A stretch of DNA of 64,000 nt from a marine group bacterium Sva0996 bin134 (GTDB taxonomy: Bacteria > Actinomycetota > Acidimicrobiia > Acidimicrobiales > Bin134): NCBI GenBank assembly GCA_002239105.1, contig MPNQ01000001.1, positions 124,001-188,000 of the forward strand, in the 5' to 3' direction. Positions within the stretch are counted from its first letter, which is position 1. Each line of letters starts with the position of its first letter. The notes under the pieces are model-generated. The model was not told where the DNA came from. It did not search any database and saw only the letters and a program-made list of their open reading frames with translations. The position numbers were made by a program, and so were the translations under genes. Below, piece by piece: positions 1 through 64,000 of this stretch.

Positions 1-502
1 CGGCCTCGGTGGAGCCGTAGGGGTTTTCTGCGGGGGTGGTCATTCGGATAAAGGAGATCTGGCCGATCTTCATCCCGGCGTACAGGGTGATAGGCAATGT
101 GGCCACGTTGGATAGTTCCAGGGTGAGGCGGCCATTCCAGCCGGCGTCCACGAAGCCAGCAGTGGAGTGGATCAACAGCCCGAGGCGGCCCAGCGAGGAC
201 TTGCCCTCCAGTCGGGCCACCAGGTCGTCGGGAATCCGCACCCGCTCCAGGGTGGAGCCCAGCACGAACTCCCCGGGATGGAGGATGAACACTCCGTCGG
301 ACTCGATCTCCACCGGCTCGGTGAGGGCGTCCATGTTCTTCTTGACGTCGATCAGTCCCTCGGTGTGGTTGCGGAACACCCGGAAGTGCCGGTCGATGCG
401 CAAATCCACCGACGACGGTTGGACGGCGCCATCGGCCAGCGGCTCGATTTCAATGCGGCCCTCGGCCAGCTCCTTGCGGATGGATACGTCGGAAAGGATC
501 AC
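1..502 (-). CDS. dcd: dCTP deaminase, C-terminus cut by window edge
   Basis: Deaminates dCTP on the way to dUMP for thymidylate synthesis; the actinobacterial form also cleaves the triphosphate. Reading the minus strand from a GTG at 502 gives [20 protein letters not shown], then [20 protein letters not shown], the core motif [11 protein letters not shown] (catalytic Ser/Arg region of the family) and [13 protein letters not shown]. About 167 residues are visible of an expected 190 or so. The GTG start overlaps the TGA of the upstream HD-domain gene (GTGA, 499-502), so the two are translationally coupled. The bifunctional dCTP deaminase/dUTPase type is likely from taxonomy but cannot be proved here. 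Confidence 0.93.
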
Positions 503-1053
503 GCTTTGGGGGCGAAGAAGCTCCGCACCAGCGGCTCGTAGTGCTCCAGGGGCGGCGTGGGGTAAGCCGGGTCGAAGGCGGGCATGTCGTATTCGGCGCA
601 GAACTCGGCGCAGCGGTCGTAGTGGGGGTGGTCGGCGTAGGCGTCGCGGCTGTTGCGATCTAGCCCGACGTGATGCCAGAAGTAGTAGCCCTGGAAGACG
701 CCGTGCATCTGCACCATCCAATGGTTGGCCTCCGACACGAACGGCTTGAGGATGGCCGCGGCGATGTCAGGGTGGTTGTGGGGGGTGAGCAGATCTCCAA
801 TGTCGTGGACCAGCGCGCACACCAGGTACTCGTCGTCGCGCCCGGCCTTCTCGGCCCGATGGGCGGTCTGGAGGCTGTGGACCAGCCGGTCGACGGCGAA
901 TCCCTGGGGCCCGGAGGCCAGATCCCGCAGCTCCCGCAGCACCCGGTCGGCTAATCCCTGCTCAAGGTAGTGATGGGCTGAGGCGGTTGCCGCCCAGTCC
1001 TCTGCGGTGGACTCGTCCATGCGGGTGAACGTGGCTTGAGTCAGCGTTGCCAT
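499..1053 (-). CDS. HD-domain protein, PhnZ/TmpB-like oxygenase candidate
   Basis: A 184-residue protein. A first metal-ligand histidine sits at H59 ([12 protein letters not shown]), followed by the HD doublet at H83-D84 in [11 protein letters not shown]. The C-terminus has the [17 protein letters not shown] pattern. This pattern and the short length resemble the mixed-valence di-iron HD oxygenases (PhnZ, TmpB, myo-inositol oxygenase relatives) more than nucleotide phosphohydrolases. The substrate is unknown and no phosphonate genes are adjacent. It lies directly upstream of dcd with a 4-nt overlap, so a link to nucleotide metabolism is an alternative. Start ATG at 1053. Confidence 0.75.
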
Positions 1054-1127
1054 GCCCGAAGCCTACGGCACAAAGAGCACTTTCACCTGCCCGTCAGACG
1101 CCTCATGACCGTTAGATTGCGGGGCTG

Positions 1128-2063
1128 ATGCGAGCAGTTGTTTTTCAAGACGGGCAGGCGACGACTGCGGAAGTAGACGACCCAGAACCGGGCTATCTGC
1201 AGCTTCTGGTGGAGGTACGGGCCGCAGGACTGAACGGCGCCGACATCGCCCAGGCCAAGGGGGGCTACCCCCCGCCGCCAGGAGCGCCGGTCACCGGCGG
1301 ATTGGAGATGGCCGGTGAGGTGATGGCCACCGGGCCCGATTGCCTGCGGTACTCGGTGGGCGACCGGGTGATGGCGGTGGTGCAGGGGGGCGGTCAGGCC
1401 GAGCTTTGCGTGGTGGATGAGCCTCTGGCCATGCCGGTGCCCGACTCGATGGGTTGGGAGAGTGCAGGCGGGTTCCCCGAGGTGTTCGCCACCGCCCACG
1501 ACGCCCTGTTCACCCAGGCTGGAGTGGCCATGGGTGAGCGGGTGTGCATCCACGGTGCCGCCGGGGGAGTGGGTGTGGCTGCGGTGCAGCTGGCGGCGGC
1601 GGCCGGGGCGGAGGTGACCGCCATTGTGCGCAACCCTGATTCCCGCAGCGCGGTGGCCGAGTTGGGAGCCCACGCCATAGATCCCGGCGACTTCGTTGAT
1701 GCTGGCCCGTTTGACGTGATCCTCGAGCTGGTGGGCGCCCCCAACTGGCCCGCCAATCTCAAAGCGCTGGCCACCGAGGGCCGCATTTCGGTCATCGGAG
1801 TGGGCGCCGGGGCGGAGGTCTCGCTGAATCTGGCGCTGCTCATGGTCAAGCGGGCACGGCTGTTCGCCTCCACGCTTAGGCCCCGCACTCTGGAGCAGCG
1901 GGCCGCCGTCGCCCGCCGCATAGAGCGCCATGTGCTCCCCTTGGTGGATGCGGGCCGAGTCCGGGTTCCCATAGCCCGCACCTTCCCCTTGGCCGAGGCG
2001 ACTGCGGCCTACGAGTACTTCGCCGTCCCCGGCAAGCTCGGCAAGGTGGTGCTGGTTCCCTAG
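1128..2063 (+). CDS. MDR-family NADPH:quinone oxidoreductase-like protein
   Basis: A 311-residue zinc-independent medium-chain dehydrogenase/reductase. It has an N-terminal GroES-like fold (AAGLNGADIAQAKGGYPPPP, typical of quinone oxidoreductase/crotonyl-CoA-reductase relatives) and a Rossmann domain with the nucleotide loop HGAAGGVGVAAVQLA near residue 145. No structural zinc Cys cluster is visible. The ending AYEYFAVPGKLGKVVL is characteristic of the family, so the gene is complete. It is divergent from the HD-domain gene, with 74 bp between starts. The substrate cannot be read from sequence. Confidence 0.88.
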   Translation: MRAVVFQDGQATTAEVDDPEPGYLQLLVEVRAAGLNGADIAQAKGGYPPPPGAPVTGGLEMAGEVMATGPDCLRYSVGDRVMAVVQGGGQAELCVVDEPLAMPVPDSMGWESAGGFPEVFATAHDALFTQAGVAMGERVCIHGAAGGVGVAAVQLAAAAGAEVTAIVRNPDSRSAVAELGAHAIDPGDFVDAGPFDVILELVGAPNWPANLKALATEGRISVIGVGAGAEVSLNLALLMVKRARLFASTLRPRTLEQRAAVARRIERHVLPLVDAGRVRVPIARTFPLAEATAAYEYFAVPGKLGKVVLVP

Positions 2064-2127
2064 AGGCAACGGAGACTGGCACCAACGGTCTCGGGAACTT
2101 GAGGCGTATCCTTGGCGTCTAACGGTT

Positions 2128-3756
2128 ATGAAAAAGCTGGTTGGGTCGATCATTTTGCTTGCTGCGATCGCCGTTGGTTGCGGTAGCTCAGACCAGACTC
2201 CAACCCCAAGCCCCACCGCCACCCATGCCGCGGCCCCCACTGCTGCGGCGACCGATGACCCCCCTTCGACACCCTCCGCGGCCCCCACTGCTGCGGCGAC
2301 CGTTGAACCCATTCGGACTCCTACCCCCATCCCCACTGTTGAGCCGACTGCGGCTCCGACTCCGGTGGCGACTGTTGAGCCGACTGCGGCTCCGACTCCG
2401 GTGGCGACTGTTGAGCCGACTGCGGTTCCGACTCCGGTGACCACTGTTGAAGCCACTCCTACCCCCATCCCCACTGTTGAGCCGACTGCGGTTCCGACTC
2501 CGGTGGCGACTGTTGAGCCCACTCCGACTCCGGTGGCGACTCCGGTGGGGACTGTTGAGCCCACTCCGACTCCGGTGGCGACTGTTGAGCCGACTGCGGT
2601 TCCGACTCCGGTGGCCACTGTTGAGCCGGTGCTCGATCGCTTATCGGCTGATCCGGCTGCTCCAGCCAGCGAATGGGTGGGCGGAGTCAATGCCGCCGGA
2701 TGGGATTTCCATCGGCACCAGGAGGGCAACGCGGTCTCCAGCCCAATGAGCATTGGGGTGGCTTTCAGCCTGAGTCGAGCCGGGGCATCGGCTGACTCCG
2801 GAGCGGCGCTCGACAAGATCTTCGGATTCCCCGGGGCTGACACCCACCGTGCGGCCAATGCCGTTGATCTCAGATTGGCCAAGGTCTCGGTGGACCCGAC
2901 CACCTTGGAGGTGGCCAATCGGCTCTTCCCCGACGATGGCTTCTCCCCGCGCCAAGAATTCCTGAACATCGCCACCGCTCACTACGGAGCCACTGTCGAA
3001 CCAGTCGACACCGGAGACGGCGACGCCGCAGCCGACTCCATCAATCGTTGGGTATCGGAGCGCACCCGCGGGCTCATCCCTGTAATCGTCGACGCAGGGG
3101 TCGTCCAAGACCAAGAACTGGTCATGGTCAACACCGTCTACCTCAAGGCCGACTGGCTGGTGCCGTTCCTCCCCGAGTTCACCCGCGACCGCCAATTCAC
3201 CACCGGCGACGGACAGTCGGTGACGGTGCCCTTTATGCACGATCGGGTGCCGGTGCATCGCCGCTATGTGCAACTCGACGACGCCGACGCGGTGGAGCTG
3301 CCCTACCAGGGCGACGAGCTGGCCATGTGGCTCATCGTCCCCCACGACTCCGACGGCTTGACCGCCGTGGAGGAGTCGCTTGACGCCAAGGCGTTGATTG
3401 GGCTGACCAGCTCGGCGCTAGCAGGCACGGTTGAGCTCACCATGCCCAAGTGGGAGCAGACCTTGCCGCCGGCCGACCTGTTCGAGTGGCTCTGCCCGCG
3501 CGGGTTCTGTGCCGGCGCAGGCTTCGACGGCATCGCTCCCGGCCTCTTCATCTCAACAGCACTGCACGGAGCCAAGGTGATAGTGGATGAGAAGGGCACC
3601 GAAGCCGCTGCCGCCACTACAACCGGTTTCGCGACTTCCCTACCGCCCCCGCCTGATCTCACCGTGGTGGCCGACCGCCCCTTCCTGTGGGCCATCGTCC
3701 ACCAAGACACCGGCGCTCTCCTGTTCGTCGGCCGCCTCGTCAACCCAGCTCAGTGA
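2128..3756 (+). CDS. Surface lipoprotein serpin with Pro/Thr repeat stalk
   Basis: 542 residues. A lipoprotein signal (MKKLVGSIILLAAIAVGCG, lipobox Cys at 19) is followed by a Pro/Thr/Val repeat stalk to about residue 170 and then a serpin domain. Serpin hallmarks are NTVYLKADW, AVELPYQGDELAMWLIVP, and a reactive-centre hinge near residues 488-497 reading EKGTEAAAAT, followed by the closing strand DRPFLWAIVHQDTGALLFVG. The small-residue hinge is the form seen in inhibitory serpins, so a protease inhibitor tethered outside the membrane is likely. The scissile bond lies near ATSL, about residues 502-505. Its neighbours do not suggest a target protease. Start ATG 2128. Confidence 0.9.
   Translation: MKKLVGSIILLAAIAVGCGSSDQTPTPSPTATHAAAPTAAATDDPPSTPSAAPTAAATVEPIRTPTPIPTVEPTAAPTPVATVEPTAAPTPVATVEPTAVPTPVTTVEATPTPIPTVEPTAVPTPVATVEPTPTPVATPVGTVEPTPTPVATVEPTAVPTPVATVEPVLDRLSADPAAPASEWVGGVNAAGWDFHRHQEGNAVSSPMSIGVAFSLSRAGASADSGAALDKIFGFPGADTHRAANAVDLRLAKVSVDPTTLEVANRLFPDDGFSPRQEFLNIATAHYGATVEPVDTGDGDAAADSINRWVSERTRGLIPVIVDAGVVQDQELVMVNTVYLKADWLVPFLPEFTRDRQFTTGDGQSVTVPFMHDRVPVHRRYVQLDDADAVELPYQGDELAMWLIVPHDSDGLTAVEESLDAKALIGLTSSALAGTVELTMPKWEQTLPPADLFEWLCPRGFCAGAGFDGIAPGLFISTALHGAKVIVDEKGTEAAAATTTGFATSLPPPPDLTVVADRPFLWAIVHQDTGALLFVGRLVNPAQ
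2336..2628 (+). repeat. In-frame 36-nt repeats coding the serpin stalk
   Basis: About seven full or partial copies of a 36-nt unit encode TVEPTAAPTPVA and variants (TVEPTAVPTPVA, TVEPTPTPVATP). Some units are shortened in steps of whole codons, so the frame is kept. The repeats code an extended, probably glycosylatable or proline-rigid spacer. Copy number may vary between strains. This is not a CRISPR array, because the units are contiguous and coding. Confidence 0.9.
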
Positions 3757-3805
3757 TCAGCACCGTTTGATTCGACCCCGCCTTCCTCAACCTAGGTGAG
3801 GGCGC

Positions 3806-4438
3806 TCAATTCTGAGCGGCCAGGTGGTCGAGCACCTCTTGCTCGGACACCACGTCGGCGTACTTGGCGTCGAGGTCGAACAGGTTGGCCTCGTGGACGC
3901 GCTGGTCTCGGTCGCCGCAGGCATCTCTCACCACGATGGGAACGAACCCGTGTTGGCAGGCGTCGAGTGCGGTAGCCCGGACGCAGCCGCTGGTTGACAC
4001 ACCCGTGATGATCAGCGTGTCGATGCCCAGGGAGGTCAGCGTAGAAGCCAGCGACGTGCCGAAGAATCCTGAGGCGTACTGCTTGACCACCACCACCTCT
4101 TCGTCGGCCGGTTCCAAGCCTTCGCCGTACTGGCCCAGCGGATTGCCCCGCACAAAGCACTCCAGCGCGCCGACCTTGCGGAAGAAGACCCCGCCATCGG
4201 CCCCTCCCGGCTGAAACTCCACCCTGGTGTGCAGCACGGGGATCTGAGCCCTTCTAGCGGCGGCCAGCAGCCGTATGCACGACTCTCGGGCGTCTTCCAC
4301 ACCGGCATACAGCGGCGAATCGGGGTGGAGATACGCCTGGCAGAAGTCGACCACCACCAGGGCGGGCTGTCGGCCGAATCCGAGACGGTTGCTGAACCCG
4401 GCCTGGCGATAGTCGTCGGCCAAGCTGTCTCCGGTCAT
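3806..4438 (-). CDS. Isochorismatase-fold cysteine hydrolase, maleamate/N-carbamoyl amidase type
   Basis: 210 residues with the expected triad: Asp31 (ALVVVDFCQAY), Lys119 (VVVVKQYASGFFGT) and Cys152 (VSTSGCVRATALDA). The tail FDLDAKYADVVSEQEVLDHL resembles N-carbamoylsarcosine amidases and maleamate amidohydrolases. These cleave a C-N bond and release ammonia. It lies 16 nt after the class III CoA-transferase gene on the same strand, so the two are probably cotranscribed. With the cyclic amidohydrolase at 6607 and the maleate-isomerase-family protein at 40407, a half-amide such as maleamate is a reasonable substrate, but that is inference. Confidence 0.85.
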   Translation of the reverse strand: MTGDSLADDYRQAGFSNRLGFGRQPALVVVDFCQAYLHPDSPLYAGVEDARESCIRLLAAARRAQIPVLHTRVEFQPGGADGGVFFRKVGALECFVRGNPLGQYGEGLEPADEEVVVVKQYASGFFGTSLASTLTSLGIDTLIITGVSTSGCVRATALDACQHGFVPIVVRDACGDRDQRVHEANLFDLDAKYADVVSEQEVLDHLAAQN

Positions 4439-4454
4439 GCCCGGTCCCCCTGCA

Positions 4455-5651
4455 TCAGTCGATTATCCCATTGGCTCGGAGCTGGCTGATGGCGTCGTCG
4501 TCGAGACCGAGGATGTCGCCCAGCACCTCTTCGTTGTGCTCGCCCAGAACTGGGCCCGACCATTCGATCTCTCCGGGGGTGTCCGACAGCTTGGGCACCA
4601 CGTTCTGCATGGGGATCGAGCCAAAGTCGGGACTGTCCACCCAGGCAATGGCCTGTCGGGCAGAGAAATGCTCGTCGGCCAACATCTCGGGGGCGCGATA
4701 CATCTGGCCGTTGGGCACGGCGTGCTCGTTCAGCAGCCGGTGAAGGTCGTGGGCATCGAGGGTGGCAGTCCACTCGGCGATCAGCTCGTCGAGCTCAAGC
4801 TGGTTGTCGCCCCGGGCGAGGTGGGTGGCATAGCGGGGGTCCTCGCCCAACTCGGGTCGGCCCATGGCTTCAGCCAACCGCCGCCACACGGTGTCCTGGT
4901 TGCCGGAAATCAGGTGCATCTTGCCGTCCCGGGTGGGGTACACGTTGGCCGGCGCGATGTTGGGGATCATCGAACCGGTGCGCTCGCGAATGAACCCCGC
5001 AACGTGGTACTCGGTCAAGAGCGACTCCATGACCGCCATCACCGACTCGTACAGGGCAGCGTCCACCACCTGTCCCTTGCCGGTGCGCTGGCGGGCGTGG
5101 AGGGCGTTGAGCGTGCCGATGGTGGCGAACATGGCAGTGAGGGTGTCGCCGATGCTGATACCGGTTCGGCTGGGCATCTTCTCCGGGTCTCCGGTGGTGT
5201 AGCGGATGCCGCCCAGCGCTTCGCCGATGGCGCCGAAGCCGGGCTGGGAGGCATAGGGGCCAGACTGTCCGTAGCCCGACACCCGAGTGATGATCAACCG
5301 GGGATTGACGGCGTGGAGCTCGGCGGGGGACAGGCCCCACTTTTCCAGGGTGCCGGGTCGGAAGTTCTCCACCAGCACGTCGGCGTGGGCCGCCAGTTGA
5401 CGCACCAGGTCTTGTCCGGCGGCTTCGCGCAGGTTTACGGTGACCGACTTCTTGCCCCGGCCCACCACCGGCCACCACAGTGACTTGCCGTCGGCCTTCT
5501 CCTGGCCCCATACCCGCATGGGATCGCCGGTTCCCGGCGGCTCGACCTTGATCACCTCGGCCCCGTGGTCGGCCAATTGCTGGCCGCAGAACGGGCCAGC
5601 CAGCAGGGTGCCCATCTCAATAACCCGGATATCGGTCAGAGCTCCAGACAT
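4455..5651 (-). CDS. Family III CoA-transferase (CaiB/BaiF)
   Basis: 398 residues. The N-terminus LTDIRVIEMGTLLAGPFCGQ and AEVIKVEPPGTGDPMR, then GRGKKSVTVNLR, ENFRPGTLEKWGL, the nucleophile region GISIGD and TGKGQVVDAALYES are diagnostic. The enzyme moves CoA between carboxylic acids; dicarboxylates such as succinate, mesaconate or itaconate are common donors or acceptors. It is first gene of a two-gene unit with the amidase at 3806. It is divergent from the lyase at 5663 with only 11-26 bp between starts, so the two promoters must overlap or lie inside the genes. No copy of the 26-bp cluster motif was seen here. Confidence 0.93.
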   Translation of the reverse strand: MSGALTDIRVIEMGTLLAGPFCGQQLADHGAEVIKVEPPGTGDPMRVWGQEKADGKSLWWPVVGRGKKSVTVNLREAAGQDLVRQLAAHADVLVENFRPGTLEKWGLSPAELHAVNPRLIITRVSGYGQSGPYASQPGFGAIGEALGGIRYTTGDPEKMPSRTGISIGDTLTAMFATIGTLNALHARQRTGKGQVVDAALYESVMAVMESLLTEYHVAGFIRERTGSMIPNIAPANVYPTRDGKMHLISGNQDTVWRRLAEAMGRPELGEDPRYATHLARGDNQLELDELIAEWTATLDAHDLHRLLNEHAVPNGQMYRAPEMLADEHFSARQAIAWVDSPDFGSIPMQNVVPKLSDTPGEIEWSGPVLGEHNEEVLGDILGLDDDAISQLRANGIID

Positions 5652-5662
5652 GAATCTCCAAT

Positions 5663-6580
5663 ATGCTCGGACTCGCAGTGAGCGAGCGCATCCAAATAGT
5701 CGAAGTAGCCCCTCGGGACGGCTTGCAGGCCGACCCCGCCGACCTCAGCACCGCGCAGAAGGTCGAGCTCATCGAGCGGCTGGTTGCCGCGGGCCACACT
5801 CGCATCGAGGCCACCAGCTTCGTCAGCCCCAAGGCAGTGCCCAAGATGGCCGACGGGGATGCAGTCATGGCTGGCGTGCCCCGGTCGAACGAGGTGAGCT
5901 ACAGCGCACTGGCTCTCAACCAGCGAGGGGTTGAACGGGCCATCGCCGCCGGGGTCGACGAGATTTGCGGGGTGGTGGTGGCCACCGAGGCGTTCTCCCA
6001 GGCCAACCAACGGGCCAGCGTGGCTGAGTCGGTGCAGCGCTGGCGCGACATCAGCGATGCCGCCCGGGCCTCTGGCATCAAGACCGCGGTCACCGTCTCT
6101 GCCGTGTGCGGATGCCCCTACGAGGGGCGGGTGGAAGCCCAGAGCGTTCTCGACATCATGGCCCAGCTGGCTGAGACCCAGCCCGACGAGCTGGCGCTGG
6201 CCGACACCATTGGAGCCGGGGTTCCCACCCAGGTGGCCGATCTGTTCGCCGGGGCCCGGGAGCGTGCTCCTGGCATCGCGCTGCGAGGGCACTTCCACAA
6301 CACCCGCAACACCGCTTTGGCCAACATCGCCGCGGCGATCGACACCGGCGTGAGGGTGTTCGACTCCAGCCTCGGCGGGGTGGGGGGCTGCCCGTTCGCT
6401 CCCAAAGCCACCGGCAACGTGGCCACCGAAGACGTGGTGTATCTGGTGCATGAGATGGGCTTCGACACCGGGCTGGATCTGGACGCGCTCATCGATACCA
6501 CCGCCTGGCTGGAAGCCCAACTCGGCCACGGAGTGCCCAGCCTGGTGGCCAAGGCCGGCGGATTTCCGAAACCTCGCTGA
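5663..6580 (+). CDS. HMG-CoA lyase family (DRE-TIM) enzyme
   Basis: 305 residues from ATG 5663; a GTG at 5678 giving VSERIQIVEVAPRDGLQ matches family N-termini better and may be the true start. Motifs are APRDGLQ, EATSFVSPKAVPKMAD, TVSAVCGCPYEG, the metal histidines in GHFHNTRNTALAN, and GGVGGCPFAPKATGNVATED containing the catalytic loop Cys. It should split a 3-hydroxy-3-methylglutaryl-CoA-type thioester to acetyl-CoA and a keto acid. It sits beside CoA-transferase genes, so it could act on a branched acyl-CoA made there. Confidence 0.92.
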   Translation: MLGLAVSERIQIVEVAPRDGLQADPADLSTAQKVELIERLVAAGHTRIEATSFVSPKAVPKMADGDAVMAGVPRSNEVSYSALALNQRGVERAIAAGVDEICGVVVATEAFSQANQRASVAESVQRWRDISDAARASGIKTAVTVSAVCGCPYEGRVEAQSVLDIMAQLAETQPDELALADTIGAGVPTQVADLFAGARERAPGIALRGHFHNTRNTALANIAAAIDTGVRVFDSSLGGVGGCPFAPKATGNVATEDVVYLVHEMGFDTGLDLDALIDTTAWLEAQLGHGVPSLVAKAGGFPKPR

Positions 6581-6606
6581 GCCCCTCATCGCAGTGGCCG
6601 CCGCGC

Positions 6607-8067
6607 TCATGTCGGCCGCTTCTGGTATTGGCCGCCGGGGCTGCCCACCACCTGTCCGTCGGCCAAAATGCGCTGGCCCCGCAGCCAGACGTGGCTGACC
6701 TTCCCGGTGAGCTCTTGGCCCTCGAACGGGGTGTAGCCCTGGCTGGACTCCGACTCGGCGGCCCGCACCACATGGCTGACCCCCGGATCGAGCAAGGCGA
6801 TGTCGGCGTCGTAGCCGATCCCGATGGTGCCCTTGGTGCCCAGCCCGTAGCGCCGCGCCGGATTCCACGACAGCAGCCGGGCGATGTCGGCCAGCCCCAA
6901 GCCCCGCTTGACACCCTCGGAATACAGGCCGTTCAGCAGGTACTCCGTGCCGCCGAAGCCACTCTTGGCCAGCCAGATGTCGTCGGGGTTCTCTGCGGCG
7001 ACCTTGGCCTCGGTGCGACAGCAGGCGTGATCGCTGACCACCCAGTCCACCTCGCCGGCCAAGACGTGCTCCCACAGCGCCTCCACGTCGGTTCGGGGGC
7101 GGATAGGGGGGTTGACCTTGCCCCACGGATCGCCAGAGGTCTCGATGTCCACCAGCAGGTGACCGATGGTGACCTCCCGGCGGAAGTCCACATTCTCGAA
7201 GCACCGGCTCATGCGCAGAGCGGCGTCCATGGCCTTGGCCGACGACAGGTGCAGCAGGTTGATGTTGGACACCTCGGTCTCGTGGGCCAGATACGACGCA
7301 ACCGTCACGGCCAGTCCCTCCGAATGGGGGGGTCGAGACGCCGAATAGGCGGCCAAACCAGCCAGGCGGCCCTCGGCTTCGACCAACTTGGTGTAGGCGG
7401 TCATGATCTCGGCCGACTCGCAGTGCAGCGAGAGCGATAGGGCGTCGGCCAACTCGGGGTGGGCCTGGCGGGTCTCGGCGATTCCCCGCATGATGAACTC
7501 GAAGTGGGCGTAGTCGTAGCGCTCGCCGGGCGGGGTCATCAAGAAGCTGGCCTGGTCGTCGCTGGCGCCGTGCAGGCCGTGGCCGCCGTAGAACATGAAG
7601 ATCTTGAACGAGGTGACGCCGAATTCAGTGGCCAGTGTGGGTATCTCGTCGATGTGGGAGGCCTGCATGGGAGCGAGATGGAAGGCGTAGTCCACGTAGC
7701 TGCGGCCGTCGATTAGCCGCAGAACCTCGGGGAAGAACTCGGCGTAGGGGCCGCCGCGGTTGAGGTAGTACTGGCCGGTGCGCATGTAGTTGAGCACGGT
7801 GGTGGTGCCGCCCTGGGCTGCGGCCCGGCTCTCGCTGGTGGCGTCCTCGTCCAATGGGTTGTAGATGCCCATATGGGTGTGGGCGTCCACCGAGCCCGGA
7901 AAGGCGATGAGGCCCGAGGCGTCGAACACCTCGGCAGAATCAGAAGAAGCGGCCAGGCCGACGGCCAGACCGCTGATGTGCCCGTCAGTGATGGCGATGT
8001 CCAATTCCTCGACTCTGCCCGTGTCGGGGCGAACGACCTTGGCGCCGGTGATAACGGTGTCAGTCAT
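6607..8067 (-). CDS. Dihydropyrimidinase/hydantoinase-like cyclic amidohydrolase
   Basis: 486 residues from ATG 8067. This start is preferred because it overlaps the TGA of the upstream MmgE/PrpD gene (ATGA), and upstream codons are not family-like. Binuclear metal motifs are visible: His63 and His65 in GSVDAHTH, the lysine of TSFKIFMFYGG (normally carboxylated), HCESAEI, NLLHLSSAKAM and the Asp in VVSDHACC. Family members open cyclic ureides and cyclic imides. It is last gene of a four-gene operon (CoA-transferase, cyclase, MmgE/PrpD, this gene) that starts at the motif-bearing region near 11.5 kb. An imidase role on maleimides is one option; allantoin or hydantoin cleavage is another. Confidence 0.88.
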   Translation of the reverse strand: MTDTVITGAKVVRPDTGRVEELDIAITDGHISGLAVGLAASSDSAEVFDASGLIAFPGSVDAHTHMGIYNPLDEDATSESRAAAQGGTTTVLNYMRTGQYYLNRGGPYAEFFPEVLRLIDGRSYVDYAFHLAPMQASHIDEIPTLATEFGVTSFKIFMFYGGHGLHGASDDQASFLMTPPGERYDYAHFEFIMRGIAETRQAHPELADALSLSLHCESAEIMTAYTKLVEAEGRLAGLAAYSASRPPHSEGLAVTVASYLAHETEVSNINLLHLSSAKAMDAALRMSRCFENVDFRREVTIGHLLVDIETSGDPWGKVNPPIRPRTDVEALWEHVLAGEVDWVVSDHACCRTEAKVAAENPDDIWLAKSGFGGTEYLLNGLYSEGVKRGLGLADIARLLSWNPARRYGLGTKGTIGIGYDADIALLDPGVSHVVRAAESESSQGYTPFEGQELTGKVSHVWLRGQRILADGQVVGSPGGQYQKRPT

Positions 8068-9470
8068 GGCTGTTTCCCGATGGGATCGAGCAGCGGAGCC
8101 AGCATGCCGGTGACGCACAGTGCCGAGGCCAGATCGGACAAGTCCTCGTAGATCCGGTCGGCGACGTTGTCGGCCACCAAACCGGCAGTATTGTCGGCAA
8201 ACTTGGTGGCCAACTCGTCATCGGACAGAGGTTGGTCGGGTCCGCCCCGATTGGCCAGCGCTTCTTCCACCAGGGTGTGGCCCGAGGTGGTGGTCAAGGT
8301 CAGACGGGCGGGAAGCTGGCATGGATAGATGGCCATCAATCGGGGGTCGCCAACCACATCGACCCGGGCCATCAGGTCTCGCCGGGTCGGGTCGCAGGCC
8401 AATTCGTCTGTGAAGTCGTCCAGGCCGACCCCCAAACCCCCGCCGCCGAGGAGCCCGGCGGCCACGGTGTAGGGACCGCTGAACTGGGCGTGGTAGCCGG
8501 TTTCCGGTTTCCGCTTGGCCTCAATGGGCTCGCCGATGGTGCGCACGGTGGGCGGGGCCACCTCCAAGGTGGCGTTGGCTATGTCATCGACACGCACACC
8601 CCGCGAACGCAGGGCGATGGCGGCATCGATGCCGGTGTGGGTGAAGTGATTTGCCGGGTAGGGCTTGTAGAAGATGTTCTCTGCCTCCCATCGCTCCCCC
8701 AGATCGGCGGTGACCGCCTCGAAGTCGGCCTGGTCTCCGAGAAAGGCTTGGAACAGCCCGAACCGGCCTTCAACAGCCGTTGGCGGTCCTGTTATGCCAC
8801 GAAGGGCGAGTTGTGCCGCGGTGACTCCGGCCCGAGCGGCCCAGCCGCAGTGCAGTCGTTTGACCGTGCCCCCAGCCCGGTTGGCCTCGATGATGCCGCT
8901 GGACATGCTGCACGCAATGCCCATGGCATGGGCGATTCCGTCGGCGTCGGCCCCGAGCAAGCGGGCCGCGGCCGCGGCCGATCCCACCGCACCGCAGATC
9001 GAGGTGGCGTGCTGGCCCCGCTCGAAATACACCGACTGGCGGGCTCGGCTGTCGTAGCCGCCCATGCCGAGGCGCACCGTTACTTCCAGTCCTGCCGCCA
9101 CGGCATCGATCAATGCCGGGCCGGAAGCCCCCTGCCATTCGGCCACGGCCAGTGAGGCGGGTACCACCGTGGCGCTGGGATGGAGGATGGAGGGCAAATG
9201 GGTGTCGTCGTAGTCCAGCGAGTGGGCCAGCACGCCGTTGACAAACGCAGCCTCTGGTGCCGACATGGCCCGGCCGCCGCCGATTGGAGTGGCCTGGGGG
9301 GCAGAGCACTGGTCGGCGGCAAACCCAATGGCCGCTTGAGAGGTGTCCAGCGAACTGGCCCGCACTGCTATCCCCACGATGTCGATGATGCGAGACGGAA
9401 TACCGGCCCGCACTCCTTCGGGGACCGGCCCGACGGCCAGCGCACCGAGCTGAGTCAGGATTGGCCTCAT
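8064..9470 (-). CDS. MmgE/PrpD family protein
   Basis: 468 residues. AFVNGVLAHSLDYDDTHLPSILHPSATVVPA, GGTVKRLHCGWAARAGVTAA and ENIFYKPYPANHFTH are clear MmgE/PrpD signatures. Known members are 2-methylcitrate dehydratase, cis-aconitate decarboxylase and iminodisuccinate epimerase, so the likely substrate is a small polycarboxylate. It overlaps both neighbours by 4 nt (ATGA at 8064-8067; start 9470 overlapping the cyclase stop), which indicates tight coupling. No propionate (prp) genes are nearby, arguing against the methylcitrate cycle and for a role in this operon's own pathway. Confidence 0.9.
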   Translation of the reverse strand: MRPILTQLGALAVGPVPEGVRAGIPSRIIDIVGIAVRASSLDTSQAAIGFAADQCSAPQATPIGGGRAMSAPEAAFVNGVLAHSLDYDDTHLPSILHPSATVVPASLAVAEWQGASGPALIDAVAAGLEVTVRLGMGGYDSRARQSVYFERGQHATSICGAVGSAAAAARLLGADADGIAHAMGIACSMSSGIIEANRAGGTVKRLHCGWAARAGVTAAQLALRGITGPPTAVEGRFGLFQAFLGDQADFEAVTADLGERWEAENIFYKPYPANHFTHTGIDAAIALRSRGVRVDDIANATLEVAPPTVRTIGEPIEAKRKPETGYHAQFSGPYTVAAGLLGGGGLGVGLDDFTDELACDPTRRDLMARVDVVGDPRLMAIYPCQLPARLTLTTTSGHTLVEEALANRGGPDQPLSDDELATKFADNTAGLVADNVADRIYEDLSDLASALCVTGMLAPLLDPIGKQP

Positions 9471-10291
9471 GCCAGGGCCAGCGGTCTGACGGGAGCGCCG
9501 GTGGCTCCGTAGATGTTCAGATGCGAGAGCACAAACACAAACTCAAACACCCCGGCGGCAGCCAGGCCATCTAGGTCCATCGCCTCGATGATGTTGACGC
9601 CCCGCTCCACCAACAGCACCCGGTGGGCAGGCAGCAGGGCATGACCCTGTCCGGCGGGTAGGCATTCGAACGCTAGCGTGTCGGCCCCCACCAGAGCTGC
9701 CCCCCGATCCGCCAGCCAGCGAGCCCCCGCTTCTCCCACGCCGGGAACGCCAGTCTCGACTCCCAGATACCGTTGGGGATCGTCGAAGCAGGTGCCCCAC
9801 CCGCTGCGCACCAACACCGCATCTCCCGCTTGGATCGGCGATTCCTGACGGGCAGCGGCGCCCTCCAACTCGGCGACAGTGATCTCATAGCCCCCTTTGC
9901 AGGTGTCTGTGCCCAGCAGCCCAGGAATGTCCAAGAGCAAGCCGCGGCCCACAAACGGCGGTAGTTCATTGATGCCCAGAACCGCGAAACCGCCACCAAC
10001 TTGTGCTTCAGCGGCGTCCACTCCGCCGTACAGCTGCCCTTGATGACTGACATGGGCCAGAGCATCCACATGGGTTCCCACGTGACAGCCGGTGGTCAGC
10101 AGGTCGGCGGCGGCCGACCCACCATCGGGTCGCATCCGGTCACCGTGCAGTCGGTCCAGGCAGTGGTGAAACTGCGGGTGGTTAGGCGACTGGGCCATAC
10201 CGTTTTGCATGGGTCGGCCCAAGTCGTACACCGTGGCTTGGGCGACGAGATCGATCAGGGCCCCGGCCGCATCAACACGACTGCCGGTCAT
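9467..10291 (-). CDS. Cyclase/kynurenine-formamidase-like metal hydrolase
   Basis: 274 residues. The metal-binding motif GCHVGTHVDALAHVSHQG (HxGTHxDxxxH) near residues 90-107, plus AVLVRSGWG and GADTLAFECLP, place it in the cyclase family (PF04199), which includes bacterial kynurenine formamidase and isatin hydrolase. These open lactam or formamide bonds. Its position between a CoA-transferase and an MmgE/PrpD gene, with 4-nt overlaps on both sides, fits stepwise opening of an N-containing ring product. The substrate is unknown. Confidence 0.9.
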   Translation of the reverse strand: MTGSRVDAAGALIDLVAQATVYDLGRPMQNGMAQSPNHPQFHHCLDRLHGDRMRPDGGSAAADLLTTGCHVGTHVDALAHVSHQGQLYGGVDAAEAQVGGGFAVLGINELPPFVGRGLLLDIPGLLGTDTCKGGYEITVAELEGAAARQESPIQAGDAVLVRSGWGTCFDDPQRYLGVETGVPGVGEAGARWLADRGAALVGADTLAFECLPAGQGHALLPAHRVLLVERGVNIIEAMDLDGLAAAGVFEFVFVLSHLNIYGATGAPVRPLALA

Positions 10292-11478
10292 GCCACCACT
10301 CTCTTGGATCGAAGATCGTCGATGCGCTCGACGCTTACCCCGGCTTCTTTCAGCACCTCGTCGGTGTCGGCCCCCAGATCTCGGCCAGTGTGCCGGATGG
10401 CGCCCGGAGAAGACGACAGCCCGAACAAGACGTTCTGCATCCGAACCGGCCCCAGGTAGGGGTCGTCAACTGCGGTGATGGCCTCCCGAGCCTGCACCTG
10501 GGGATCGGCGGCGTACTGGGCCACGTCGTACACCGGGGCGGCGGCCACCTCAGCGGCGGCAAAGGCGTCCATCACTTGGGCAAGCGGCCGATCCCCGATC
10601 CACGAGGACAGGGCGGCATCGATCTCATCAGCGTGCTCGGCTCGACCCGAACCGGTGGCGAACCAGGGCTCGGACACCAGATCACCCCGGCCAACCAGCT
10701 CCATCGTGCGACGGGCCACCGCGTCGGCGCTGCTCGACACCGCCACCCAGCAGTCGTCGGCGGTGAGATAGGTGTTGCGAGGAGCGTTGTTGGACGATCG
10801 GTTGCCCGAGCGCTGGGCGATGTGGCCGGTCTGATCCCAGGTGACCACATGGGGGCCGAGCGCCGCGGCCAGCGTCTCCAGGATCGACAGGTCCACCACT
10901 TGGCCCTGGCCGGTGGCGTGGCGGTGGTGGATCGCCATCATCACCGCCGCCACCCCGCTGAATCCGGCCACGCTGTCGGCCAAGCCGAATGGCGGCAGGG
11001 TCGGGGGCTGGTCAGCCTCGCCGGTCATGTGGGCGAAGCCGCTCATCGCCTCGATCAGCGTGCCGAAGGCCGGCCGTGGGGCATAGGGGCCGGTCTGGCC
11101 ATATCCGGTTACCCGGCACAAGATCAGGCCTGGATTGCGGCCCGACAGCACCTCCCACCCCAAACCCCAGCGCTCAAGCGTGCCGGGCCGAAAGTTCTCG
11201 ATCACCACGTCGGCGGTGGATGCCAGTTCCAAGAACACCTCAGCGCCTTCGGCATGGCTCAAATCCAGGCCCACACAGCGCTTGTTGCGGGCCACAAGCT
11301 TCCACCAGAGTCCGCGTCCGTCCTTTTGCGCCCCGTGGCCCCGCAAGCTGTCACCAGCCTGGGGATGCTCGATCTTGATCACGTCGGCGCCGAAATCCGC
11401 CATTATCTGGCCGATCATTGGCCCGGCCAGAACGGTGGAGGCATCGATAACCTGAAGATCGCAAAGAGGCCCCATCAT
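10288..11478 (-). CDS. Family III CoA-transferase, first gene of four-gene operon
   Basis: About 396 residues from ATG 11478 (MMGPLCDLQVIDASTVLAGP). The frame stays open to 11544, but that extension would run through the 26-bp motif and does not resemble the family. Motifs are ADFGADVIKIEHPQAGD, RNKRCVGLDLS, ENFRPGTLERWGLGWE, FGLADSVAGFSG and ATGQGQVVDLSILE. It activates or exchanges a carboxylate onto CoA. It leads the operon that continues with the cyclase, MmgE/PrpD and cyclic amidohydrolase. One motif copy lies immediately upstream and a second lies over the start of the divergent IclR gene. Confidence 0.92.
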   Translation of the reverse strand: MMGPLCDLQVIDASTVLAGPMIGQIMADFGADVIKIEHPQAGDSLRGHGAQKDGRGLWWKLVARNKRCVGLDLSHAEGAEVFLELASTADVVIENFRPGTLERWGLGWEVLSGRNPGLILCRVTGYGQTGPYAPRPAFGTLIEAMSGFAHMTGEADQPPTLPPFGLADSVAGFSGVAAVMMAIHHRHATGQGQVVDLSILETLAAALGPHVVTWDQTGHIAQRSGNRSSNNAPRNTYLTADDCWVAVSSSADAVARRTMELVGRGDLVSEPWFATGSGRAEHADEIDAALSSWIGDRPLAQVMDAFAAAEVAAAPVYDVAQYAADPQVQAREAITAVDDPYLGPVRMQNVLFGLSSSPGAIRHTGRDLGADTDEVLKEAGVSVERIDDLRSKRVVA

Positions 11479-11480
11479 GC

Positions 11481-11506
11481 GGAACGTTGTTTCTCCCACC
11501 GGAACA
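11481..11506. promoter_or_regulatory. Shared 26-bp operator motif, site A
   Basis: The sequence reads GGAAC, 3 nt, GTTTC, 7 nt, GGAACA, with one mismatch in the middle half-site. It lies just before the start of the CoA-transferase operon, between that operon and the IclR gene. Immediately beyond it, 11521-11533 is a near-perfect palindrome (CCCCAA, 1 nt, TTGGGG). It belongs to a set of six related sites in this window. Confidence 0.7.
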
Positions 11507-11584
11507 TCAACCGTAGTGTTCCCCAATTTGGGGTGTGCAGGCAACCAATGATAGGGAATTATGGCCCGTCGCCACAGGATCGCG

Positions 11585-11610
11585 GTATGGTCATTCCTCT
11601 GAGCGGAACA
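11585..11610. promoter_or_regulatory. Shared operator motif, site B, over the iclR start
   Basis: The right part (ATTCC, TCTGAGC, GGAACA) matches site D at 27985-28010 in 17 of 18 bases; the left GRAAC half is degenerate. It covers the ATG at 11587 of the IclR-family gene. That placement suggests autoregulation, or that translation really starts at the GTG at 11629. Confidence 0.6.
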
Positions 11611-12408
11611 GCAGGAAATTCAGACTCAGTGACCGGTTCGGGTCGGGGGGTGGCGGCAGTCGAAAGAGCCGCCGATGTGCTGTTCCTTTTCTCGAAGTCG
11701 CACAGCACGCTGGGCGTTACCGAGATTTCCCGTGAACTGGGAGTGTCCAAGGCAGTGGTCCACCGGCTGCTCACCTCCCTATGCGGGCGCAGCCTGCTTA
11801 CCGTCGACCCGGAAAGCCGGCGGTACGCGCTGGGTCCGGCGGTGCTGGAGTTGGCCGCGGCCTACCGCGACCAACTCGATGTCAGGGACTTGGCCATTGA
11901 CGAGATGCGAAGGCTCAGTGCCGAGACCGACGAGACCGCCACCTTGTCGGTGCGCCACGGCAACCGCCGGGTGTATGTGGCTCAGATCACTCCCCCCCGC
12001 GAGGTGAAGATGACCGTGCCCATCGGGGCGTCGTTCCCGCTGCACGCCGGGGCATCGTCGAAGGCGTTCTTGGCCTGGCTGAGCGACGGCGAGGTAGACC
12101 ACTACCTGGCCGAGAACCCGCTCGACTCCTTGACCGAGGCCACCATCGTGTCAGTAGAGGAATTGCGCGCCGAGCTGGATCGAATCCGCCAGCAGGGATT
12201 CGCGGTGTCGCTGGGAGAGCGCCAGCATGATGCGGGCTCAGTGGCCGCCCCCATCCTCGACCACAACCACCAGCCGGTGGCAGTGATCAGCATCAGCGGC
12301 CCGCTTGAGCGCTTCCGCGACAAGATCGCCCGCTCTGCCGCCGCGGTGGTGGAAGCCACCCGAGAGCTCTCGATCAAACTCGGGGCCCGCCCTGGTCCCA
12401 GCGCCTGA
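11587..12408 (+). CDS. IclR-family transcriptional regulator
   Basis: 273 residues from ATG 11587. A GTG at 11629 (VTGSGRGVAAVERAADVLFLF) is an alternative start and would leave site B outside the gene. The winged helix-turn-helix reads LGVTEISRELGVSKAVVHRLL; the IclR effector domain follows with VAQITPPREVKMTVPIGASFPLHAGASSKAFLA and GFAVSLGERQHDAGSVAAPI. Family members bind small organic acids or aromatics and control catabolic genes. It is divergent from the four-gene CoA-transferase operon and followed after 9 nt by the nitrilase gene. It is the obvious candidate to bind the 26-bp motif found across the window. Confidence 0.92.
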   Translation: MVIPLSGTAGNSDSVTGSGRGVAAVERAADVLFLFSKSHSTLGVTEISRELGVSKAVVHRLLTSLCGRSLLTVDPESRRYALGPAVLELAAAYRDQLDVRDLAIDEMRRLSAETDETATLSVRHGNRRVYVAQITPPREVKMTVPIGASFPLHAGASSKAFLAWLSDGEVDHYLAENPLDSLTEATIVSVEELRAELDRIRQQGFAVSLGERQHDAGSVAAPILDHNHQPVAVISISGPLERFRDKIARSAAAVVEATRELSIKLGARPGPSA

Positions 12409-12417
12409 GGCTCTACG

Positions 12418-14025
12418 GTGAGAGACCGCGTTCGAGTGGCCGCGGTGCAATTCGCCACCGGGACCGACCTCGACGAGAACTTGGCAACCTGCCTGCGGAT
12501 GCTGGATGCCGCCGCGGCCGAAGGGGCCGAACTGGTGGTGATGCCCGAGTTCTGCAACCACATCTCCGTGTACAGCGACCGAGACCACTGCCGGTCGGTG
12601 GCGGTGGCGCTGGATGGCCCTTGGTTGGGGGCGCTGGTCCGGCGATCCGCCGAGCGCGGGGTCTACACCTCGTTGACGGTGACCGTGCCCCGGGACGGCG
12701 ACCGGGTGACGGCCACCAATGTGCTGGTCGACCCCCGAGGCCGAGTGGTCGCCACCGCCGACAAGCAGATGCTGATGGGCAACGAGCGCGCCCATCTGAG
12801 TGCGGGCACCGAGGTCAGTCCACTGCCTGACACCGCATTCGGCCCCGTGGGCCTGTACTCGTGCATGGACGGTGTGACTTTCGAGGTGCCTCGCACGTTT
12901 GCCGTGAGAGGAGCTCGCCTCCTGTTGAACAGCCTCAACTCATTCGCCCTCGACGAGGCCAGGCTGCACATACCAGTGCGGGCGGTCGAGAACGGGGTGT
13001 TCGTGGTGGCCGCCAACAAGGTCGGCCCACTGCTTCCCGCCGAACAGGTGCCGCAATTCAGCCGGGCGTTGGGCGTGCCTGCTGAGGCATTGAACGGCGC
13101 CGGGGAGAGCCAGGTGGTGGCCCCCGACGGCATGGTGCTGGCCATGGCGCCCCGCACCGGCGAAGCGGTGGTGGTTGCCGACATTGACCTGTCCAAGGTT
13201 GAGCCAGGCCGGCTTCGGGGGCGCCGCCCTGAGGCGTACGGCCCGCTGGCCCAGTCCCGCACCGCTCGTCCGGACTCTGGCCGAGAGCCCGAGGTGGTCG
13301 CCGGTTGCGTGCCCGGCGCCCGGTCAGGTCCCGAGTTGGTCCACAAGGCTATCGACGCCGGGGCGTTGTTGGTGGTGCTGCCCGAGCTGTCGCCGCCGCC
13401 GCCGAACATCCCCTCTGGTGTGCTGGTGGTGACCACTGCCCTGCGCGATGACCAGCACATCGGCCTGGTGTGGTCGGCCGACGGCGTCGTCCACGAGCAG
13501 GCGCAAATCCATTACAGCGACCGCCACCCGGTTGCCACGCGGTTGGGTGCCGAGATGGGCTTGTATCCGGCGCCGTTCGGCGACCTGGCCGTGATTGTGG
13601 GCGACGATCACCGCTATCCCGAGGTCTTCAGACTGGCTGCCATCGCCGGGGCCCATCTGGCCGCAGTGTGCTGGCAGCCCGAGCACCCCTGGGAGTGCGA
13701 CTTGGCGCTGATGGAACGGGCCGCGGAGAACCGGATCAGCGTGGTGGCGTGCGGACCCCCTGGACCGCCGGCCTCCACCATGCTGCTCAACCCGCCGGCC
13801 GATTCGCTGTGGAACCCCAATCGGTCGAGCCCCTACGACGGGACCATCAACACTCCGATCACCCAGCGGGTTGAGCCTGACGAAGGGCTGCTGATCGGTA
13901 CCCTGCATCCCGGCCGGGCAGTCAACCGTGAGGTGTCCAAAGACACCGACTTGGTGGGCGGTCGGCCCTGGAGGGCCGCGGCGGTGCTTGTTGGGCCCCC
14001 GGCGGAGACCACGGCCGCTGTTTGA
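12418..14025 (+). CDS. Tandem nitrilase-superfamily protein, second domain degenerate
   Basis: 535 residues starting at GTG 12418. The first carbon-nitrogen hydrolase domain (about 1-280) retains the triad regions: Glu in LVVMPEFCN, Lys in TADKQMLMGNE and Cys in LYSCMDG. A second nitrilase-like domain (about 300-520) keeps VVLPEL, but QIHYSDRHP replaces the usual Lys region and IVGDDHRYPEVFR lacks the nucleophilic Cys. It is therefore probably non-catalytic. The active half should hydrolyse an amide or ureide bond. It is cotranscribed with the IclR gene and converges on the CitE-like gene, with one base between stops. Confidence 0.85.
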   Translation: MRDRVRVAAVQFATGTDLDENLATCLRMLDAAAAEGAELVVMPEFCNHISVYSDRDHCRSVAVALDGPWLGALVRRSAERGVYTSLTVTVPRDGDRVTATNVLVDPRGRVVATADKQMLMGNERAHLSAGTEVSPLPDTAFGPVGLYSCMDGVTFEVPRTFAVRGARLLLNSLNSFALDEARLHIPVRAVENGVFVVAANKVGPLLPAEQVPQFSRALGVPAEALNGAGESQVVAPDGMVLAMAPRTGEAVVVADIDLSKVEPGRLRGRRPEAYGPLAQSRTARPDSGREPEVVAGCVPGARSGPELVHKAIDAGALLVVLPELSPPPPNIPSGVLVVTTALRDDQHIGLVWSADGVVHEQAQIHYSDRHPVATRLGAEMGLYPAPFGDLAVIVGDDHRYPEVFRLAAIAGAHLAAVCWQPEHPWECDLALMERAAENRISVVACGPPGPPASTMLLNPPADSLWNPNRSSPYDGTINTPITQRVEPDEGLLIGTLHPGRAVNREVSKDTDLVGGRPWRAAAVLVGPPAETTAAV

Positions 14026-14026
14026 C

Positions 14027-14848
14027 CTAGCGATCCCGCGGCACCCGATTAAGCACTGATCTAGCCCAGCGCATCACCGCCTCGTCGATGAACTCCCCAC
14101 CGATCACCGCGACCGCCCGACCGTCGGCCTTCGCCTCCTCGAAGGCGGCTACCAGCCCCTCAGCCCGGGCGATCTCGTCATCTGACGGGGTGAAGGCCGC
14201 ATTCGCCGCGGCCACCTGCTTGGGGTGGATCACCGACCGGCCGCCGAAGCCGTGGCGGCGAAGCGACTCGCTGGTGGCCGCCAGCCCCGCGTCGTCGTCG
14301 AGGTTGGTGAACACCGGCCCACAGGGCGCTTCGAGTCCCTCTCCCGCCGATGCCACCACCACCCGAGTGCGAATCGGCCACATCTCCAGGGCCTCGGGTG
14401 AGGGCTCCATGCCCAAGTCGGCGGCCAAATCGGCTTCGCCCAAGGCCAGGCGCTCCACTTCGGGCACAGCCGCGATCTCGTAGATCTGGGCCACCCCTAC
14501 CGCCGACTCGATGAGCGCGGTTACCGGGCAGCCGCCGAAGTCGGCCGAGCAGGCGGCCGCATCGGCCTTGGGCACCACCACACCCGCAAAGCCCACGCCA
14601 TCGGCAACCAATGACCGCACCAGCTCGGCGTCTTCGCCCACCAGGTCGGGGCGGTTGTTGATCCGCACCCAGGCCGGCACGCCGGGGTTGGCCCGGAGCC
14701 ACTGGCCCACCGCCTCCCGTGCGTCTGCCTTGGCCGCTTCGCCCACCGCGTCCTCAAGATCGCAGATTATGGCGTCGGCCCCTGATTTCAGCGCTTTGTC
14801 GAAGCGGTCGGGGCGGTCTCCGGGGACATAAAGCGTGGTGCGGCTCAT
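14027..14848 (-). CDS. HpcH/HpaI aldolase, citrate lyase beta (CitE)-like
   Basis: 273 residues from ATG 14848 (MSRTTLYVPGDRPDRFDKAL). Motifs are DAIICDLEDAVGEAAKADAR, WVRINNRPDL, VVPKAD, TALIESAVGV and GFGGRSVIHPKQVAAAN. CitE-like proteins cleave acyl-CoA thioesters such as malyl-CoA or citramalyl-CoA into acetyl-CoA and a keto acid. With two CoA-transferases, an MmgE/PrpD protein and maleate-type enzymes in the cluster, a citramalyl-CoA-type lyase is plausible. Motif site C lies 58 bp upstream, shared with the divergent RCCR-like operon. Confidence 0.9.
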   Translation of the reverse strand: MSRTTLYVPGDRPDRFDKALKSGADAIICDLEDAVGEAAKADAREAVGQWLRANPGVPAWVRINNRPDLVGEDAELVRSLVADGVGFAGVVVPKADAAACSADFGGCPVTALIESAVGVAQIYEIAAVPEVERLALGEADLAADLGMEPSPEALEMWPIRTRVVVASAGEGLEAPCGPVFTNLDDDAGLAATSESLRRHGFGGRSVIHPKQVAAANAAFTPSDDEIARAEGLVAAFEEAKADGRAVAVIGGEFIDEAVMRWARSVLNRVPRDR

Positions 14849-14905
14849 CGGATTATCGGCTCCTCGCGGCTGGTTGACACTGGCTCGGCCTACTGCCAGA
14901 CTAAC

Positions 14906-14931
14906 GAAACGTCGTTCCGCTAACCGGAACA
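14906..14931. promoter_or_regulatory. Shared 26-bp operator motif, site C
   Basis: The sequence reads GAAAC, GTC, GTTCC, 7 nt, GGAACA, a full match to the consensus. It is the only conspicuous element in the 111-bp divergent gap between the CitE-like gene (start 14848) and the RCCR-like gene (start 14960). Confidence 0.75.
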
Positions 14932-14959
14932 GCGTGCCACTGACCACACCGGAGCACCA

Positions 14960-15772
14960 ATGCGCGAGACGCTGAAGGGCGTCCAAGACATCTTCGACGA
15001 GCGGGGCCCCACAGACGCCACGGCCACGTTCAACCGGCTGTGGTCTATCACCGAGGAGCTCATGGCCAAGATCGAGGCCCGGTTCGAGTTGACCCGCGAC
15101 CCGAGCACTGAGGATTTGGAGTCGTACCGGGGAGAGGCCGAGTACCCCGCCGGGCGGCTGGCCGGCTACACCGACCCGGAGATCGACTGGCTCGTCCACT
15201 CGTGGATCGGCAACCCTCCGCTGGGGTTCACCAACATGCACGTCACCGCCTGGCTGGGCCCCCACATCGATGTGCCCCATCTGGGCGTCGCCTGGGGAAC
15301 CCTTCCCGATCTGTGGTTCTACATCGACTTCAACCCCCGCTCCGATCTCATGCTCGACACCGAATCGCTCGACAAATACTGGGGGCCGCTCAACGAGGAG
15401 TTCTTGGAGCTTCGGGCCGACGAGGGGCTGGCGCCGTTCACTTCCCGGGCGCTGTACGTCCGCCAGGCGCTGAGCGAGGTGGCCATCTGCTTCACCACGC
15501 CGGAGGTCACCTACAACGAGGCCCGACTGGACCAGGTCAGCGATCTGGCCCACCGGCGGGTAGACCAGTGGCTGGCGTGGGTGGACGAGGCCGAGCCGGT
15601 GCCGGCTGAGCGCCGGAAAGAACTGGCGGACGCTGACCTGACCCGGCGGCGCAACATCGCCGAGAGAGATCCGGCCAATGTCATGGGGGTGCGTTTCTTC
15701 GGCGAGGAGATGACCGACCGTTTGGTGCGCGCCCTGTGGGGCGGCGACCGGGTGCTGCCCCGACCGATTTGA
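14960..15772 (+). CDS. Red chlorophyll catabolite reductase (RCCR)-like protein
   Basis: 270 residues. From memory of plant RCCR (ACD2), the order of conserved blocks matches: DWLVHSWIG near residue 75, a PHL block, DLWFYIDFNPRSDLMLD then LDKYWGPLNEE, a SRALYVRQALSE block, and a C-terminal RRRNIAERD...FFGEEMTDRLVRAL block like plant RRKSIEED...FGEEV..R+V.AI. Plant RCCR reduces an open-chain tetrapyrrole using ferredoxin and belongs to the bilin-reductase fold. It is first gene of an operon with a Rieske oxygenase, the same two-step order as plant pheophorbide oxygenase and RCCR. Enzyme activity is inference. Start ATG 14960, with CGGAG upstream. Confidence 0.72.
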   Translation: MRETLKGVQDIFDERGPTDATATFNRLWSITEELMAKIEARFELTRDPSTEDLESYRGEAEYPAGRLAGYTDPEIDWLVHSWIGNPPLGFTNMHVTAWLGPHIDVPHLGVAWGTLPDLWFYIDFNPRSDLMLDTESLDKYWGPLNEEFLELRADEGLAPFTSRALYVRQALSEVAICFTTPEVTYNEARLDQVSDLAHRRVDQWLAWVDEAEPVPAERRKELADADLTRRRNIAERDPANVMGVRFFGEEMTDRLVRALWGGDRVLPRPI

Positions 15773-15782
15773 GGGAGATCCC

Positions 15783-15830
15783 ATGTTGATCAAGAACTCG
15801 CATCGAATGAAGGGAAGGCCCGCATGTTGA
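15783..15830 (+). CDS. 15-codon leader ORF duplicating the Rieske start
   Basis: ATG at 15783, behind a strong GAGGGAG ribosome site, encodes MLIKNSHRMKGRPAC and stops at a TGA at 15828. That TGA lies inside ATGTTGA at the start of the Rieske gene (15824). The first 16 nt, CATGTTGATCAAGAAC, recur exactly at the true start. The leader is too short to be a functional protein. Either it couples Rieske translation to ribosomes finishing the leader, or it is a scar of a small duplication. Confidence 0.5.
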   Translation: MLIKNSHRMKGRPAC

Positions 15831-16963
15831 TCAAGAACCAGTGGTACGCCGTGGAATTCGGTCAGTGGGTGACCGACCAGCCGGTGCTGGCCCGGGTCCA
15901 CGGCCACGACCTGGTGCTGTGGCGCAGCCCCAACGGCACGGTAAACGCCCAGTCCGATCTATGCGTGCACCGGGGCGGCTCGCTGGCCGGCGGCTCGGTG
16001 GTGGGCGACTGCGTGCAGTGCCCCTACCACGGCTGGCGCTATGGCGCCGATGGGGCCTGCGTAGAGATTCCGGCCAACCGACAGGGCCTGCCCATTCCCA
16101 AGAAAGCCCGGGTCGACGCCTATCCCTGCATCGAGCGCTACGGCTTCGTGTGGGTGTTCTTGGGCGATTTGGCGCCCGAGTATCGGCCTCCGGTGCCGGA
16201 ATTGGAAGGACTCGACGAGCACACCGAGGCCAGGGCCGAGGGATACCGAGCGGTCGTCGGCGAGTTCACCTGGCAGGCCAACTACGACCGGGTGCTGGAG
16301 AATGCGGTGGACATTGCCCACACCCCCTTCGTGCACTCCGGCTCGTTCGGCAACAAGGACGAGCCCGAGATCCAAGACTTCGACCTCGACGAAACCCGCG
16401 TCAACGGCCACTTGGCGTCGGTCACCGCCACCGTGGAACTCGAACCGCCCCGCCCATCGGGCATGTGGCGGTTCATCTCCAAGAAGGACCGCCCGCCGGT
16501 GAGCACCACCACCGGGTTCTACCCGCCCAACGTCTCGATGCTCATCGTGCGGCTGCCCATGGGCGAGATCCGCATCTTCACCGCCGCGGTGCCCCGCGAC
16601 GAGCACGTCACCGTCTCTAAGTTCTGCATGCTGCGCACGTTCTTCACCGGGGGCTGGGCCGACAAGAACTCCTACGAGCGCACCATCAAGATCTTCAAGG
16701 AAGACCAGCCGACCGTTGAGGGCCAGCGCCCGGAGCTGCTGCCGTTCGACCTGTCAGCCGAGCTCCACGTCAAGTCCGACTCCATTCAGCTGGCCTACCG
16801 CCGCTGGCGCCAAGAGCAGATCGACAAGGGCTGGGCGCTCGAGACCCCGTCGGACGAGGAGTCCATGCGGGCCGCGGCGGTGATTCCCTCGCCGGCGCGC
16901 GCCGGCGACCCCGAGCTGGCCAACGCCTGGGTGTTCCCCACCGTGGGGGAGGTTGGTTCATGA
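15824..16963 (+). CDS. Rieske non-heme iron oxygenase, PAO/VanA-like
   Basis: 379 residues. The Rieske [2Fe-2S] ligands are Cys47, His49, Cys66 and His69 (CVHRGG, then CPYHGW). The mononuclear iron ligands are Asp163, His166 and His171 in ENAVDIAHTPFVHSGSFGN. That block resembles the single-component oxygenase branch containing VanA, chlorophyllide a oxygenase and pheophorbide a oxygenase. No C-terminal membrane anchor or CxxC is seen, unlike plant PAO. There is no adjacent reductase; electrons must come from elsewhere. Its place between an RCCR-like and a bilin-reductase-like gene suggests ring opening or hydroxylation of a tetrapyrrole. Its TGA overlaps the next ATG. Confidence 0.85.
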   Translation: MLIKNQWYAVEFGQWVTDQPVLARVHGHDLVLWRSPNGTVNAQSDLCVHRGGSLAGGSVVGDCVQCPYHGWRYGADGACVEIPANRQGLPIPKKARVDAYPCIERYGFVWVFLGDLAPEYRPPVPELEGLDEHTEARAEGYRAVVGEFTWQANYDRVLENAVDIAHTPFVHSGSFGNKDEPEIQDFDLDETRVNGHLASVTATVELEPPRPSGMWRFISKKDRPPVSTTTGFYPPNVSMLIVRLPMGEIRIFTAAVPRDEHVTVSKFCMLRTFFTGGWADKNSYERTIKIFKEDQPTVEGQRPELLPFDLSAELHVKSDSIQLAYRRWRQEQIDKGWALETPSDEESMRAAAVIPSPARAGDPELANAWVFPTVGEVGS

Positions 16964-17694
16964 GCCTGTCGGCCGATCTCTGCGTCGGCACGGTGGACGC
17001 CATCGCCGACCGCTTGGAGCTCGATGAGACCGTGAACACCCCGCTGGCCTCGGTTATGGATGGCTCGCCGGTGGGTGCCCATCGGGTGCTGGCCCGCGAC
17101 GGGGTGGCGGAACTGGTGTACGTGGGCATGACGGTGGAGGCCTTCGGGCTGGACAGCCACATGTGCTTCGCCTTCACGCCCGCGGCCAGCCCGGTGCCCC
17201 ACTTCACCGTGGACTCGGTGCTGGCCGGCCCTCACTATGCCTTCCACCTGGATCTGATCCCCCGGGTGGACCCGGGCGCCAACCTGGCCTACATCGACTA
17301 TTGCTACGGCCCCCTCACCGAGGTCCACGACGAGACCATGCAGATCGAGGGACTCACTCCCGCCCACCTTTCGCCCCGCCAGTGGCAGCTCATGTCGGCG
17401 TGGATGTTGGCCCACCGGGCCGACGAGGACGGCTTTCGGTCGGTGTTCGGTGCGGTGGCCTCCTACCGCGACCACTGGCTGGGCCTAGTGGTCGACGGCG
17501 TGCCCGAGTATGCCACCGGAGGGGCCACCGCCGAGCAACTGGCCGATCGCGACGCCCGCAACCGTGCTGCCATCTTCAATCCCGAGGTCGATCCCGTGTG
17601 GGCCCGAGTCGACCAACTGCTCGGCCCCGAGACGAGCGCCGACATCCAGGCCAGCTTGAAGACAGCGGCCCGTTCCCCGTCCACCCTGCAATGA
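16960..17694 (+). CDS. Ferredoxin-dependent bilin reductase/RCCR-fold protein (tentative)
   Basis: 244 residues, coupled to the Rieske gene by ATGA. The middle part, SPVPHFTVDSVLAGPHYAFH then LDLIPRVDPGANLAYID, resembles the central strand block of bilin reductases (PcyA/HY2 fold), where a P-x-F and an FH-x-DL pattern occur. The end, DRDARNRAAIFNPEVDPVWA, recalls their C-terminal N-x-R-x3-F helix. The similarity is weak, and I cannot identify the catalytic Asp/His. If correct, the operon holds two proteins of the open-chain-tetrapyrrole reductase fold. Otherwise it should be listed as an unknown oxidoreductase partner. Confidence 0.5.
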   Translation: MSLSADLCVGTVDAIADRLELDETVNTPLASVMDGSPVGAHRVLARDGVAELVYVGMTVEAFGLDSHMCFAFTPAASPVPHFTVDSVLAGPHYAFHLDLIPRVDPGANLAYIDYCYGPLTEVHDETMQIEGLTPAHLSPRQWQLMSAWMLAHRADEDGFRSVFGAVASYRDHWLGLVVDGVPEYATGGATAEQLADRDARNRAAIFNPEVDPVWARVDQLLGPETSADIQASLKTAARSPSTLQ

Positions 17695-17704
17695 TCGGAT
17701 CACC

Positions 17705-18646
17705 ATGAGCGATACTCAAGCCTCCGAGTGGCAGCAGCGCATCACCGGCGAGTGGTACGGCCTGCCGTCGGTATTCGACGCCGAGGGGAACCACACCGGG
17801 TTCAACAAGGTCAGCCGGGCCAGCGTGTTCGCCGACGGCAAGGTCACCTACTGGATGCAGTGCAACTTCATGAACACCGGCCCGCTTCGCAACCGGTTCG
17901 AGATCAAGGACTTTGAGTTCGGCGTGGACGACCGGGGCAACGACCGCATCTACCAGGGACCCGACTTCTACGGTGCCGGCCACCCCTATGGCTCGCTGGT
18001 GGACTCGCACTACTACGCGCCGGGGTGGCGGGCCGACCTCAACACCATGAACCAGATTCTGCCCGACGGCGTGACCCAGGTGTACTCGTCGCTGCTCTAT
18101 GAGGGCCCCACCATCTTCGCCGTATTCAACGGGGTGTATTTGAACGCCCACGACTACGACACCAACTCCGACACCAAGGCGTGGATCGACGCCCACATCG
18201 AGTCGGAGCGGGAGTTGGCCGCATGGCCCCACACCGTGCCCGACCGCACCGGGGGCACCTGGACCGGAGAGTGCGAGGTGTTCGGCGCCGACCAACAGCC
18301 AAAGGGAACCGTGAGCGTGCGCCTGCGCCACGACCCCATCGACCTGGTGCGCGCCACCCACACTCTGGAGCTATCCGGGGCCATCGACTACTCCCACACC
18401 TACATCCGCACCCGCTCCCACGGCAACCGCTACACCTACGACGGCCCCGACCTCTGGGGCAACGCCATCGCCTACGGCCGCGCCCTCTACACCTCCCAGC
18501 ACCACGTCAGCGAAGCATTCAAAGTCAAAGGCCGCGAGTTCATCATCGACCGCGACTACACCCTGGCCGTAGCCTGGAAGCTCCATTCCGGCGACCGCAT
18601 GACCGACATAGTCTTCGGCCCCCTCACCTTCACCCCCGACGCATAA
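17705..18646 (+). CDS. Two-domain lipocalin-like (DUF3598-type) protein
   Basis: 313 residues made of two similar halves, each beginning G-x-W-x-G (ITGEWYGLPSVFDAEGN; GGTWTGECEVFGAD) and carrying an aromatic-Y-x-GP block (RIYQGPDFYG; YTYDGPDLWG). No signal peptide or membrane segment is present. The pattern resembles calycin/lipocalin barrels of the DUF3598 type. Clear paralogues lie at 25127 and 25783, at the far side of the inserted island. Barrels of this kind often hold hydrophobic ligands; in cyanobacteria, CpcS/CpcT lipocalins hold bilins. It is last gene of the RCCR-Rieske operon, so ligand handling for linear tetrapyrroles is a natural guess. Confidence 0.6.
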   Translation: MSDTQASEWQQRITGEWYGLPSVFDAEGNHTGFNKVSRASVFADGKVTYWMQCNFMNTGPLRNRFEIKDFEFGVDDRGNDRIYQGPDFYGAGHPYGSLVDSHYYAPGWRADLNTMNQILPDGVTQVYSSLLYEGPTIFAVFNGVYLNAHDYDTNSDTKAWIDAHIESERELAAWPHTVPDRTGGTWTGECEVFGADQQPKGTVSVRLRHDPIDLVRATHTLELSGAIDYSHTYIRTRSHGNRYTYDGPDLWGNAIAYGRALYTSQHHVSEAFKVKGREFIIDRDYTLAVAWKLHSGDRMTDIVFGPLTFTPDA

Positions 18647-18710
18647 CACCGAAACCTGAGCCTTCCTGTAATTCCGGGGAAGATCAGAACGAGGACTACG
18701 TTGGAAAGTT

Positions 18711-21700
18711 GTGGGTAACCTGCGGTATCACCCCGTTGTAGGGGATGCGGACCGAGAAATAGACACGGTGCGGCCGGACCGGCTGCTAATCATTGGCGAA
18801 CGTGTGCCGGACTCCGTCTCGGTTGCTGCGGCTGCACGTCGGCGCGATGTGGCCGAAGTTCAGCTGCCGACGGGCGTGTACATATTCGATGACGGGACGC
18901 GAAACGAGGTCATGGTCGTCACCGATGGCACAGCCGCGGCGACTTCAGCCAACATAGATTGGGCTGAGGAGTCGCATCCGCTTCGCTCTGCGTATGACTG
19001 GTTGGGTGTCTGGTGGGATGACGCGGAGATAGTTCCCCAACCGCTGTTCGACATCGACTCGTCTGCGGTAATGCGAGGCGCTGGCCAAGAGGTGGTCGTG
19101 CGCCGACGAGACTTCGATCGAGGCAAGTGGTGGTACCAGGTCCGCAGCGATGGTCGCACCTTCACAGCCTCTGAGGCCGGCCTCCAGTTTCCTGAGATCG
19201 ATGATAATCCATACTTGTGGGTCACTCAGCCGCCTTCGCCCACAGATCGCTTCGCGGCCACCCTCACGCGGGCGAGGCTCCGAGAGCAACTCACCGACAC
19301 GGTCTATTCGTTTCGCGCAACCAAGACGATCTTCCGCGCCTATCAGTTCCGTCCTGTCATCCGACTCCTGGAAACCGGCGAACTTCGGCTCCTGATCGCT
19401 GATGAGGTCGGCCTTGGAAAAACCATCGAAGCCGGGCTTGTTTGGACCGAGCTTGATGCACGAAAGCAGGCGGACCGAGTTCTCGTTGTCTGCCCTTCGA
19501 TGCTTGTTCCGAAATGGCGTGCGGAGATGCGGGAACGCTTCGACTACGAGATGGTTGAACTTGATCGAACTCAACTCGATGAGATGTTGGAGCGGGTCTA
19601 CGAAGACCGATTGCCACAGCGGTTCGCGGGCATTTGCAGTCTCGAACGCTTACGGGTCTGGAATGGGCTCGAAGGATTCAACGAACTTGCCCCACGTTTC
19701 GACCTTGTGATCGTCGATGAAGCGCATGTATTCCGCAATTCGGAGACGAGGAGCCACGCCCTCGGCGTGCTGTTGTCCGAGTGGGCAGACGCCTTGATCT
19801 TCTTGTCGGCAACTCCGTTGAACCTGGGCAACGACGACTTGTTCAGCCTGTTGCAGCTTCTCGCTCCTGGGGAGTTCGACAACCATCATGTCCTTGAACA
19901 GCGCCTTGAGCCCAATGCCGTGCTGCACGAAGTGAGCGCCAGCTTCTTTGACCAGGACATGACCAATGCCGACCGGCTTCGCAAGTTGAAGGCTATCGAG
20001 TCGCTGGACTTTGGCCCCGCAGTTGCAGGGCGGCCCGAATACCGAGAGCTGACGTCGCTACTTGAAAGCGATGCGCTGTTGCCCGCACAGATCGCCCAGG
20101 CAAAGCGTCTGATCGCCCAGCTCCACGCGCTGTCCGCTGTTGTGACTCGAACCCGCAAAGTCGAAGTGCAAGAGAAGAAGGCAGTGAGGGAGGCAATTCC
20201 AATTCCCGTGACGATGACGGATGCAGAGGCCGAGTTCTACAACGCATTTGAACGGTGGCAATTTGATAGGGCCGAGGAATTGGGCCTGCCAGCGGGATTT
20301 GTGACCCAGATGCCGCGTCGACTTGCCAGTACATGCCTTCCGGCAGCCAGAGATCAGGTACTGAGTTGGTGGGAGGAGAACTGGGACGAGGAACTAGATG
20401 AAATTGACGAGGACGCCTTTTGGGACTTGACGGAACCCCCAGCTGAGGTTATTGAACTGGCACGGAGTCTGGGCGATGTAGACACCAAATTCGACGCCTT
20501 TGTAAAGGCGATGCGCCCCATCATCGATGGAGGACGTCGGGCGCTCGTGTTCACCTTCTCTCGCCGAGCGCTTCAGTATCTCAGCGACCGGATGAGTGAG
20601 GAATTCCGTATTGCAGTCATGCATGGCGGAGTCGACCGGGATACTCGGCACGAGATCATGCGGCGATTCCGCGACCATGACTTCGACGTCCTGCTGGCAA
20701 GTCGCGTAGCGAGCGAGGGCCTCGACTTCGAGTTCTGCTCGGCGGTAGTCAACTACGACCTCCCATGGAATCCGATGGAAGTCGAGCAACGGATCGGCCG
20801 TGTCGACCGCTTCGGCCAGACCGAGGAGAAGATCCTCGTATTGAACTTTCACACCCCCGGGACAATCGAGACAGACATTATCGAGCGGGTTCATCAGCGT
20901 ATCGGCGTCTTCAAGGACTCAATCGGCGAACTTGAACCGATTCTCCAGTCGAAGATGAGCGACCTTCGCCGCGACATGTTCGACTTCTCGCTGTCCGAAG
21001 AGGAGCGCACACGCAGGTTCGAAGAAACCCTGGCGGCAATTGAAGGGCAACGCCTGGCAATCGACGACGTCGAAGCGGCATCCTCCTACTTGTCGTCAAC
21101 CGACTCTGCGGAAATCGACGGTCTTGAGGAAGACCTCGAGTCGACTGGGAGGTATATCGGCCAGCCTGAGCTGGTCCTCCTGCTGCGCGATTGGGCGGCA
21201 TACACACCTGGGGCCTACTGCGAGGTCGACGAAAGCGGCACCCTTCTGATCTTTCGCGGAACCCCGGCAATGGAACCCCAGCTCCTGAGTCTCCAAACAG
21301 CAGGCGAGCGATCGCGAACAGAAATAGACCAACTGGCCAAAGCCATGCAGGACGAGCGAGAACTAGTGCTTTGCCTCGACCCGGAGCGCGCTCGAAAGTC
21401 CGGACACCAACTCCTCTCGGCGAACAGTCCGATGGTGCGAGCAGCTCTCCGGGTACCGGGGTCAGTTCAACCTCGATTCGGCCACCTAAGGGTTCAAAGC
21501 AGCGCCGTAGCACCGGGCTCGTACCTCGTCCTCGTGGCTGTGGCCCGATGGGTAGGGCTTCGACCCTCGGTCGAGTTCTGGACGGCAGCAGTCGACCTAG
21601 AAACCTGCGCCGTGACGAACCAGGACGTGGGATCGACCATCTTGGCAGGACTTGCAGAGGCTCGTTTGGGAGAGCAAGAAGTGAGTCCAGAAGTGGACCT

Positions 21701-22028
21701 CAATGCTCACTTGAGGGAGGCCGAAAGCGCGCTTCGTCGCCGGCAAGAGGAGGAGTCCGACCGTCGCGAAGCCATGAACCGTGCGCTTGTTGAGTCTCGG
21801 CGTATCAGCCTGCGGGAGACGCACGCCCGCAAGATTGCTCAGATTGAACGACGTATTGCGACGATGAAGGAAGGGGGAACCACTGATTGGATCCACCTAT
21901 TCGAATCGCAACTAGGGAAACAGGACCGGCTGCTTCGAGAAGCCGAGGAGAAACTAGAACAAAGTCTTGATGGCCGCATGGACGTGGAGAACATTGCAAT
22001 CTGCGTGGCGGAAGTGACTCCCGAATGA
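18711..22028 (+). CDS. RapA/DrmD-like SNF2 helicase-family ATPase
   Basis: 1105 residues from GTG 18711. The SNF2 core has Walker A at about residue 228 (LLIADEVGLGKTIEAGLVW), DEAH at about 333 (LVIVDEAHVFRNSETRSHAL), LIFLSATPLNLGNDDLFSLL, and the helicase C motifs VLLASRVASEGLDFE and NPMEVEQRIGRVDRFGQTE. GLGKTIEAGL and the RIGRVDRFGQ ending point to the RapA branch, which also includes DISARM DrmD. The C-terminal 300 residues end in a long charged coiled coil. It overlaps the next gene by 4 nt. G+C is visibly lower than in flanking genes. The RapA branch acts on stalled RNA polymerase; a defence role is the alternative. Confidence 0.85.
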   Translation: MGNLRYHPVVGDADREIDTVRPDRLLIIGERVPDSVSVAAAARRRDVAEVQLPTGVYIFDDGTRNEVMVVTDGTAAATSANIDWAEESHPLRSAYDWLGVWWDDAEIVPQPLFDIDSSAVMRGAGQEVVVRRRDFDRGKWWYQVRSDGRTFTASEAGLQFPEIDDNPYLWVTQPPSPTDRFAATLTRARLREQLTDTVYSFRATKTIFRAYQFRPVIRLLETGELRLLIADEVGLGKTIEAGLVWTELDARKQADRVLVVCPSMLVPKWRAEMRERFDYEMVELDRTQLDEMLERVYEDRLPQRFAGICSLERLRVWNGLEGFNELAPRFDLVIVDEAHVFRNSETRSHALGVLLSEWADALIFLSATPLNLGNDDLFSLLQLLAPGEFDNHHVLEQRLEPNAVLHEVSASFFDQDMTNADRLRKLKAIESLDFGPAVAGRPEYRELTSLLESDALLPAQIAQAKRLIAQLHALSAVVTRTRKVEVQEKKAVREAIPIPVTMTDAEAEFYNAFERWQFDRAEELGLPAGFVTQMPRRLASTCLPAARDQVLSWWEENWDEELDEIDEDAFWDLTEPPAEVIELARSLGDVDTKFDAFVKAMRPIIDGGRRALVFTFSRRALQYLSDRMSEEFRIAVMHGGVDRDTRHEIMRRFRDHDFDVLLASRVASEGLDFEFCSAVVNYDLPWNPMEVEQRIGRVDRFGQTEEKILVLNFHTPGTIETDIIERVHQRIGVFKDSIGELEPILQSKMSDLRRDMFDFSLSEEERTRRFEETLAAIEGQRLAIDDVEAASSYLSSTDSAEIDGLEEDLESTGRYIGQPELVLLLRDWAAYTPGAYCEVDESGTLLIFRGTPAMEPQLLSLQTAGERSRTEIDQLAKAMQDERELVLCLDPERARKSGHQLLSANSPMVRAALRVPGSVQPRFGHLRVQSSAVAPGSYLVLVAVARWVGLRPSVEFWTAAVDLETCAVTNQDVGSTILAGLAEARLGEQEVSPEVDLNAHLREAESALRRRQEEESDRREAMNRALVESRRISLRETHARKIAQIERRIATMKEGGTTDWIHLFESQLGKQDRLLREAEEKLEQSLDGRMDVENIAICVAEVTPE

Positions 22029-24055
22029 CCGAGAACAAGCTTGATCCGGCCCGCCAAGCTGTGCTTGACGCTGAGCGCGCCATCAACGAGCAATACCAGG
22101 ACGAGATCAGGCGGCTACTTGCAAGGCAACCTGGGCTCATCAAGCAAGTAGCAATCACCCAAAGCCAGCAGTGGACTGAGTCATCGCTTCCTCGCCCAGA
22201 AATTGATAGCACTGCGACCACCGCGATTATCGGCCGGGTAGCGCTCAATAGGGATCATCCATACTCCGACGACCTGGGCCAGACCTTCTACATCGCAGGC
22301 TGGCGCATCAAGAATGACGGTCTTGAGACGGTCAACTGGGCCGCACCAGTCGCCAGCTTGTTCTTTGAAGGGCGTTCCTCGGTGTACCCGATTGCCTCCT
22401 CTCTAAGGGGGCGGCGAACATTCGTACAGCGCCGCGACGACCTAATCGACTACTCCGACGAGATCGAGCACGACACCTCTGCCGACCCATTCAAGAGTTT
22501 GACGCGCCACCTAGAGATCCCAGCAGCGCCAACACGACACAGCCCGATATCGGAACCCGACGAGAAAAGGTACAAATCGACGGGTCCCCATCCGGCCGAT
22601 CGCCATGAAACGCCGACCATTGAACCTGGCGGCCAACTTGTAGCTGCGTCCTTCGCAGTGGACAAAGGCCGATTTGCGGGTATTCGCGCAGCCGACGCGG
22701 TGGCAAGGGTCGTTCAGGAACCGAAACGAGGCCGCATGGGGCCAGTTCTGCCAACCATGCAACCAGACCAGTACCGGCATGTATCTGCCCCCAGCGACCG
22801 TGGGCTCATAGTCCAAGGACAGCCAGGAACGGGCAAGACGGTCATTGCGTTACATCGAGCCATCTACCTCTCGAGTCAGGAGCGCGGCTCCAACCGAATC
22901 GCGCGCCTCGCGATTATCGGCCCGTCTGAAGGCTATACCGAATATGTGAGGCCGATCCTTGACGAGTTGTCGGAACCAGGCGCCACGATCGATGTCTTCA
23001 GCCTTCCGGACCTGCTGCGGTCGATTTCTGGGCTCAGCTCTTTTCCAATATACGGACCCATCAGCCAGATTGAGTGTTCGTGGGAACTTGGTAGGGTGAT
23101 CGACAAGTTCGTCAGGGCCATGGCCCAACGCCCCAAGTCGGGACGAATCTACCCTCGCGTTCGCCAAGTGGTCGAGGCCTTGAAGCGGGCCAACGAGTCT
23201 GAAGTAGCCGATGCGGAGGTTCTGGCCTGGATCCGAGCTCTGCCCAACTGGAATGAGGTCTTGGCGCAGATTCGCTATCTGCCAATGCTCGCCACCATTG
23301 CCTTAGCACTTGATCCTCGACCGGTCAGTGAACGGTTCAGCCATCTTATTGTTGACGAAGCACAAGACATCCGGCCCTTGGAATGGCGCATCATCACCAC
23401 CTCTTTGCTAGAGCCTGGTGGCTCCCTCTCGCTGTTCGGGGACGTGAACCAGCGACGGTCGGACTGGACGGCTCTATCTTGGCACCAGCTGGCAGTTGAC
23501 CTTGAGATGACCGACGAACATGGCCGATTTCTCGTACAAGAACTTGGGAAGGGGTTTCGTTCGTCGAAACAGATACTCAGGTTCGCCAACCAGTTGCTGC
23601 CTCGAGGCAAGAGGAATGAGCATGCGCTTCAAGACGGGCCAAAGCCCACGGTATTGAAGGTATCTCCAGACAGCCTCATTACCGCTGCCGTCGATTCAGC
23701 TATCGAGCTCACGAGCCGCCACTTAGGAGTCGTGGCGGTTATCTGTGCTGAGCCGAGGCCAGTGTGGCTGGAGTTCAGGAGGCGAGCCTGGACTCGGGGC
23801 AGAAACCAGCACAACTGGACACTGGACGACGCTACTGTCGTAGCCCTTCGCCACGATCAGGCACGCGGCCTCGAGTTCGATGCCGTCGTCGTTGTAGAGC
23901 CAGGGGCGTTTCCAACGACAGAGACTCTGAACGATACGACCACAGAGAACGTGGGAAGGCACGGGGTGCTTTACACAAGCCTCACTAGGGCCAACAAAGA
24001 GCTCACAGTCGTCCACTCCCAGCGGCTCCCACGACATCTCCGCCCTCCGCGTTGA
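22025..24055 (+). CDS. HelD-like superfamily I ATPase
   Basis: 676 residues. A short N-terminal coiled coil (about 8-45) is followed by a block like HelD, DLGQTFYIAGWRI, then ETVNWAAPVASLFFEG and RRTFVQRRDD. Walker A is at about residue 264 (VQGQPGTGKTVIALHRA), motif II at about 443 (IVDEAQDIRPLEWR), then LFGDVNQRR, FRSSKQILRFANQLLP and QARGLEFDAVVVVEPG. HelD/HelR ATPases remove RNA polymerase from DNA, and some protect it from rifampicin. It is translationally coupled to the RapA-like gene, so two ATPases whose relatives both act on RNA polymerase are made together. A plain UvrD-type repair helicase cannot be excluded. Confidence 0.72.
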   Translation: MTENKLDPARQAVLDAERAINEQYQDEIRRLLARQPGLIKQVAITQSQQWTESSLPRPEIDSTATTAIIGRVALNRDHPYSDDLGQTFYIAGWRIKNDGLETVNWAAPVASLFFEGRSSVYPIASSLRGRRTFVQRRDDLIDYSDEIEHDTSADPFKSLTRHLEIPAAPTRHSPISEPDEKRYKSTGPHPADRHETPTIEPGGQLVAASFAVDKGRFAGIRAADAVARVVQEPKRGRMGPVLPTMQPDQYRHVSAPSDRGLIVQGQPGTGKTVIALHRAIYLSSQERGSNRIARLAIIGPSEGYTEYVRPILDELSEPGATIDVFSLPDLLRSISGLSSFPIYGPISQIECSWELGRVIDKFVRAMAQRPKSGRIYPRVRQVVEALKRANESEVADAEVLAWIRALPNWNEVLAQIRYLPMLATIALALDPRPVSERFSHLIVDEAQDIRPLEWRIITTSLLEPGGSLSLFGDVNQRRSDWTALSWHQLAVDLEMTDEHGRFLVQELGKGFRSSKQILRFANQLLPRGKRNEHALQDGPKPTVLKVSPDSLITAAVDSAIELTSRHLGVVAVICAEPRPVWLEFRRRAWTRGRNQHNWTLDDATVVALRHDQARGLEFDAVVVVEPGAFPTTETLNDTTTENVGRHGVLYTSLTRANKELTVVHSQRLPRHLRPPR

Positions 24056-24363
24056 TCGCGCTAGTTGGAGGTCCACCAACCTCGATGTAGAGGAAGGTAG
24101 ACGCGGAAAAGGAAGATGGAGTGACAGTGTGTTGGTAGAACTAAAGAGTGCTTTGGGTGATCTCCAGTCCCGGTTCTCGGACTCGTTGTCAATCACCTGG
24201 CCGGGGCCATTGACCGAGCACCGACAACGATCGCTCGTGGTAGCCGAGGTATTCGGCGAAATCGGTACTGGTGGCTCCGTCCAAGACTGACGGAGGTCGT
24301 TGATAGTCGGGGTCTCTCGTGAGGGAAAGATCCTTTGGATGGGAGAGAGCAGCTTTGCAACAG
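24056..24363. other. Gap inside the island, no clear gene
   Basis: 308 bp between the convergent HelD-like and NYN genes. A 78-codon minus-strand frame (24189-24425) overlaps the NYN 3' end but has no recognisable features. No convincing hairpin-plus-T-run terminator was seen. It may be decayed coding DNA or the island's 3' flank. Confidence 0.4.
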
Positions 24364-24996
24364 CTATGACGAATAGGGGAAGTAGTCGGTGTCGTCGCGT
24401 ATGAGGTCGAACTGACTCTTGTCAAGACAATGGTTCCAGATATTGCGACCGGGGAGCCTCAGCTGGCCGCGGGGAGACTTCGGTATCCACCAGGTGGCGG
24501 TCTCGACACGCTTTCCCACATGCACTGCGTCCTCCAATGCAGGACCGAAATCGGAATCAGCAGAGGCGATGATCGCGACGTCATAGGCGTTGTTTCGAGC
24601 GCCTACGGAGATGTCCAAGGCCATCATCACATCCACTCCCTTTTCCTTCGCTATCCAATCGGATTCATGGCCCGGCTCTGAGGCCCGGTGGTACTTCAGA
24701 GGTCGAGTGCGGACCGTGACGCCAGGCATCTGTCCCCAGACTGCCACCTGTCGGTCAAATGACCGGCTGAGTTTCACCCCACTGCGGCTGTCGGGCTGGC
24801 CGCGGTACACCCGGACTCCGGCCAGAACGCGATGAGGATCCTTGATCCTGCCGAGATCGCAGAGCAGCTCGCCGAGGCGGAGAGGATGAATGCTGCCTAG
24901 TGGTGATGGGGCTTCGTCCGAAGGGAAGAACAGGTCGCGGGCACTGTGGTAGACGTTCTGGTAGTCGATGAAAACGACAACTCGGGTGTCAGGCAT
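24364..24996 (-). CDS. NYN-domain (PIN-like) nuclease
   Basis: 210 residues from ATG 24996 (MPDTRVVVFIDYQNVYHSAR); the frame is open to 25101, but upstream residues are not family-like. Acidic active-site positions are the Asp in FIDYQNVY, the Asp pair region in KGVDVMMALDISVG and the SADSDF motif (VAIIASADSDFGPALEDA). NYN/LabA proteins are metal-dependent RNases. It converges on the HelD-like gene and shares the island's lower G+C. With two RNA-polymerase-type ATPases it would add RNA cleavage to the module, if the three genes belong together, which is inferred only from position and composition. Confidence 0.85.
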   Translation of the reverse strand: MPDTRVVVFIDYQNVYHSARDLFFPSDEAPSPLGSIHPLRLGELLCDLGRIKDPHRVLAGVRVYRGQPDSRSGVKLSRSFDRQVAVWGQMPGVTVRTRPLKYHRASEPGHESDWIAKEKGVDVMMALDISVGARNNAYDVAIIASADSDFGPALEDAVHVGKRVETATWWIPKSPRGQLRLPGRNIWNHCLDKSQFDLIRDDTDYFPYSS

Positions 24997-25126
24997 CGCA
25001 ACATAGGCCTTTAAACGATAAACCCCCGCCATGCCCTGCGGAGCAGGCCAGACGGGGAAGATTGGCATCACCCTATCTACAAATGCGGCTCCTTTCAACA
25101 CTCATGTGGAAATTGCATCCCGGTGC

Positions 25127-25786
25127 CTAGCCCACAGTCACCAAGACTGAGCGGCTTCCATCTTCCACGTCTTCGGTGATCTCGATGCTGGATGCTCCGA
25201 TGGGGTCGCGCATGGCCCAGAGGCGGCGGTGGTGCGATGGGGAGGGTTGGTCGGCGGCTACCAGCATGGGGCCGACGCAGCGGCGTAGGGGCCATTGATC
25301 GCCCGCCTTGGGTGGTGGTGCTGTCAGGTCGAGGCGGGGCTCCTCACCGGAGGCTTCGGGGACGGCTACTCCCACGATGTCGGCTACCGACCGGCCGGCC
25401 AGGGAGAAGAAACCGCCGGTGAGCTGGCGGTCGGGGGCCACTAGGACGGAGTAGGACTCGAACTCGTAGCCGAAGCGGGGCCAGAGCCCTTGTCCGGTGA
25501 GGGCACCGGGCTGCCACAGGGTGCCGAAGCCCACAACATCGGGGCCGAGATAGCGACGTTGGGTCCCGTCCACCTCTAGCTCGAAAACCCACTCGCCCGA
25601 GAAGGCGGCCATGGGGTGACCGGCTAGTTGGGGCGATGGGTGGCACCGTTGGGTTACCAGCAGTCGGCCCTCTCCAGCTGGCTCCACAATCCGGCGCTGG
25701 GCCACCTCGCCGCGAAACGTGCCGTCGGGGTCGTAGACGTACTCGTTGATCAGCCAGTCGCCGCCGAAGCGGTCTTTCTTGCTCAT
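25127..25786 (-). CDS. Lipocalin-like (DUF3598-type) protein, paralogue 2
   Basis: 219 residues from ATG 25786, which overlaps the stop of the upstream paralogue (ATGA). It begins FGGDWLINEYVYDPDGTFRG, carries the family block RRYLGPDVVGFGT and later WPRFGYEFESYSVLV. It is similar in layout to the N-terminal half of the proteins at 17705 and 25783. Last gene of a four-gene minus-strand operon that starts at motif site D. No catalytic residues are identifiable. Ligand binding or isomerisation of a pathway intermediate is possible. Confidence 0.58.
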   Translation of the reverse strand: MSKKDRFGGDWLINEYVYDPDGTFRGEVAQRRIVEPAGEGRLLVTQRCHPSPQLAGHPMAAFSGEWVFELEVDGTQRRYLGPDVVGFGTLWQPGALTGQGLWPRFGYEFESYSVLVAPDRQLTGGFFSLAGRSVADIVGVAVPEASGEEPRLDLTAPPPKAGDQWPLRRCVGPMLVAADQPSPSHHRRLWAMRDPIGASSIEITEDVEDGSRSVLVTVG

Positions 25787-26685
25787 GCCGGTTCGAAGGC
25801 CAAGGCTCCGTAGGCCGCTCCCAGTCGCTGCTCGCCCCGATACCAGATGTGGAGCACCGCCTTCATGCTGCCGTCCCGCGACACCACTTCCCGCCGCCAC
25901 ACTCGGAGCCCTCCTGAGAGGAGGTGGAGCTGGCCGCTGAAGCCCCGGCCGCCACTGAGGCTGCCGCTGCCCATCAGATCACCCTCCGGTGTCCACGCCG
26001 TCCAGCCGTCCGACAACAGGGGGAACGACAGCCCCGATGAGTAGTCAGCCCCTGATAGTTCCACTTCCCAAGAGCCGTCTTTAGCAGCAACCGCCTCCGC
26101 ATAGTCATCTGCGCCGGTCGGTGTGTACTTGGCGTCGAGGCGGTGCAGTTGGCCCGACCAGCGGCCGGGCCGGAGCAACAAGAGCTCACCTCGGCCTGCG
26201 GTTGGGTCGTCTCGCAACACCTGGGCATCCATCTCCGCCACAGGGGGAGGCACGGGATCCGACGGGTCGACCTGGCGCTGGTATTCCCCCACCACCGCCC
26301 ATTGGAGCCGATCACCCCGGCTGAGCAAGGCCAGCGAGAGCTGGCGGGTGCCGTCGGGCAGCACCATCAGAAAGAAGCGCTGCGAAAGCCCCAGGTCGGG
26401 CCAGTAGTTGTGGGCGGCGACCAGGCCGTCGCCCAGCGCCTCGGCATAGCCGATGTTGAGGGGCCCCTCGTAGGTGCGATGCGAGCCGTGGTCGGCAATG
26501 GTGTAGACCCCCGACAGGGAGAACGGCCCGTCGAACTCGACCTCCACCGTCACCCGTCCGGCCTGGTCGTCGGCCTTCACCGATCGGGTGTCGCGCCCTA
26601 TTCCGGCAAAGCGACCGTTTGCGTCGTAGACCTCGGCCGCGCCGATCCATTCTCCAACTCCTTGGGAGAACGACCCTTGGCTCAC
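25783..26685 (-). CDS. Two-domain lipocalin-like protein, paralogue 3
   Basis: 300 residues with the same two-half layout as the protein at 17705: VGEWIGAAEVYDANGRFAG and HRTYEGPLNIGYAEALGDGL in the first half, PGRWSGQLHRLDAK and VELSGADYSSGLSF in the second, ending AAYGALAFEPA. The 17705 protein ends DIVFGPLTFTPDA in the same position. The two are evidently paralogues although their operons lie 7 kb apart and face each other. It is coupled to both neighbours by 4-nt overlaps. No signal peptide. Confidence 0.6.
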   Translation of the reverse strand: MSQGSFSQGVGEWIGAAEVYDANGRFAGIGRDTRSVKADDQAGRVTVEVEFDGPFSLSGVYTIADHGSHRTYEGPLNIGYAEALGDGLVAAHNYWPDLGLSQRFFLMVLPDGTRQLSLALLSRGDRLQWAVVGEYQRQVDPSDPVPPPVAEMDAQVLRDDPTAGRGELLLLRPGRWSGQLHRLDAKYTPTGADDYAEAVAAKDGSWEVELSGADYSSGLSFPLLSDGWTAWTPEGDLMGSGSLSGGRGFSGQLHLLSGGLRVWRREVVSRDGSMKAVLHIWYRGEQRLGAAYGALAFEPA

Positions 26686-27500
26686 ATCCGGACCAGGCGC
26701 ACTGTCTGGGTGTCCACCGGGGTGGCGGCCAGCACCGGGCCGAGGTCGGCACCGGGAGGCTGGGGGGCCAGATACCGGCCCTCGGTGGCCAGCTCAAGCC
26801 CGTCTTCGGCAAACGGGTAGGGATCCAGCCCGTAGACCCCTCCGGGACGCTCGACCACCGAGATGGTCACGTCGTCGCCCACCGCCCGGGGCACGTTGGG
26901 GAAGTCGGAGGCGCCCCGCTCGCCCTCAGGGGCCAAGTGGAAGTACAGGGAGATGGTGTCGAAGAACTGGAGCTGCTTGTAGGCGTGGAACAGGTATTCG
27001 TCGGCGGCGTGGTCGGGATCGTCGACGGCCAACCGCTCCTTCAGGCGGCGCTGGCGGCCTTCCTCGTTGCCCAGCATGGCGTCGACCTCGGGACGCAGCT
27101 CGTCGGGGATCACGTCCAAGAAGATCTTGTCGCTCAACCCGTATCGCCCCCGGTACAGGCCATAGGTGTGCATCGAAGAGATGATGCCGCTGAACGGATG
27201 ATGGTCCTCGTTGAATGCCGGTGATCCCGCCGATGTGGTCACAATCTGGGGCAGCGGGGTGGCGGTCAGGTTGTAGGGCAGCCCGGTGTCGGGGTTCTGA
27301 GGAGCCTGGGCGTCGAGGGCGGCCCAGCCCTGGTCGTGGTGGTCGACGATAAACTGCATCGGCTCGGCTGGCGCCAGCCCGTCGAACTCGTCGTTGCCGA
27401 AGTTGGCGGCCAGCGACCCGGCGAAGGCGGTGTGCTGGTGCATGGCGATCACGAAGTGGGGGGCGTCGGCGTTCCCTCCGGGGGCGCTTTGGACGATCAT
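26682..27500 (-). CDS. DUF3891 family protein
   Basis: 272 residues from ATG 27500 (MIVQSAPGG). HFVIAMHQHTAFAGSLAANFG and FIVDHHDQGWAALDAQAPQN match the DUF3891 pattern, in which an H-x-x-H region and a D-x-x-GW segment probably form an HD-like all-helical site. A later block is KIFLDVIPDE, then KQLQFFDTISLYFHLAP. Function is unknown in the family. It sits between two lipocalin-like genes with 4-nt overlaps on each side, so it very likely works in the same step. Confidence 0.7.
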   Translation of the reverse strand: MIVQSAPGGNADAPHFVIAMHQHTAFAGSLAANFGNDEFDGLAPAEPMQFIVDHHDQGWAALDAQAPQNPDTGLPYNLTATPLPQIVTTSAGSPAFNEDHHPFSGIISSMHTYGLYRGRYGLSDKIFLDVIPDELRPEVDAMLGNEEGRQRRLKERLAVDDPDHAADEYLFHAYKQLQFFDTISLYFHLAPEGERGASDFPNVPRAVGDDVTISVVERPGGVYGLDPYPFAEDGLELATEGRYLAPQPPGADLGPVLAATPVDTQTVRLVRM

Positions 27501-27979
27501 GGCCGCTGCACCCGAGTGAAGTCTTGAATCTGGAAAAGGTTGGTGGCGCCGTCGCGCACCTTGTGGGTGATGATGCGGCGGGTGTCGGGGTCCAAGAAGT
27601 AGTGGTTGTTGTAGACGATGTTGTTGCTCACCCGGCTGTCGATGGTGAAGACGTAGTTGTACGGCGTGAGCTCGGCGCCTTCGAGGCTGAGCTGGTCGCT
27701 GTCGGCGAAGCACCGCTTGCCGTCAACCCCGATTGGGGTGTCGAAGATGGTCTCGCCCACGCCGTAGAGGTTCTCGAAGTGCTCGTGCAGGTGCCAGGTG
27801 TTGTCGTCGAGCCAGTACACGTCCATGTGAACGGCGCTGGATTCGAGGAAATCGCCTTGAGGGCTGAAGCTCTTGCACAGCCCCTCCCAGTGGCCCATGA
27901 AGCACTGATAAGGACGAGACGAGGCCGGGCCGTAGTTCTTGGTGTCGCTCACCCTGGAAATCGTAGAGTGTGGAGACAT
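27497..27979 (-). CDS. Small lipocalin-like (DUF3598-type) protein
   Basis: About 160 residues from ATG 27979; a GTG at 27952 (VSDTKNYGPASSRPYQCFMG) is equally likely, since the ATG lies only 6 bp from motif site D. The single barrel-like domain starts GHWEGLCKSFSPQGDFLE and continues WLDDNTWHLHEHFENLYG. It resembles the N-terminal half of DUF3598-type proteins. First gene of the operon 27497, 26682, 25783, 25127, divergent from the chlorophyllase-like hydrolase. Confidence 0.62.
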   Translation of the reverse strand: MSPHSTISRVSDTKNYGPASSRPYQCFMGHWEGLCKSFSPQGDFLESSAVHMDVYWLDDNTWHLHEHFENLYGVGETIFDTPIGVDGKRCFADSDQLSLEGAELTPYNYVFTIDSRVSNNIVYNNHYFLDPDTRRIITHKVRDGATNLFQIQDFTRVQRP

Positions 27980-27984
27980 CAAAT

Positions 27985-28010
27985 GAAACTGTGTTCCTCT
28001 GAGCGGAACA
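27985..28010. promoter_or_regulatory. Shared 26-bp operator motif, site D
   Basis: The sequence reads GAAAC, TGT, GTTCC, TCTGAGC, GGAACA, a full match to the consensus. It lies in the divergent gap between the lipocalin-like operon and the alpha/beta hydrolase (start 28032), so it could control both directions. Confidence 0.75.
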
Positions 28011-28031
28011 TCTTGTGAGGAGAAGCACCGC

Positions 28032-28991
28032 ATGATAGTCCGGGGACTGCATTTCTCTTTTGCCGCCCACCAGGACGCTGCGCTGGCCACGCTGTACTAC
28101 CCGGGTGACGACCAGCGGCTGGGGGAGGCCCGACTGACCGGGCAGGTACCGGCCCTGGCGACCGATGCCCCGTGGCCGGTGGTTGTGCTCGCTCCCGGCA
28201 TAAACGTTGCTCCCGACGGCTACCGCTGGTTGGCTCATCGGCTCGTGCCCTCCGGGCTGTGCGTGGTGACCTATGCGGCCATCGGCTCGCTGGGACCGGC
28301 CGGGCGGGGCATCACCCCGGGCCTCGACTTGGCTGCCCTGGCCCCCGACACCATCGGCACCCGTCCATCGGCCACCGCACTCGGCCCTCTGCTGGCGGCC
28401 CTGGCCGAGATGTCCGGCGCCGACGACACTGCTGTAGCCGGGCACCTGGACCTTTCCCGCGTGGTGGTGGGCGGCCATTCGGCGGGGGGCGCGATGGCGC
28501 TGCACAACAGCGATCCGGGGTGGGTGTCGGGCTTGCAGGCAGTGTTCGCCTACGCCGCCCACACCATGGTTGCCACCACATTGGGCCATGGTGAGGCCAC
28601 GGTCGCACCAGTGCCGGCCAAGGTGCCGGTGATGCTGCTGGGCGGGGCCGACGACGGGGTAATCGCCGCCAGCCGCGACCGCTATCGAGGCGATGAAGGC
28701 ATCCATGACCCTGTTCGCCGGACGTTCGCAGAGGCCATCGACCGCCAAGACGGGGACTCGTGGCTGGTCGAGCTGGCCGATGCGGGCCATTTCGCCATCT
28801 GTCGGCCGGTGGACGCCACCAGCGGCCGCTCCTTTCTGGAGCCGGGCGCCGCCGGGGCCAACTCGGGCGTCGGGGAACTGCTCGGCGACCTCATTGCCGC
28901 GTTCACCGCCGACTCTTTGGGGCGACCCGCCGCTCTCAGCCTGGAGCGCCTAGTCGGGCACCAATTGGTCCAGCACTGGGATCGGCGCTAG
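28032..28991 (+). CDS. Alpha/beta hydrolase, chlorophyllase-like
   Basis: 319 residues with GAGGAGAAG upstream of ATG 28032. VVVLAPGINVAPDGYRWLAH, LDLSRVVVGGHSAGGAMAL (nucleophile Ser150), LGGADDGV (Asp near 205) and ELADAGHFAICR (His near 252) give a complete triad. The GHSxGG elbow preceded by a hydrophobic VVVGG strand, and the whole layout, resemble chlorophyllase and related PET-hydrolase-type esterases. In plants chlorophyllase or pheophytinase removes phytol before ring opening. That role fits the neighbours but is inferred. No signal peptide is evident, so it probably acts in the cytoplasm. Confidence 0.7.
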   Translation: MIVRGLHFSFAAHQDAALATLYYPGDDQRLGEARLTGQVPALATDAPWPVVVLAPGINVAPDGYRWLAHRLVPSGLCVVTYAAIGSLGPAGRGITPGLDLAALAPDTIGTRPSATALGPLLAALAEMSGADDTAVAGHLDLSRVVVGGHSAGGAMALHNSDPGWVSGLQAVFAYAAHTMVATTLGHGEATVAPVPAKVPVMLLGGADDGVIAASRDRYRGDEGIHDPVRRTFAEAIDRQDGDSWLVELADAGHFAICRPVDATSGRSFLEPGAAGANSGVGELLGDLIAAFTADSLGRPAALSLERLVGHQLVQHWDRR

Positions 28992-29039
28992 CCCGTCGCG
29001 CCAATGGGCATGGCGAGAGTGCGGACACAAGCCGGCCGG

Positions 29040-29420
29040 CTACGCGGCCTCGGCGGAGGGCGGATCGATCTTCAACACGACCTCGATTCGGGCCAAGCGT
29101 TCGCCGTGGTCCTTGAAGCCATCGTAGACCTCCTTGCGAAGATCGGTCAGATGGCCGGTGAACTTGTCGGTGAGCCTGACTTCAAGGTCGCTGATCTGGC
29201 CGGTGAACTTGTCGGTGAGCCTGACTTCAAGGTCGCTGATCTGGCCGGTGAACTTGGTGTCCAAGTTGTGGATTGAGGCGTTGACTTGCTCGAAACCGGA
29301 TTCGATCTTGGCCTGGTTGTTACGCTGCACGGCCAAGATGTGGTACATGAGCGCGCCGATCACCGACGCGATCAAGATGGCAGATCCACCGATTGTCGAA
29401 CTCAGAATCGCAGTGTTCAT
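29040..29420 (-). CDS. Small N-anchored coiled-coil membrane protein
   Basis: 126 residues from ATG 29420, preceded by GAGGGAG at a good distance; the open frame extends to 29504 without support. One membrane segment (TAILSSTIGGSAILIASVIG) is followed by a heptad-rich coiled coil containing two exact copies of a 15-residue unit (GQISDLEVRLTDKFT). The tail reads RIEVVLKIDPPSAEAA. No enzyme motif. A similar design, with the anchor at the other end, is seen at 56792. Function unknown; a structural or scaffold role is possible. Confidence 0.7.
   Translation of the reverse strand: MNTAILSSTIGGSAILIASVIGALMYHILAVQRNNQAKIESGFEQVNASIHNLDTKFTGQISDLEVRLTDKFTGQISDLEVRLTDKFTGHLTDLRKEVYDGFKDHGERLARIEVVLKIDPPSAEAA
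29153..29242 (-). repeat. Two perfect 45-bp tandem copies in the coiled-coil gene
   Basis: Copies at 29153-29197 and 29198-29242 are identical, with a further 14-nt partial copy after them. Each encodes 15 residues, slightly more than two heptads, so copy-number change alters stalk length without breaking the frame. Confidence 0.92.
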
Positions 29421-29548
29421 TCGAACTCCCTCAAAGGGGTTTGAAGAGGGGGAAGTGAACAAACACACCCTACCAGGCTGGCCAGCTATTTCAACTGGGC
29501 CCACGCTGAGGTGAGCACCGTCGTAGCATCTGGGAAGAGGGGGACAAA

Positions 29549-30355
29549 GTGACCAAGCGCATCGTCATCACCGGTAGCACAAGGGGTATCGGCAACGGGT
29601 TGGCCCGCGAGTTCTTGAAACGGAGATGCCAAGTGGCTGTGAGCGGCCGCTCGCCCGGCCAGGTACACGAGGTGGTGGCCGATCTGGGCCAGTACTACGG
29701 CGAGTCCAAGGTCTGCGGCACGGCGTGCGATGTCACCGACCCTGAACAGCTCCAGGAGCTGTGGGACAGCGCGGCCAACACCTTCGGCGGCGTCGACGTA
29801 TGGATCAACAACGCGGGCATCAGCATCGGCCGCCAGCCGCTGTGGGAGCAGCGCGACCACGACCTGGCCGCGCTGGTCGCTACCAACCTCACCGGCGCGC
29901 TGCTGGCCAGCAAGACGGCCATTGCCAACATGGTGCGCCAAGGCCACGGCCAGGTTTGGAACACCGAGGGATTCGGCTCCGACGGGGCCACTCAGGCCGG
30001 CATGGCCGCCTACGGGGCCACCAAGCGGGCAGTGCGCTACTTGCAGAGGGCCCTGGGCAAGGACACCGCCGACACTCCCGTGCAGGTGTGCACCGTGTCA
30101 CCGGGCATCGTGGTGACCGACCTGCTCACCGGCGACTACGACCTCACCTCTGAGCAGTGGGAGAAGTCCAAGAAGATCTTCAACATCCTGGGCGACCACG
30201 TCCACACCGTCACCCCCTGGCTGGCCGACCACATCCTGGCCGCCGACAAGTCGGGCGCCCGAGTGGTGTGGCTCACCCGGCGCAAGGCCTTCGCCCGGTT
30301 CATGACCGCCTCGTTCCGACGGCGTGATCTGTTCACTCAGGTGGAAGGGGCGTGA
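29549..30355 (+). CDS. Short-chain dehydrogenase, chlorophyll b reductase (NYC1/NOL)-like
   Basis: 268 residues from GTG 29549. NAD(P) loop TGSTRGIG (8-15), Asn-Asn-Ala-Gly at 87-90 in DVWINNAG, Asn113 in TNLTGALL, and Tyr155/Lys159 in AAYGATKRAV. Features recalled from plant NYC1/NOL recur: ITGSTRG followed by LAREFL, TACDVTDPEQL, WINNAGISIGRQPL, a GQVWNTEGFGSDG block (plant H+FNMDGAGSGG), SPGIVVTDLL and a late KKIFNIL segment. NYC1/NOL reduce the 7-formyl group of chlorophyll b. The match is stronger than to generic SDRs, but activity is inferred. It has no copy of the 26-bp motif upstream and converges on the transporter operon with a 23-bp overlap. Confidence 0.72.
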   Translation: MTKRIVITGSTRGIGNGLAREFLKRRCQVAVSGRSPGQVHEVVADLGQYYGESKVCGTACDVTDPEQLQELWDSAANTFGGVDVWINNAGISIGRQPLWEQRDHDLAALVATNLTGALLASKTAIANMVRQGHGQVWNTEGFGSDGATQAGMAAYGATKRAVRYLQRALGKDTADTPVQVCTVSPGIVVTDLLTGDYDLTSEQWEKSKKIFNILGDHVHTVTPWLADHILAADKSGARVVWLTRRKAFARFMTASFRRRDLFTQVEGA

Positions 30356-33104
30356 GCGAGCCGCTGCGGGCAATGGCGGCGGGGTCGCCACCCAGATAGC
30401 TCTGCACCACCGCGGGATCGGCTTGGACCTCGGCCGGGTTGCCCTCGGCGATCACCGCACCCACTTCCATGGCGATCAGCCGGTCGCACACCGAGGTCAA
30501 CAGCGGCATGTCGTGTTCGATCACCACCAGGGTGATGCCGTAGGAGCGGCGGATTTGGGCGATCACCTCTCCCAGAGCCTCGGTCTCGGCTTGGGCGATG
30601 CCCGCCGACGGCTCGTCCATGAGCAGCAGGCGGGGGCGCAGCGCCACGTTGGCCGCCAGCTCGACGAGGCGGCGGGTGCCGGTGGACAAGAGGCTGACCG
30701 GCTGATCGGCCAGGTTGCTCAGGCCGAACATGGCCAGCGTTTCTGCGGTGCGATCTTCCAATCGGCGCTCGGTGGGCGATCCGCCGACCACGAATCCGTG
30801 GTGGAGAGCTCGCTGGTTGGCCAGGAAGATGATGTCGCGGGGGGTCATGGTGGGAAACAGCGGAGCGTTCTGAAATGAGCGCACCAACCCTCGGCGGCTG
30901 CGGGCCTCGGGCGGCAGACGGGTGAGATCGGCGCCGTCGAAGGAAACAGCGCCCGCATGAGGGCGCAGATAGCCGCTTATCAGCTCGAACAGCGTTGTCT
31001 TGCCCGCCCCGTTGGGACCGATCAGGCCGAGCGTCTCCCCCTCGGCCACACTGAACGACACGTTGTCGACCGCGACCAAACCGCCAAAGTTCCTGGTGAG
31101 TCCCTGCACCTCCAACAACACGCCGCCAGGGCTCGACGATTCAGCTGAGGCCGCCACTGCCACCAGGGCCTTACTGGCCTCATGGTCGGATGGCTCACGG
31201 CGGGCCTCGACCGGATCGACGCCCCGCAGCCGGGCGATCTGGTCGATGAGGTTTTGCCGAGTGGAGGCCAGCAATCCGTGGAAGCCCCGCGGCTGTTCCA
31301 GGATCAAGATGAGCCACGCGGCGTTCAAGCCGGCCAGCGCCGACAGCTCGAGGTCGAAGAACTCGCGAACCCCGATCAGATAGGCCGCCCCGAAGAGGGG
31401 GCCGGTCAGCTCGGAGAGGCCTCCGATGACGGCCAGCGAGACCACGTTGATGCTGTCGCTGGGGGTGAAGATGCTGCGGGTGACAAAGGTGTTGCTCATG
31501 GCCAGGATCACTCCGCCCACGCCGGCCACGAACCCGGCGAAGGCATAGGCCTGCAACAGGAGGCGCCGGGGGGCGATCTGCAACACCCGGGCCGCGGCCT
31601 CGTTGTCGCGCACCGCCACCAGCGAGCGTCCGAAAGAAGAGCGGCGCAGCACGCTGGCCGCGGCCAGCACGCCGGCGAACACCGACAGCGCCACGAAGTA
31701 GAATGCCCGCGAAGTGGTGAGGTCGATGCCGAGCACATTGGCCGGTCGCGACGACAACCCCGCGCCGAACGCCCAGTCTTGGCGGAGCAGCCAGCTGAAG
31801 GTGGCCAAGGCGAAGGCCAGCGTGGCAATGGCCAGCAGCAGGCCCCGAACCCGCAGCGCGGGCAGTCCGACCGCGGCCGATACCAACGCGCCCACTGCTC
31901 CACCGCACAGCAATCCCAGCAGCAGGCTGCCGGTATCGGTGGCGACCCTAACCCCGGCCACCGCACCGATGGCGGCGAAGGCCACTTGCCCGAGCGAAAG
32001 CTGGCCGGCCAAGCCGGTCAAAAAGCTAACCGAGATGCCGATGGTGGCAAATGCGACGATGGTGGACAGCACAAAGGCCGATCGGTTGCTCATTCCGAGC
32101 GGAACCAGCGCAGCGGCCACCGCGGCCGCCCCCCCGACCACCCACCCCAGATTCCTGATAAGCCACACATCGCGGTAGGCGTCGGGCAGTCGCCGGCTGG
32201 GGGCCAGGCTGGACCACCTCTCCGGCAGTTCCCGGCCGACCCGCACCTGCATGGCCACGCCCGCCAAGATGAGCAGGAACAGGGCGACCTCGAACCACCC
32301 GGTGGCCTCGGGGTTGGAGGCCATGATCTGCTCGACCATGCCGATCCCCACGCCTGCGGCGAACGCCACTGGAAGGTTGGCGAATCGGGCCAAAGCGGCC
32401 ACTGCGAGACCGCGGATGATGAAGTCGGGACCGAGGGCGTCGGCGGTGACCGTCGACTGGTTGGGGAGGATGAGCATGGCCGCGAACGCCGCGATGGCCC
32501 CGGCCAGCGCCCACGACAGCATGGCCATGTGGCGGGGGTCGACGCCCGACAACGTGGCCGAATCTGGGTTGGCGGCCGCACCCCGAATGGCCAGGCCGAA
32601 CCGGCTCCGCTGAAGGAACAGATAGAGCCCGCCTACCACTACCGGCGACAGGCACAACAGCGCGGTCGCCGACGGCGAAACGAAAACGGTGAGGTCGAAT
32701 TGGGGGAATCCCGACGGTTGGGGAAAACTCCCGCCGCCCAACCCTCCCTTGGAGAACGACAGCGCCAGCAGCAGCAGTGCCTCGGCCGCTCCGAGGGTGG
32801 CCACCATCGACAGTACCTTGGGAGCGGCCGCCAGCTTGCGAACCACGAACGCCTCGATGCCGGCGGCGATCAGCGCGGCCACGATGAGCGCCCCGGCGAA
32901 GCCCACCCAGTAGGGCACTCCGTAGTCGTTGACCACCACCGACATCATCGCCGCCGCCACCAGGCCTATAGACCCGTGGGCGAAGTTGATGAAGCCGCTG
33001 GAGCGGAAGGCGAGAACCAAGCCGATGCCCAACAGGGCGTAGCCGAAGCCGAATATCGTGCCCAGCAGCAGCAGCGGGCCGGAGACGTCGAAGGTGCCCA
33101 TCAC
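30333..33104 (-). CDS. LivH-LivM-LivG fusion of a branched-chain-type ABC importer
   Basis: 923 residues: a LivH-like permease (about 1-290; GFINFAHGSIGLVAA, PDSATLSGVDP), a LivM-like permease (about 310-600; GLAGQLSLGQVAFAAIGA, VRDNEAAARVL) and a LivG ATPase (about 655-900; Walker A GPNGAGKTTLFELISG, Walker B LLLMDEPSAGIA). The ABC signature is altered to LLSTGTRRLVELA, where LSxGxxR is usual. Fusion of both permeases and one ATPase into one chain is uncommon. Such systems import amino acids, aromatic acids or amides. It is last gene of the operon that begins at motif site E, and overlaps the preceding gene by 4 nt. Confidence 0.9.
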   Translation of the reverse strand: MMGTFDVSGPLLLLGTIFGFGYALLGIGLVLAFRSSGFINFAHGSIGLVAAAMMSVVVNDYGVPYWVGFAGALIVAALIAAGIEAFVVRKLAAAPKVLSMVATLGAAEALLLLALSFSKGGLGGGSFPQPSGFPQFDLTVFVSPSATALLCLSPVVVGGLYLFLQRSRFGLAIRGAAANPDSATLSGVDPRHMAMLSWALAGAIAAFAAMLILPNQSTVTADALGPDFIIRGLAVAALARFANLPVAFAAGVGIGMVEQIMASNPEATGWFEVALFLLILAGVAMQVRVGRELPERWSSLAPSRRLPDAYRDVWLIRNLGWVVGGAAAVAAALVPLGMSNRSAFVLSTIVAFATIGISVSFLTGLAGQLSLGQVAFAAIGAVAGVRVATDTGSLLLGLLCGGAVGALVSAAVGLPALRVRGLLLAIATLAFALATFSWLLRQDWAFGAGLSSRPANVLGIDLTTSRAFYFVALSVFAGVLAAASVLRRSSFGRSLVAVRDNEAAARVLQIAPRRLLLQAYAFAGFVAGVGGVILAMSNTFVTRSIFTPSDSINVVSLAVIGGLSELTGPLFGAAYLIGVREFFDLELSALAGLNAAWLILILEQPRGFHGLLASTRQNLIDQIARLRGVDPVEARREPSDHEASKALVAVAASAESSSPGGVLLEVQGLTRNFGGLVAVDNVSFSVAEGETLGLIGPNGAGKTTLFELISGYLRPHAGAVSFDGADLTRLPPEARSRRGLVRSFQNAPLFPTMTPRDIIFLANQRALHHGFVVGGSPTERRLEDRTAETLAMFGLSNLADQPVSLLSTGTRRLVELAANVALRPRLLLMDEPSAGIAQAETEALGEVIAQIRRSYGITLVVIEHDMPLLTSVCDRLIAMEVGAVIAEGNPAEVQADPAVVQSYLGGDPAAIARSGSLTPLPPE

Positions 33105-35104
33105 TGCACCCCTGCGAGTGGCTCGCGCCCTTCGCTGCCGCTCAGAGCCTGGGCCAGACCCTCCAGATAGGCGGCTTGCAGCAGGTCGGGTCTGGCTCTG
33201 AGGTCGGCCGCGGGACCCGAATAGCCGATTTCGCCTTTTTCCATAACGTAGGCGTGGTCGGCCACCGACAGCGCAATGTTCACCGACTGCTCCACCAGCA
33301 GCACCGCGGCGCCTTGGTCGGCTATGCGGCGGACTACCGGCAATAGGTCGGCGATGACTGTCGGGGCCAGGCCCAGGGAGAACTCGTCGACCAGCAGCAG
33401 GCGGGGAGGGGCGATGATGGCCTTGGCCAAAGAGAGCATCTGCTTCTCGCCTCCCGACAGGGTGGCCGCCCGCTGGTTCGAGCGCTCGGCCAGGCGCGGG
33501 AACAACCCGTAGGCCTCGGTGATGGCCTGCTCGCGACGGCTGGGGCCGGCCCCGTGGGCGAAGAGGCGGAGGTTGTCGGCCACGGTGAGGGGGCCGACAA
33601 CGGCCTCGCCTCCCACGATCTGGTGCAAACCCATACCCACCCGCCAGGTGGGACGGGCCTTGGTGATGTCCAAGCCGGCATAGACAATGCGCCCGCCGAT
33701 GGTGGGCTCAAGCCCCGAGATCGTCCGCAACAGCGTGGTCTTGCCGGCGCCGTTGGTGCCCAGCAGGGCCACTACCGCGCCCTCTTCCACTTCGAGCTCT
33801 ACGTCGAAGAGCACCTGCACCGATCCGTAGGCCACCGACACCTGCTCCACCGCCAGCAGCGGCTGGTCTTCGTCAACCCGGAAGACCCGGCGGGGCACCG
33901 TGGTGGCCTTGGCGAGGGCGACGGCGGTCGTCGCGTCGCGAGCAGGCGCCGCGAACCGGCGAATGGCCCATCCCGCGCCCACCAGCCCCAGCCCCAGCCA
34001 CCCGACCTTCCACTGGTCCGACCAAGTCCCGACAACCCGGGCGTTGACCAGCGACGCAACCACCCCGCCCAGGCCGGCCCAGAGCACTTGGCGGGCGGCT
34101 GCTGTTCGGCGCACTGCGGGTGCCAGCGCTGCGAAGACGGAGGCATCCAGTCCGGCGGCGGCCAGGGCAATGGCCCCGCCGGCCACCAACCAGCACACCA
34201 CCATGCCGATGTAGGTGAACGAGACGCTTCCCAAAGACACCAGGATTCCGGCGACCACAAGCTGGGTCCCGATTGCGTCAGAGCGGCGGCTGCCGGTGAG
34301 ACGGTGCAATCGGTGGTACCACGGCCCGAACAGGCTCATCAACGCGGCGCCCCCGGTCCCCGCGGCCAACACCGCGGCGTTCTGGGCGGCACTGCGCTGC
34401 CATTCCCCCAGCAGAAGCGACTGGGCGGCGTCGGCGCCGCCGATCACCACCGCCCCCACCGCGAAGGCCGCACCGTAGGACCGACGGGCCCAGGGAACAT
34501 CGGTCCGCGCCACGGTGAACTCCACCTCATGGTCTTCGTCGTGGACCAAGCAGTGTCGTCCAACCAGCAGCGTCCCGCCCAGCATCAGCGCAGCGCTGAT
34601 CCACAGAACCGTCTCGTAGGCCAACGGGGTGAACATGGCGGCCACAAGAGGCCACGAAGCCCCTGCGGCCACCGCCGCCCAATACCACGACATCGTGCGG
34701 AACCGATCGGTGGTACGGGAATCGGTGGCCAGCAAGATCCGATGGACCCCCAAACCGGGTGCCGCGCCCAACCCCAGCAGCACCCCGCCCAAAGTGAACA
34801 GGGCGACCTCCACGGTCCAAGCCATCAGAACCAGCCCGATGGCTGCCGCCAGCCCGCCGAGCACCAGCGTGAGTCCCGCGGGCAGCTTGTCTCTCAGCCG
34901 CGGCATGGCCAACGCGGCCATCACCGCCACCGCGCCTATCAGCGCAGACTCGCCGGTGATCGCGCCCAACAGGTTGAGGCGGTCGGCGACCTCTTCCCGC
35001 TGGAATAGCAGCACCGGCAAGGGCGATGCCAGAGCCGCCCCCTGCCAGGAGACTGCGGTCAGGAGCCGAGAATTGTCCGGTCGCCCCTCAGCCTCGTTGC
35101 CCAT
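33101..35104 (-). CDS. MFS-like membrane domain fused to LivF ATPase
   Basis: 667 residues. About 400 N-terminal residues form ten or more hydrophobic helices resembling a major-facilitator permease (LLTAVSWQGAALASPLPVLL onward). A LivF-type ATPase follows from about residue 425: Walker A GTNGAGKTTLLRTISG, signature LSGGEKQMLSLAKA, Walker B LLLVDEFSLGLAP. MFS-LivF fusions are known in Actinobacteria, but their use is unclear. Together with the LivHMG fusion and the binding protein it completes one importer in three genes. Confidence 0.88.
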   Translation of the reverse strand: MGNEAEGRPDNSRLLTAVSWQGAALASPLPVLLFQREEVADRLNLLGAITGESALIGAVAVMAALAMPRLRDKLPAGLTLVLGGLAAAIGLVLMAWTVEVALFTLGGVLLGLGAAPGLGVHRILLATDSRTTDRFRTMSWYWAAVAAGASWPLVAAMFTPLAYETVLWISAALMLGGTLLVGRHCLVHDEDHEVEFTVARTDVPWARRSYGAAFAVGAVVIGGADAAQSLLLGEWQRSAAQNAAVLAAGTGGAALMSLFGPWYHRLHRLTGSRRSDAIGTQLVVAGILVSLGSVSFTYIGMVVCWLVAGGAIALAAAGLDASVFAALAPAVRRTAAARQVLWAGLGGVVASLVNARVVGTWSDQWKVGWLGLGLVGAGWAIRRFAAPARDATTAVALAKATTVPRRVFRVDEDQPLLAVEQVSVAYGSVQVLFDVELEVEEGAVVALLGTNGAGKTTLLRTISGLEPTIGGRIVYAGLDITKARPTWRVGMGLHQIVGGEAVVGPLTVADNLRLFAHGAGPSRREQAITEAYGLFPRLAERSNQRAATLSGGEKQMLSLAKAIIAPPRLLLVDEFSLGLAPTVIADLLPVVRRIADQGAAVLLVEQSVNIALSVADHAYVMEKGEIGYSGPAADLRARPDLLQAAYLEGLAQALSGSEGREPLAGVQ

Positions 35105-35113
35105 CTCGGCCGA

Positions 35114-36586
35114 TCATCCGTCGAAGTCAGCCAGGTCGCCGGTCAGCGCCATGCACTCGCATTCGGGGTCGAATCGGAAGGTTCGGAATTTGTCGCCGCC
35201 TGCATAGCTGCCCTCGGTGAACTCCACCCCATAGACCGACGCCGGCTGGAAGCTGTCGCCCAGCCTCCAGACCCCCTCGCTCACCCCCTGAGCGCTCACC
35301 TCGGCAATGTGCGGGCTCGCCGCGGCGAGCAAGCGGAACACGTCGCAGAAGATGAGCCCGGTGCGAATGTTGGCCCGTTCGGTGAACTCCTGCCCGGCGT
35401 CGGCGAAGATGTCGGCGCATTCCTGTTCGGCATCGGTGGCAGGGAAGGCGTATTGGCTGTCTTCGATGTCGTATCCGGGCAGCACGCTGATGCCGCTGGC
35501 CCCCGGCATCATCTCGGGGAAGTTGAACACATTGAACTCGGGAGCGTCGTAGCTGGTCACGGCGTAGGCGGGGGCGAAGTTCTGGGTGATGCTGGTCTCG
35601 ATGAACCATGACACCAGGCGAGACCCGCCGATGGCCACCACTTTGTCCACCCCTGCTTCCTTGAATTTGATGATGGCCTGGAGCTGGTCGTTGTTGAATG
35701 ATGTGCCGTCGGTGGGGTCGATGGTGTTGTAGGAGGCCACCTCCACCCCTGCGGCGGCCAGCCGGGGGGCGAATTGCTGGTCGTACACCCGCTGGCTGAG
35801 CTCTGAGTCGATGGCGATGATCCCCAGCGTGGCCCCGTCGAACCAGCCGTCGGCGATGAGAGCGTCGGCCAGGCCGCTCACCAAGTCGTCGTAGGAGGGG
35901 AGCAGGGGCGACCAGTAGTAGGGGGCCAATTCGTCGAAACCGGCGTTGTCCACCGGATACAGCGTGGCGTCGAACATTAGGGTGTTGGCGTTGTGATAAC
36001 AGGGCCGGGCGTTCTCCTGGAGCTGGCCGGTCATCACGACCGCGAACGCCCTGTCGTCTTGGGTGATGGCGTTGCAGAGGGCCTCCTCGGCCACCGGGCC
36101 GTCGGTGATGGCGTTGAACACGGTGATCTTGGCCTCGATCTGGCGTCCCGCAATGCCGCCTTGGGCGTTGAAGTGTTCCACCAGTGCGGCAACTTGGGCT
36201 TCTCGGTCGCCTTCGTCGGGGGTCTCCCAGCCGAACGCGGCGGCCACTTGGGAGGTGTCGGTGATGATGAACGACATGGTGATGGTGTCGTCGGTGACGC
36301 CGGGGGTGTCCGGCCCCGCGGGCACCAATCCGCCTGAGTCATCAGTGGCAGCGGGAAGCTCGTCTGGCTGGTTGTCATCGGGTTCTGCGGCCGGAGCGGC
36401 CGGTTCGACGGCTGCCCCGCCAGTTGCCGTGGCGGCGGCCGTGGCGGCAGGGGTTGTCGCCGGGGCGGCTGGCTCGGCTTCATCTGCTGCTTGAGAGCAG
36501 GCCGCGGCCACCAGAACGGCGAACAGCACCAGGCCGGCCTGCCGAAGCAGAGCAAATCGAGAGCGGCGGTCGGCAGTGGCAGTCAC
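35114..36586 (-). CDS. LivK-like substrate-binding lipoprotein
   Basis: 490 residues from GTG 36586, chosen because AGGAGGG precedes it at the correct distance; an ATG at 36619 lies inside the tandem repeat. Signal and lipobox: LLRQAGLVLFAVLVAAACS. An Ala/Pro/Thr linker leads to a type I periplasmic-binding fold (DTPGVTDDTITMSFIITDTS, AQGGIAGRQIEAKI, VVMTGQLQENARPCYHN, GVDKVVAIGGSRLVSW). This delivers the solute to the fused transporter encoded next. The ligand cannot be read; context suggests a pathway substrate or fragment. Confidence 0.9.
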   Translation of the reverse strand: MTATADRRSRFALLRQAGLVLFAVLVAAACSQAADEAEPAAPATTPAATAAATATGGAAVEPAAPAAEPDDNQPDELPAATDDSGGLVPAGPDTPGVTDDTITMSFIITDTSQVAAAFGWETPDEGDREAQVAALVEHFNAQGGIAGRQIEAKITVFNAITDGPVAEEALCNAITQDDRAFAVVMTGQLQENARPCYHNANTLMFDATLYPVDNAGFDELAPYYWSPLLPSYDDLVSGLADALIADGWFDGATLGIIAIDSELSQRVYDQQFAPRLAAAGVEVASYNTIDPTDGTSFNNDQLQAIIKFKEAGVDKVVAIGGSRLVSWFIETSITQNFAPAYAVTSYDAPEFNVFNFPEMMPGASGISVLPGYDIEDSQYAFPATDAEQECADIFADAGQEFTERANIRTGLIFCDVFRLLAAASPHIAEVSAQGVSEGVWRLGDSFQPASVYGVEFTEGSYAGGDKFRTFRFDPECECMALTGDLADFDG

Positions 36587-36597
36587 GGATCCCTCCT

Positions 36598-36645
36598 GGT
36601 CATGGGGATTGCGGGTCATGGGGATTGCGGGTCATGGGGATTGCG
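36598..36645. repeat. Three perfect 16-bp tandem repeats at a stop/start junction
   Basis: Three identical copies of GGTCATGGGGATTGCG. On the minus strand each copy carries ATGA, so the stop of the small membrane protein gene and a potential start codon are repeated three times just before livK. They occupy the space before the real livK ribosome site. Confidence 0.9.
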
Positions 36646-36895
36646 GGGTCGGGGGACGAGTGGCGTCGGCAGCCCGCACCGCGGAGCGATAGGCCGAGCG
36701 CCGTCGGTTCAGCGCTTCCAGGGTGAAGTACGCCACCAGCGCGAGCACGACGAGCACGGCGGCAGTCTGCCCCCAGCGGCCGATGTCGAGCCACCAGCTT
36801 CCCAACAGGTGCAGCACCTCGTCGTTCATCCCCGTCAGGTACAGGAACGCGCCCAATCCGGGGCCGAACCAGGGAAGCCTCATGAGCGGGTTCAC
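36632..36895 (-). CDS. Small single-pass membrane protein in the Liv operon
   Basis: 87 residues from GTG 36895 (an ATG at 36883 is an alternative). After MNPLMRLPWFGPGLGAFLYL, a membrane helix at about 44-62 (TAAVLVVLALVAYFTLEAL) is followed by a basic stretch (NRRRSAYRSAVR). Its last codons lie in the 16-bp tandem repeat. Not recognised. It lies between the acyl-CoA dehydrogenase gene and livK in the same direction, so it may be an accessory to the transporter. Confidence 0.65.
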   Translation of the reverse strand: MNPLMRLPWFGPGLGAFLYLTGMNDEVLHLLGSWWLDIGRWGQTAAVLVVLALVAYFTLEALNRRRSAYRSAVRAADATRPPTPQSP

Positions 36896-36932
36896 CGGTC
36901 GTTCCCAATCCGCTGGCGCTCAGTGCCAGAGT

Positions 36933-38228
36933 TCACCGCTGGCCCCCGACGGTGCCGAACTGGTCGCCTTCTTTGCCGAATATCAGATAGGACGCCGCTT
37001 CCAGGCGCCCCCTCTCGGCGGGAAACCCCTGGACCAAGCCCATCGACAGGTCGCGCAGACCCCGGGACACCGCCCCCGACATTCCGGTGTTGCCCGTTCC
37101 ACAGGCTTTGAGCGCCTGCACAGCCACTGCGAAGCAGTTGTCGGCGATCTCACCCTTGGCTATCCGCCAGTTGGCCACCACATCGTCTTTGGGGAGAACC
37201 TCGGGGTCGGCGGTTTCCAAGAGGATCTGGCGGCGGGCCCAGAGGTAGGCGGTGTCCAGGTGGGCCCGCATCTTGCCGAGGAGTTGCCGGTGCAGGTCGC
37301 TGCCCCCGATGGGCTCGTCGGTCCCGTGGTAGGTGGTGGTGGTCAAAAAGTCCAGCGCGAAGTCGTACACTGCCTGGGCTGCGCCGATGTAAACCGACGA
37401 CAGCGCCACTTGGTTGCCCACGAAGCTCCCCCGGCTTACCTGGGTCATCTTGACAAATGTACCCGGCAAGGCCAGGGCATTCTCATCTGGTACGAAAGCG
37501 TTCTCAAGCACGATGCCGTGGGTGGCGGTGGCCCGCATCCCGATGGCATCCCACTTGGCCCGCTCGCCCACCCCCGGCGTGTCGCGGGGTATCAAGAAGA
37601 CGGCCAGGTGCTCGGCCGTGTCGCCGGTGTCGAGCTTGGCCGTCACCAGGTAGTCGTCGGCCACTCCGGTGGCGCAGCCGAAAGACTTGACTCCGTTCAC
37701 CAGCCATCCTCCGGCAGTGCGCGACGCCTCGGTGGCGATGGTGACCGCCGCATCCTTGGAACGCACCGACTCGCTGGCGAAGTTGGCTACCCACCGGCCT
37801 TCTGCCCCCATGCGGCGCAGCACCTTCTCGCCGAACGCTCTCACGATGGGCACCTCGTCGTCGGCGAACAGCCCGGCGTCGATGGCGGCTAGCGGCAGCA
37901 GGCCTCGAGACGATCCGCTGCACTGGAAGAAATAGGCCAGCGCCGTCGACGGGCAGGCGGTGGCCATGGCGAAGGTGGCGGCTGACAAGTCTCGCAGTCC
38001 GCCCCCGAGTCCCCCGTAGGCCACCGGCACCGTCAGACCCAGCAGGCCCGCTTCGGAGATAGTGCGGACGTGCTCCAGGGGGAATTGGCCCGCCCGATCG
38101 GCCTCCTCCGCCCGCTCGCCCAGCGCAGGCCGAATCCGGTCGACCCGGCGAGCCCGCTCGCGCTCGGCCGCGGTCATGTCCTCCACCAGCATCTCGCCGG
38201 TTGTCTGGGCTGAGCCGTCAGCGTGCAT
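36933..38228 (-). CDS. Acyl-CoA dehydrogenase family flavoprotein
   Basis: 431 residues from ATG 38228 (MHADGSAQTTGEMLVEDMTA); the frame is open to 38270. FPLEHVRTISEAGLLGLTVP and VAYGGLGGGLRDLSAATF, FASESVRSKDAAVT, LVNGVKSFGCATGVADDYLV and WDAIGMRATATHGIVLENAF fit the acyl-CoA dehydrogenase fold. The usual catalytic Glu region is not obvious, and the protein may belong to the flavin monooxygenase branch (DszC/HpaH-like). In the transport operon controlled from site E. Substrate unknown. Confidence 0.82.
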   Translation of the reverse strand: MHADGSAQTTGEMLVEDMTAAERERARRVDRIRPALGERAEEADRAGQFPLEHVRTISEAGLLGLTVPVAYGGLGGGLRDLSAATFAMATACPSTALAYFFQCSGSSRGLLPLAAIDAGLFADDEVPIVRAFGEKVLRRMGAEGRWVANFASESVRSKDAAVTIATEASRTAGGWLVNGVKSFGCATGVADDYLVTAKLDTGDTAEHLAVFLIPRDTPGVGERAKWDAIGMRATATHGIVLENAFVPDENALALPGTFVKMTQVSRGSFVGNQVALSSVYIGAAQAVYDFALDFLTTTTYHGTDEPIGGSDLHRQLLGKMRAHLDTAYLWARRQILLETADPEVLPKDDVVANWRIAKGEIADNCFAVAVQALKACGTGNTGMSGAVSRGLRDLSMGLVQGFPAERGRLEAASYLIFGKEGDQFGTVGGQR

Positions 38229-38302
38229 TGCCCGCTCTCTTTTTCTTGGCGATGGCCGACCGGAGATCACGTTGGCCCTCCGCCACCTTGTACCCGGTCA
38301 CA

Positions 38303-39061
38303 TCAGGTGGCTGCCCTGCGGCGCATGAGCCACAGCCCGATGAGCGCCAGCACCGCGACCACAATGATCACCGGCAGCAGCCACACCCACACCGAGCTGC
38401 CTCCGTCATCGTCATCGGTGGCCGGGGCAGCCACTTCTTCAACCGGCTCGGGTTCGGCGGTGGGCTCTGGTTCGGGCGCGGCTTGGGTTGGCGCCGGGGT
38501 GGGCTCGGGGGCCTCGGTGGCCGCCGGGGTGGGCTCGGGCGTGGGTTCTGGTTCGGGCGCGGCTTGGGTTGGCGCCGGGGTGGCCGCCGGGGTGGGCTCG
38601 GGCGTGGGCTCGGGCTCGGGTGGCGCAGCAGCGGCAAACGTGACCAATTGGGCGGCAGAGTTCGAACTCGGCCCGATGCCGTCGGAGACGATCACATAGC
38701 ACGGTGTGCTCTCGTCGCATTTGTCGGGCACCATCGTGACCACATAGTCAATGGTCGCGGTTCCGTCCTCGCCGACTGTGGCTGTGAATTGCCCCATGTT
38801 GCTGAAGTCGCAGTCTCCCGGACCGGCAACCGGAAAGTTGAAGCAAGTCAGCACCGTTGCCGTGTTGCCCGGCAAGAAACTGCTGGCCATCACGGTCACG
38901 GTCTCGCCGTCGGCGATGTCCTCGGTCTTCGACAGTTCAACCATCTCCCCGTTGTGACTCGGGCCGCCATGGTCGGCGACCGCCACCGGACCAGCCAGAA
39001 GACTGGCCAGCGAAACAACAAGCGTGGTCGCGAGCAAGAGGCGAAGGTTGGCGCAGCGCAT
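38303..39061 (-). CDS. Membrane-anchored neocarzinostatin-like surface protein
   Basis: 252 residues: signal peptide with likely cleavage after VAVA near residue 29, an Ig-like domain (about 38-140), a Pro/Glu/Ala/Thr-rich spacer with repeated APEPEPTPEPTPAAT units, and a C-terminal membrane helix (VWVWLLPVIIVVAVLALIG) followed by RRRAAT. The domain has DGETVTVMASSFLPGNTATV, two Cys pairs (C...GDC, KCDESTPC) and a closing VSDGIG, all like neocarzinostatin/macromomycin apoproteins, which bind chromophores. First gene of the operon with acyl-CoA dehydrogenase and transporter, directly after motif site E. A surface binder for a hydrophobic pigment is an attractive but untested reading. Confidence 0.68.
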   Translation of the reverse strand: MRCANLRLLLATTLVVSLASLLAGPVAVADHGGPSHNGEMVELSKTEDIADGETVTVMASSFLPGNTATVLTCFNFPVAGPGDCDFSNMGQFTATVGEDGTATIDYVVTMVPDKCDESTPCYVIVSDGIGPSSNSAAQLVTFAAAAPPEPEPTPEPTPAATPAPTQAAPEPEPTPEPTPAATEAPEPTPAPTQAAPEPEPTAEPEPVEEVAAPATDDDDGGSSVWVWLLPVIIVVAVLALIGLWLMRRRAAT

Positions 39062-39133
39062 TGAGTGTACCCCCGGTAATCGTCGCCGATAGTCCTGCGG
39101 AACTGGTTCCGCAGCACGACAGGAGACTAAAGC

Positions 39134-39159
39134 GAAACAGTGTTCCGGTCAAGGGAACA
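39134..39159. promoter_or_regulatory. Shared 26-bp operator motif, site E
   Basis: The sequence reads GAAAC, AGT, GTTCC, 7 nt, GGAACA, a full match to the consensus. It lies 73 bp before the neocarzinostatin-like gene that starts the six-gene transport operon, and after the stop of the FAD monooxygenase gene. Confidence 0.75.
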
Positions 39160-39191
39160 ACCCTCGCCGCTTTGCCTGGCCGCTTTAACAC

Positions 39192-40403
39192 TCAGCCAAC
39201 CCGTAACACGCCGACCTCCTCGAGCTCGGCGCTCATGGCATTCACTGCGTTGATCATGCTGGCCTGGAGCATGTAGGCCCGGGCCTCATCAGGGTCGGCG
39301 GCCCGGGCGGCCATTTGGTCGAGGGCCCGCTGGCGGGCGGCGCCGTCGGGGGCGGCCAGGCTCTGAGCGTTGTCGTGGGTGTGCCGCCGCACGTAGTCGA
39401 TGGCCAGATTCCGCCGCAGTTCCGCGTGGTGGGCCAGGCGGTCGGCGCCGATGTCATTCCGCAGCATGGCAGCCAAAGACGCCCCCAGCAGCACCGCGTC
39501 ATGGACGCCGCCGTTCATGCCCATGCCGCCCAGTGGATTGTTGATGTGGGCGGCATCTCCCATCAAGACCACCCGGCCCACCAAAAAGCGGTCGGCCACC
39601 CGCTGGTGGACCCGGTAAATCGTCCGGTGGGCAACCTCGTAGGGTTCAGGGCGATTGACAATCCCCTGAAGCCGCCGCTGGGCGCTCTGGTCGCCGAGCG
39701 CCTCGTCGTCGGTCTCGTCATTTCCGACGGGAAACAGCGCCCGCCAAAGATCCCGAGTTCGCAGCAGCACCAGCCACTCATCGGGATCAGAGATGTAGTT
39801 GACGTAGGCCAACTCGGCGAGGTGGTCGGCCATCTCGAATGGGGTGGAAAGCACCAAGTAGCGGTCTTCGTAGGTCATGCCGTCGAAGCCCAGGCCCAGC
39901 GACTTGCGCACCGCGCTGGCCGCGCCGTCGGCGGCCACCACCGCATCGGCCACCAGCGTCTCACCGGAGGCCAGATGGGCTGAGGCGCAGTCGCCGTGAT
40001 CGACGGCGCCCACCACCTCGGCACCGAACCTGACGGCCACATTGGCCATCGAGCGGAACCGGTCGAGCATGATCTCGCACAGCTTGAACTGCTCGCATTG
40101 CAGTCGAAATGGGTGGTCGGTCACATCGGCCAGTGCGGTGAGGTCGAACTCGGCCACCACTCCCTGGCGCCGGTCCCGATAGGCGAACCGGGGGGCTATC
40201 AAGCCTCGCTGGACCATCTCGTCGACCACGCCGAAGCGGTCGAGCAGGTCAAGTGTGGCGGGGTGGAACGTCGATGCCCGCAACTCACGGGGCAACTCGG
40301 GAGCAGCTTCCAGCAGCGTCACCTCGACGCCGCCTGAAGCCAGCTCGGCGGTGGCCACGCACCCGACAGGGCCGGCGCCGACGACGACCACGCGGGGTGG
40401 CAT
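39192..40403 (-). CDS. FAD-dependent aromatic-type monooxygenase
   Basis: 403 residues. FAD motifs are GAGPVGCVATAELASGG (GxGxxG at the N-terminus), the DG motif AVVAADGAASAVRKSLG and the GD motif VVLMGDAAHINNPLGGMGMN. This is the PHBH/UbiH fold, whose members hydroxylate aromatic or conjugated rings with NAD(P)H. It starts 3 nt after the stop of the maleate-isomerase-family gene and is cotranscribed with it from site F. A pyrrole- or imide-modifying role is possible; hydroxynicotinate- or hydroxybenzoate-type activities are alternatives. Confidence 0.88.
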   Translation of the reverse strand: MPPRVVVVGAGPVGCVATAELASGGVEVTLLEAAPELPRELRASTFHPATLDLLDRFGVVDEMVQRGLIAPRFAYRDRRQGVVAEFDLTALADVTDHPFRLQCEQFKLCEIMLDRFRSMANVAVRFGAEVVGAVDHGDCASAHLASGETLVADAVVAADGAASAVRKSLGLGFDGMTYEDRYLVLSTPFEMADHLAELAYVNYISDPDEWLVLLRTRDLWRALFPVGNDETDDEALGDQSAQRRLQGIVNRPEPYEVAHRTIYRVHQRVADRFLVGRVVLMGDAAHINNPLGGMGMNGGVHDAVLLGASLAAMLRNDIGADRLAHHAELRRNLAIDYVRRHTHDNAQSLAAPDGAARQRALDQMAARAADPDEARAYMLQASMINAVNAMSAELEEVGVLRVG

Positions 40404-40406
40404 CGG

Positions 40407-41159
40407 TCAGAACTCGCGCAGCATCATCCCGTGGCCCACGAACTGGTCGTTGATGTCCAGCGTGCGCAGGGCGTGCCACAGGCAGATGGCGTTGATGGCC
40501 AGCACCGGCTTGCCCAGCCAGCGCTCGGCCTGGTCGGCCACCTCCACCATGGACAAGTTGGTGCCGCACTGCACGATGGCGTCGATGTCGTCGCCGTCGA
40601 TGCCTTTGAGCACCTCCACCAGAGTCTCTGGAGTCACGTCGGCGATCGACGTGGCCGAATCGCAGCGCAGGCCGTGGACCCGCTTCACCTCGTAGCCGCA
40701 CTCGGTGAAGTAGCCGTACACCTGCTCATCGGCCGCCGGCTGGTAGGGCGTCAGGCAGGCGATTCGCGACACGCCGAGCCGCTCCAGGGCCGAGTTGCAG
40801 GCCGCCGCCCCCGATGTGATGCCGATATCACCGGCGATCTCCGTCACCCGAGCCTGGAATGCGGCATTGCCCTCCTTGCCTCCCCAGAACGTCTCGGCCG
40901 ACATCCCCATCAGCAGGTGATCGGGTTTGCAGGTCATGAGGTCGTGTACCGCGGTGGGGATGGTCTGGCGGATCAGGTCCAGAAAATGGAGAAAGGCCTC
41001 GTCGCTGCTCAAATCGGGGGCCTCGACCAAAAAGCGCCCGCTGTGGAACGTGACCCCCGGGGGCCGCACCCGAGCGAAGTCGTGCTCGACCACGGTGTTG
41101 GTCGACGGCACGATGACCCCGATCTTGGCCCGGTAGCCGACAACATCAGGCATAGGCAT
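40407..41159 (-). CDS. Maleate isomerase/arylmalonate decarboxylase family protein
   Basis: 250 residues. KIGVIVPSTNTVVEHDFA at the N-terminus matches the PSxNTxxE loop of maleate cis-trans isomerase. LLMGMSAETFWGG has no Cys where maleate isomerase carries its first catalytic Cys, so it resembles arylmalonate decarboxylase there. The second Cys is kept in AIVQCGTNLSMVE. GITSGAAACNSALERLGVSRI is the family helix. The reaction is therefore uncertain between cis-trans isomerisation, racemisation and decarboxylation. It is first gene of a two-gene unit downstream of motif site F. Confidence 0.8.
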   Translation of the reverse strand: MPMPDVVGYRAKIGVIVPSTNTVVEHDFARVRPPGVTFHSGRFLVEAPDLSSDEAFLHFLDLIRQTIPTAVHDLMTCKPDHLLMGMSAETFWGGKEGNAAFQARVTEIAGDIGITSGAAACNSALERLGVSRIACLTPYQPAADEQVYGYFTECGYEVKRVHGLRCDSATSIADVTPETLVEVLKGIDGDDIDAIVQCGTNLSMVEVADQAERWLGKPVLAINAICLWHALRTLDINDQFVGHGMMLREF

Positions 41160-41181
41160 TCCTCTCGATTCGCTCTGTTGC

Positions 41182-41207
41182 GGAATGATGTTCCGCTCTA
41201 AGGAACA
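41182..41207. promoter_or_regulatory. Shared 26-bp operator motif, site F
   Basis: The sequence reads GGAAT, GAT, GTTCC, 7 nt, GGAACA, with one mismatch at the end of the left half-site. It is 23 bp before the start of the maleate-isomerase-family gene. The helicase fusion at 41337 is divergent from it, 130 bp away. Confidence 0.72.
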
Positions 41208-41336
41208 CTAGCCGCCCCTATCAAACCCCACCCTTCGATCTGCATTCCACACCTGCTTGACGATTGTTCAGTCTCAGCGGTCTAGAAGCCGGTCGGCGGG
41301 TTCCTTGTTGCACCACTGTTCGGATACTTTCGCCCC

Positions 41337-44300
41337 GTGGCGATTTCTGAGTACGTGATCTTCGATTTGGAAGCCAACGCCGACCAAGCCCACCCGCCGC
41401 AGCACGAGATCATTGAGATTGGTGCTGTTTTGGTCCGCGACGGCGAGGAGACCGATCGATTCGAGACCCTGGTTCGTCCCTCCCGGCGTCTGCGCCCTCA
41501 GACTCTGGAACTCACCGGCATCACCCAAGAGATGGTGGATGATGCCCCCCGACCGGCGGAGGCGTTGCGCTCCTTCCGCAGTTTTGTGGGGAATCGCCCA
41601 CTGATCGCCCACAACGGGCATGGGTACGACTTCTTGCTCCTTGATGCCTTTGGGGAGCAGATTCCCGACTACCAGCGGCTCGACACATTGGAACTAGCTC
41701 ACATCGTCTTCCCCCGGGCGGGAAAGGGCATTGTCGGCAACATCGACGGCGGAATACCTCCGAACGGCCGCAGTCTGGACGAGTTGGCCCGACACTTCTT
41801 CGGAGACCAGCCCCGGGGTGCTCACCGCGCTCTCGACGATGCTTTGCTCTTGCATCGAGTACTGCTGCGGCTGTTGGCCGCCATGGATGAAGGCTCCCCA
41901 ATGCGTCGTCTCCAACGTTGGGTTCTCCAAACCGGCAACCACCCGTGGGCAGCATTCTTGTCGTCGCAATCTGAACGCATAGCTCTGGCGGATGTCGTGC
42001 CGCTTCCCGAGCCGCCGCAACCAAAGCCGCCGGCAAGGCCATTCAGTCCTGATGCCGTCACCGAGATGTTCCAAGACGGCGGCACGCTGATGGGCCAGTA
42101 TCGAGAACCCCGCAAGCAGCAAACCGAGATGGCAGAGCTCATTGCCGACACCCTGCATAGCGGGGGTCGACGGCTGATCGAAGCTCCCACCGGAACCGGC
42201 AAGACTCTGGCCTATCTGGCGCCGGCCATCACATATGGCGCGGCCGCCCAGCGGCCCGTGGTCGTGGCCCCACATTCCAAGGTTCTTCAAGACCAGGTGA
42301 TGGCGACCCTAGAAGAGCTTCAAGAAGACCTCGGCCCGTTCGTCTATGTCCTGCTCAAGGGCATGGGCAACTACGTCAGCCTGGACTCGCTGGACGGAGA
42401 ATTGGATGCTCTCGCCTCTGCGAACGGGGCTGCCGGGGCGTCAAGCGAAGGGCCGCCTCAACCCGCCTTCTCTCATTCCGGGATCCTGGTCCTCGCCATT
42501 CTCTGCGGCTGGGTGGCCCAAACCAGAACCGGCGAATGGGACGATCTCCGCACCGGCGCCATCGAGAAGAGGATTCCCGAACTACGACGCATCCGCCGAC
42601 TGCTCAGCGTGGCTGAGGCGCCGGGCGGTCCACCCAAGGAGCCGCTCGACCACCGGGACTTCTTTCGGCGGGCCCGCGATCTCTTCCCCCAAGCTGACGT
42701 GGCCGTGCTCAACCATGCCCTGCTGGTGACTTGGGATGACTGGCTGCTCTATTCCAAGCACCTGATTCTGGACGAGGCCCACAATCTGGAGGACGCCGCC
42801 ACCGACGCGCTCTCCGACGAAGTGTCCGAAGGCGACATTGCCGATCTATGCGATTCCGTCTGGGATCCTTCGAGGCGCAGCGGGGCGGTGGTCAGCGTCG
42901 CCCGAGCGGCCAGATGGCCGATCGGCAATGAGCGGCTGGACGCCATTCGCCTCGCTACCGAGGAAATCCGATCGGCATCTGCCCTCTTCGGCCCGGCCTT
43001 CGTCCATTACTTGCGGACTCGCACTGGTGCGGGGCAACAGGACCCGTACCCGGTGTCATACCGGATAAAGAAGGGCATCGACACCCGCCATCCCGACTAC
43101 GAGCAACCAGTGCTGGGCGCAGGCCGCCACCTCCAAGACGCTTTGATCAATCTGGCCGATGCGTTCAACGATGTGAATCTGCCCGAGGATCTGGCCTCCG
43201 GCTATCGGCGGTACCGCTTGGAGGCCCGGATCAGCCGATTGGGTAAATATGCCCGGGATGCGGCGAGGACCCTCGGACATGTGCTGTGGGCCTCCAAGCC
43301 CGAGGAGTGGATAGCCATCGGCGGGACCCGCCACACCGAAGACGGCTGGAAATGGGATCTGAAACGCGCCCCCGTCTCCGTGGCCGATGATCTGCGTTCA
43401 CTCTGGGATTCGCTGGACGCCACCGTGCTCACCTCGGCCACCCTGAGGGTGGGAAACAGCTTCAGCTACATCCTCAGCACCCTGGGTTTGGACAGCGCCG
43501 ATCCCCGCTCCCTCGACAGTCCCTTTGCCTGGCTGACTGAGAATCACATGGTGCTGCGAACCGACTATTTGCCCGCTCCCCGCTCAAGGCTGATGGAGGA
43601 ATTCAAGACGTCGGCGGCCTCAGAAATTCCCCGGCTGCTCACGCTCACCGACGGTCGGGGACTTGTCCTGATGGCTGCTCGGTCACGGATGGAATTCGTT
43701 CGGGACCATGCTCGGCCATTGCTCGACAACGAGCAGATCCCGCTGCTGGCCCAGGGCGATGACGCCGCGCCTGCGCTGGTCGAGCGGATGCGGAGTGAGT
43801 TGGCCACCAGTTTGATCGCTCTGCGCTCATTCTGGGAGGGAGTCGACATTCCCGGCGAAGCCCTGAGCCTGCTGGTCATCGAAAAGATCCCGTTCGACTC
43901 ACCCGCCGATCCTCTGATCGGGGCCCGAACAGAGCTGATGGAACGCCGCGGAAAAGACCCGTTCGCCGACTACATCGTGCCCAAAGCGGCTATCCGTTTC
44001 GCCCAGGGCGCAGGCCGATTGATCCGCACCGAACGCGATCGCGGGGTCACGGTGGTCTTGGACAACCGGCTGTGCCGAGCCGTTCCCTATCGGGATCAGA
44101 TCCTCGGCACCCTCCCCGGCCCCCCTCGACTAGAGCGGGCTAACTGCGCCGAGGTCGCATACCAGCGCATCGCCGACCATCTCGGAGATGTGGTTTTCGA
44201 CGAGGCGATGCGCCAACGGCTCCAGGCACTACCCAGCGCCGACCCGTGGTCTGCGCTCGCCGAACTGGAACTATCCGAGTCTGACCTCGACGACGAGACC

Positions 44301-46346
44301 AGGATCGATCAATGCCTCGACCGGGTTCGAGAGCGCTTCGGCTTCAAGCAGTGGCGACCCGGTCAGCGAGACACCATGATCCGCTTCCTGCGGGGCGACG
44401 ACATCCTGGCCGTGCTGCCTACCGGATCGGGCAAGTCGGTCACCTTTCAGATCCCGGCCCTTCTGTCTCCCGGCGTGACCCTGGTCATCTCCCCCTTGGT
44501 GGCTCTGATGAACGACCAAGCCGAGAACCTGAGGGCCAAGGGTGTGGCCAAAGTGGCCACCATCCACAGCGGCATACCCCAGGGGGAATGGCGGGATATC
44601 TTGCGGCGAGCGCATTTGGGCCACTACAAGCTGCTCTATGTCAGCCCTGAGCGGCTCTGGTCACAAGAGTTCGTGAGCGAGCTGTCCAAAATCGGGGTGT
44701 CCCGGATTGCGGTTGACGAAGCCCACTGCATCTCCCAGTGGGGACACTCCTTTCGACCGGAATACGCCGCCATCCCCGACGCCATGAAGCGGATAGCAGG
44801 ACACCCCCGGCCTCCGATCCTGGCCGTCACTGCTACCGCCACCCTAGAGGTTCGAGACGAGATCGCCGAGCTGCTTGATCTGGACCTGAAAGACCGGCCG
44901 GTGGCCCTGTCGCCCGACCGACCGGAAATGCTCTATTACACCGAATCCTGCGACAACAGCAACGACCGGGATCTTCGAGTGGTGCAGATCGTGGATGCGT
45001 TCCGCTTCCAACCCGCCATCGTCTATGTGCCCACCCGCCGACATGCCACGGGAATCGCCAGCCTGCTGCGGTCGGCCGGCCATAACGCGTTTGCCTACCA
45101 CGGGGGCATGGACCATCCCCAGCGTCAACACATCGAAGACGCCTTTCGCCACGGTGAGATTGATGTCGTGGTGGCCACCAAGGCGTTTGGGATGGGCATT
45201 GACAAGCCCGACATCGCCTTGATCGTCCACTTGGAGATGCCCGCCTCCATCGAGGAGTACGTCCAAGAGACCGGTCGGGCGGCCCGGGGCGCCGTCGAGG
45301 GAACGGGACCGGAAACCGGCACCGCGGTCCTATTGACAATGCCAAGGGATTGCTCGATCCACCGGATATTCATCAAGAGCTCGGCACCCCGCATCGAGCA
45401 GGTACAGCGGATCTGGTCGCAACTCACGACGGGCACTCGTGCCTACGATCCAGAGGAACTGGCCGAAAGAGGCTACGACGGCGACCCCGAGTCGGTGAGC
45501 ACCGCCCTGGCTGTCCACTACCTCCAAGAACATGGCGCGGTGAAACGGCATCCAGACACCGTCTGGAAAGGGCGGATTACCGTAGTCGGAGACACCGAGC
45601 GCATGGTTGAAGAGATGGAAAGAGAAGATCAGGAACTGGCTCAGCGGGCTCGGCACATCCTGGCTCTAGCCGAAAGACAAGACAGCGATGAGTACCATGC
45701 GCCAACCTGGGCCCAGAATCTGGCCCGAAAGCCCTGGGATATCGCCGCCGACCTGTTTGAGCTGAACAAACGGGACATCGTGGGCTTCACTGCTTGGAAA
45801 CACGCCTGGGTGCTGGAGAGGCTCAACGCCGACCCCCCGTGGCCGGCAATCGAGCAGTCAGCCGAAGAGCGCAGGCGATTGGCACAAGAAAAGTCCAACC
45901 GAGCGAAGGCTCTCGCCAATTCCTCCCAAGGGTGCCGGCGAAAGAAGATGCTCGAATATTTGGGGACGAAGGCACCCGAGTTCTGCAAGCGGTGCGATCT
46001 ATGCGTCGAGCTTCCCAGGCCATGGGCCGACGGCCACCTGACCCGAGAGGGCCTTCTCGAATCACTGCCGGTCAACGCCATCATCACAGAGCTGGTGGAG
46101 AGCACCGCCGGAGCGCGCTATTCGCGCCAGCGCATCGTCAACACCCTGGCCGGACACAGTGGCGGGCAATACGAACTCCCCGAGCGCTTGGCCAAGCACC
46201 CTGCTTTTGGGAGATTGGCCTTTCTCAACCGACAAGAAGTCGAGAAGGCCATCGAAAGGCTGATTGAAAAGGAGGTCCTCATCAATCGGCCGGGAGAAGT
46301 CGAGGGAATCAGATACCAGTACCTGGAGATAGCCGAACACGACTGA
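41337..46346 (+). CDS. DEDDh exonuclease-DinG-RecQ helicase fusion
   Basis: 1669 residues from GTG 41337. The DnaQ-type exonuclease (about 5-185) has YVIFDLEANADQ, LIAHNGHGYDF and GAHRALDDALLL. The DinG/XPD-like helicase (about 255-930) has Walker A APTGTGKTLAYLAPA at about 282 and LILDEAHNLEDA at about 478, but lacks the four Fe-S cysteines of classical DinG. A complete RecQ helicase (about 985-1665) has VLPTGSGKSVTFQIPAL at about 1026, VDEAHCISQWGHSFRPEY at about 1126, QETGRAARG, and a zinc site (GC, then FCKRCDLC). Exonuclease-DinG fusions exist elsewhere; adding RecQ is unusual. Probably repair, recombination or defence. Followed after 2 nt by a UvrD-like gene. Confidence 0.9.
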   Translation: MAISEYVIFDLEANADQAHPPQHEIIEIGAVLVRDGEETDRFETLVRPSRRLRPQTLELTGITQEMVDDAPRPAEALRSFRSFVGNRPLIAHNGHGYDFLLLDAFGEQIPDYQRLDTLELAHIVFPRAGKGIVGNIDGGIPPNGRSLDELARHFFGDQPRGAHRALDDALLLHRVLLRLLAAMDEGSPMRRLQRWVLQTGNHPWAAFLSSQSERIALADVVPLPEPPQPKPPARPFSPDAVTEMFQDGGTLMGQYREPRKQQTEMAELIADTLHSGGRRLIEAPTGTGKTLAYLAPAITYGAAAQRPVVVAPHSKVLQDQVMATLEELQEDLGPFVYVLLKGMGNYVSLDSLDGELDALASANGAAGASSEGPPQPAFSHSGILVLAILCGWVAQTRTGEWDDLRTGAIEKRIPELRRIRRLLSVAEAPGGPPKEPLDHRDFFRRARDLFPQADVAVLNHALLVTWDDWLLYSKHLILDEAHNLEDAATDALSDEVSEGDIADLCDSVWDPSRRSGAVVSVARAARWPIGNERLDAIRLATEEIRSASALFGPAFVHYLRTRTGAGQQDPYPVSYRIKKGIDTRHPDYEQPVLGAGRHLQDALINLADAFNDVNLPEDLASGYRRYRLEARISRLGKYARDAARTLGHVLWASKPEEWIAIGGTRHTEDGWKWDLKRAPVSVADDLRSLWDSLDATVLTSATLRVGNSFSYILSTLGLDSADPRSLDSPFAWLTENHMVLRTDYLPAPRSRLMEEFKTSAASEIPRLLTLTDGRGLVLMAARSRMEFVRDHARPLLDNEQIPLLAQGDDAAPALVERMRSELATSLIALRSFWEGVDIPGEALSLLVIEKIPFDSPADPLIGARTELMERRGKDPFADYIVPKAAIRFAQGAGRLIRTERDRGVTVVLDNRLCRAVPYRDQILGTLPGPPRLERANCAEVAYQRIADHLGDVVFDEAMRQRLQALPSADPWSALAELELSESDLDDETRIDQCLDRVRERFGFKQWRPGQRDTMIRFLRGDDILAVLPTGSGKSVTFQIPALLSPGVTLVISPLVALMNDQAENLRAKGVAKVATIHSGIPQGEWRDILRRAHLGHYKLLYVSPERLWSQEFVSELSKIGVSRIAVDEAHCISQWGHSFRPEYAAIPDAMKRIAGHPRPPILAVTATATLEVRDEIAELLDLDLKDRPVALSPDRPEMLYYTESCDNSNDRDLRVVQIVDAFRFQPAIVYVPTRRHATGIASLLRSAGHNAFAYHGGMDHPQRQHIEDAFRHGEIDVVVATKAFGMGIDKPDIALIVHLEMPASIEEYVQETGRAARGAVEGTGPETGTAVLLTMPRDCSIHRIFIKSSAPRIEQVQRIWSQLTTGTRAYDPEELAERGYDGDPESVSTALAVHYLQEHGAVKRHPDTVWKGRITVVGDTERMVEEMEREDQELAQRARHILALAERQDSDEYHAPTWAQNLARKPWDIAADLFELNKRDIVGFTAWKHAWVLERLNADPPWPAIEQSAEERRRLAQEKSNRAKALANSSQGCRRKKMLEYLGTKAPEFCKRCDLCVELPRPWADGHLTREGLLESLPVNAIITELVESTAGARYSRQRIVNTLAGHSGGQYELPERLAKHPAFGRLAFLNRQEVEKAIERLIEKEVLINRPGEVEGIRYQYLEIAEHD

Positions 46347-46348
46347 AA

Positions 46349-48145
46349 TTGGCTCGAAGAGTAGGTTGGCGGGCTGTGGCCAGCCTGATTCCCGAGAATA
46401 TTCCCAGCCGAAACGACATCCCCGAAAGGCTCAGAACCGCTGCCCGCCTGTTGCGCGACGCGACACCCGGAGATGTCGTGGTGTCGCTTGAGCGAACCGG
46501 CGACGACCGGGCCAGCGCGCAAAGGCTTGACCTTGGTTATGAGGATTCTGACTTCGGCACCAGGTCAATCCCATATCTGATCGTGTTCGACCCGGCGGCG
46601 GGTGTGCTTGTATTGGAATCTCCCAGTCTTCGCTCACCAAGCGCTGCCAAGCGAGGTCGCTTTCGCAAGCAGCGGCCGGTAGGTCTAGACCAAGCTCAAA
46701 GTGCCATCATCGCCAGGGTCAACGGCTTGCAGGAGAAGATCAAGTCGCTGCTGGTCGCCCGTGCCTTGGCGTTGCCCGATGTGAGCCGCAACCAGCCTTT
46801 GGCGTTGGCCGACGAGAAAACTCCTCGGCTCTTTCTTGAAGATTTCGACGAAGCCAACCTTTTGACAGTGGTTCGGCAAATTCTCGGCGGGCAACGGCCC
46901 CCACTCGACAACCAGGACCAAGCACAAGTACGTGCCGCCATCAATCCCAACATCGTGATCGGCTCGCAGGGCCAGATGTTCGACACTACTCCCCAGACAT
47001 CTGAGGAGACGGTTCGGGTTCTAGATCTGGCCCAAGAACGCCTGGCAGAGCACCTCGGACCGGGCTACCGCCTCATTCGCGGAGTGGCCGGAAGCGGAAA
47101 AACTCTGGTCCTCACCCATCGAGCCCGCTATATCGGCGAGAACATGCCCCGCTGGCGCATCCTGCTGGTGTGCTTCAACGTGGCTCTTGCACAGGCCCTC
47201 AAGTTAGAACTCAGAGACGTGGAGAACGTGACGGTGTCCACTATCGACTCTCTGGCCAACAAGGTCATCCGTCAGGCAGGACGCACGCCGACTGAGGGAG
47301 GCGGCGACGCATTCGAGGTCCGGCGCAAGGAGGCATTTGCCGCGGCCCAGATCCTTCCACGATCGAGAAGGTATGACATGGTGCTTGTGGATGAGGCCCA
47401 GGATCTGGGCAACTCAGGACTCGACCTCTCGTGGGCCATGGGCAGACATGAACTCGGGGAGGAGCAGCGGCATTTCATTATTGCCTTGGACAGCGCGCAG
47501 AACGTCTACCGGCGCAAGATGAACTGGAACCCACCGGGTGTGACCGCACGGGGGCGGTCGACAATCCTCCGAGAGAACTACCGCAACACGAAACAGACGC
47601 TCGATTTCGCGCTGGGAGTGATAGCGGGAATCGGCCAGCCCAGCGCGGGCCAGGCATCTCCAGATGATCTAGACGCCTTCGTTATGCCCGAAGCCGCATT
47701 GCGCCTTGGGAAGCCTCCGAATCTTCAGGTGTGCTCCGATCTGGTAACCGAGGCTGAGACGCTGACAGAGGCAACAGCCGAACTTCTCCGCAACGGAGCC
47801 ACACATGACGACATTGTCATCATGTCGGGGTCGAAAAAATTGCGGATCACCTTGCAGCAGACGCTGAGAGCAATGGGAATTGAAGCACTCGACGCACAGC
47901 AGGAGCGGGAACAACTGGTGTCGGTGCGCGGCAAGATACGAGTGGCGACCCTCCAACTGCTGAAAGGACTCGAATACCCTCACGTCCTGATCGGAGGCGT
48001 CAACGACATCTGGGTCAACGGCGACGAAGACGAGACTCGTCAACGACTGCTCTACGTTGCTATGACCCGGGCGACCGAAACGTTGACCGTCACCTATTCC
48101 GGCGACGGACCTATGGGCCGTCTACTACAGGCGGTCCCCCGCTGA
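46349..48145 (+). CDS. UvrD-like superfamily I helicase
   Basis: 598 residues if it starts at TTG 46349; a GTG at 46376 (VASLIPENIPS) is an alternative. An N-terminal region of about 220 residues (YLIVFDPAAGVLVLES) may be a degenerate NERD-like nuclease. The helicase core follows: Walker A LIRGVAGSGKTLVLTHRARY at about 245, MVLVDEAQDLGNSGLDL at about 346, ALDSAQNVYRRK, LRENYRNTKQTLDFA and YVAMTRATETLTVTY. It follows the exonuclease-DinG-RecQ gene with a 2-nt gap, so the two products probably act together on DNA ends or foreign DNA. Confidence 0.85.
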   Translation: MARRVGWRAVASLIPENIPSRNDIPERLRTAARLLRDATPGDVVVSLERTGDDRASAQRLDLGYEDSDFGTRSIPYLIVFDPAAGVLVLESPSLRSPSAAKRGRFRKQRPVGLDQAQSAIIARVNGLQEKIKSLLVARALALPDVSRNQPLALADEKTPRLFLEDFDEANLLTVVRQILGGQRPPLDNQDQAQVRAAINPNIVIGSQGQMFDTTPQTSEETVRVLDLAQERLAEHLGPGYRLIRGVAGSGKTLVLTHRARYIGENMPRWRILLVCFNVALAQALKLELRDVENVTVSTIDSLANKVIRQAGRTPTEGGGDAFEVRRKEAFAAAQILPRSRRYDMVLVDEAQDLGNSGLDLSWAMGRHELGEEQRHFIIALDSAQNVYRRKMNWNPPGVTARGRSTILRENYRNTKQTLDFALGVIAGIGQPSAGQASPDDLDAFVMPEAALRLGKPPNLQVCSDLVTEAETLTEATAELLRNGATHDDIVIMSGSKKLRITLQQTLRAMGIEALDAQQEREQLVSVRGKIRVATLQLLKGLEYPHVLIGGVNDIWVNGDEDETRQRLLYVAMTRATETLTVTYSGDGPMGRLLQAVPR

Positions 48146-48164
48146 ATCTGTTTCAGTGGCTGCT

Positions 48165-49679
48165 TCAGGGCAGCTTGAGGCGGATGCCTCCGATGGCGGC
48201 GTCATCGGGGTCTTGCAGGGCGTTGGTGGCCTCCATCTGGCCATAGGCGGCTGCCCAATCCCACCAGGGCATCGCGGCTGTCCACCGCCAGGCAAAGCTC
48301 ATCACTCTCACCAGCGCGGATACGTCACCTCCCCTAGATGCCGAAGTGCGTCGCAGGCAAGCGATGTACTCGTTGCGGAAGACGCTGGGAATGATAATGC
48401 GGGCTGCGTCCACCGCCGAAAGCTCTGCGTTCATCATCACTCGGGCCACTCGCCCGTTTCCATCGGTGAAGGGATGCACCTCCGACACCACCACCATCAG
48501 ATACAGCGCCCGCGAAAACCCGGCGGGGACCGACGAGGCTAGCTCGAAGCCGCGGCGCAGCGTGCCCTCAACAAGCGTAGGATCGACGAACAAGTAACCC
48601 CCTACTTGGTTGGGCTCTGTCTTCCACCGGCCCGGTCCCATCTCGGGACGACCGCCCAAGATCATCTTGTGCCGGTCACAGAGGTGGCTGATCAGCTTCT
48701 CGGGGTCTTCGGAAGTTGCCTTTCGACCCAAAGTGTCGGCGACGCAACTGTAGGTGCCCAAGATGTCGTGGCCATCTGCCGGTCGTGAGGCCGGAGGCTG
48801 CTGGGAGTCGATGATCCTTCGGGCTTCTGCCACCGTGAAGACAGTGCCCTCGATGTAGTTGGAGAAGTAGCTCTCGAAAAATGGCAGCGCTTCTCCTTCG
48901 GATCCGGCCGGCAGCCAGTCAGGCACATCGGGGTCGTCTTGTTGGTCCAATCCCTGGATCAGCCGGTTGAACATTTCAACTCGCTGGTCATCCCAAGCCC
49001 GGCCATGGGTGAGGGCTTGCAGGAGGCGTCCTGCGGTGGGACGCAGCGGCTGGTGACCGGCCAACTGGTCGAACAAGCGGTTGATCTTCTCCGCTCGATC
49101 AGCCACGCCCATTGCCTCGGCCAAGGCGACGGCATCCTCCTGCAGTCGCAGCATTCGCTCCGAGCCCCAAACGGTGGCCTTTTTGGCCAGCCAGTCCTCC
49201 AATTCCGCCAATGACAGAGTTCGGGGGGTCCGGCCGCCCCGCCCGTGGGTGACCGCCAGGTTGTCGACCAAGATGCGGGCCTGGCTGGACATCCTCAACC
49301 CTTCAGCCCACGGAGGGTCTTCAACTGGTTCGGCGAGTGGGCCACCGGAACGGATTTGCACTTCCATTCCCGGAAGCCGGATGGACTTGCGGTCGCCATG
49401 GGCAGCCATGAAGATGCACCCTCCGTCCACGCCGCCATTCTCGGCGGCAGAGCGGTCCACAATGACCGCACCGGGCAGCATGCGCCCCAAGATGAGCCAG
49501 CGGTTCGCCACCACAATCTCTGCCGGATCGCTGACGAGATCAGCAGAGTACATCCGGGGCGCTAACCGGCGAATCCGACCTCGGGCCACGGCCCTGCTAA
49601 GGGTGTCCCGCGATGCCACGTCGTCGAAGAAGACGGTATGCACCTCTGTCGGCCAGGGGGTGGACTCTCGGCGGGCCAT
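48165..49679 (-). CDS. Fic-domain AMP-transferase with AbiEi-like N-terminus
   Basis: 504 residues. The Fic core motif HPFTDGNGRVAR is intact at residues 402-413, so AMPylation is expected. The inhibitory helix motif SNYIEGT (S-x3-EG) lies upstream at residues 273-279, making it a self-inhibited class II Fic. The first 120 residues (SRDTLSRAVARGRIRRLAPR onward) resemble the winged-helix N-terminus of AbiEi-type antitoxins, joined by a Fic N-terminal helical region. It converges on the helicase operon. The gap upstream is AT-rich and carries direct repeats. Target protein unknown. Confidence 0.85.
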   Translation of the reverse strand: MARRESTPWPTEVHTVFFDDVASRDTLSRAVARGRIRRLAPRMYSADLVSDPAEIVVANRWLILGRMLPGAVIVDRSAAENGGVDGGCIFMAAHGDRKSIRLPGMEVQIRSGGPLAEPVEDPPWAEGLRMSSQARILVDNLAVTHGRGGRTPRTLSLAELEDWLAKKATVWGSERMLRLQEDAVALAEAMGVADRAEKINRLFDQLAGHQPLRPTAGRLLQALTHGRAWDDQRVEMFNRLIQGLDQQDDPDVPDWLPAGSEGEALPFFESYFSNYIEGTVFTVAEARRIIDSQQPPASRPADGHDILGTYSCVADTLGRKATSEDPEKLISHLCDRHKMILGGRPEMGPGRWKTEPNQVGGYLFVDPTLVEGTLRRGFELASSVPAGFSRALYLMVVVSEVHPFTDGNGRVARVMMNAELSAVDAARIIIPSVFRNEYIACLRRTSASRGGDVSALVRVMSFAWRWTAAMPWWDWAAAYGQMEATNALQDPDDAAIGGIRLKLP

Positions 49680-49700
49680 ATTCAGACAATATCGGCCCGA

Positions 49701-49732
49701 ATGCTCAATTACACGACATTTTGATGCTCAAT
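49701..49732. promoter_or_regulatory. Paired ATGCTCAAT repeats before the Fic gene
   Basis: ATGCTCAAT occurs at 49701-49709 and 49724-49732, 23 bp apart, in an AT-rich 225-bp gap between the Fic gene and tRNA-Gly. Spacing of about two helical turns suggests an operator, possibly for the Fic protein's own winged-helix domain. Confidence 0.45.
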
Positions 49733-49904
49733 GGACTGTGCCTATCCAGCATTTGTGTCCTGAAATCCCATTAATCTGACATTATAACGCTGAATAAATG
49801 ACAGAAAGCGCTTCAGCTCTGCCAGTTTTTCGGGCCATGAGCGAGTGCTGGTGCCTAACCGGCGGGCACCGACCGCCTTTGGCTGGCTAGAGTTTCAGGC
49901 ACCT

Positions 49905-49975
49905 GCGGGTGTAGTTCAGTGGTAGAACCCCAGCTTCCCAAGCTGATGACGCGAGTTCGATTCTCGTCACCCGCT
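49905..49975 (+). tRNA. tRNA-Gly (anticodon CCC)
   Basis: The acceptor stem GCGGGTG pairs exactly with CACCCGC. The D arm contains TAGTTCAGTGGTAGAA, the anticodon loop TTCCCAA gives CCC, and the T arm has GAGTTCGATTCTC. Discriminator base T75 is followed by an encoded CCA (49976-49978). 71 nt, no intron. It lies 5 nt before the TIM-barrel gene. tRNA genes are common integration sites, but no integrase or duplicated 3' end was seen nearby. Confidence 0.97.
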
Positions 49976-49980
49976 CCACA

Positions 49981-50778
49981 ATGACGGGGCAGATCTATCT
50001 GGGCACGGTGGCCATCGAGCCGAATCGGTGGGGCTTGGCCGAACCCGGCGGGCACCCTCTGACCCGGGTGTCGGAGTGGTTGTCCACCATCGGCGAAGCG
50101 GGCTTTGACGGTTTGGAGCTGTGGGAACGCCATGCCCGTTCGGCCCCCGATGAGGAACTCGACGCGCTGCTGGCATCGGAGGTACCGATCGAGATCCTGA
50201 GTTGCTACACCAGCTGGGACGAGCCCGACGATGCCGATCGAGCCGAGACGGCGGCGTGGATCGAGCGGGTGGGAGCGATGGGCGTCAAGTTCAACGTGGG
50301 CAGCGACCCCGAAGCCATCGCTGACTACACCGAACGGCTCCGTCGATTCGAGGCCGAGGTGCCCAGCTGTGCCCGGTTGCTGTGCGAGTGCCATTTCGGG
50401 ACGGTCGCCGAAGATCCCAACGTGGCCCGCGACATGTTCGACTCCATCGCCGACGCCGACCGGCTGGGAGCCATCGTCCACGTCCACCCCATGGCCCGAG
50501 ACGAGTGGTCAGAGCCGCTGGGGGTGCTCGGCAACCGGGTGCGCCACGTTCACGTTCAAGTGGCCGAAGTTCCTCAATCCACCAGCGCCAATGAATTGAG
50601 CGAGGTACTGCGCCCGGCCGCCGAAGCGATAAGCGCTGAATCCCCCAACGCCACGTGGACCATCGAGTTCTCCCACGGCATGTGGGGCTTCGGTCGCGAC
50701 GACGCCGAGTTCGACAACCCGGCCTACATCCTCCAGTCTGCCCAACGCGACCTTGAAGCCCTCCGATCTGCGCTCTGA
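49981..50778 (+). CDS. Sugar phosphate isomerase/epimerase-like TIM barrel
   Basis: 265 residues, starting 2 nt after the tRNA CCA. The xylose-isomerase-like barrel shows WLSTIGEAGFDGLELWE at the start, the metal-site segment CECHFGTVAEDP, GAIVHVHP, VRHVHVQV and the closing TIEFSHGMWG with Glu and His. It belongs to the AP-endonuclease family 2 fold. Likely isomerises or epimerises a sugar or keto acid; substrate unknown. The lack of a leader between tRNA and ATG means it is either cotranscribed with the tRNA or nearly leaderless. Confidence 0.8.
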   Translation: MTGQIYLGTVAIEPNRWGLAEPGGHPLTRVSEWLSTIGEAGFDGLELWERHARSAPDEELDALLASEVPIEILSCYTSWDEPDDADRAETAAWIERVGAMGVKFNVGSDPEAIADYTERLRRFEAEVPSCARLLCECHFGTVAEDPNVARDMFDSIADADRLGAIVHVHPMARDEWSEPLGVLGNRVRHVHVQVAEVPQSTSANELSEVLRPAAEAISAESPNATWTIEFSHGMWGFGRDDAEFDNPAYILQSAQRDLEALRSAL

Positions 50779-50800
50779 ACGGCCCCTTGGCTGGGGGTAG

Positions 50801-51001
50801 TCAATAGCGGATGGCGCGGCTGGGGCAGAGGGTGGCGGCTTCTTCGACGGCGTCGCGCTCGGATTCGGGCGGATGGGTGTCGATCACATGAGACAAGGCA
50901 TCGTCTCCTAGTTGGAAGACCTCAGGCGCGACCCGCTCGCAATAGCCCACCCCCTGGCACTGCTGGTGGTCGACGGTGACGTGCAGTTTCTCGGCGCCCA
51001 T
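50801..51001 (-). CDS. Small 3Fe-4S-type ferredoxin
   Basis: 66 residues from ATG 51001. The cluster ligands are in CQGVGYCERVAPEVF, where one Cys of a 4Fe-4S set is replaced (CxxxxxC spacing), and in ATLCPSRAIRY. This is the single-cluster type that feeds electrons to actinobacterial P450s. It follows the P450 gene after 7 nt and is its obvious redox partner. It could also serve the Rieske or bilin-reductase-like enzymes, which have no ferredoxin beside them. Confidence 0.92.
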   Translation of the reverse strand: MGAEKLHVTVDHQQCQGVGYCERVAPEVFQLGDDALSHVIDTHPPESERDAVEEAATLCPSRAIRY

Positions 51002-51008
51002 TGATGGT

Positions 51009-52265
51009 CTACAGATTGGTGAGCAGGATCGGGAAGCGGCCATAGGCGTCGTGGTGGCTGGCCTCGGTGTAGGTAGGCGGGTCGTCGGGGTCGATTTGGA
51101 TACCGGCGTCGTAAAGTGCGCTGGCGATGTTGACCAGCGTGCCGTCGGTGCCCTCGTCGTTGTCGGTGCGGGCCGAGAGGCCGGTAACCAGTGTGCGCCC
51201 GATGCAGATGTGCTCGCCGCCGCCGAAGGTGAGGCCCCAGGGTTTCACCGAGCTGACCTTCCGGTAGGGGTTGAACATCCCGGCGTCGGTGCCGAACACC
51301 TCAGGGTCGCGGTTGGCCGGCGTGAACAAACAGGCCACCCGCTCGTCGGTGGCGATGGTCTTGCCGTTACTCAGGGAGAAGTCTTCGTTGGCAATCCGCA
51401 GCAGGGCGGGCGACGGTAGGTGCAGTCGCAGGGCCTCGTGGGCAGCCCGCTTGATGTACTCCCGGTCGGACACTTTGGCCCGATCCTCGGGGTGGGCGTC
51501 GAACCACTCGTCGAAGTGGGCGATGAGGTGGGGAACCGAGTGGGTGGTGGTCTGAGTGGCCGCCACCAAAAACAAGCAGGCCTCCCTGATGGGCAGCTCC
51601 TCGTCCCAGTCGTCGTTCCAGTGCAGATAGAGCATGGTGATCAGATCGACAGGGAGCTCGTCTCTTTCGATCTCGCCCCGATGGAAGCGCTCGATGAGGG
51701 CCCGGCGGCGGGCCACCGATGAGGCGAAGAAATCGCGGTCGAACTCATCCCGTACTGCCAAGATGCGCCGAATCACCTCACCATGGTCCTCGGTAGACCA
51801 CTCGACGGTGGCACCCGTGCCCAACAACTCGACGTACTCTCGGAATGCGGTGGTGCGCTCTGGGGTGTCCACTGCGTCGATCCCGGTAGTGGCAGCGGCA
51901 ATGCGGGCCAGCATCGTGCGCAGCAAGACGCAGAGGTCGGCCCGCACGACACCGTCGTTGCCCCGGTTGTCGCGGCACTCTTCCAGCGTCTTGCCGATCA
52001 GCGGGATCAGCTCAGTGTGCTCGTAGTACTCCAGTGCGGCCTTGGCGAATAGCGGGGCCTCGAGCCGTCGGCGCTCGAAGTGCTCATCTCCGTCGATGGT
52101 CAATAGGGAGCGTCCAAAGAACGGCTGGCTCTCCTGATGCGACCCCTGCCGAAAGCTCCTCGACCGCAAGATCTCATCGATTTCGGCATAGGTGGTGAAG
52201 TGCTGCAAACCAACGATGTGCGGAGGCGGAGGCATCTCTCGAATGGTGGGCTCTCTAGTCGGCAC
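51009..52265 (-). CDS. Cytochrome P450
   Basis: 418 residues from GTG 52265, preceded by GGGAGG at 7 nt; the frame is open to 52307. Heme-binding loop FGGGEHICIGRTLV near the C-terminus, the EALR helix K motif in AAHEALRLHLPSPALLR, and the oxygen-binding helix I region reads FLVAATQTTTHSVPHL. The helix I Thr is present. Soluble, bacterial class I type. Forms an operon with the ferredoxin; no reductase is adjacent. Substrate unknown. Confidence 0.92.
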   Translation of the reverse strand: MPTREPTIREMPPPPHIVGLQHFTTYAEIDEILRSRSFRQGSHQESQPFFGRSLLTIDGDEHFERRRLEAPLFAKAALEYYEHTELIPLIGKTLEECRDNRGNDGVVRADLCVLLRTMLARIAAATTGIDAVDTPERTTAFREYVELLGTGATVEWSTEDHGEVIRRILAVRDEFDRDFFASSVARRRALIERFHRGEIERDELPVDLITMLYLHWNDDWDEELPIREACLFLVAATQTTTHSVPHLIAHFDEWFDAHPEDRAKVSDREYIKRAAHEALRLHLPSPALLRIANEDFSLSNGKTIATDERVACLFTPANRDPEVFGTDAGMFNPYRKVSSVKPWGLTFGGGEHICIGRTLVTGLSARTDNDEGTDGTLVNIASALYDAGIQIDPDDPPTYTEASHHDAYGRFPILLTNL

Positions 52266-52342
52266 AGTTAGACCTCCCTGGCGAACAAGAAGATAGCCGG
52301 TGAGCAATCGGCCATCTCGGGGACCACTAGCGTGCAGCGTGC

Positions 52343-53170
52343 ATGCCGGTGTTGTTGGGGGCTTTGGCGTCGGGACTGATAGGGGTTTCCGACTACTTCG
52401 GGCGCTACGCCAGTCGGCGCGCCCAGGCCATGACCTCTGTGGGCACGGCGTTCGTGGGCGGACTGGGTATAACGCTGGTGCTGGTTCTGGTGGTGCCCAG
52501 CACCATCACGTCGGCAGACCTGCTGTTGGGGGCGGTATCCGGGGTGCTGATCGCCATTGCCATTTCGTCTATGTGGCACAGCTTGGCCGTGTCTTCCTCG
52601 GCCATCGCCTCGCCCATCGTGGCTGCCTTCACTGCGCTGGGGCCGCTGACCTATGGGTTTGCCACCGGCGAGCGGCCGACCATCGCGGTGGCCATTGGCA
52701 TCGCCGTGGCGGTGGCTGGCTTGCTCTTGGCGGTGATTGTCCCCCAGACGGTGGAGAACATCGGGGCGGGCATTGCCTACGCAGTTCTGGGGGGACTGGC
52801 GTTCACGGTGGCGATTGTGCTGCTGGGTCGGACCGACGTGGACAGCGGCATGTGGCCCGCGGTCACCCAACGGGCGGCCGCCCTGCTGTTCATGCTGATG
52901 GTCACCCGGGCCCGGCGCATCCCTCAGATATTGCCCCGACCGCTGCGGCTGGCCGGTCTGGCCGGGGGCATCGCCGGAGGCTTGGGCATGGCGTCGTTCA
53001 TTGCCGGAGTGCAGCGTGGCCCATTGGGGGAGGTCTCGGTAGCCGGATCGCTCTATCCGGTGGTCACCATCGCGCTGGCCGTGATCTTCGACGACGACAC
53101 CCTGCGATGGTGGCAGGCCGTAGGCATCGCCGCCGTGCTGGCCGGCACCACCTTGATCACCATTGGGTGA
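52343..53170 (+). CDS. DMT/EamA-family transporter
   Basis: 275 residues with ten predicted hydrophobic helices in two five-helix halves (PVLLGALASGLIGVSDYFGR at the start; GMASFIAGVQRGPLGEVSVA and AVGIAAVLAGTTLITIG at the end). This is the drug/metabolite transporter layout, typically an exporter of amino acids or metabolites. Divergent from the P450 unit by 77 bp. Substrate unknown. Confidence 0.85.
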   Translation: MPVLLGALASGLIGVSDYFGRYASRRAQAMTSVGTAFVGGLGITLVLVLVVPSTITSADLLLGAVSGVLIAIAISSMWHSLAVSSSAIASPIVAAFTALGPLTYGFATGERPTIAVAIGIAVAVAGLLLAVIVPQTVENIGAGIAYAVLGGLAFTVAIVLLGRTDVDSGMWPAVTQRAAALLFMLMVTRARRIPQILPRPLRLAGLAGGIAGGLGMASFIAGVQRGPLGEVSVAGSLYPVVTIALAVIFDDDTLRWWQAVGIAAVLAGTTLITIG

Positions 53171-53655
53171 GTCCCGCATACGCTCTTGCGAGACATCGAA
53201 GCGTTTCGATGCTGCTATCAACTTGTCGTCGATGACGCTTCAGGCCGTCGGACAGGGAGATGGAAAGGGCACGTGAACTGTGGCAACGATGGCTGTTGTC
53301 GCAAAAGTCGACGACGTCGTAGCCTCCGTCGTGCAACGGTGACGGATACCACGGGTTGATCCAGATAGCATCCACGCCCAACTCGGCTAGGTACGGCAGC
53401 CGGGGTCGGAGTCCTGCTATGTCGCCGATGCCGTCGCCATTTCCGTCAACCGTTTGCTGAGTGGACCCATCTTGGACTTGTCGAGTTTCCAATTGGCATT
53501 CATCGCCATGTGGTCCGCTTCTTCGAACAGGACTAATCCTTGGTCAAACCCGGTTCATTTTCGTTGTCTTCCCCAGTAAGGAAGTTCATTGTCGCATTAG
53601 GGGCCGTTCACCTTGGCTCTATTCGGGTTTTAGGCCATTGAAGGACAATAGGGAG
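53171..53655. other. 485-bp gap with a gene remnant
   Basis: Between the DMT transporter and arsC. It holds one recognisable fragment of a glycoside hydrolase (53298-53447, minus strand). The remainder shows no intact gene. The arsC promoter should lie in the last 150 bp. Confidence 0.6.
53298..53447 (-). pseudogene. GH13 alpha-glucosidase/trehalose-synthase fragment
   Basis: Fifty residues, DGNGDGIGDIAGLRPRLPYL then AELGVDAIWINPWYPSPLHD and GGYDVVDFCD, are the conserved N-terminal block of GH13 enzymes (calcium loop and first barrel strand). Codons on either side in the same frame do not match the family, and no catalytic residues remain. It is a decayed remnant, not a short functional gene. 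Confidence 0.8.
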
Positions 53656-54318
53656 ATGGATGAGAAAGTCCCTATGGAGCCGCAGGTCAAGCTGACCACT
53701 GAAGAGATCTTGTTGATCAAGCAGGCTGCCCAGCGGCTTGAGGCCAAGTTCGAGGGCACGTTCAACGCCGAGACCGTCGAGCGGTACATCACCGACTCGC
53801 TGACCCGCCTTGAAAGCCGGGCCAAGTTCGCCACCTGGATGCCGGTGCTGATCGAGCGCTTCACCCACGACCGCCTTATCGCTCTGTCCCGTTTGGAGGT
53901 GGGCACCCTGGACCGGCCCGGCGTGCTGTTTTTGTGCGTCCACAATGCAGGGCGCTCGCAGATGGCAGCCGGCTACCTCCGACACTTTGCCGGTGACCGG
54001 GTGGACGTGTTCACCGGCGGGTCCGCCCCGGGCTTCGACACCAACAAGGTGGTTGTGGCGGCTATGGCTGAGGAGGGCATCGACGTCTCCCAGGAGTACC
54101 CCAAACCATGGGCTGACGAGATCTCCCGGGCCGCCGACGTGATCGTGAGTATGGGCTGTGGCGACGCCTGCCCCATTTATCCCGGCAAGCGCTACGAGGA
54201 CTGGGAATTGGACGACCCCTCCGGACAGTCCATTGAGGCAGTCCGCCCAATTAGAGACGACATCAGGGGTCGCGTCGAGGCCTTGCTGGTCTCCTTGGAG
54301 CTGACCCCAGTTTCGTAG
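53656..54318 (+). CDS. arsC: Arsenate reductase (LMW-phosphatase type) with helical N-domain
   Basis: 220 residues from ATG 53656 (AAGGA 10 nt upstream); the open frame reaches back to 53461. The N-terminal 75 residues are a three-helix domain (EEILLIKQAAQRLEAKFEG, ERYITDSLTRL). Then the catalytic P-loop VLFLCVHNAGRSQMAAGYL and VSMGCGDACPIYPGKRYEDW with the resolving Cys pair. This matches the actinobacterial ArsC type reduced by mycothiol or thioredoxin. No arsR or arsenite exporter is beside it. Confidence 0.92.
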   Translation: MDEKVPMEPQVKLTTEEILLIKQAAQRLEAKFEGTFNAETVERYITDSLTRLESRAKFATWMPVLIERFTHDRLIALSRLEVGTLDRPGVLFLCVHNAGRSQMAAGYLRHFAGDRVDVFTGGSAPGFDTNKVVVAAMAEEGIDVSQEYPKPWADEISRAADVIVSMGCGDACPIYPGKRYEDWELDDPSGQSIEAVRPIRDDIRGRVEALLVSLELTPVS

Positions 54319-54330
54319 CCGTCGCCCATA

Positions 54331-54357
54331 GCCCGCCGAGCCGCCGTGCGGGTTTTC
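54331..54357 (+). terminator. Rho-independent terminator after arsC
   Basis: The stem CCCGC (54332-54336) pairs with GCGGG (54348-54352), with an 11-nt loop and a TTTT run directly after. It lies 13 nt beyond the arsC stop codon. Confidence 0.7.
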
Positions 54358-54444
54358 TCCTCAGCGTCTAAGTTACGGCCGAGCCGGGGAGAGGAGGACG
54401 GGAGGGGGGCAATCCTCTCCCCGGCTGTGACTTCGCCCTTGCCT

Positions 54445-55788
54445 TTAGGCGATGAGAGCCCGGACCTCAGCCACTCTTTCTTGCACCTCTTCGGGAGTGC
54501 GAGCTTCCAGGTTCAGCCGCAGCAGGGGCTCGGTGTTGGAGGGGCGCAGGTTGAACCACCAGTCGCCCAGGTTCACGGTGAGGCCGTCGAGGCGATCTTG
54601 ATCAGCGTCGGCGTAGGCGGTGGCCACTCGTTCGATTACTGCGGCGGCATCTTCCACCACAGTGTTGAGCTCGCCCGATGCGGCATAGCGGTCGAGATCG
54701 GACACCAGGTCGGCGAGCCCGGCCGGGTGTCGGCTGATGGCCTCCAACACCACTAGGGCGGCGATCAGTCCGCTGTCGGCTCGGAAATTGTCCCGGAAGT
54801 AGTAGTGGCCGGAGTGCTCGCCGCCGAATACTGCCCCGGTCTCGGCCATGGCCTGTTTGATGTAGGAGTGGCCCACCCTGGTGCGCACTGCCGTGCCGCT
54901 TCCCTCGGCGATCACTTCGGGGACTGTTCGGGAGCAGATCAGGTTGTGGATCACGGTGGCACCGGGATCGCGGGCCAAGATCGAGCGGGCGATGATGGCG
55001 GTGGTCAGCGATCCCGACACCGGTCGGGCTGTTTCATCCACCAGGAACACGCGGTCGGCGTCGCCATCGAAGGCCAGCCCGATGTCGGCGCCCACCGCCA
55101 CCACCCGTTCTTGCAGGTCTCGCAGGTTCTCGGGCTGGAGGGGGTCGGCCGGATGGTTGGGGAAGGTGCCGTCCAGTTCGGGGTACAGGTGATCGAGCGC
55201 CAAGGGCAGCCCGTCGAACACCGCGGGCACCACCAGGCCGCCCATGCCGTTGGCGGTGTCGGCCACCACCAGCAGAGGGGCCAGCGCATCCAAGTCCACG
55301 AATGAGCGCACATGGTGGACGAAGCCGTTCAGCAGGTCACGGGTTGTGCGCGTGCCCTTGGTCGCCGCTGGGTCGGGACCGGCGGTGGCCATGGCCTTTA
55401 CGGATTCCAACCCGGTGTCGGAGCTGATCGGCGCGGCCCCGGCGCCGCACATCTTGATTCCGTTGTAGCCCGCGGGATTGTGAGAAGCGGTGAACACCGC
55501 GCCGGGAAGGTCAAGCGTTCCCGAGGCGTAGTAGAGCATGTCGGTGGCGCACAGCCCCACGTCCACCACGTCGACCCCGTGGTCTATTGCCCCGTCGCCG
55601 AAAGCGGCAGCGAACTCCTCGCCCTCGGGGCGCATGTCTCGCCCGACCAGCACCGCCCTCGCTCCCGACGCGGCCGTGAACCGGGCAAACGCCCCGCCGA
55701 TGGCCCGGGCCCCGTCGGCGTCGATCTGGTCGCCGACCGTGCCCCGCACGTCGTAGGCCTTGAAGATGGCGTCGTAATTGGTGGCCAT
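54445..55788 (-). CDS. manB: Phosphomannomutase/phosphoglucomutase
   Basis: 447 residues. All four hexomutase loops are intact: the phosphoserine loop FTASHNPAGYNGIK, metal loop LAFDGDADRVFL, sugar loop FGGEHSGHYYF and phosphate loop LRPSNTEPLLRL. It interconverts hexose 6- and 1-phosphates for GDP-mannose or UDP-glucose and cell-envelope glycans. Same direction as the enoyl-CoA hydratase upstream, 45 bp apart. Confidence 0.94.
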   Translation of the reverse strand: MATNYDAIFKAYDVRGTVGDQIDADGARAIGGAFARFTAASGARAVLVGRDMRPEGEEFAAAFGDGAIDHGVDVVDVGLCATDMLYYASGTLDLPGAVFTASHNPAGYNGIKMCGAGAAPISSDTGLESVKAMATAGPDPAATKGTRTTRDLLNGFVHHVRSFVDLDALAPLLVVADTANGMGGLVVPAVFDGLPLALDHLYPELDGTFPNHPADPLQPENLRDLQERVVAVGADIGLAFDGDADRVFLVDETARPVSGSLTTAIIARSILARDPGATVIHNLICSRTVPEVIAEGSGTAVRTRVGHSYIKQAMAETGAVFGGEHSGHYYFRDNFRADSGLIAALVVLEAISRHPAGLADLVSDLDRYAASGELNTVVEDAAAVIERVATAYADADQDRLDGLTVNLGDWWFNLRPSNTEPLLRLNLEARTPEEVQERVAEVRALIA

Positions 55789-55833
55789 TTCGTAGGGGGC
55801 CTAGGGCTCTGGGCGATTCAGCGGCATTCGGGG

Positions 55834-56661
55834 CTATTGCTTCTTGAGGTTCTGCTTCATCTCGTCGAGTTGCATCAAGATTGGATAGCCGCTGACGCTT
55901 ATGGCGTTGCCATGGCCGGTGTGGTGGACGTCGAACACCGACTGGAGGGCGGTGTAGTAGCCCTGCACATCGAGGGTCTGGTTCACCGCCCGCTTGGCCT
56001 GGGCCAGCCCGAAGGCGTTGTTCTTGGCGATCTGGGCGGCCAACTCGTGAGTGCGCTCCCAAAGCTGGTCGCGGGCCACCACCTCGCGGGCCACCCCGAT
56101 CTGCACGGCCTCTTCTGCCCCCAGGGTGCGCTGGGTGAACAGCAGATCCTTGGCCCGGCGAGCGCCCAACTCCCAGGTGTGGCCGTGGTATTCCACCCCG
56201 CCGATGGCCATCAGCACCACCGGGTCGGAGAACTCCACGTCGTCGGCCACCACCAGAAGGTCGAGCGGCCAGATCAGGTTCAGGGCCCCGGCGATGGCCT
56301 TGCCCTGAATGGCGCCGAGGGTTGGCTTGGGGATGTTGCGCCAGTGCCACGAATAGCCCAGGTACTTGCGGGCCTCCCATCGGTAGATCTTGTTGAGCTG
56401 CCAGCTGCCGTCGGGTTCGTTCAGTGACACCGCGTCGGGGTCGGGGTCGCCGCCGCCCAGATCGTGGCCCGCGGAGAAGTGCTTGCCCTCGCCTCGCAAC
56501 ACGATGACCTTCACATCGTCGTCGTATTCCGCGGCCAGAAAGTGGTGGTGCAGTTCGTCGAGCATGCGCTCGTTCTGGGCGTTGGCCTTCTCTGGCCGGG
56601 CCAGCGTGATGGTGGCCACCGCATCAGCGGTCTCGTACTCAACGTATTTGAACTCGTCCAT
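55834..56661 (-). CDS. Enoyl-CoA hydratase/isomerase family protein
   Basis: 275 residues. The crotonase fold shows ATITLARPEKANAQNERML, VIVLRGEGKHFSAGHDLGGG (oxyanion loop), LGAIQGKAIAGALNLIWPLD and WELGARRAKDLLFTQRTLGA. Catalytic Glu positions are not obvious, so the reaction could be hydration, isomerisation or decarboxylation of an acyl-CoA. The start ATG 56661 is preceded by a 130-bp gap shared with the divergent coiled-coil gene. Confidence 0.88.
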   Translation of the reverse strand: MDEFKYVEYETADAVATITLARPEKANAQNERMLDELHHHFLAAEYDDDVKVIVLRGEGKHFSAGHDLGGGDPDPDAVSLNEPDGSWQLNKIYRWEARKYLGYSWHWRNIPKPTLGAIQGKAIAGALNLIWPLDLLVVADDVEFSDPVVLMAIGGVEYHGHTWELGARRAKDLLFTQRTLGAEEAVQIGVAREVVARDQLWERTHELAAQIAKNNAFGLAQAKRAVNQTLDVQGYYTALQSVFDVHHTGHGNAISVSGYPILMQLDEMKQNLKKQ

Positions 56662-56791
56662 GGAGTGTCCTTGTTGGAATTGGTTGCTTCAGCCGGTAAC
56701 CACTTGTATCGTGAAAAAAGCAGTCGGAACCGGCACCGCCCAGAGCATAAAGGGTTCCCCTCAGAATCGAATAGACGACGAAGGGAACCCA

Positions 56792-57145
56792 ATGGCAGTC
56801 ACCGAGGTAGAGCGCACGGAGTTGGCTAACCGGCTGGTATTGGCCATCGGCAAAGAGGCAACCGAGACGCTCATGCAGTGCATCATCCCGGAGGGACGAG
56901 ACCAATTGGCCACCAAAGACGACATTAAAGTCTTGGAATCCACCTTGCGAGGCGAGTTCGCCGAGTTCAGGGGTGAGATGCGGAGCGAGTTCGCCGAGTT
57001 CAGGGGTGAGATGCGGAGCGAATTCGCCGATCACAAGGGCGAGATCAAGCTGGCGCTGGCCAAACAGACCCGCATGTATCTGACGACTTTGGCGGGGTTT
57101 ATGCTCACCACGTGGGGGGCTTTGATTGTCCCCGCCGTGGTGTGA
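56792..57145 (+). CDS. Small C-anchored coiled-coil membrane protein
   Basis: 117 residues from ATG 56792 with GAAGGGA upstream. A heptad-rich region holds two exact copies of EFAEFRGEMRS, followed by a third, diverged unit. A single C-terminal membrane helix (YLTTLAGFMLTTWGALIVP) ends the protein. The layout resembles CCDC90/DUF1640-type coiled-coil proteins. It is the mirror image of the N-anchored protein at 29040. Function unknown. Confidence 0.78.
   Translation: MAVTEVERTELANRLVLAIGKEATETLMQCIIPEGRDQLATKDDIKVLESTLRGEFAEFRGEMRSEFAEFRGEMRSEFADHKGEIKLALAKQTRMYLTTLAGFMLTTWGALIVPAVV
56954..57019 (+). repeat. Two perfect 33-bp tandem copies in a coiled-coil gene
   Basis: 56954-56986 and 56987-57019 are identical and encode 11 residues each, one hendecad of a coiled coil. 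A partial third copy starts at 57020. Like the 45-bp repeat at 29153, copy-number change would alter stalk length in frame. Confidence 0.92.
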
Positions 57146-57160
57146 TGGACCACTAGGCCA

Positions 57161-59821
57161 TCACGCGTAGCGGAGGGCGGCGGCTTCGAGAACTCCTAGA
57201 GTGCGATCGGCAATGGGACCCCAGTCGAAGGCTGGGCGGCGAGCGATCAGAGCTTGGTGGGAGCGGTCGAGGTCTTCGGGGGTGAGCTCGTCGAGGCACC
57301 GGGTGAGGTCTTCGACGGTGGAGCCATAGCGGATGTCGGCCCCATGAAAGGTCTCGTCGAAAAAGTCCCAGTCACTGGTAATGGCGGGCACGCCCGCCCC
57401 CAGGCAGTCGAACGCCGTGCCGGTGGTGAGCATCCCCGACGGTGCGAACGGGAGGATCACCGCGTCGAAGGCCTTCATGCGACGCAGGTACTGATTGAAG
57501 TCGAGATGGCCGTGCTCGGCGATGATCCGAGGGTCGTCGGGCACGGCCACCGACAGGTCCACTCGGATGACTAATTGGATGTCGTCTCGGGGGCAGGCGG
57601 CTACCGCGTCCACCACCAGTTGGAGGTCCTTTTCCACCCGGGGGGTGCCGATCACCGCCACCCGCAGACCGCACGGCGCCCAGCCCTCGGACAGTTCCAC
57701 GTCCTCTCGGGTGGAGTTGGCCACGGCCTCGTACTCGCGACCCCAGTGGCCGTGGGCGATGATGTGGTGCTCGGTGTGAGTGCCGTAACTGTAGGTAGCC
57801 AGGGCCACATCCCGACCCACTTCGCTGTGGTGGATGACCGCGTCGGCTGCCTCGGCCCACAGCTTGTAGCTGGCGGCGGCCTCGTCGGTCTTGAAGAAGT
57901 GGGGGAGCAGGTTGTGCTGGGTCCACACGATGGCGGTGCCGGTGGCCTTTAGCTGCTCCAGCACCTCGGCGGTTCGATCAGGATCGACGCCGCTCCACCA
58001 CTCGGGCCAGGCCATGTGCAAGACATCTATGTCACGCAGTCTCCGCACCAGCTTGTCGTCGGGAATGCCCGCGCTGGTGGCCACCACCCGGTTGGCCAGC
58101 GGGTCATACAGCGACCGGTCGTAGGGGTGGCCGTGGATGGTGCTGGCCACCCGCAGGCGAGGGGTGATCTTCCAAGTGAAGTCCACTGCCGTGGCCGGCT
58201 CGAGCTCAGCCTGGTACACCCGGGGCAGCTCACCCCAGAAGCTGCGCCATTCGGCGATACCGGCGGTGTCGACGATCTGGAGCGGGCCCGAGTCGATCTC
58301 CACATCGATGGGGCGAGACTCCGATTCGGCCACCGTGAGGGTGAGCGGCCCCGGCAGATCATCGGGATCATCGAAGCGAAGTTGCTCGGACACCACCAGC
58401 GAGCGGCCCTCCACCCGGTAGGTGGCCGTTCTGGTTCCGGCGACGGTTGCATCGCTGCTGCCCGCCGGAGCCCAGCCTTCGTGGATGATGGTGACCGTCC
58501 CCGGGGAGTGCTCCACTGAGATGGGCAAACCCGCGGGCACGAGGGGCGCATTGCTGGTGCCGGCCATGTCGTCTCGGCCTCGTGGCGTGATCACCGGCAG
58601 CATCACCGGGTGGCCGCTGGTGGGCTGCTCGAGCAGGCCGGGCCCTCGGGGGGAGGGGGAGTAGTCGGCCGAGAAGCCGAAGACGGTGGGCAGGGCCAAC
58701 GACAGCGACCTTGAGCGGTACGACCACACCGTGGCTCGCCCGGAATCGTCGAATCGCACGAAGCGCTCAGCGGGCAGAAAGGCATCGGTGGACGGCGCGC
58801 CGATCACCTCTGGTCTGCGCCGCAGTTCCAGGGCGGACAACAGGAGCTTTCCGTAGATGTCCAGGGTCATCTGAAGCCGCCGGGCCGGGCCTCGATAGAA
58901 CATGGCTGCCCGGCTCTGGTGGGCGGCGATGACGCCTCCGGGAAACCACTCCAGGATGTCGTCCAGCGTGGCGTCGGCCCGGGCCAGCCAGCGGTCTTGA
59001 GGGGCTCTTAGGTCACGCCCTGCCGCGATGGCGGCCAACTCGATGGTGATGGCCATGCCGAGCGCTCCGATGGAGCGCCCCCACACGACGGCCCCGCCCG
59101 GCTGGGCCAACTCGTCGAGATCGCGAAGCACTTGGGACAGTCCGTCGGCCCACCCCGGACCGAGTTGGTCCACTAGGGGCTCGGCAAACAGGTACATGTC
59201 AGGGGTGTAGATGTCGTAGTGGACCCAGGCCCCCATGCCGTCGTTGAGCCATCCGGTGGGGCTGGTGAACATCGAACGCACCCGCTCCAGCAGCTGAGGA
59301 AGCTCGGCAGGCTCGTCGTCTCCCCGGAGGCGAGCCAGAGCCCGCAGACATCGGGTGGCCACCACCGCGAAGTTGGGGGGGATGGCGTCGGTGTCGTCGA
59401 GCCGGGCAATGATCTCTTTGGAGTGCACGGCGTCAAGCACGGTGTCATGCAGTTCAGCGGGCAGCGCATCGAGCCCGCCCAACCGCAATACGGTCTCGCC
59501 GACCCGGTAGCTATAGAAGCCCTCGACGGCGGCAGGGTTGATCGAGGCGATCAGCGGCCGGATTCGGTCTTGCAGATCGCAGCCGGCGACCTCGTCTACC
59601 CCGCAGTCGATGAGCAGCCCCAGCACATACATGAGGTCGGCAGTGGTGTCGTCGAGCACTGGATGGCCGGCGTACAGGCCGGGCAGCTTGAAGCCGGGGG
59701 CGGCGGTCTGTTCGAATTCGCCCATCTTCTCGGCGGTCGCCGACACCAAGCGGTCGGCCAGTTCTCCGGCGGTGGTGGCCCCGCCCAGCGGAGGCTCGGG
59801 CATTCGGAGGTCCAAGCTCAT
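57161..59821 (-). CDS. Two-domain protein: helical N-domain plus GT4-like glycosyltransferase
   Basis: 886 residues from ATG 59821, which overlaps the stop of the dehydrogenase gene (ATGA). The first 560 or so residues look like an alpha/alpha-toroid domain followed by a beta-sandwich (GWLNDGMGAWVHYDIYTPDM is reminiscent of DUF2264). The last 320 residues are a GT-B glycosyltransferase: VASTIHGHPYDRSLYDP, VWTQHNLLPHFFK, VAVIGTPRVEKDLQLVVDAV and PFAPSGMLTTGTAFDCLGAG. Combined polysaccharide binding or cleavage and transfer is possible. Acceptor unknown. Confidence 0.7.
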   Translation of the reverse strand: MSLDLRMPEPPLGGATTAGELADRLVSATAEKMGEFEQTAAPGFKLPGLYAGHPVLDDTTADLMYVLGLLIDCGVDEVAGCDLQDRIRPLIASINPAAVEGFYSYRVGETVLRLGGLDALPAELHDTVLDAVHSKEIIARLDDTDAIPPNFAVVATRCLRALARLRGDDEPAELPQLLERVRSMFTSPTGWLNDGMGAWVHYDIYTPDMYLFAEPLVDQLGPGWADGLSQVLRDLDELAQPGGAVVWGRSIGALGMAITIELAAIAAGRDLRAPQDRWLARADATLDDILEWFPGGVIAAHQSRAAMFYRGPARRLQMTLDIYGKLLLSALELRRRPEVIGAPSTDAFLPAERFVRFDDSGRATVWSYRSRSLSLALPTVFGFSADYSPSPRGPGLLEQPTSGHPVMLPVITPRGRDDMAGTSNAPLVPAGLPISVEHSPGTVTIIHEGWAPAGSSDATVAGTRTATYRVEGRSLVVSEQLRFDDPDDLPGPLTLTVAESESRPIDVEIDSGPLQIVDTAGIAEWRSFWGELPRVYQAELEPATAVDFTWKITPRLRVASTIHGHPYDRSLYDPLANRVVATSAGIPDDKLVRRLRDIDVLHMAWPEWWSGVDPDRTAEVLEQLKATGTAIVWTQHNLLPHFFKTDEAAASYKLWAEAADAVIHHSEVGRDVALATYSYGTHTEHHIIAHGHWGREYEAVANSTREDVELSEGWAPCGLRVAVIGTPRVEKDLQLVVDAVAACPRDDIQLVIRVDLSVAVPDDPRIIAEHGHLDFNQYLRRMKAFDAVILPFAPSGMLTTGTAFDCLGAGVPAITSDWDFFDETFHGADIRYGSTVEDLTRCLDELTPEDLDRSHQALIARRPAFDWGPIADRTLGVLEAAALRYA

Positions 59822-60816
59822 GCCATGGTGGCCAGTCGGTCGCGGGTGACCTCGTTGAGGGCAGGCTCGCCCGCCGACCACCGGCGGACTTCCTCGATCA
59901 CGTTGTCGGTCATACGGGCCAACTCAGTGCCCTGACTGCCGGCTAGATGGGGGCTGATCCACACGTTGGGCATTTCCAGCAGCGGGCTGTCTTCGGACAG
60001 CGGCTCGGGATCGGTCACGTCCAAGATGGCATAGAGACGCCCCGACGCCAGGTGTGGCAAAAGCGCCTCGTGGTCGATCAGCGGGCCCCGGGCGGTGTTG
60101 ATCACCGTGGCCCCATCGGGCAAGGCCGACAGCTGGGTCGAGCCGATCAGATGCATGGTCTCGGGCAGGGCTGGCGCGTGGATGGTCAGCACATCGGCCC
60201 CCGCGCACAGCTCGTCGAGATCGAGTTTTTCTACCCCCAGCGATGCCGCCTCCTCGGAGGTCACAAAGGGGTCGTAGAGCGTCACCTTCAAGTGGGGGAA
60301 GGCCCGCAGCAGCTCGATCACCCGGCGACCGATCAGCGACGCCCCGACGATGCCGACGGTGCGGCCGTAGTTGCCCCATTGGTGGTCGCCCATGTCTGAC
60401 AGGGCCGAAAAGTCCGCTGGGCCACGGCGCCACAGCACGCCCTTGTTGGCGAACAAGATGGCTGCCAGGGTGAACTCGGCCACCGGCTCGGCGTTGGCGT
60501 TGGCCCCGCTGGTCACCCGGATGCTCCGATCCCACACGGCGTCGGTCAGGGTCATCTTGACCGTTCCCGCCGCGTAGGCGAACAAGCCGAGCCGGGGGGT
60601 CCGATCCAACATGGCCTCGTCCAGAGGCGGGCACCCCCAATGGCCGACGATCACCTCGGCGTCGGCTAACAAGGCGTTGGCTTGGTCGTCCCAAGCCCCG
60701 ATGGGCTCGGCGTTCAACAGAGTCCCCAGCGCCCGAAGGCGGTCGAGGTCGGCGTCGCCGAATAGCTCCAATCCCGGCCAGTGGGCGATGGCGATGTTGG
60801 GCTGCCCTCTGCTCAT
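59818..60816 (-). CDS. D-isomer-specific 2-hydroxyacid dehydrogenase
   Basis: 332 residues from ATG 60816 (MSRGQPNIAIAHWPG); the frame is open to 60894. NAD motif TVGIVGASLIGRRVIELLRA; catalytic Arg in VINTARGPLIDHEAL, Glu in LDVTDPEPL and His in VWISPHLAGSQG. It oxidises or reduces a 2-hydroxy acid with NAD(H). Overlaps the downstream glycosyltransferase gene by 4 nt, an unexpected partner. Confidence 0.9.
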   Translation of the reverse strand: MSRGQPNIAIAHWPGLELFGDADLDRLRALGTLLNAEPIGAWDDQANALLADAEVIVGHWGCPPLDEAMLDRTPRLGLFAYAAGTVKMTLTDAVWDRSIRVTSGANANAEPVAEFTLAAILFANKGVLWRRGPADFSALSDMGDHQWGNYGRTVGIVGASLIGRRVIELLRAFPHLKVTLYDPFVTSEEAASLGVEKLDLDELCAGADVLTIHAPALPETMHLIGSTQLSALPDGATVINTARGPLIDHEALLPHLASGRLYAILDVTDPEPLSEDSPLLEMPNVWISPHLAGSQGTELARMTDNVIEEVRRWSAGEPALNEVTRDRLATMA

Positions 60817-60877
60817 TGCAAGAAGTCTCCCAATATCGGCTAGACCATTCACAAGTAAGACCAAAAAGGGGACGGAT

Positions 60878-61729
60878 ATGGCTGATCTGGTCAACTACGA
60901 GGGCAAGCGAGTGCTGGTGGTGGGCGGCGCCACCGGGATGGGGGCGGCGGCGGCCCAGAAGGCAGCTTCGTTGGGCGCTCACACCATCGTTTTGGACATC
61001 GCCGATGTGGCTTACGAGTGCGGGCAGTACATCCATGTGAACTTGGGCGACCAGTCCAGCGTGGATGCGGCGGTCGAGGCCATCGAAGGACCGGTTCATA
61101 CGGTGTTGGCCTGTGCGGGAGTGGCCGACGGAACCGGCAACCTCATGCTGATCAACTTCACATCTCAGCGCCACCTGATCGAAGCGCTGATCAAGGGAGG
61201 CAAGCTGGGGAGGGGCGGCTCAGTGAGCTTCATTTCATCGGCAGCCGGTTTGGGCTGGATGAGCAACCTGGAGCAGGTACAGGACTTTCTGGCCACCCCC
61301 GATTGGGATACCGCGGCGGCGTGGATCGACGAGAATGAGGGCACCGACAGCTACATGTTCAGCAAGCAGGCCATCAACGGCTACGTGGCTGCCCAGGCAT
61401 TCCCCTTCCTGCAAAGGGGCATGCGCATCAACTCCATCATGCCCGGGCCCACCGATACCCCCTTGGCCCGGGCCAACGCCGATCTGTGGCTCGGATTCGG
61501 GGCGAGCTACCGGGAAGCCGCCGATGTGCCCACTCTGGTTCCCGAACAGATGGGCGACACGCTGCTGTTCTTGAGCAGCGACGCGGCCAGCGGGATCAAC
61601 GGGATCAACCTGCTGGTCGACCAGGGCCACACCAATGCCTCGCTAGTGGACGCCTGGGACGACCCGTTCGTGAAGGTCATGGCCGGCATGATGGATTTCG
61701 ACCCGGCCATGTTCGGGATGGACGAGTGA
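60878..61729 (+). CDS. Short-chain dehydrogenase/reductase
   Basis: 283 residues from ATG 60878 (AAAAAGGGG upstream). NAD(P) loop VLVVGGATGMGAAAA, LACAGVADGTGN in place of NNAG, SFISSAAG with the catalytic Ser, SYMFSKQAINGY with Tyr and Lys, and MPGPTDTPLARA. Resembles the 3-alpha-hydroxysteroid dehydrogenase type of classical SDRs. Followed after 13 nt by an acyl-CoA thioesterase gene. Substrate unknown. Confidence 0.88.
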   Translation: MADLVNYEGKRVLVVGGATGMGAAAAQKAASLGAHTIVLDIADVAYECGQYIHVNLGDQSSVDAAVEAIEGPVHTVLACAGVADGTGNLMLINFTSQRHLIEALIKGGKLGRGGSVSFISSAAGLGWMSNLEQVQDFLATPDWDTAAAWIDENEGTDSYMFSKQAINGYVAAQAFPFLQRGMRINSIMPGPTDTPLARANADLWLGFGASYREAADVPTLVPEQMGDTLLFLSSDAASGINGINLLVDQGHTNASLVDAWDDPFVKVMAGMMDFDPAMFGMDE

Positions 61730-61742
61730 GCCGTCGCACCAG

Positions 61743-62582
61743 ATGAGCGGCGAACTGCCTGACCTATTGGAGCTGACCGAGGTCGGCGAGCAGCGCTACC
61801 ACGTCTTCCAGCCGGCGGAGTCGGCTGAGGGGCGCGATGTGGTGTTCAGCGGGCAACTAATGGCCCAGATGATGATGGCGTCCGATAGGGAGGCGGGCGG
61901 GGCCAAGGACATCCGCTCGGTCCACGCCATCTTCGCCCGAGCCGGCACTTACACCCTGCCCATCGAGGTGGAGGTCGACTCCATGCAGGCCGGGCGCACG
62001 TGGGCCAGCGACACGGTGACCGCCACCCAGGGGGGCAAGCTGCTCAGCCGGGCCATGATCCTGATGAGCACGGTGGACGACGACCTGATGCGCCACGAGC
62101 CGGCCATGCCCGACGTGCCCGGTGCCGACGGGCTGGACCCCGGTTTCGCCTTCATCTTCCCCGGCGCCGAATGGCGCCCGCTGCCCGGTGAGCCGGAGAT
62201 CGACGGGGTGCCGGTCGAGCGGGCTTGGCACCGCTACGAGAGGGCAGTGGACTCCCAAGCGGCCAACCAGGGCATCGCCGGCTGGGCCACCTGCGGCAGC
62301 ATCATCGGCCTAGCCATGCGCCCCCACCGTGACACCATCCGCATCGAGGACGCCCATCGCACCCTGTCCACCGGGGTGATCGCACACACCCTGCATTTCC
62401 TGGATCGTCTGGACGTTTCCCAGTGGCTGCTAGTCCAGCTTCGGGGCACCAAAGCGGCCAACGGCCGGGTCTACGGCCAAGGAGAGGTGTTCACCGCCGA
62501 GGGCCAGCTGGTGGCCACCTTCCACCAAGACTCCATGGCCCGAGCCGCCCCCGGCGCCATGGACCCCTCCCGCTCGATGTAA
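61743..62582 (+). CDS. Acyl-CoA thioesterase, TesB-like double hotdog
   Basis: 279 residues. VFSGQLMAQMMMASDREAGG, RSVHAIFARAGTYTLPIEVE and GRTWASDTVTATQGGKLLSR form the first hotdog; RTLSTGVIAHTLHFLDRLDV and YGQGEVFTAEGQLVATFHQD form the second. Hydrolyses acyl-CoA esters. Cotranscribed with the SDR upstream, convergent with the VapBC pair. Confidence 0.86.
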   Translation: MSGELPDLLELTEVGEQRYHVFQPAESAEGRDVVFSGQLMAQMMMASDREAGGAKDIRSVHAIFARAGTYTLPIEVEVDSMQAGRTWASDTVTATQGGKLLSRAMILMSTVDDDLMRHEPAMPDVPGADGLDPGFAFIFPGAEWRPLPGEPEIDGVPVERAWHRYERAVDSQAANQGIAGWATCGSIIGLAMRPHRDTIRIEDAHRTLSTGVIAHTLHFLDRLDVSQWLLVQLRGTKAANGRVYGQGEVFTAEGQLVATFHQDSMARAAPGAMDPSRSM

Positions 62583-62589
62583 CGGCCGC

Positions 62590-62988
62590 TTAGGGCGGAG
62601 GAATCTCAACCTGGCATTGGGGGCCGGTTGCTCGGCTGATCCGGCGGTCGAGTGTTAGCAGGGGCCAACCCAGCGCTTCGGCTAACGCCACATACCAGGC
62701 GTCATAGCTGGTGAGGTTGGCCCGGAGTTCCCACACGCGGTCAGCGAAGGGGGTAAACGGGTAGAGGTCGAGATCAAGGCGGAGCAAGTCTCGTTGGGCA
62801 GCCGTCGCTTCCAGTCGCGTGAGGATGCCTCTTAGCTCCTGTCGGCGCAAGATATTGGTGGCCTCGACAAGGGCTTGCTCCGGTGCTGCCAAGGGACCTG
62901 TTGAGATCGCCTCCATCGCCCACGGGCCGTCATATTCGGAATCGACGAGCGCGGCCACCAGCACGGAGGCATCAACGACTGCGCTCAC
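62590..62988 (-). CDS. vapC: PIN-domain toxin (VapC-like)
   Basis: 132 residues. AVVDASVLVAALVDSEYDGP carries the first active-site Asp, ALVEATNILRR the Glu, and LTSYDAWYVALAEALGWPLL the later Asp pair region with TLDRRI. VapC toxins are RNases. Its ATG overlaps the stop of the antitoxin gene by 4 nt, the usual toxin-antitoxin order. Confidence 0.9.
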   Translation of the reverse strand: MSAVVDASVLVAALVDSEYDGPWAMEAISTGPLAAPEQALVEATNILRRQELRGILTRLEATAAQRDLLRLDLDLYPFTPFADRVWELRANLTSYDAWYVALAEALGWPLLTLDRRISRATGPQCQVEIPPP

Positions 62989-63221
62989 TTCCGATCGGCG
63001 TCGCGGTCTTGGAGGATCAACGAGGTTGGGATGCCGGTTCCCGCCGCCGCTTTGCGGCGTTGGACTTCGTCAAGCCAGGCGCGCAACGTCGGCCGTGAGG
63101 CGATCCGCTCCAGTTCACTGCGCAAGAATTCCTGCATGGACTGGCGATTGAGCGCGGCCCGAGCGGCAAGCTCATCACGGACGTCCTCAGGCACCCCGCG
63201 TATCGTAATCTGCACCGTCAT
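62985..63221 (-). CDS. vapB: FitA/VapB-type ribbon-helix-helix antitoxin
   Basis: 78 residues. VQITIRGVPEDVRDELAARA and ALNRQSMQEFLRSELERIA match the FitA-like ribbon-helix-helix DNA-binding fold; the C-terminal part (LRAWLDEVQRRKAAAGTGIP) should bind and block the PIN toxin. The promoter region contains the tandem ATTATTGCTTTCATAA / TGCTTTCATTATG repeats near 63222-63252, probably its operator. Confidence 0.9.
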   Translation of the reverse strand: MTVQITIRGVPEDVRDELAARAALNRQSMQEFLRSELERIASRPTLRAWLDEVQRRKAAAGTGIPTSLILQDRDADRK

Positions 63222-63385
63222 GCTTTCATTATGCCATTATTGCTTTCATAACGCCATCACTAGGCCGTAATCGGTGCTGTAGTTCAACGAGTTCGAGGGC
63301 ACGATGAGCGGGGGCCTCAGCGTCGCCGAGAAACACGAGTTGGCCCGTCTCCTGCGGGTAGTTAGCACGAACGCCTCAGAGTAGG

Positions 63386-64000
63386 TCAGCCAATAACAAA
63401 CGGGTCGCGGATGGCGCCGGTTAGCTCTACCCAGACTGTTTTGGTTTGGAGGAAGCCGTCGAGGGCTTCTAGGCCGTTGTCGCGGCCGTAGCCCGACTGC
63501 TTGAAACCGCCGAAGGGGGCCATGTAGCTCACGTTGCGGTAGGTGTTGATCCAAACTGTGCCCACCCGAAGCGCCCTCGACACCCGGTGGGCCCGGCGGA
63601 TGTCATTGGTCCATATGCCCGCCGCCAGCCCGTAGTCGCTGTCGTTGGCCAGCTTCACCACCTCGTCTTCGTCTTCGAAGTCCAGCACGGCCAGCACCGG
63701 GCCGAAAACCTCCTCGCGGACGATGGTGGACTGGTTGGTCACTCCGGTGATCACGGTGGGGCGAACGAACCGACCACCGAGTTCGGGATCGACCACGCCG
63801 CCGGCGGCAATGGTTGCTCCCTCGGTGCGGGCCTGGTCGATCATGGCCAGGATCCGATCCCGCTGGGCGTCGGACGCGGACGGGCCCATCTCGGTGGCTG
63901 AGTCGGCGGGATCGCCCAGCACCAGTTCGTTGGCCCGGGCCACAACCCGTCCGATGACCTCGTCAGCGATGTCCCGATGTATGTAGGCCCTGGATCCGGC
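63386..64000 (-). CDS. Aldehyde dehydrogenase, C-terminal part (cut by window edge)
   Basis: 205 residues of the C-terminal third, open at 64000. It begins AGSRAYIHRDIADEVIGRVV, just after the catalytic Cys, then EMGPSASDAQRDRILAMIDQ, VREEVFGPVLAVLDFEDEDE (conserved Glu-Glu-x-Phe-Gly-Pro), GLAAGIWTNDIRRAHRVSRA and the ending PFGGFKQSGYGRDNGLEAL. NAD(P)-dependent oxidation of an aldehyde. The 164 bp between this gene and the VapB gene contain a short unassigned frame and nothing I can name. Confidence 0.93.
   Translation of the reverse strand, partial: AGSRAYIHRDIADEVIGRVVARANELVLGDPADSATEMGPSASDAQRDRILAMIDQARTEGATIAAGGVVDPELGGRFVRPTVITGVTNQSTIVREEVFGPVLAVLDFEDEDEVVKLANDSDYGLAAGIWTNDIRRAHRVSRALRVGTVWINTYRNVSYMAPFGGFKQSGYGRDNGLEALDGFLQTKTVWVELTGAIRDPFVIG

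Follow-up and report, generated by a model that had tools for sequence, protein, structure and literature searches.

Introduction

Chlorophyll is broken down every year in very large amounts, mostly outside living plants. In the plant itself the breakdown follows the PAO/phyllobilin pathway, which sequence comprises NYC1/NOL, PPH/CLH, PAO, and RCCR and ends in phyllobilins that are stored. In the searchable literature we found neither a bacterial RCCR or chlorophyll-degradation cluster nor a bacterial gene set mineralising chlorophyll. Prokaryotic RCCR homologues have been reported in Nostoc and Anabaena, two of them adjacent in Nostoc punctiforme (Thomas et al., 2009, PMC2716323), and Candidatus Schekmanbacteria is likewise on record with sequences resembling RCCR (PMC10151467); in the accessible portions of those papers, these figure as sequences or phylogenetic outgroups, with no cluster of Rieske, SDR, lipocalin, and imidase genes described for them. 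The pre-PcyA bilin reductases of heterotrophic bacteria, which enzymes have the FDBR fold and make phytobilins, count heme oxygenase, V4R, and bilin-binding globins among their cluster partners (Rockwell et al., 2023, PMC10151467). The degradation of cyclic imides and of maleamate/maleate, for its part, involves dihydropyrimidinase-like, isochorismatase-like, and EutA/racemase-superfamily enzymes.

The gene cluster analyzed here lies in a window of 64,000 nt—the whole stretch of DNA under study—to which all coordinates refer, each followed by the strand. It shares with the plant pathway an RCCR-family reductase, a Rieske oxygenase, and a candidate esterase, along with an SDR that may resemble NYC1/NOL, but differs in that the genes are clustered, that the Rieske protein is of the VanA_C type, with no PAO domain or Staygreen found, and that a second reductase-fold protein along with lipocalin-like proteins are added; moreover, whereas plants store the product, the downstream genes of the bacterium would degrade it fully. 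The RCCR-family protein is a prokaryotic member like those cited above. Unlike the pre-PcyA clusters, the present one displayed no heme oxygenase, V4R, or bilin-binding globins, and its imide- and maleamate-type enzymes, of putative substrates, are encoded alongside a Rieske oxygenase and reductases of the tetrapyrrole type. On balance, we lean towards the view that the cluster is a catabolic regulon for an exogenous tetrapyrrole pigment, which substrate would most likely be chlorophyll-derived.

Extent and conservation of the cluster

The five genes at 14960, 15824, 16960, 28032, and 29549, from which an earlier note had deduced a bacterial counterpart of the plant pathway, were all found at those positions; the interval that it had delimited (14027-30355) was nevertheless too short, since the cluster begins near 3.8 kb and reaches roughly 41.2 kb, and most of the pathway had been overlooked, namely the lipocalins, the imidase, amidase, CoA-transferase, and lyase genes, the flavin oxygenases, the transporter, and the IclR regulon. 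Within these limits, genes for SNF2-like helicase, UvrD-like, and NYN proteins, recognized through Pfam, occupy a segment of low GC (18711-25101); because that insertion is missing from the relatives, we excluded those genes from the pathway.

We examined 71 RCCR loci drawn from Actinomycetota, Chloroflexi, and Gammaproteobacteria. Within approximately 10 kb, the Rieske gene was present in 66 of the 71, homologues of 17705 and 16960 in 67 and 62, the hydrolase in 55, and the SDR in 52. The nitrilase accompanied 55/71, the 40407 homologue 39/71, the FAD monooxygenase 33/71, and the acyl-CoA-dehydrogenase-like flavoprotein 30/71. Since the first five of these partners lie near RCCR in most of the loci, though of 396 genomes of the phylum just 3 carry an RCCR gene, the grouping cannot be attributed to chance, which explanation was also rejected by shared presence and absence: one set of 9 genomes has RCCR, the lipocalin, and the nitrilase, and all three were missing from every other relative searched. 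The divergence of the partners, without tree correction, was correlated with that of RCCR (r 0.63-0.88). The core genes lie together in Nocardia, Actinoplanes, Nonomuraea, Streptosporangium, Gammaproteobacteria, and Chloroflexi; a plasmid collection searched for RCCR contained none.

Photosynthetic reaction centres were encoded in none of the 26 cluster genomes, so that self-made chlorophyll was rejected as the substrate, and the cluster, its core recurring over the 71 loci, proved to be conserved in non-photosynthetic bacteria. In addition, a canonical heme oxygenase was found neither in this genome nor in 17 of those 26, and a bilin arising from heme by that route is therefore improbable. 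Non-photosynthetic soil and marine bacteria thus carry a co-inherited gene set, whose relatives of the plant chlorophyll-breakdown enzymes point to an undescribed bacterial route for the use of chlorophyll or of a similar pigment.

Reductases and lipocalin-like proteins

The protein of 14960-15772 (plus) matched the Pfam profile PF06405 (RCC_reductase) at 53.2 bits (E 3e-14; cut-off 24.9), which significant match upheld its RCCR-like character. Its family profile matched the Arabidopsis RCCR structures at 1.2e-21 and the bilin reductases at 1e-7 or weaker, and we accordingly regard it, on these sequence comparisons, as an RCCR homologue that is nearer to RCCR than to the bilin reductases. In plant RCCR, Glu154 and Asp291 constitute an acidic active-site pair; in our alignment the Asp291 position is occupied by an invariant Asp237 in the bacterial family, and that of Glu154 by Ala111, the Glu not being retained.

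The product of 16960-17694 (plus), previously considered bilin-reductase-like, had no match among the Pfam families, but was related to the RCCR family by profile-profile comparison (98.5%). In its predicted structure (pLDDT 94.6) the 42 best PDB matches were all RCCR, PcyA, PebA, PebB, PebS, or HY2 (E 2e-10 to 2e-5), so that, according to the model, this is a second protein with the RCCR/bilin-reductase (alpha/beta/alpha FDBR) fold. RCCR and the bilin reductases have open-chain tetrapyrroles as substrates.

The neighboring gene (17705-18646, plus) encodes a protein with no sequence match in Pfam, whose model (pLDDT 93.3) most resembled BFA1 (5yvf) and DUF3598 (2o62), at E 5e-9 to 9e-8, and more weakly the phycobiliprotein lyase CpeS (E 0.012); we thus predict a double-lipocalin (two-barrel) protein similar to DUF3598. 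Comparison with the relatives revealed a paralog of 25-30% identity (25783-26685, minus) and a homologue of both (25127-25786, minus). These are followed by a DUF3891 protein with a His/Asp-rich conserved core (26682-27500, minus; PF13030, 108 bits) and by a small protein, kept in the relatives, that weakly resembles DUF3598_N (27497-27979, minus; E 0.085, under the cut-off).

Rieske oxygenase, hydrolase, and SDR

The protein of 15824-16963 (plus) is a Rieske non-heme iron oxygenase (PF00355 plus VanA_C, PF19112), in whose family alignment the Rieske cluster ligands C47-H49-C66-H69 and the mononuclear-iron residues H166/H171 are conserved, in agreement with the ligand sets noted earlier. A PAO/CAO counterpart, as had also been proposed, it is not: PF08417, the C-terminal domain of PAO/CAO/TIC55, was absent from this protein and from the entire genome, VanA_C standing in its place, and the nearest solved relatives were SxtT, SxtDIOX, and NdmA. 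Likewise, the putative chlorophyllase (28032-28991, plus) fell outside that family, having no match to the profile PF07224 and being nearer to PET/polyester hydrolases, its best solved relatives, than to chlorophyllase; under the cut-off for every Pfam family, with weak PETase/abhydrolase matches only, it is an alpha/beta hydrolase with a conserved Ser150/Asp208/His253 triad and a candidate esterase. The protein of 29549-30355 (plus) was confirmed through Pfam as an SDR, and its full-length similarity to NYC1/NOL (36-37% identity over some 250 residues, 154 and 146 bits) exceeded that to the best solved SDR (87 bits), which similarity we treat as a lead because the plant sequences compared were approximate ones. 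No ferredoxin or reductase gene was recognized within the cluster.

The lack of a PAO-family Rieske, the failure to find Staygreen, and the proximity of the hydrolase to PET hydrolases all count against our preferred reading, as do the Ala at the Glu154 position, albeit with Asp291 retained, and the non-recognition of a ferredoxin or reductase gene; many of the plant-like steps, moreover, could act on other tetrapyrroles. The main alternative, to which we assign a low though appreciable probability, is that other linear tetrapyrroles—biliverdin, bilirubin/urobilin, or the phycobilins of dead cyanobacteria—are imported ready-made, the Rieske enzyme then hydroxylating or fragmenting the bilin with no opening of a macrocycle. 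The bilin-reductase fold of both reductases would suit that proposal, as would the presence of CpeS among the weaker structural matches of the lipocalin-like proteins and the non-detection of PAO and of the Staygreen Mg-dechelatase, although the Staygreen search (PF12638, no match in 30 genomes) had no working positive control. The membership of 14960 in the RCCR family is, however, stronger than in the FDBR; the SDR, as a lead, resembles chlorophyll b reductase; and heme oxygenase is missing in most of the genomes, so that the bilins would need an outside source. Thus, of the earlier interpretation, the RCCR, the fold of 16960, the SDR similarity (as a lead), and the conserved cluster stood, while the PAO-type Rieske and the chlorophyllase did not. 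Of the outcomes that the earlier note had named as refuting it, the want of a significant RCCR or bilin-reductase match did not materialize, but the Rieske protein did group away from PAO. The substrate would be a tetrapyrrole, with a chlorophyll-derived one rather than another as our preference.

Putative downstream enzymes and transport

The left part of the cluster begins with an isochorismatase-family amidase that is colinear in the relatives, a candidate maleamate-type half-amidase (3806-4438, minus; PF00857, 127 bits), followed by a family III CoA-transferase conserved with the cluster (4455-5651, minus; PF02515, 420 bits), an HMG-CoA-lyase-like C-C lyase (5663-6580, plus; PF00682, and NF004283 at 343 bits, over the cut-off), and a dihydropyrimidinase/allantoinase-like amidohydrolase, a candidate cyclic imidase (6607-8118, minus; PF01979, and TIGR03178 at 221 bits, under the equivalog cut-off). 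There follow an MmgE/PrpD-family dehydratase (8064-9470, minus; PF03972/PF19305), a putative cyclase (9467-10291, minus; PF04199), a second family III CoA-transferase (10288-11478, minus; PF02515, 397 bits), a nitrilase-superfamily amidase (12418-14025, plus; PF00795, 144 bits), whose triad Glu44/Lys116/Cys149 is conserved in about 60 of 62 sequences, and a CitE/RipC-like C-C lyase (14027-14848, minus; PF03328, and NF038242 at 156 bits, under the cut-off).

On the right, a Liv-type ABC transporter is encoded by a permease plus ATPase (30333-33104, minus; PF02653, PF00005), an ATPase fusion (33101-35104, minus; PF00005), and a periplasmic binding protein (35114-36619, minus; PF13458). Beyond it lie an acyl-CoA-dehydrogenase-like flavoprotein (36933-38270, minus; PF02770/02771), a presumably secreted protein with a weak match to the neocarzinostatin fold (38303-39061, minus; PF00960, E 1e-4, just under the cut-off), an FAD monooxygenase (39192-40403, minus; PF01494, 175 bits), and an arylmalonate decarboxylase/EutA-like member of the Asp/Glu racemase superfamily (40407-41159, minus; PF17645, 61 bits). 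This last protein scored 69 bits against TIGR02990, under the cut-off, and its conserved Cys pattern matched no known mechanism; maleate isomerase is a candidate role. By their families, the genes at 3.8-14.8 and 39-41 kb fit a sequence from imide through half-amide and dicarboxylate to CoA thioester and C-C cleavage.

Sets of Rieske, FAD monooxygenase, CoA-transferase, and lyase genes are common in many degradation clusters, and the RCCR fold, Glu154 not being retained, might have been recruited to a non-tetrapyrrole such as an aromatic polyketide or terpenoid within a generic aromatic-degradation cluster; we nonetheless deem this unlikely, since the pair of proteins with the RCCR/FDBR fold, when taken together with the lipocalins of DUF3598 type and the NYC1/NOL-like SDR, suggests a single class of substrate. 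The biosynthesis of a pigment or natural product of bilin or pyrrole type, to which the distant similarity of the flavoprotein 36933 to prodigiosin and prolyl-PCP dehydrogenases and the neocarzinostatin-fold protein might allude, is very improbable, there being no synthases or carrier proteins among the annotated genes, in which hydrolases, CoA-transferases, and C-C lyases dominate together with an amino-acid-type uptake transporter.

Proposed pathway

For the catabolism of a chlorophyll-derived pigment, we would envisage that the Liv-type transporter imports the pigment or its fragments, that the SDR acts as a reductase on a carbonyl side group, after the model of NYC1/NOL with chlorophyll b, and that the esterase (28032) releases the ester side chain, while the Rieske oxygenase would open or hydroxylate the macrocycle using O2. 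The RCCR-family protein and 16960 may then carry out two-electron reductions of the open-chain product, whose hydrophobic or phototoxic intermediates the lipocalin-like proteins might bind. The flavin oxygenases would cleave the bilin into one-ring pieces, e.g., 3,4-substituted maleimides, which products could be conveyed to central metabolism by the imidase-, half-amidase-, and nitrilase-type enzymes, the EutA/maleate-isomerase-like protein, the CoA-transferases, and the CitE/HMG-CoA-type lyases.

A bolder version, which we advance tentatively and with appreciably less confidence, is that of a complete bacterial pathway leading from chlorophyll or pheophorbide to central metabolism by way of an open-chain intermediate resembling RCC and of monopyrrole imides, spread horizontally among heterotrophs, and with an RCCR (and possibly NYC1/NOL) lineage akin to the one from which the plant enzymes came. 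The cluster bears in any event on the origin of plant RCCR, which question was unsettled in 2009 (PMC2716323), and it names candidate genes in culturable genera: Nocardia, Actinoplanes, Nonomuraea, Streptosporangium, and Pseudohalioglobus.

Probable joint regulation of the gene set

An operator-like palindrome, GAAAC-N3-GTTCC-N7-GGAAC, was located in the CitE/RCCR divergent promoter (14906-14930), with further operator-like palindromes in the DUF3598/hydrolase divergent promoter (27985-28009), 81 bases upstream of the 38303 gene (39134-39158), and upstream of 40407 (41190-41206); a near-operator occurs at 11489, just upstream of the second CoA-transferase gene. A stricter form, GTTCCG-N4-CGGAAC, gave chance-level matches only, the right spacing being N7. 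Exact GTTCC-N7-GGAAC cores numbered four in the window as against 0.11 expected, each one preceding a transcription unit of the cluster, and every one of the 20 Acidimicrobiia loci examined retains the palindrome, indicating that the gene set is probably under joint control in the group studied here. The candidate regulator is an IclR-family protein of uncertain start (11587-12408, plus; PF01614, 153 bits, and PF09339), which may bind those sites and thereby govern the set, and the cluster offers an apparent regulatory site open to direct testing.

RCCR-Family Protein and Its Fold Relative

The product of the gene at 14960–15772 belongs to the red chlorophyll catabolite reductase (RCCR) family (PF06405, 53.2 bits; cut-off, 24.9), and a profile of 27 members matched the plant RCCR structures at 1.2e-21, the nearest bilin reductase scoring 1e-7. 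The protein encoded at 16960–17694 had no match in the Pfam search; its profile nevertheless aligned with that of the RCCR family (hhalign, 98.5%), and the 42 best structure matches of its predicted model (pLDDT 94.6) were all RCCR, PebA, HY2, PcyA, PebB, or PebS. From these profile and model matches we therefore assign to the cluster two proteins of predicted RCCR/bilin-reductase fold, two genes apart. The earlier note had recognized both an RCCR-like and a bilin-reductase-like protein here, and was right on each count; all the genes that it named do lie where it had placed them.

In the alignment, Asp291 of Arabidopsis RCCR corresponds to Asp237 of the bacterial family, which residue is invariant in 27 sequences, while a nearly invariant alanine (Ala111) occupies the Glu154 position; the 16960 family has an invariant acidic residue there, Asp85. 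Both Glu154 and Asp291 are reportedly important in the plant enzyme, according to the Sugishima papers, with the chain and precursor numberings presumably offset by 43.

The neighboring gene at 17705 encodes a two-barrel lipocalin-like protein (model pLDDT 93.3) whose best PDB matches were BFA1 and the DUF3598 structure 2o62 (E 5e-9 to 9e-8), with a weak match to the phycobiliprotein lyase CpeS (E 0.012). A paralog lies at 25783 and another homolog at 25127; the product of 27497 has a weak likeness to DUF3598_N, and that of 26682 is a DUF3891 protein.

Rieske Protein, Hydrolase, and SDR

The Rieske protein (15824) is of the VanA_C type (PF19112, 96 bits), retains the cluster ligands and the mononuclear-iron histidines, and has SxtDIOX/SxtT and the caffeine N-demethylases as its nearest solved structures. 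Since no PaO domain was found in this protein or elsewhere in the genome, its proposed identity as PAO is ruled out. The hydrolase (28032), which retains Ser-Asp-His, fell below the cut-off of every Pfam family and was closest to PET/polyester hydrolases, so that it is not a chlorophyllase by family. The SDR (29549) scored under every NCBIfam equivalog cut-off listed, and reached at most 87 bits against any solved SDR. Against unverified reference sequences it gave 154 bits with NYC1, 146 with NOL, and 74 with Escherichia coli FabG, the identity to the two plant proteins being 36–37% over the full length, C-terminal part included; this similarity makes a NYC1/NOL-like enzyme a strong lead. Of the analogy to the plant pathway, then, the RCCR and perhaps NYC1/NOL remain, whereas PAO and chlorophyllase, as families, do not.

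Conservation and Regulation

A genome scan yielded 77 RCCR loci, in actinobacteria (Acidimicrobiia, Nocardia, Actinoplanes, Nonomuraea, Streptosporangium, Streptomyces, Nocardioides, and Mumia), Chloroflexi, and Gammaproteobacteria. Among the 71 loci used for neighbor counts (L029–L099; redundant entries kept, some contigs truncated), RCCR was accompanied by a 17705 homolog in 67, the Rieske gene in 66, a 16960 homolog in 62, the nitrilase (12418) and the hydrolase in 55 each, the SDR in 52, the EutA-like gene (40407) in 39, CitE (14027) in 35, the FAD monooxygenase (39192) in 33, and the flavoprotein (36933) in 30. Nocardia and its relatives have the order nitrilase–RCCR–hydrolase–Rieske–16960–17705–SDR. 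In a Chloroflexi metagenome-assembled genome labelled Thermoflexus, the RCCR cluster contains two Rieske genes (L085:3052–6874).

RCCR is rare: of 396 genomes from the phylum, 3 have PF06405. RCCR, the 17705 family, and the nitrilase occupy the same nine genomes, this one among them, the first two being absent from the 90 other relatives searched and the nitrilase from 32 others; the SDR is in eight of those nine and in no other relative searched. Pairwise distances of the core proteins correlated with those of RCCR (r 0.63–0.88, uncorrected for species relatedness). The cluster is real and conserved, and very probably functions as a unit.

Four copies of the palindrome GTTCC-N7-GGAAC are present in the window, where 0.11 would be expected (0 of 100 shuffles), at 14914, 27993, 39142, and 41190, each site adjoining the starts of cluster genes and three having the extended form GAAAC-N3-GTTCC-N7-GGAAC; one-mismatch sites are found only at the CoA-transferase and IclR starts. 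Each of the 20 Acidimicrobiia loci inspected has the palindrome upstream of RCCR; at Nocardia-type loci it was not generally detected.

Flanking Genes and Putative Substrate

The left flank encodes an isochorismatase-family amidase, two family III CoA-transferases, an HMG-CoA-lyase-like enzyme, a dihydropyrimidinase/allantoinase-like amidohydrolase, MmgE/PrpD and a putative cyclase, an IclR regulator (11587), a nitrilase-superfamily amidase with Glu-Lys-Cys kept, and a CitE/RipC-like lyase; the right flank, a Liv-type ABC transporter with its binding protein, an acyl-CoA-dehydrogenase-like flavoprotein, a weakly matching neocarzinostatin-fold protein, an FAD monooxygenase, and an EutA/arylmalonate-decarboxylase-like protein. 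The lipocalin-like and DUF3891 proteins, left-flank catabolic genes, IclR regulator, transporter, flavin oxygenases, neocarzinostatin-fold protein, and EutA-like protein are additions to the earlier note. Neocarzinostatin-fold proteins (38303–39061 here; L054:6296–7129) occur in or beside RCCR clusters in two distantly related groups of actinobacteria, and are possibly small-molecule binders.

The substrates of RCCR and FDBR enzymes are open-chain tetrapyrroles. No canonical heme oxygenase was found in this genome or in 17 of the 26 cluster genomes (controls behaving as expected), nor photosynthetic reaction centers in any of the 26; an open-chain pigment would therefore be taken up from outside or produced by the cluster, whose most regular O2-using enzyme is the Rieske protein. 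Oxidative degradation of tetrapyrroles gives 3,4-substituted maleimides, which could pass through a cyclic imidase, a half-amidase, an isomerase, a CoA-transferase, and a C–C lyase, a sequence that would match the flanking families, from whose membership we infer these steps. Tetrapyrrole catabolism is our best reading of the cluster; side groups of the chlorophyll b type would suit the NYC1/NOL-like SDR, and chlorophyll itself is a plausible, though unproven, substrate.

Lake actinobacterial clusters have hydantoinase A/B in place of the dihydropyrimidinase-like gene; gammaproteobacterial ones have a PEP-mutase/isocitrate-lyase-type gene and an MFS transporter plus, at single loci, a rubredoxin–rubredoxin reductase gene or a TonB receptor. 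The Paraferrimonas fusion of rubredoxin to its reductase (L086:10887–12521), which adjoins RCCR, is a candidate electron donor.

Relation to Described Systems

RCCR homologs are recorded in Anabaena and, two side by side, in Nostoc, with the source of the plant RCCR left open (Thomas et al., 2009, PMC2716323), and Schekmanbacteria sequences fall in the RCCR outgroup (Rockwell et al., 2023, PMC10151467). The heterotroph FDBR clusters described in the latter contain heme oxygenase, V4R, and globin genes, from which type the present cluster differs. We found no bacterial RCCR–Rieske cluster or chlorophyll-mineralizing gene set in the open-license literature, although an earlier description may exist elsewhere.

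Insertion and Neighborhood

The window is part of a 3.7-Mb metagenome-assembled genome whose near relatives are named Acidimicrobiia/Acidimicrobiales. In related genomes the gene order between the isochorismatase gene and the ABC transporter is mostly preserved. The lower-GC helicase/UvrD/NYN genes at 18711–25101 are absent there, where 17705 directly adjoins 25127, and are therefore an insertion in this genome. The segment, which splits the RCCR cluster in this genome only, contains an SNF2-like helicase, a UvrD-like helicase, and an NYN nuclease, and is possibly a defense-type island. Just right of the cluster, 41337–49679 encodes a 1669-aa exonuclease/DinG/RecQ-like helicase fusion, another helicase resembling UvrD, and a protein with a Fic domain. 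Beside the left end lies a serpin (2128–3756; PF00079, 247 bits), found in some relatives, whose long linker is made of Pro/Thr-rich repeats, and a cytochrome P450 (PF00067) is encoded at 51009–52307, near a tRNA-Gly gene.

Follow-up and report, generated by a model that had tools for sequence, protein, structure and literature searches.

The 64,000-nucleotide stretch of the marine group bacterium Sva0996 bin134 genome analysed here (the window) contains an island of three genes within a catabolic cluster. On the forward strand, a GTG-initiated gene for an SNF2 ATPase (18711..22028; 1105 aa; Pfam SNF2 and Helicase_C) with RapA/BrxHII architecture is followed by an ATG-initiated gene for a HelD-like SF1 ATPase (22025..24055; 676 aa) with a reduced secondary-channel arm and a shortened clamp-arm region, and the two reading frames overlap by 4 nt (ATGA). 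Facing this pair on the reverse strand is a gene for an NYN-domain RNase-like protein (24364..24996 from its ATG, or to 25101 from an upstream GTG; Pfam NYN, 1.3e-12), which also has a weak match to the PADLOC model HEC-09. An earlier note on this DNA had described the three genes as a low-G+C island dividing the catabolic cluster, and both parts of that description hold. The G+C content between 18.5 and 25 kb is 57-60%, as against 66-67% on both flanks. Five congeneric genomes (L305-L309) match the window by blastn at 82-91% nucleotide identity up to position 18645/18646 and again from 25115-25125. Because they align up to, and then beyond, both edges, the three genes constitute exactly one insert of 6.5 kb (18647..25124) that is absent from all five.

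The insert sits between two convergent stop codons of the cluster, and in L305 and L307 the two convergent flanking genes touch at the empty site. It encodes only the SNF2, HelD-like, and NYN proteins. No integrase was found among its open reading frames and Pfam matches, no tRNA lies near it, and reading of the junctions revealed no inverted repeat at its ends; a single 10-bp direct repeat (18675/25053) most likely arose by chance. Besides the pair region, the insert contains no further recognised defence gene. The split cluster (14960-18646 and 25127-30355), which is kept in part across the five congeners, encodes a red chlorophyll catabolite reductase family protein (14960-15772, PF06405) and a Rieske oxygenase (15824-16963) upstream of the insert and a DUF3891 protein (26685-27359), an alpha/beta hydrolase (28032-28991), and a short-chain dehydrogenase (29549-30355) downstream of it. 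From its predicted products, the cluster looks like one for tetrapyrrole or chlorophyll breakdown.

The SNF2 protein has the domain architecture of RapA, according to both its structural model and fold searches. RapA is the top match in a profile search of the PDB and, as entry 6bog, the top Foldseek match of the AlphaFold model (5e-33). In that model, an SH3/Tudor-like barrel (residues ~118-154) precedes the helicase core (~209-745), and a C-terminal alpha+beta domain carries a long coiled-coil insert (~997-1084); model confidence is moderate for both proteins of the pair (mean pLDDT of 71 and 74). The motifs DEVGLGKT, DEAH, and QRIGRVDRFGQ are intact. The protein nonetheless scores below the NCBIfam RapA cut-off (158 versus 576 bits), and while DrmD is its nearest PADLOC model (438 bits), it also falls under the cut-off of the NCBI DrmD equivalog (300 versus 610 bits). 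Likeness to RapA does not by itself imply that RNA polymerase is the target, because BrxHII of type 3 BREX, a DNA-acting defence helicase, has the same architecture (PMC12839542).

Descent of the second protein from HelD is well supported by sequence comparison, since the HelD-specific N-terminal globular domain aligns (profile positions 5-143 with residues 4-144 of Mycobacterium smegmatis HelD, 26.5 bits). Searched against the PDB, the family profile scores 207 bits with M. smegmatis HelD, 171 with Bacillus subtilis HelD, and 58 with UvrD, and the top Foldseek match of the model is 6yxu_H. VIA-align also ranks M. smegmatis HelD first, but UvrD rows are close in Z, so that the core common to both is not enough to tell them apart. 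SF1 motifs I, II, III, V, and VI are conserved (GQPGTGKT, VDEAQD, GDMNQRRSD, RGLEFD, and LYTSLTRA).

What has been reduced are the parts that a canonical HelD inserts into RNA polymerase. In M. smegmatis, the secondary-channel arm comprises HelD residues 1-69, and a large clamp-opening insert in domain 1A spans residues 261-503 (PMC7749160); a DWR motif is reported to be absolutely conserved in HelD (PMC8655204). In the pair protein only the first arm helix (8-34) is predicted, and the second is replaced, in the members read, by a Pro/Gly-rich stretch with 1-7 prolines per 40 residues; the corresponding segment of the host's own HelD has none. DWR is absent at its place from every aligned member, where an [NS]WAAP-type sequence stands instead of DWRAP. 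Walker A and DEAQ lie 175-210 aa apart across the family (179 in the window) versus 269 aa in the host HelD, so that about 60-95 residues are missing from the stretch with the clamp-opening domain. With the second arm helix, DWR, and much of the clamp-opening insert gone, canonical eviction of RNA polymerase by this protein is doubtful. The earlier note's suggestion of a release of stalled polymerase is thus weakened. Its proposal of antibiotic tolerance has nothing behind it beyond kinship to HelR, for which the protein scores 111 bits against an NCBIfam cut-off of 750.

The coupling of the two genes, which the earlier note had singled out, is conserved and specific to one clade. The HelD-like gene directly follows the SNF2 gene in 26 of the 26 intact clade loci with enough downstream sequence, spanning three or more actinobacterial orders, and its start codon lies exactly at -4 nt in 21 of them. 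In a 27th pair locus (L296), frameshifts break both genes. The SNF2 proteins of the pair loci form a single clade with a support of 1.0, and a HelD-like neighbour was found at none of 157 SNF2 loci outside that clade in genome and viral collections, some on short contigs. Pairwise identities of the two proteins correlate across the 26 loci (r = 0.92), a value to which host relatedness contributes. Within the window's order, strong relatives of the HelD-like protein are scattered over 11 of 298 genomes, in which an SNF2 homologue lies directly upstream wherever the contig allowed reading. Further genomes with the pair come from two other actinobacterial orders, and wider contig searches added, among the matches listed, Mycobacterium sp. 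1245111.1, Agrococcus lahaulensis, and Arthrobacter agilis, such that the species with the pair are at least those listed. Elsewhere, the pair neighbours serS, isochorismatase and enoyl-CoA hydratase genes, or an amidohydrolase gene. The empty site in five congeners, these unrelated sites, and the scattered presence show that the pair is laterally mobile. Phage- or plasmid-borne versions were sought in IMG/VR, PLSDB, and INPHARED; the matches listed comprise distant SNF2s or canonical HelD/HelR only and include no full-length pair. The open-access literature yielded no HelD partner of an SNF2 protein in defence, and one may be described elsewhere. The two-gene module is real and conserved, and it is apparently undescribed.

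Enrichment near defence genes, proposed as a check of the earlier idea, was also observed. Of 20 pair loci, 14 have a strong defence gene (E ≤ 1e-40) no more than 7 kb away, compared to at most 3 of 20 control regions (Fisher p = 0.001); the controls are a small set, placed at fixed coordinates and drawn from many of the same genomes, one of their matches is to a GlgB-like model, and the library of defence models dates from 2023. The neighbours are of many types. PDC-S68 directly follows the pair at L047 and L291. Within about 10 kb are DISARM DrmMI/DrmD (L054), DrmD-like plus type IIG genes (L282), DpdD plus DrmD (L292), type I (L293) and type III (L294) restriction, type IV restriction with a DruE-like gene (L295), DruE-like alone (L290), HEC-05 (L284), HEC-06-like (L285 and L287), type IIG (L041 and L043), AIPR (L043, with a close relative in L045 by BLAST), and a cytosine methyltransferase (L296). 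No neighbour was recognised as a defence gene at several pair loci, among them that of the window and the majority of those from its order.

Two further gene groups were seen during this survey. Downstream of the pair at L035 (321-7819), genes on one strand encode an ATPase like SbcC, a phosphoesterase like SbcD, a protein with weak likeness to HerA/Mad8, and an unknown protein, possibly constituting another uncharacterised system. At L257 (7693-9861), a gene of the HelD-like family (713 bits) occurs without SNF2, near a giant Hhe/PDC-S37-like protein.

We consider that the SNF2 and HelD-like genes form one laterally mobile two-gene operon and, with moderate confidence, that it is most likely an actinobacterial antiphage module; the best reading is a module in the style of ARMADA and DISARM that is a member of neither. 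Operon structure and co-variation suggest that the two proteins may form one complex. The RapA/BrxHII-type SNF2 motor would sense invading double-stranded DNA, or DNA with stalled complexes on it, and track along it, with the HelD-derived SF1 motor as its partner ATPase. Neither protein has a recognised nuclease domain, and the pair has no modification gene of its own. Without cutting the invader, the two motors together might block its replication or transcription, as in helicase-based defence of the ARMADA type II kind.

The strongest competing explanation is that the pair targets RNA polymerase, as expected of a transcription-targeting system. The closest solved relatives of both proteins are RNA-polymerase recyclers, and the N-terminal globular domain and motor of HelD are conserved. 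Set against this are the losses in the HelD-like protein described above (the second helix of the secondary-channel coiled coil, DWR, and part of the clamp-arm region), the retention by the host of a canonical, DWR-bearing HelD of its own on contig C14, and the fact that the RapA architecture is common to DNA-acting defence helicases. Given the reduction of the arms that would be inserted, direct eviction of RNA polymerase is possible without being favoured, and we regard polymerase targeting as rather unlikely. Of the earlier idea of a transcription-targeting antiphage module, the antiphage half gains from defence enrichment and mobility, while the mechanism is doubtful.

Less probable still is that the pair is a mobile operon for DNA repair or conflict resolution, non-immune and merely accumulating in variable genomic regions. 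Unrelated genes do gather in genomic islands, and several pair loci adjoin metabolic or housekeeping genes; however, the variety of defence genes near the pair loci, and their scarcity in the control regions, argue for the antiphage module instead.

The SNF2 protein might alternatively be a stray DrmD or ArmA whose DISARM or ARMADA partners were lost or are encoded elsewhere. Its top PADLOC model and its match to the NCBI DrmD model point in that direction, but the latter score is less than half of the cut-off, and the bona fide DrmD beside DrmMI is far off in the tree and coexists with the pair at L054. Furthermore, no MZB/DUF1998 protein (PF09369) was detected in the whole genome (94% complete), compared to detection in 8 of 14 control genomes. 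This explanation is therefore very improbable. Membership in DISARM or ARMADA was rejected on these grounds, and the SNF2 protein, checked for a place in another characterised system, belongs to neither.

It is hardly credible that the NYN RNase, which the earlier note had grouped with the pair, acts as effector in a system of three genes: it shares the insert and a similarly low G+C content with the pair, but no NYN homologue occurs in any of the other pair loci, and independent copies without the pair exist in the same genus. NYN genes were found in 11 of 198 genomes of the order without the pair, often as several copies in the window's genus (G000 C28:13252-13869, G150 C12 and C32, and two in G176), a multi-copy, scattered family that behaves as if independently mobile. 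The NYN gene is a passenger of the insert, and only the SNF2-HelD-like part of the proposed three-gene association recurs across genomes.

If confirmed, the antiphage module would be a compact, unnamed two-gene defence system of actinobacteria, including mycobacteria. It would mean that immunity has drawn on the HelD family, otherwise associated with RNA-polymerase recycling and rifampicin resistance, and that the polymerase-inserting arms were reduced along the way. RapA and HelD are reported to be mutually exclusive between bacteria (PMC8666675), which is why targeting of RNA polymerase would be striking. It is conceivable, though we think it improbable, that RapA-type SNF2 and HelD lineages have merged into one immune module, itself mobile, which strips transcription complexes from phage DNA or blocks them there.

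Comparison with named systems places the pair beside several of them and within none, in agreement with the earlier statement that the combination is not a recognised one. With class II HelD of M. smegmatis, its top profile and fold match, the HelD-like protein shares an intact SF1 motor and a homologous N-terminal globular domain; it differs in lacking DWR and the second arm helix, in its much shorter clamp-opening/primary-channel insert, and in being encoded in a mobile operon with SNF2. The SNF2 protein resembles Escherichia coli RapA and BrxHII (PMC12839542) in its core, N-terminal SH3/Tudor-like barrel, and C-terminal alpha+beta domain with a coiled-coil insert, yet it belongs to its own clade with a HelD-like partner and lies far under the RapA model threshold, and the insert has no BREX genes. 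DISARM class 1 has an SNF2 protein of the same wider group in DrmD, whereas the insert lacks DrmA, DrmB, DrmC, and a methyltransferase, and its SNF2 protein forms a separate clade. The antiphage operon of ARMADA type II likewise encodes both a RapA/BrxHII-like SNF2 protein and a UvrD-like SF1 helicase (PMC12458937); its ArmD, however, is GajB-like with a RelE domain, and the YprA-like ArmC and PglX-like ArmB methyltransferase are absent from the insert. ARMADA type II is a precedent in that it requires all of its helicases, although the YprA helicase and methyltransferase are needed too (PMC12458937).

In other pairs, an SNF2 protein closely related to this one adjoins another ATPase, there Hsp70-like or Sacsin/HSP90-like and here HelD-like. 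The sister clade of the pair SNF2s (L259 and L286) has an Hsp70-like gene in place of the HelD-like gene (an Hsp70/actin-fold ATPase-like protein at L259 11032-12687, Pfam HSP70). More distant SNF2 clades have either an Hsp70-like partner (Hsp70/actin-fold ATPase-like proteins at L048 12717-14186, L053 12858-14267, and L129 11168-12403, with a DFGT motif recognised by eye) or a Sacsin-domain HSP90-like ATPase encoded after the SNF2 gene (L297 10999-14121 and L130 10855-14106, PF25794; L278 3-1367); L129 is a viral contig. As related SNF2 clades carry these other ATPases, the comparison suggests a general design in which a RapA-like SNF2 sensor or translocase works with an interchangeable ATPase as its partner, be it HelD-like, Hsp70-like, or Sacsin-like, a design that would make the role of the partner directly testable.
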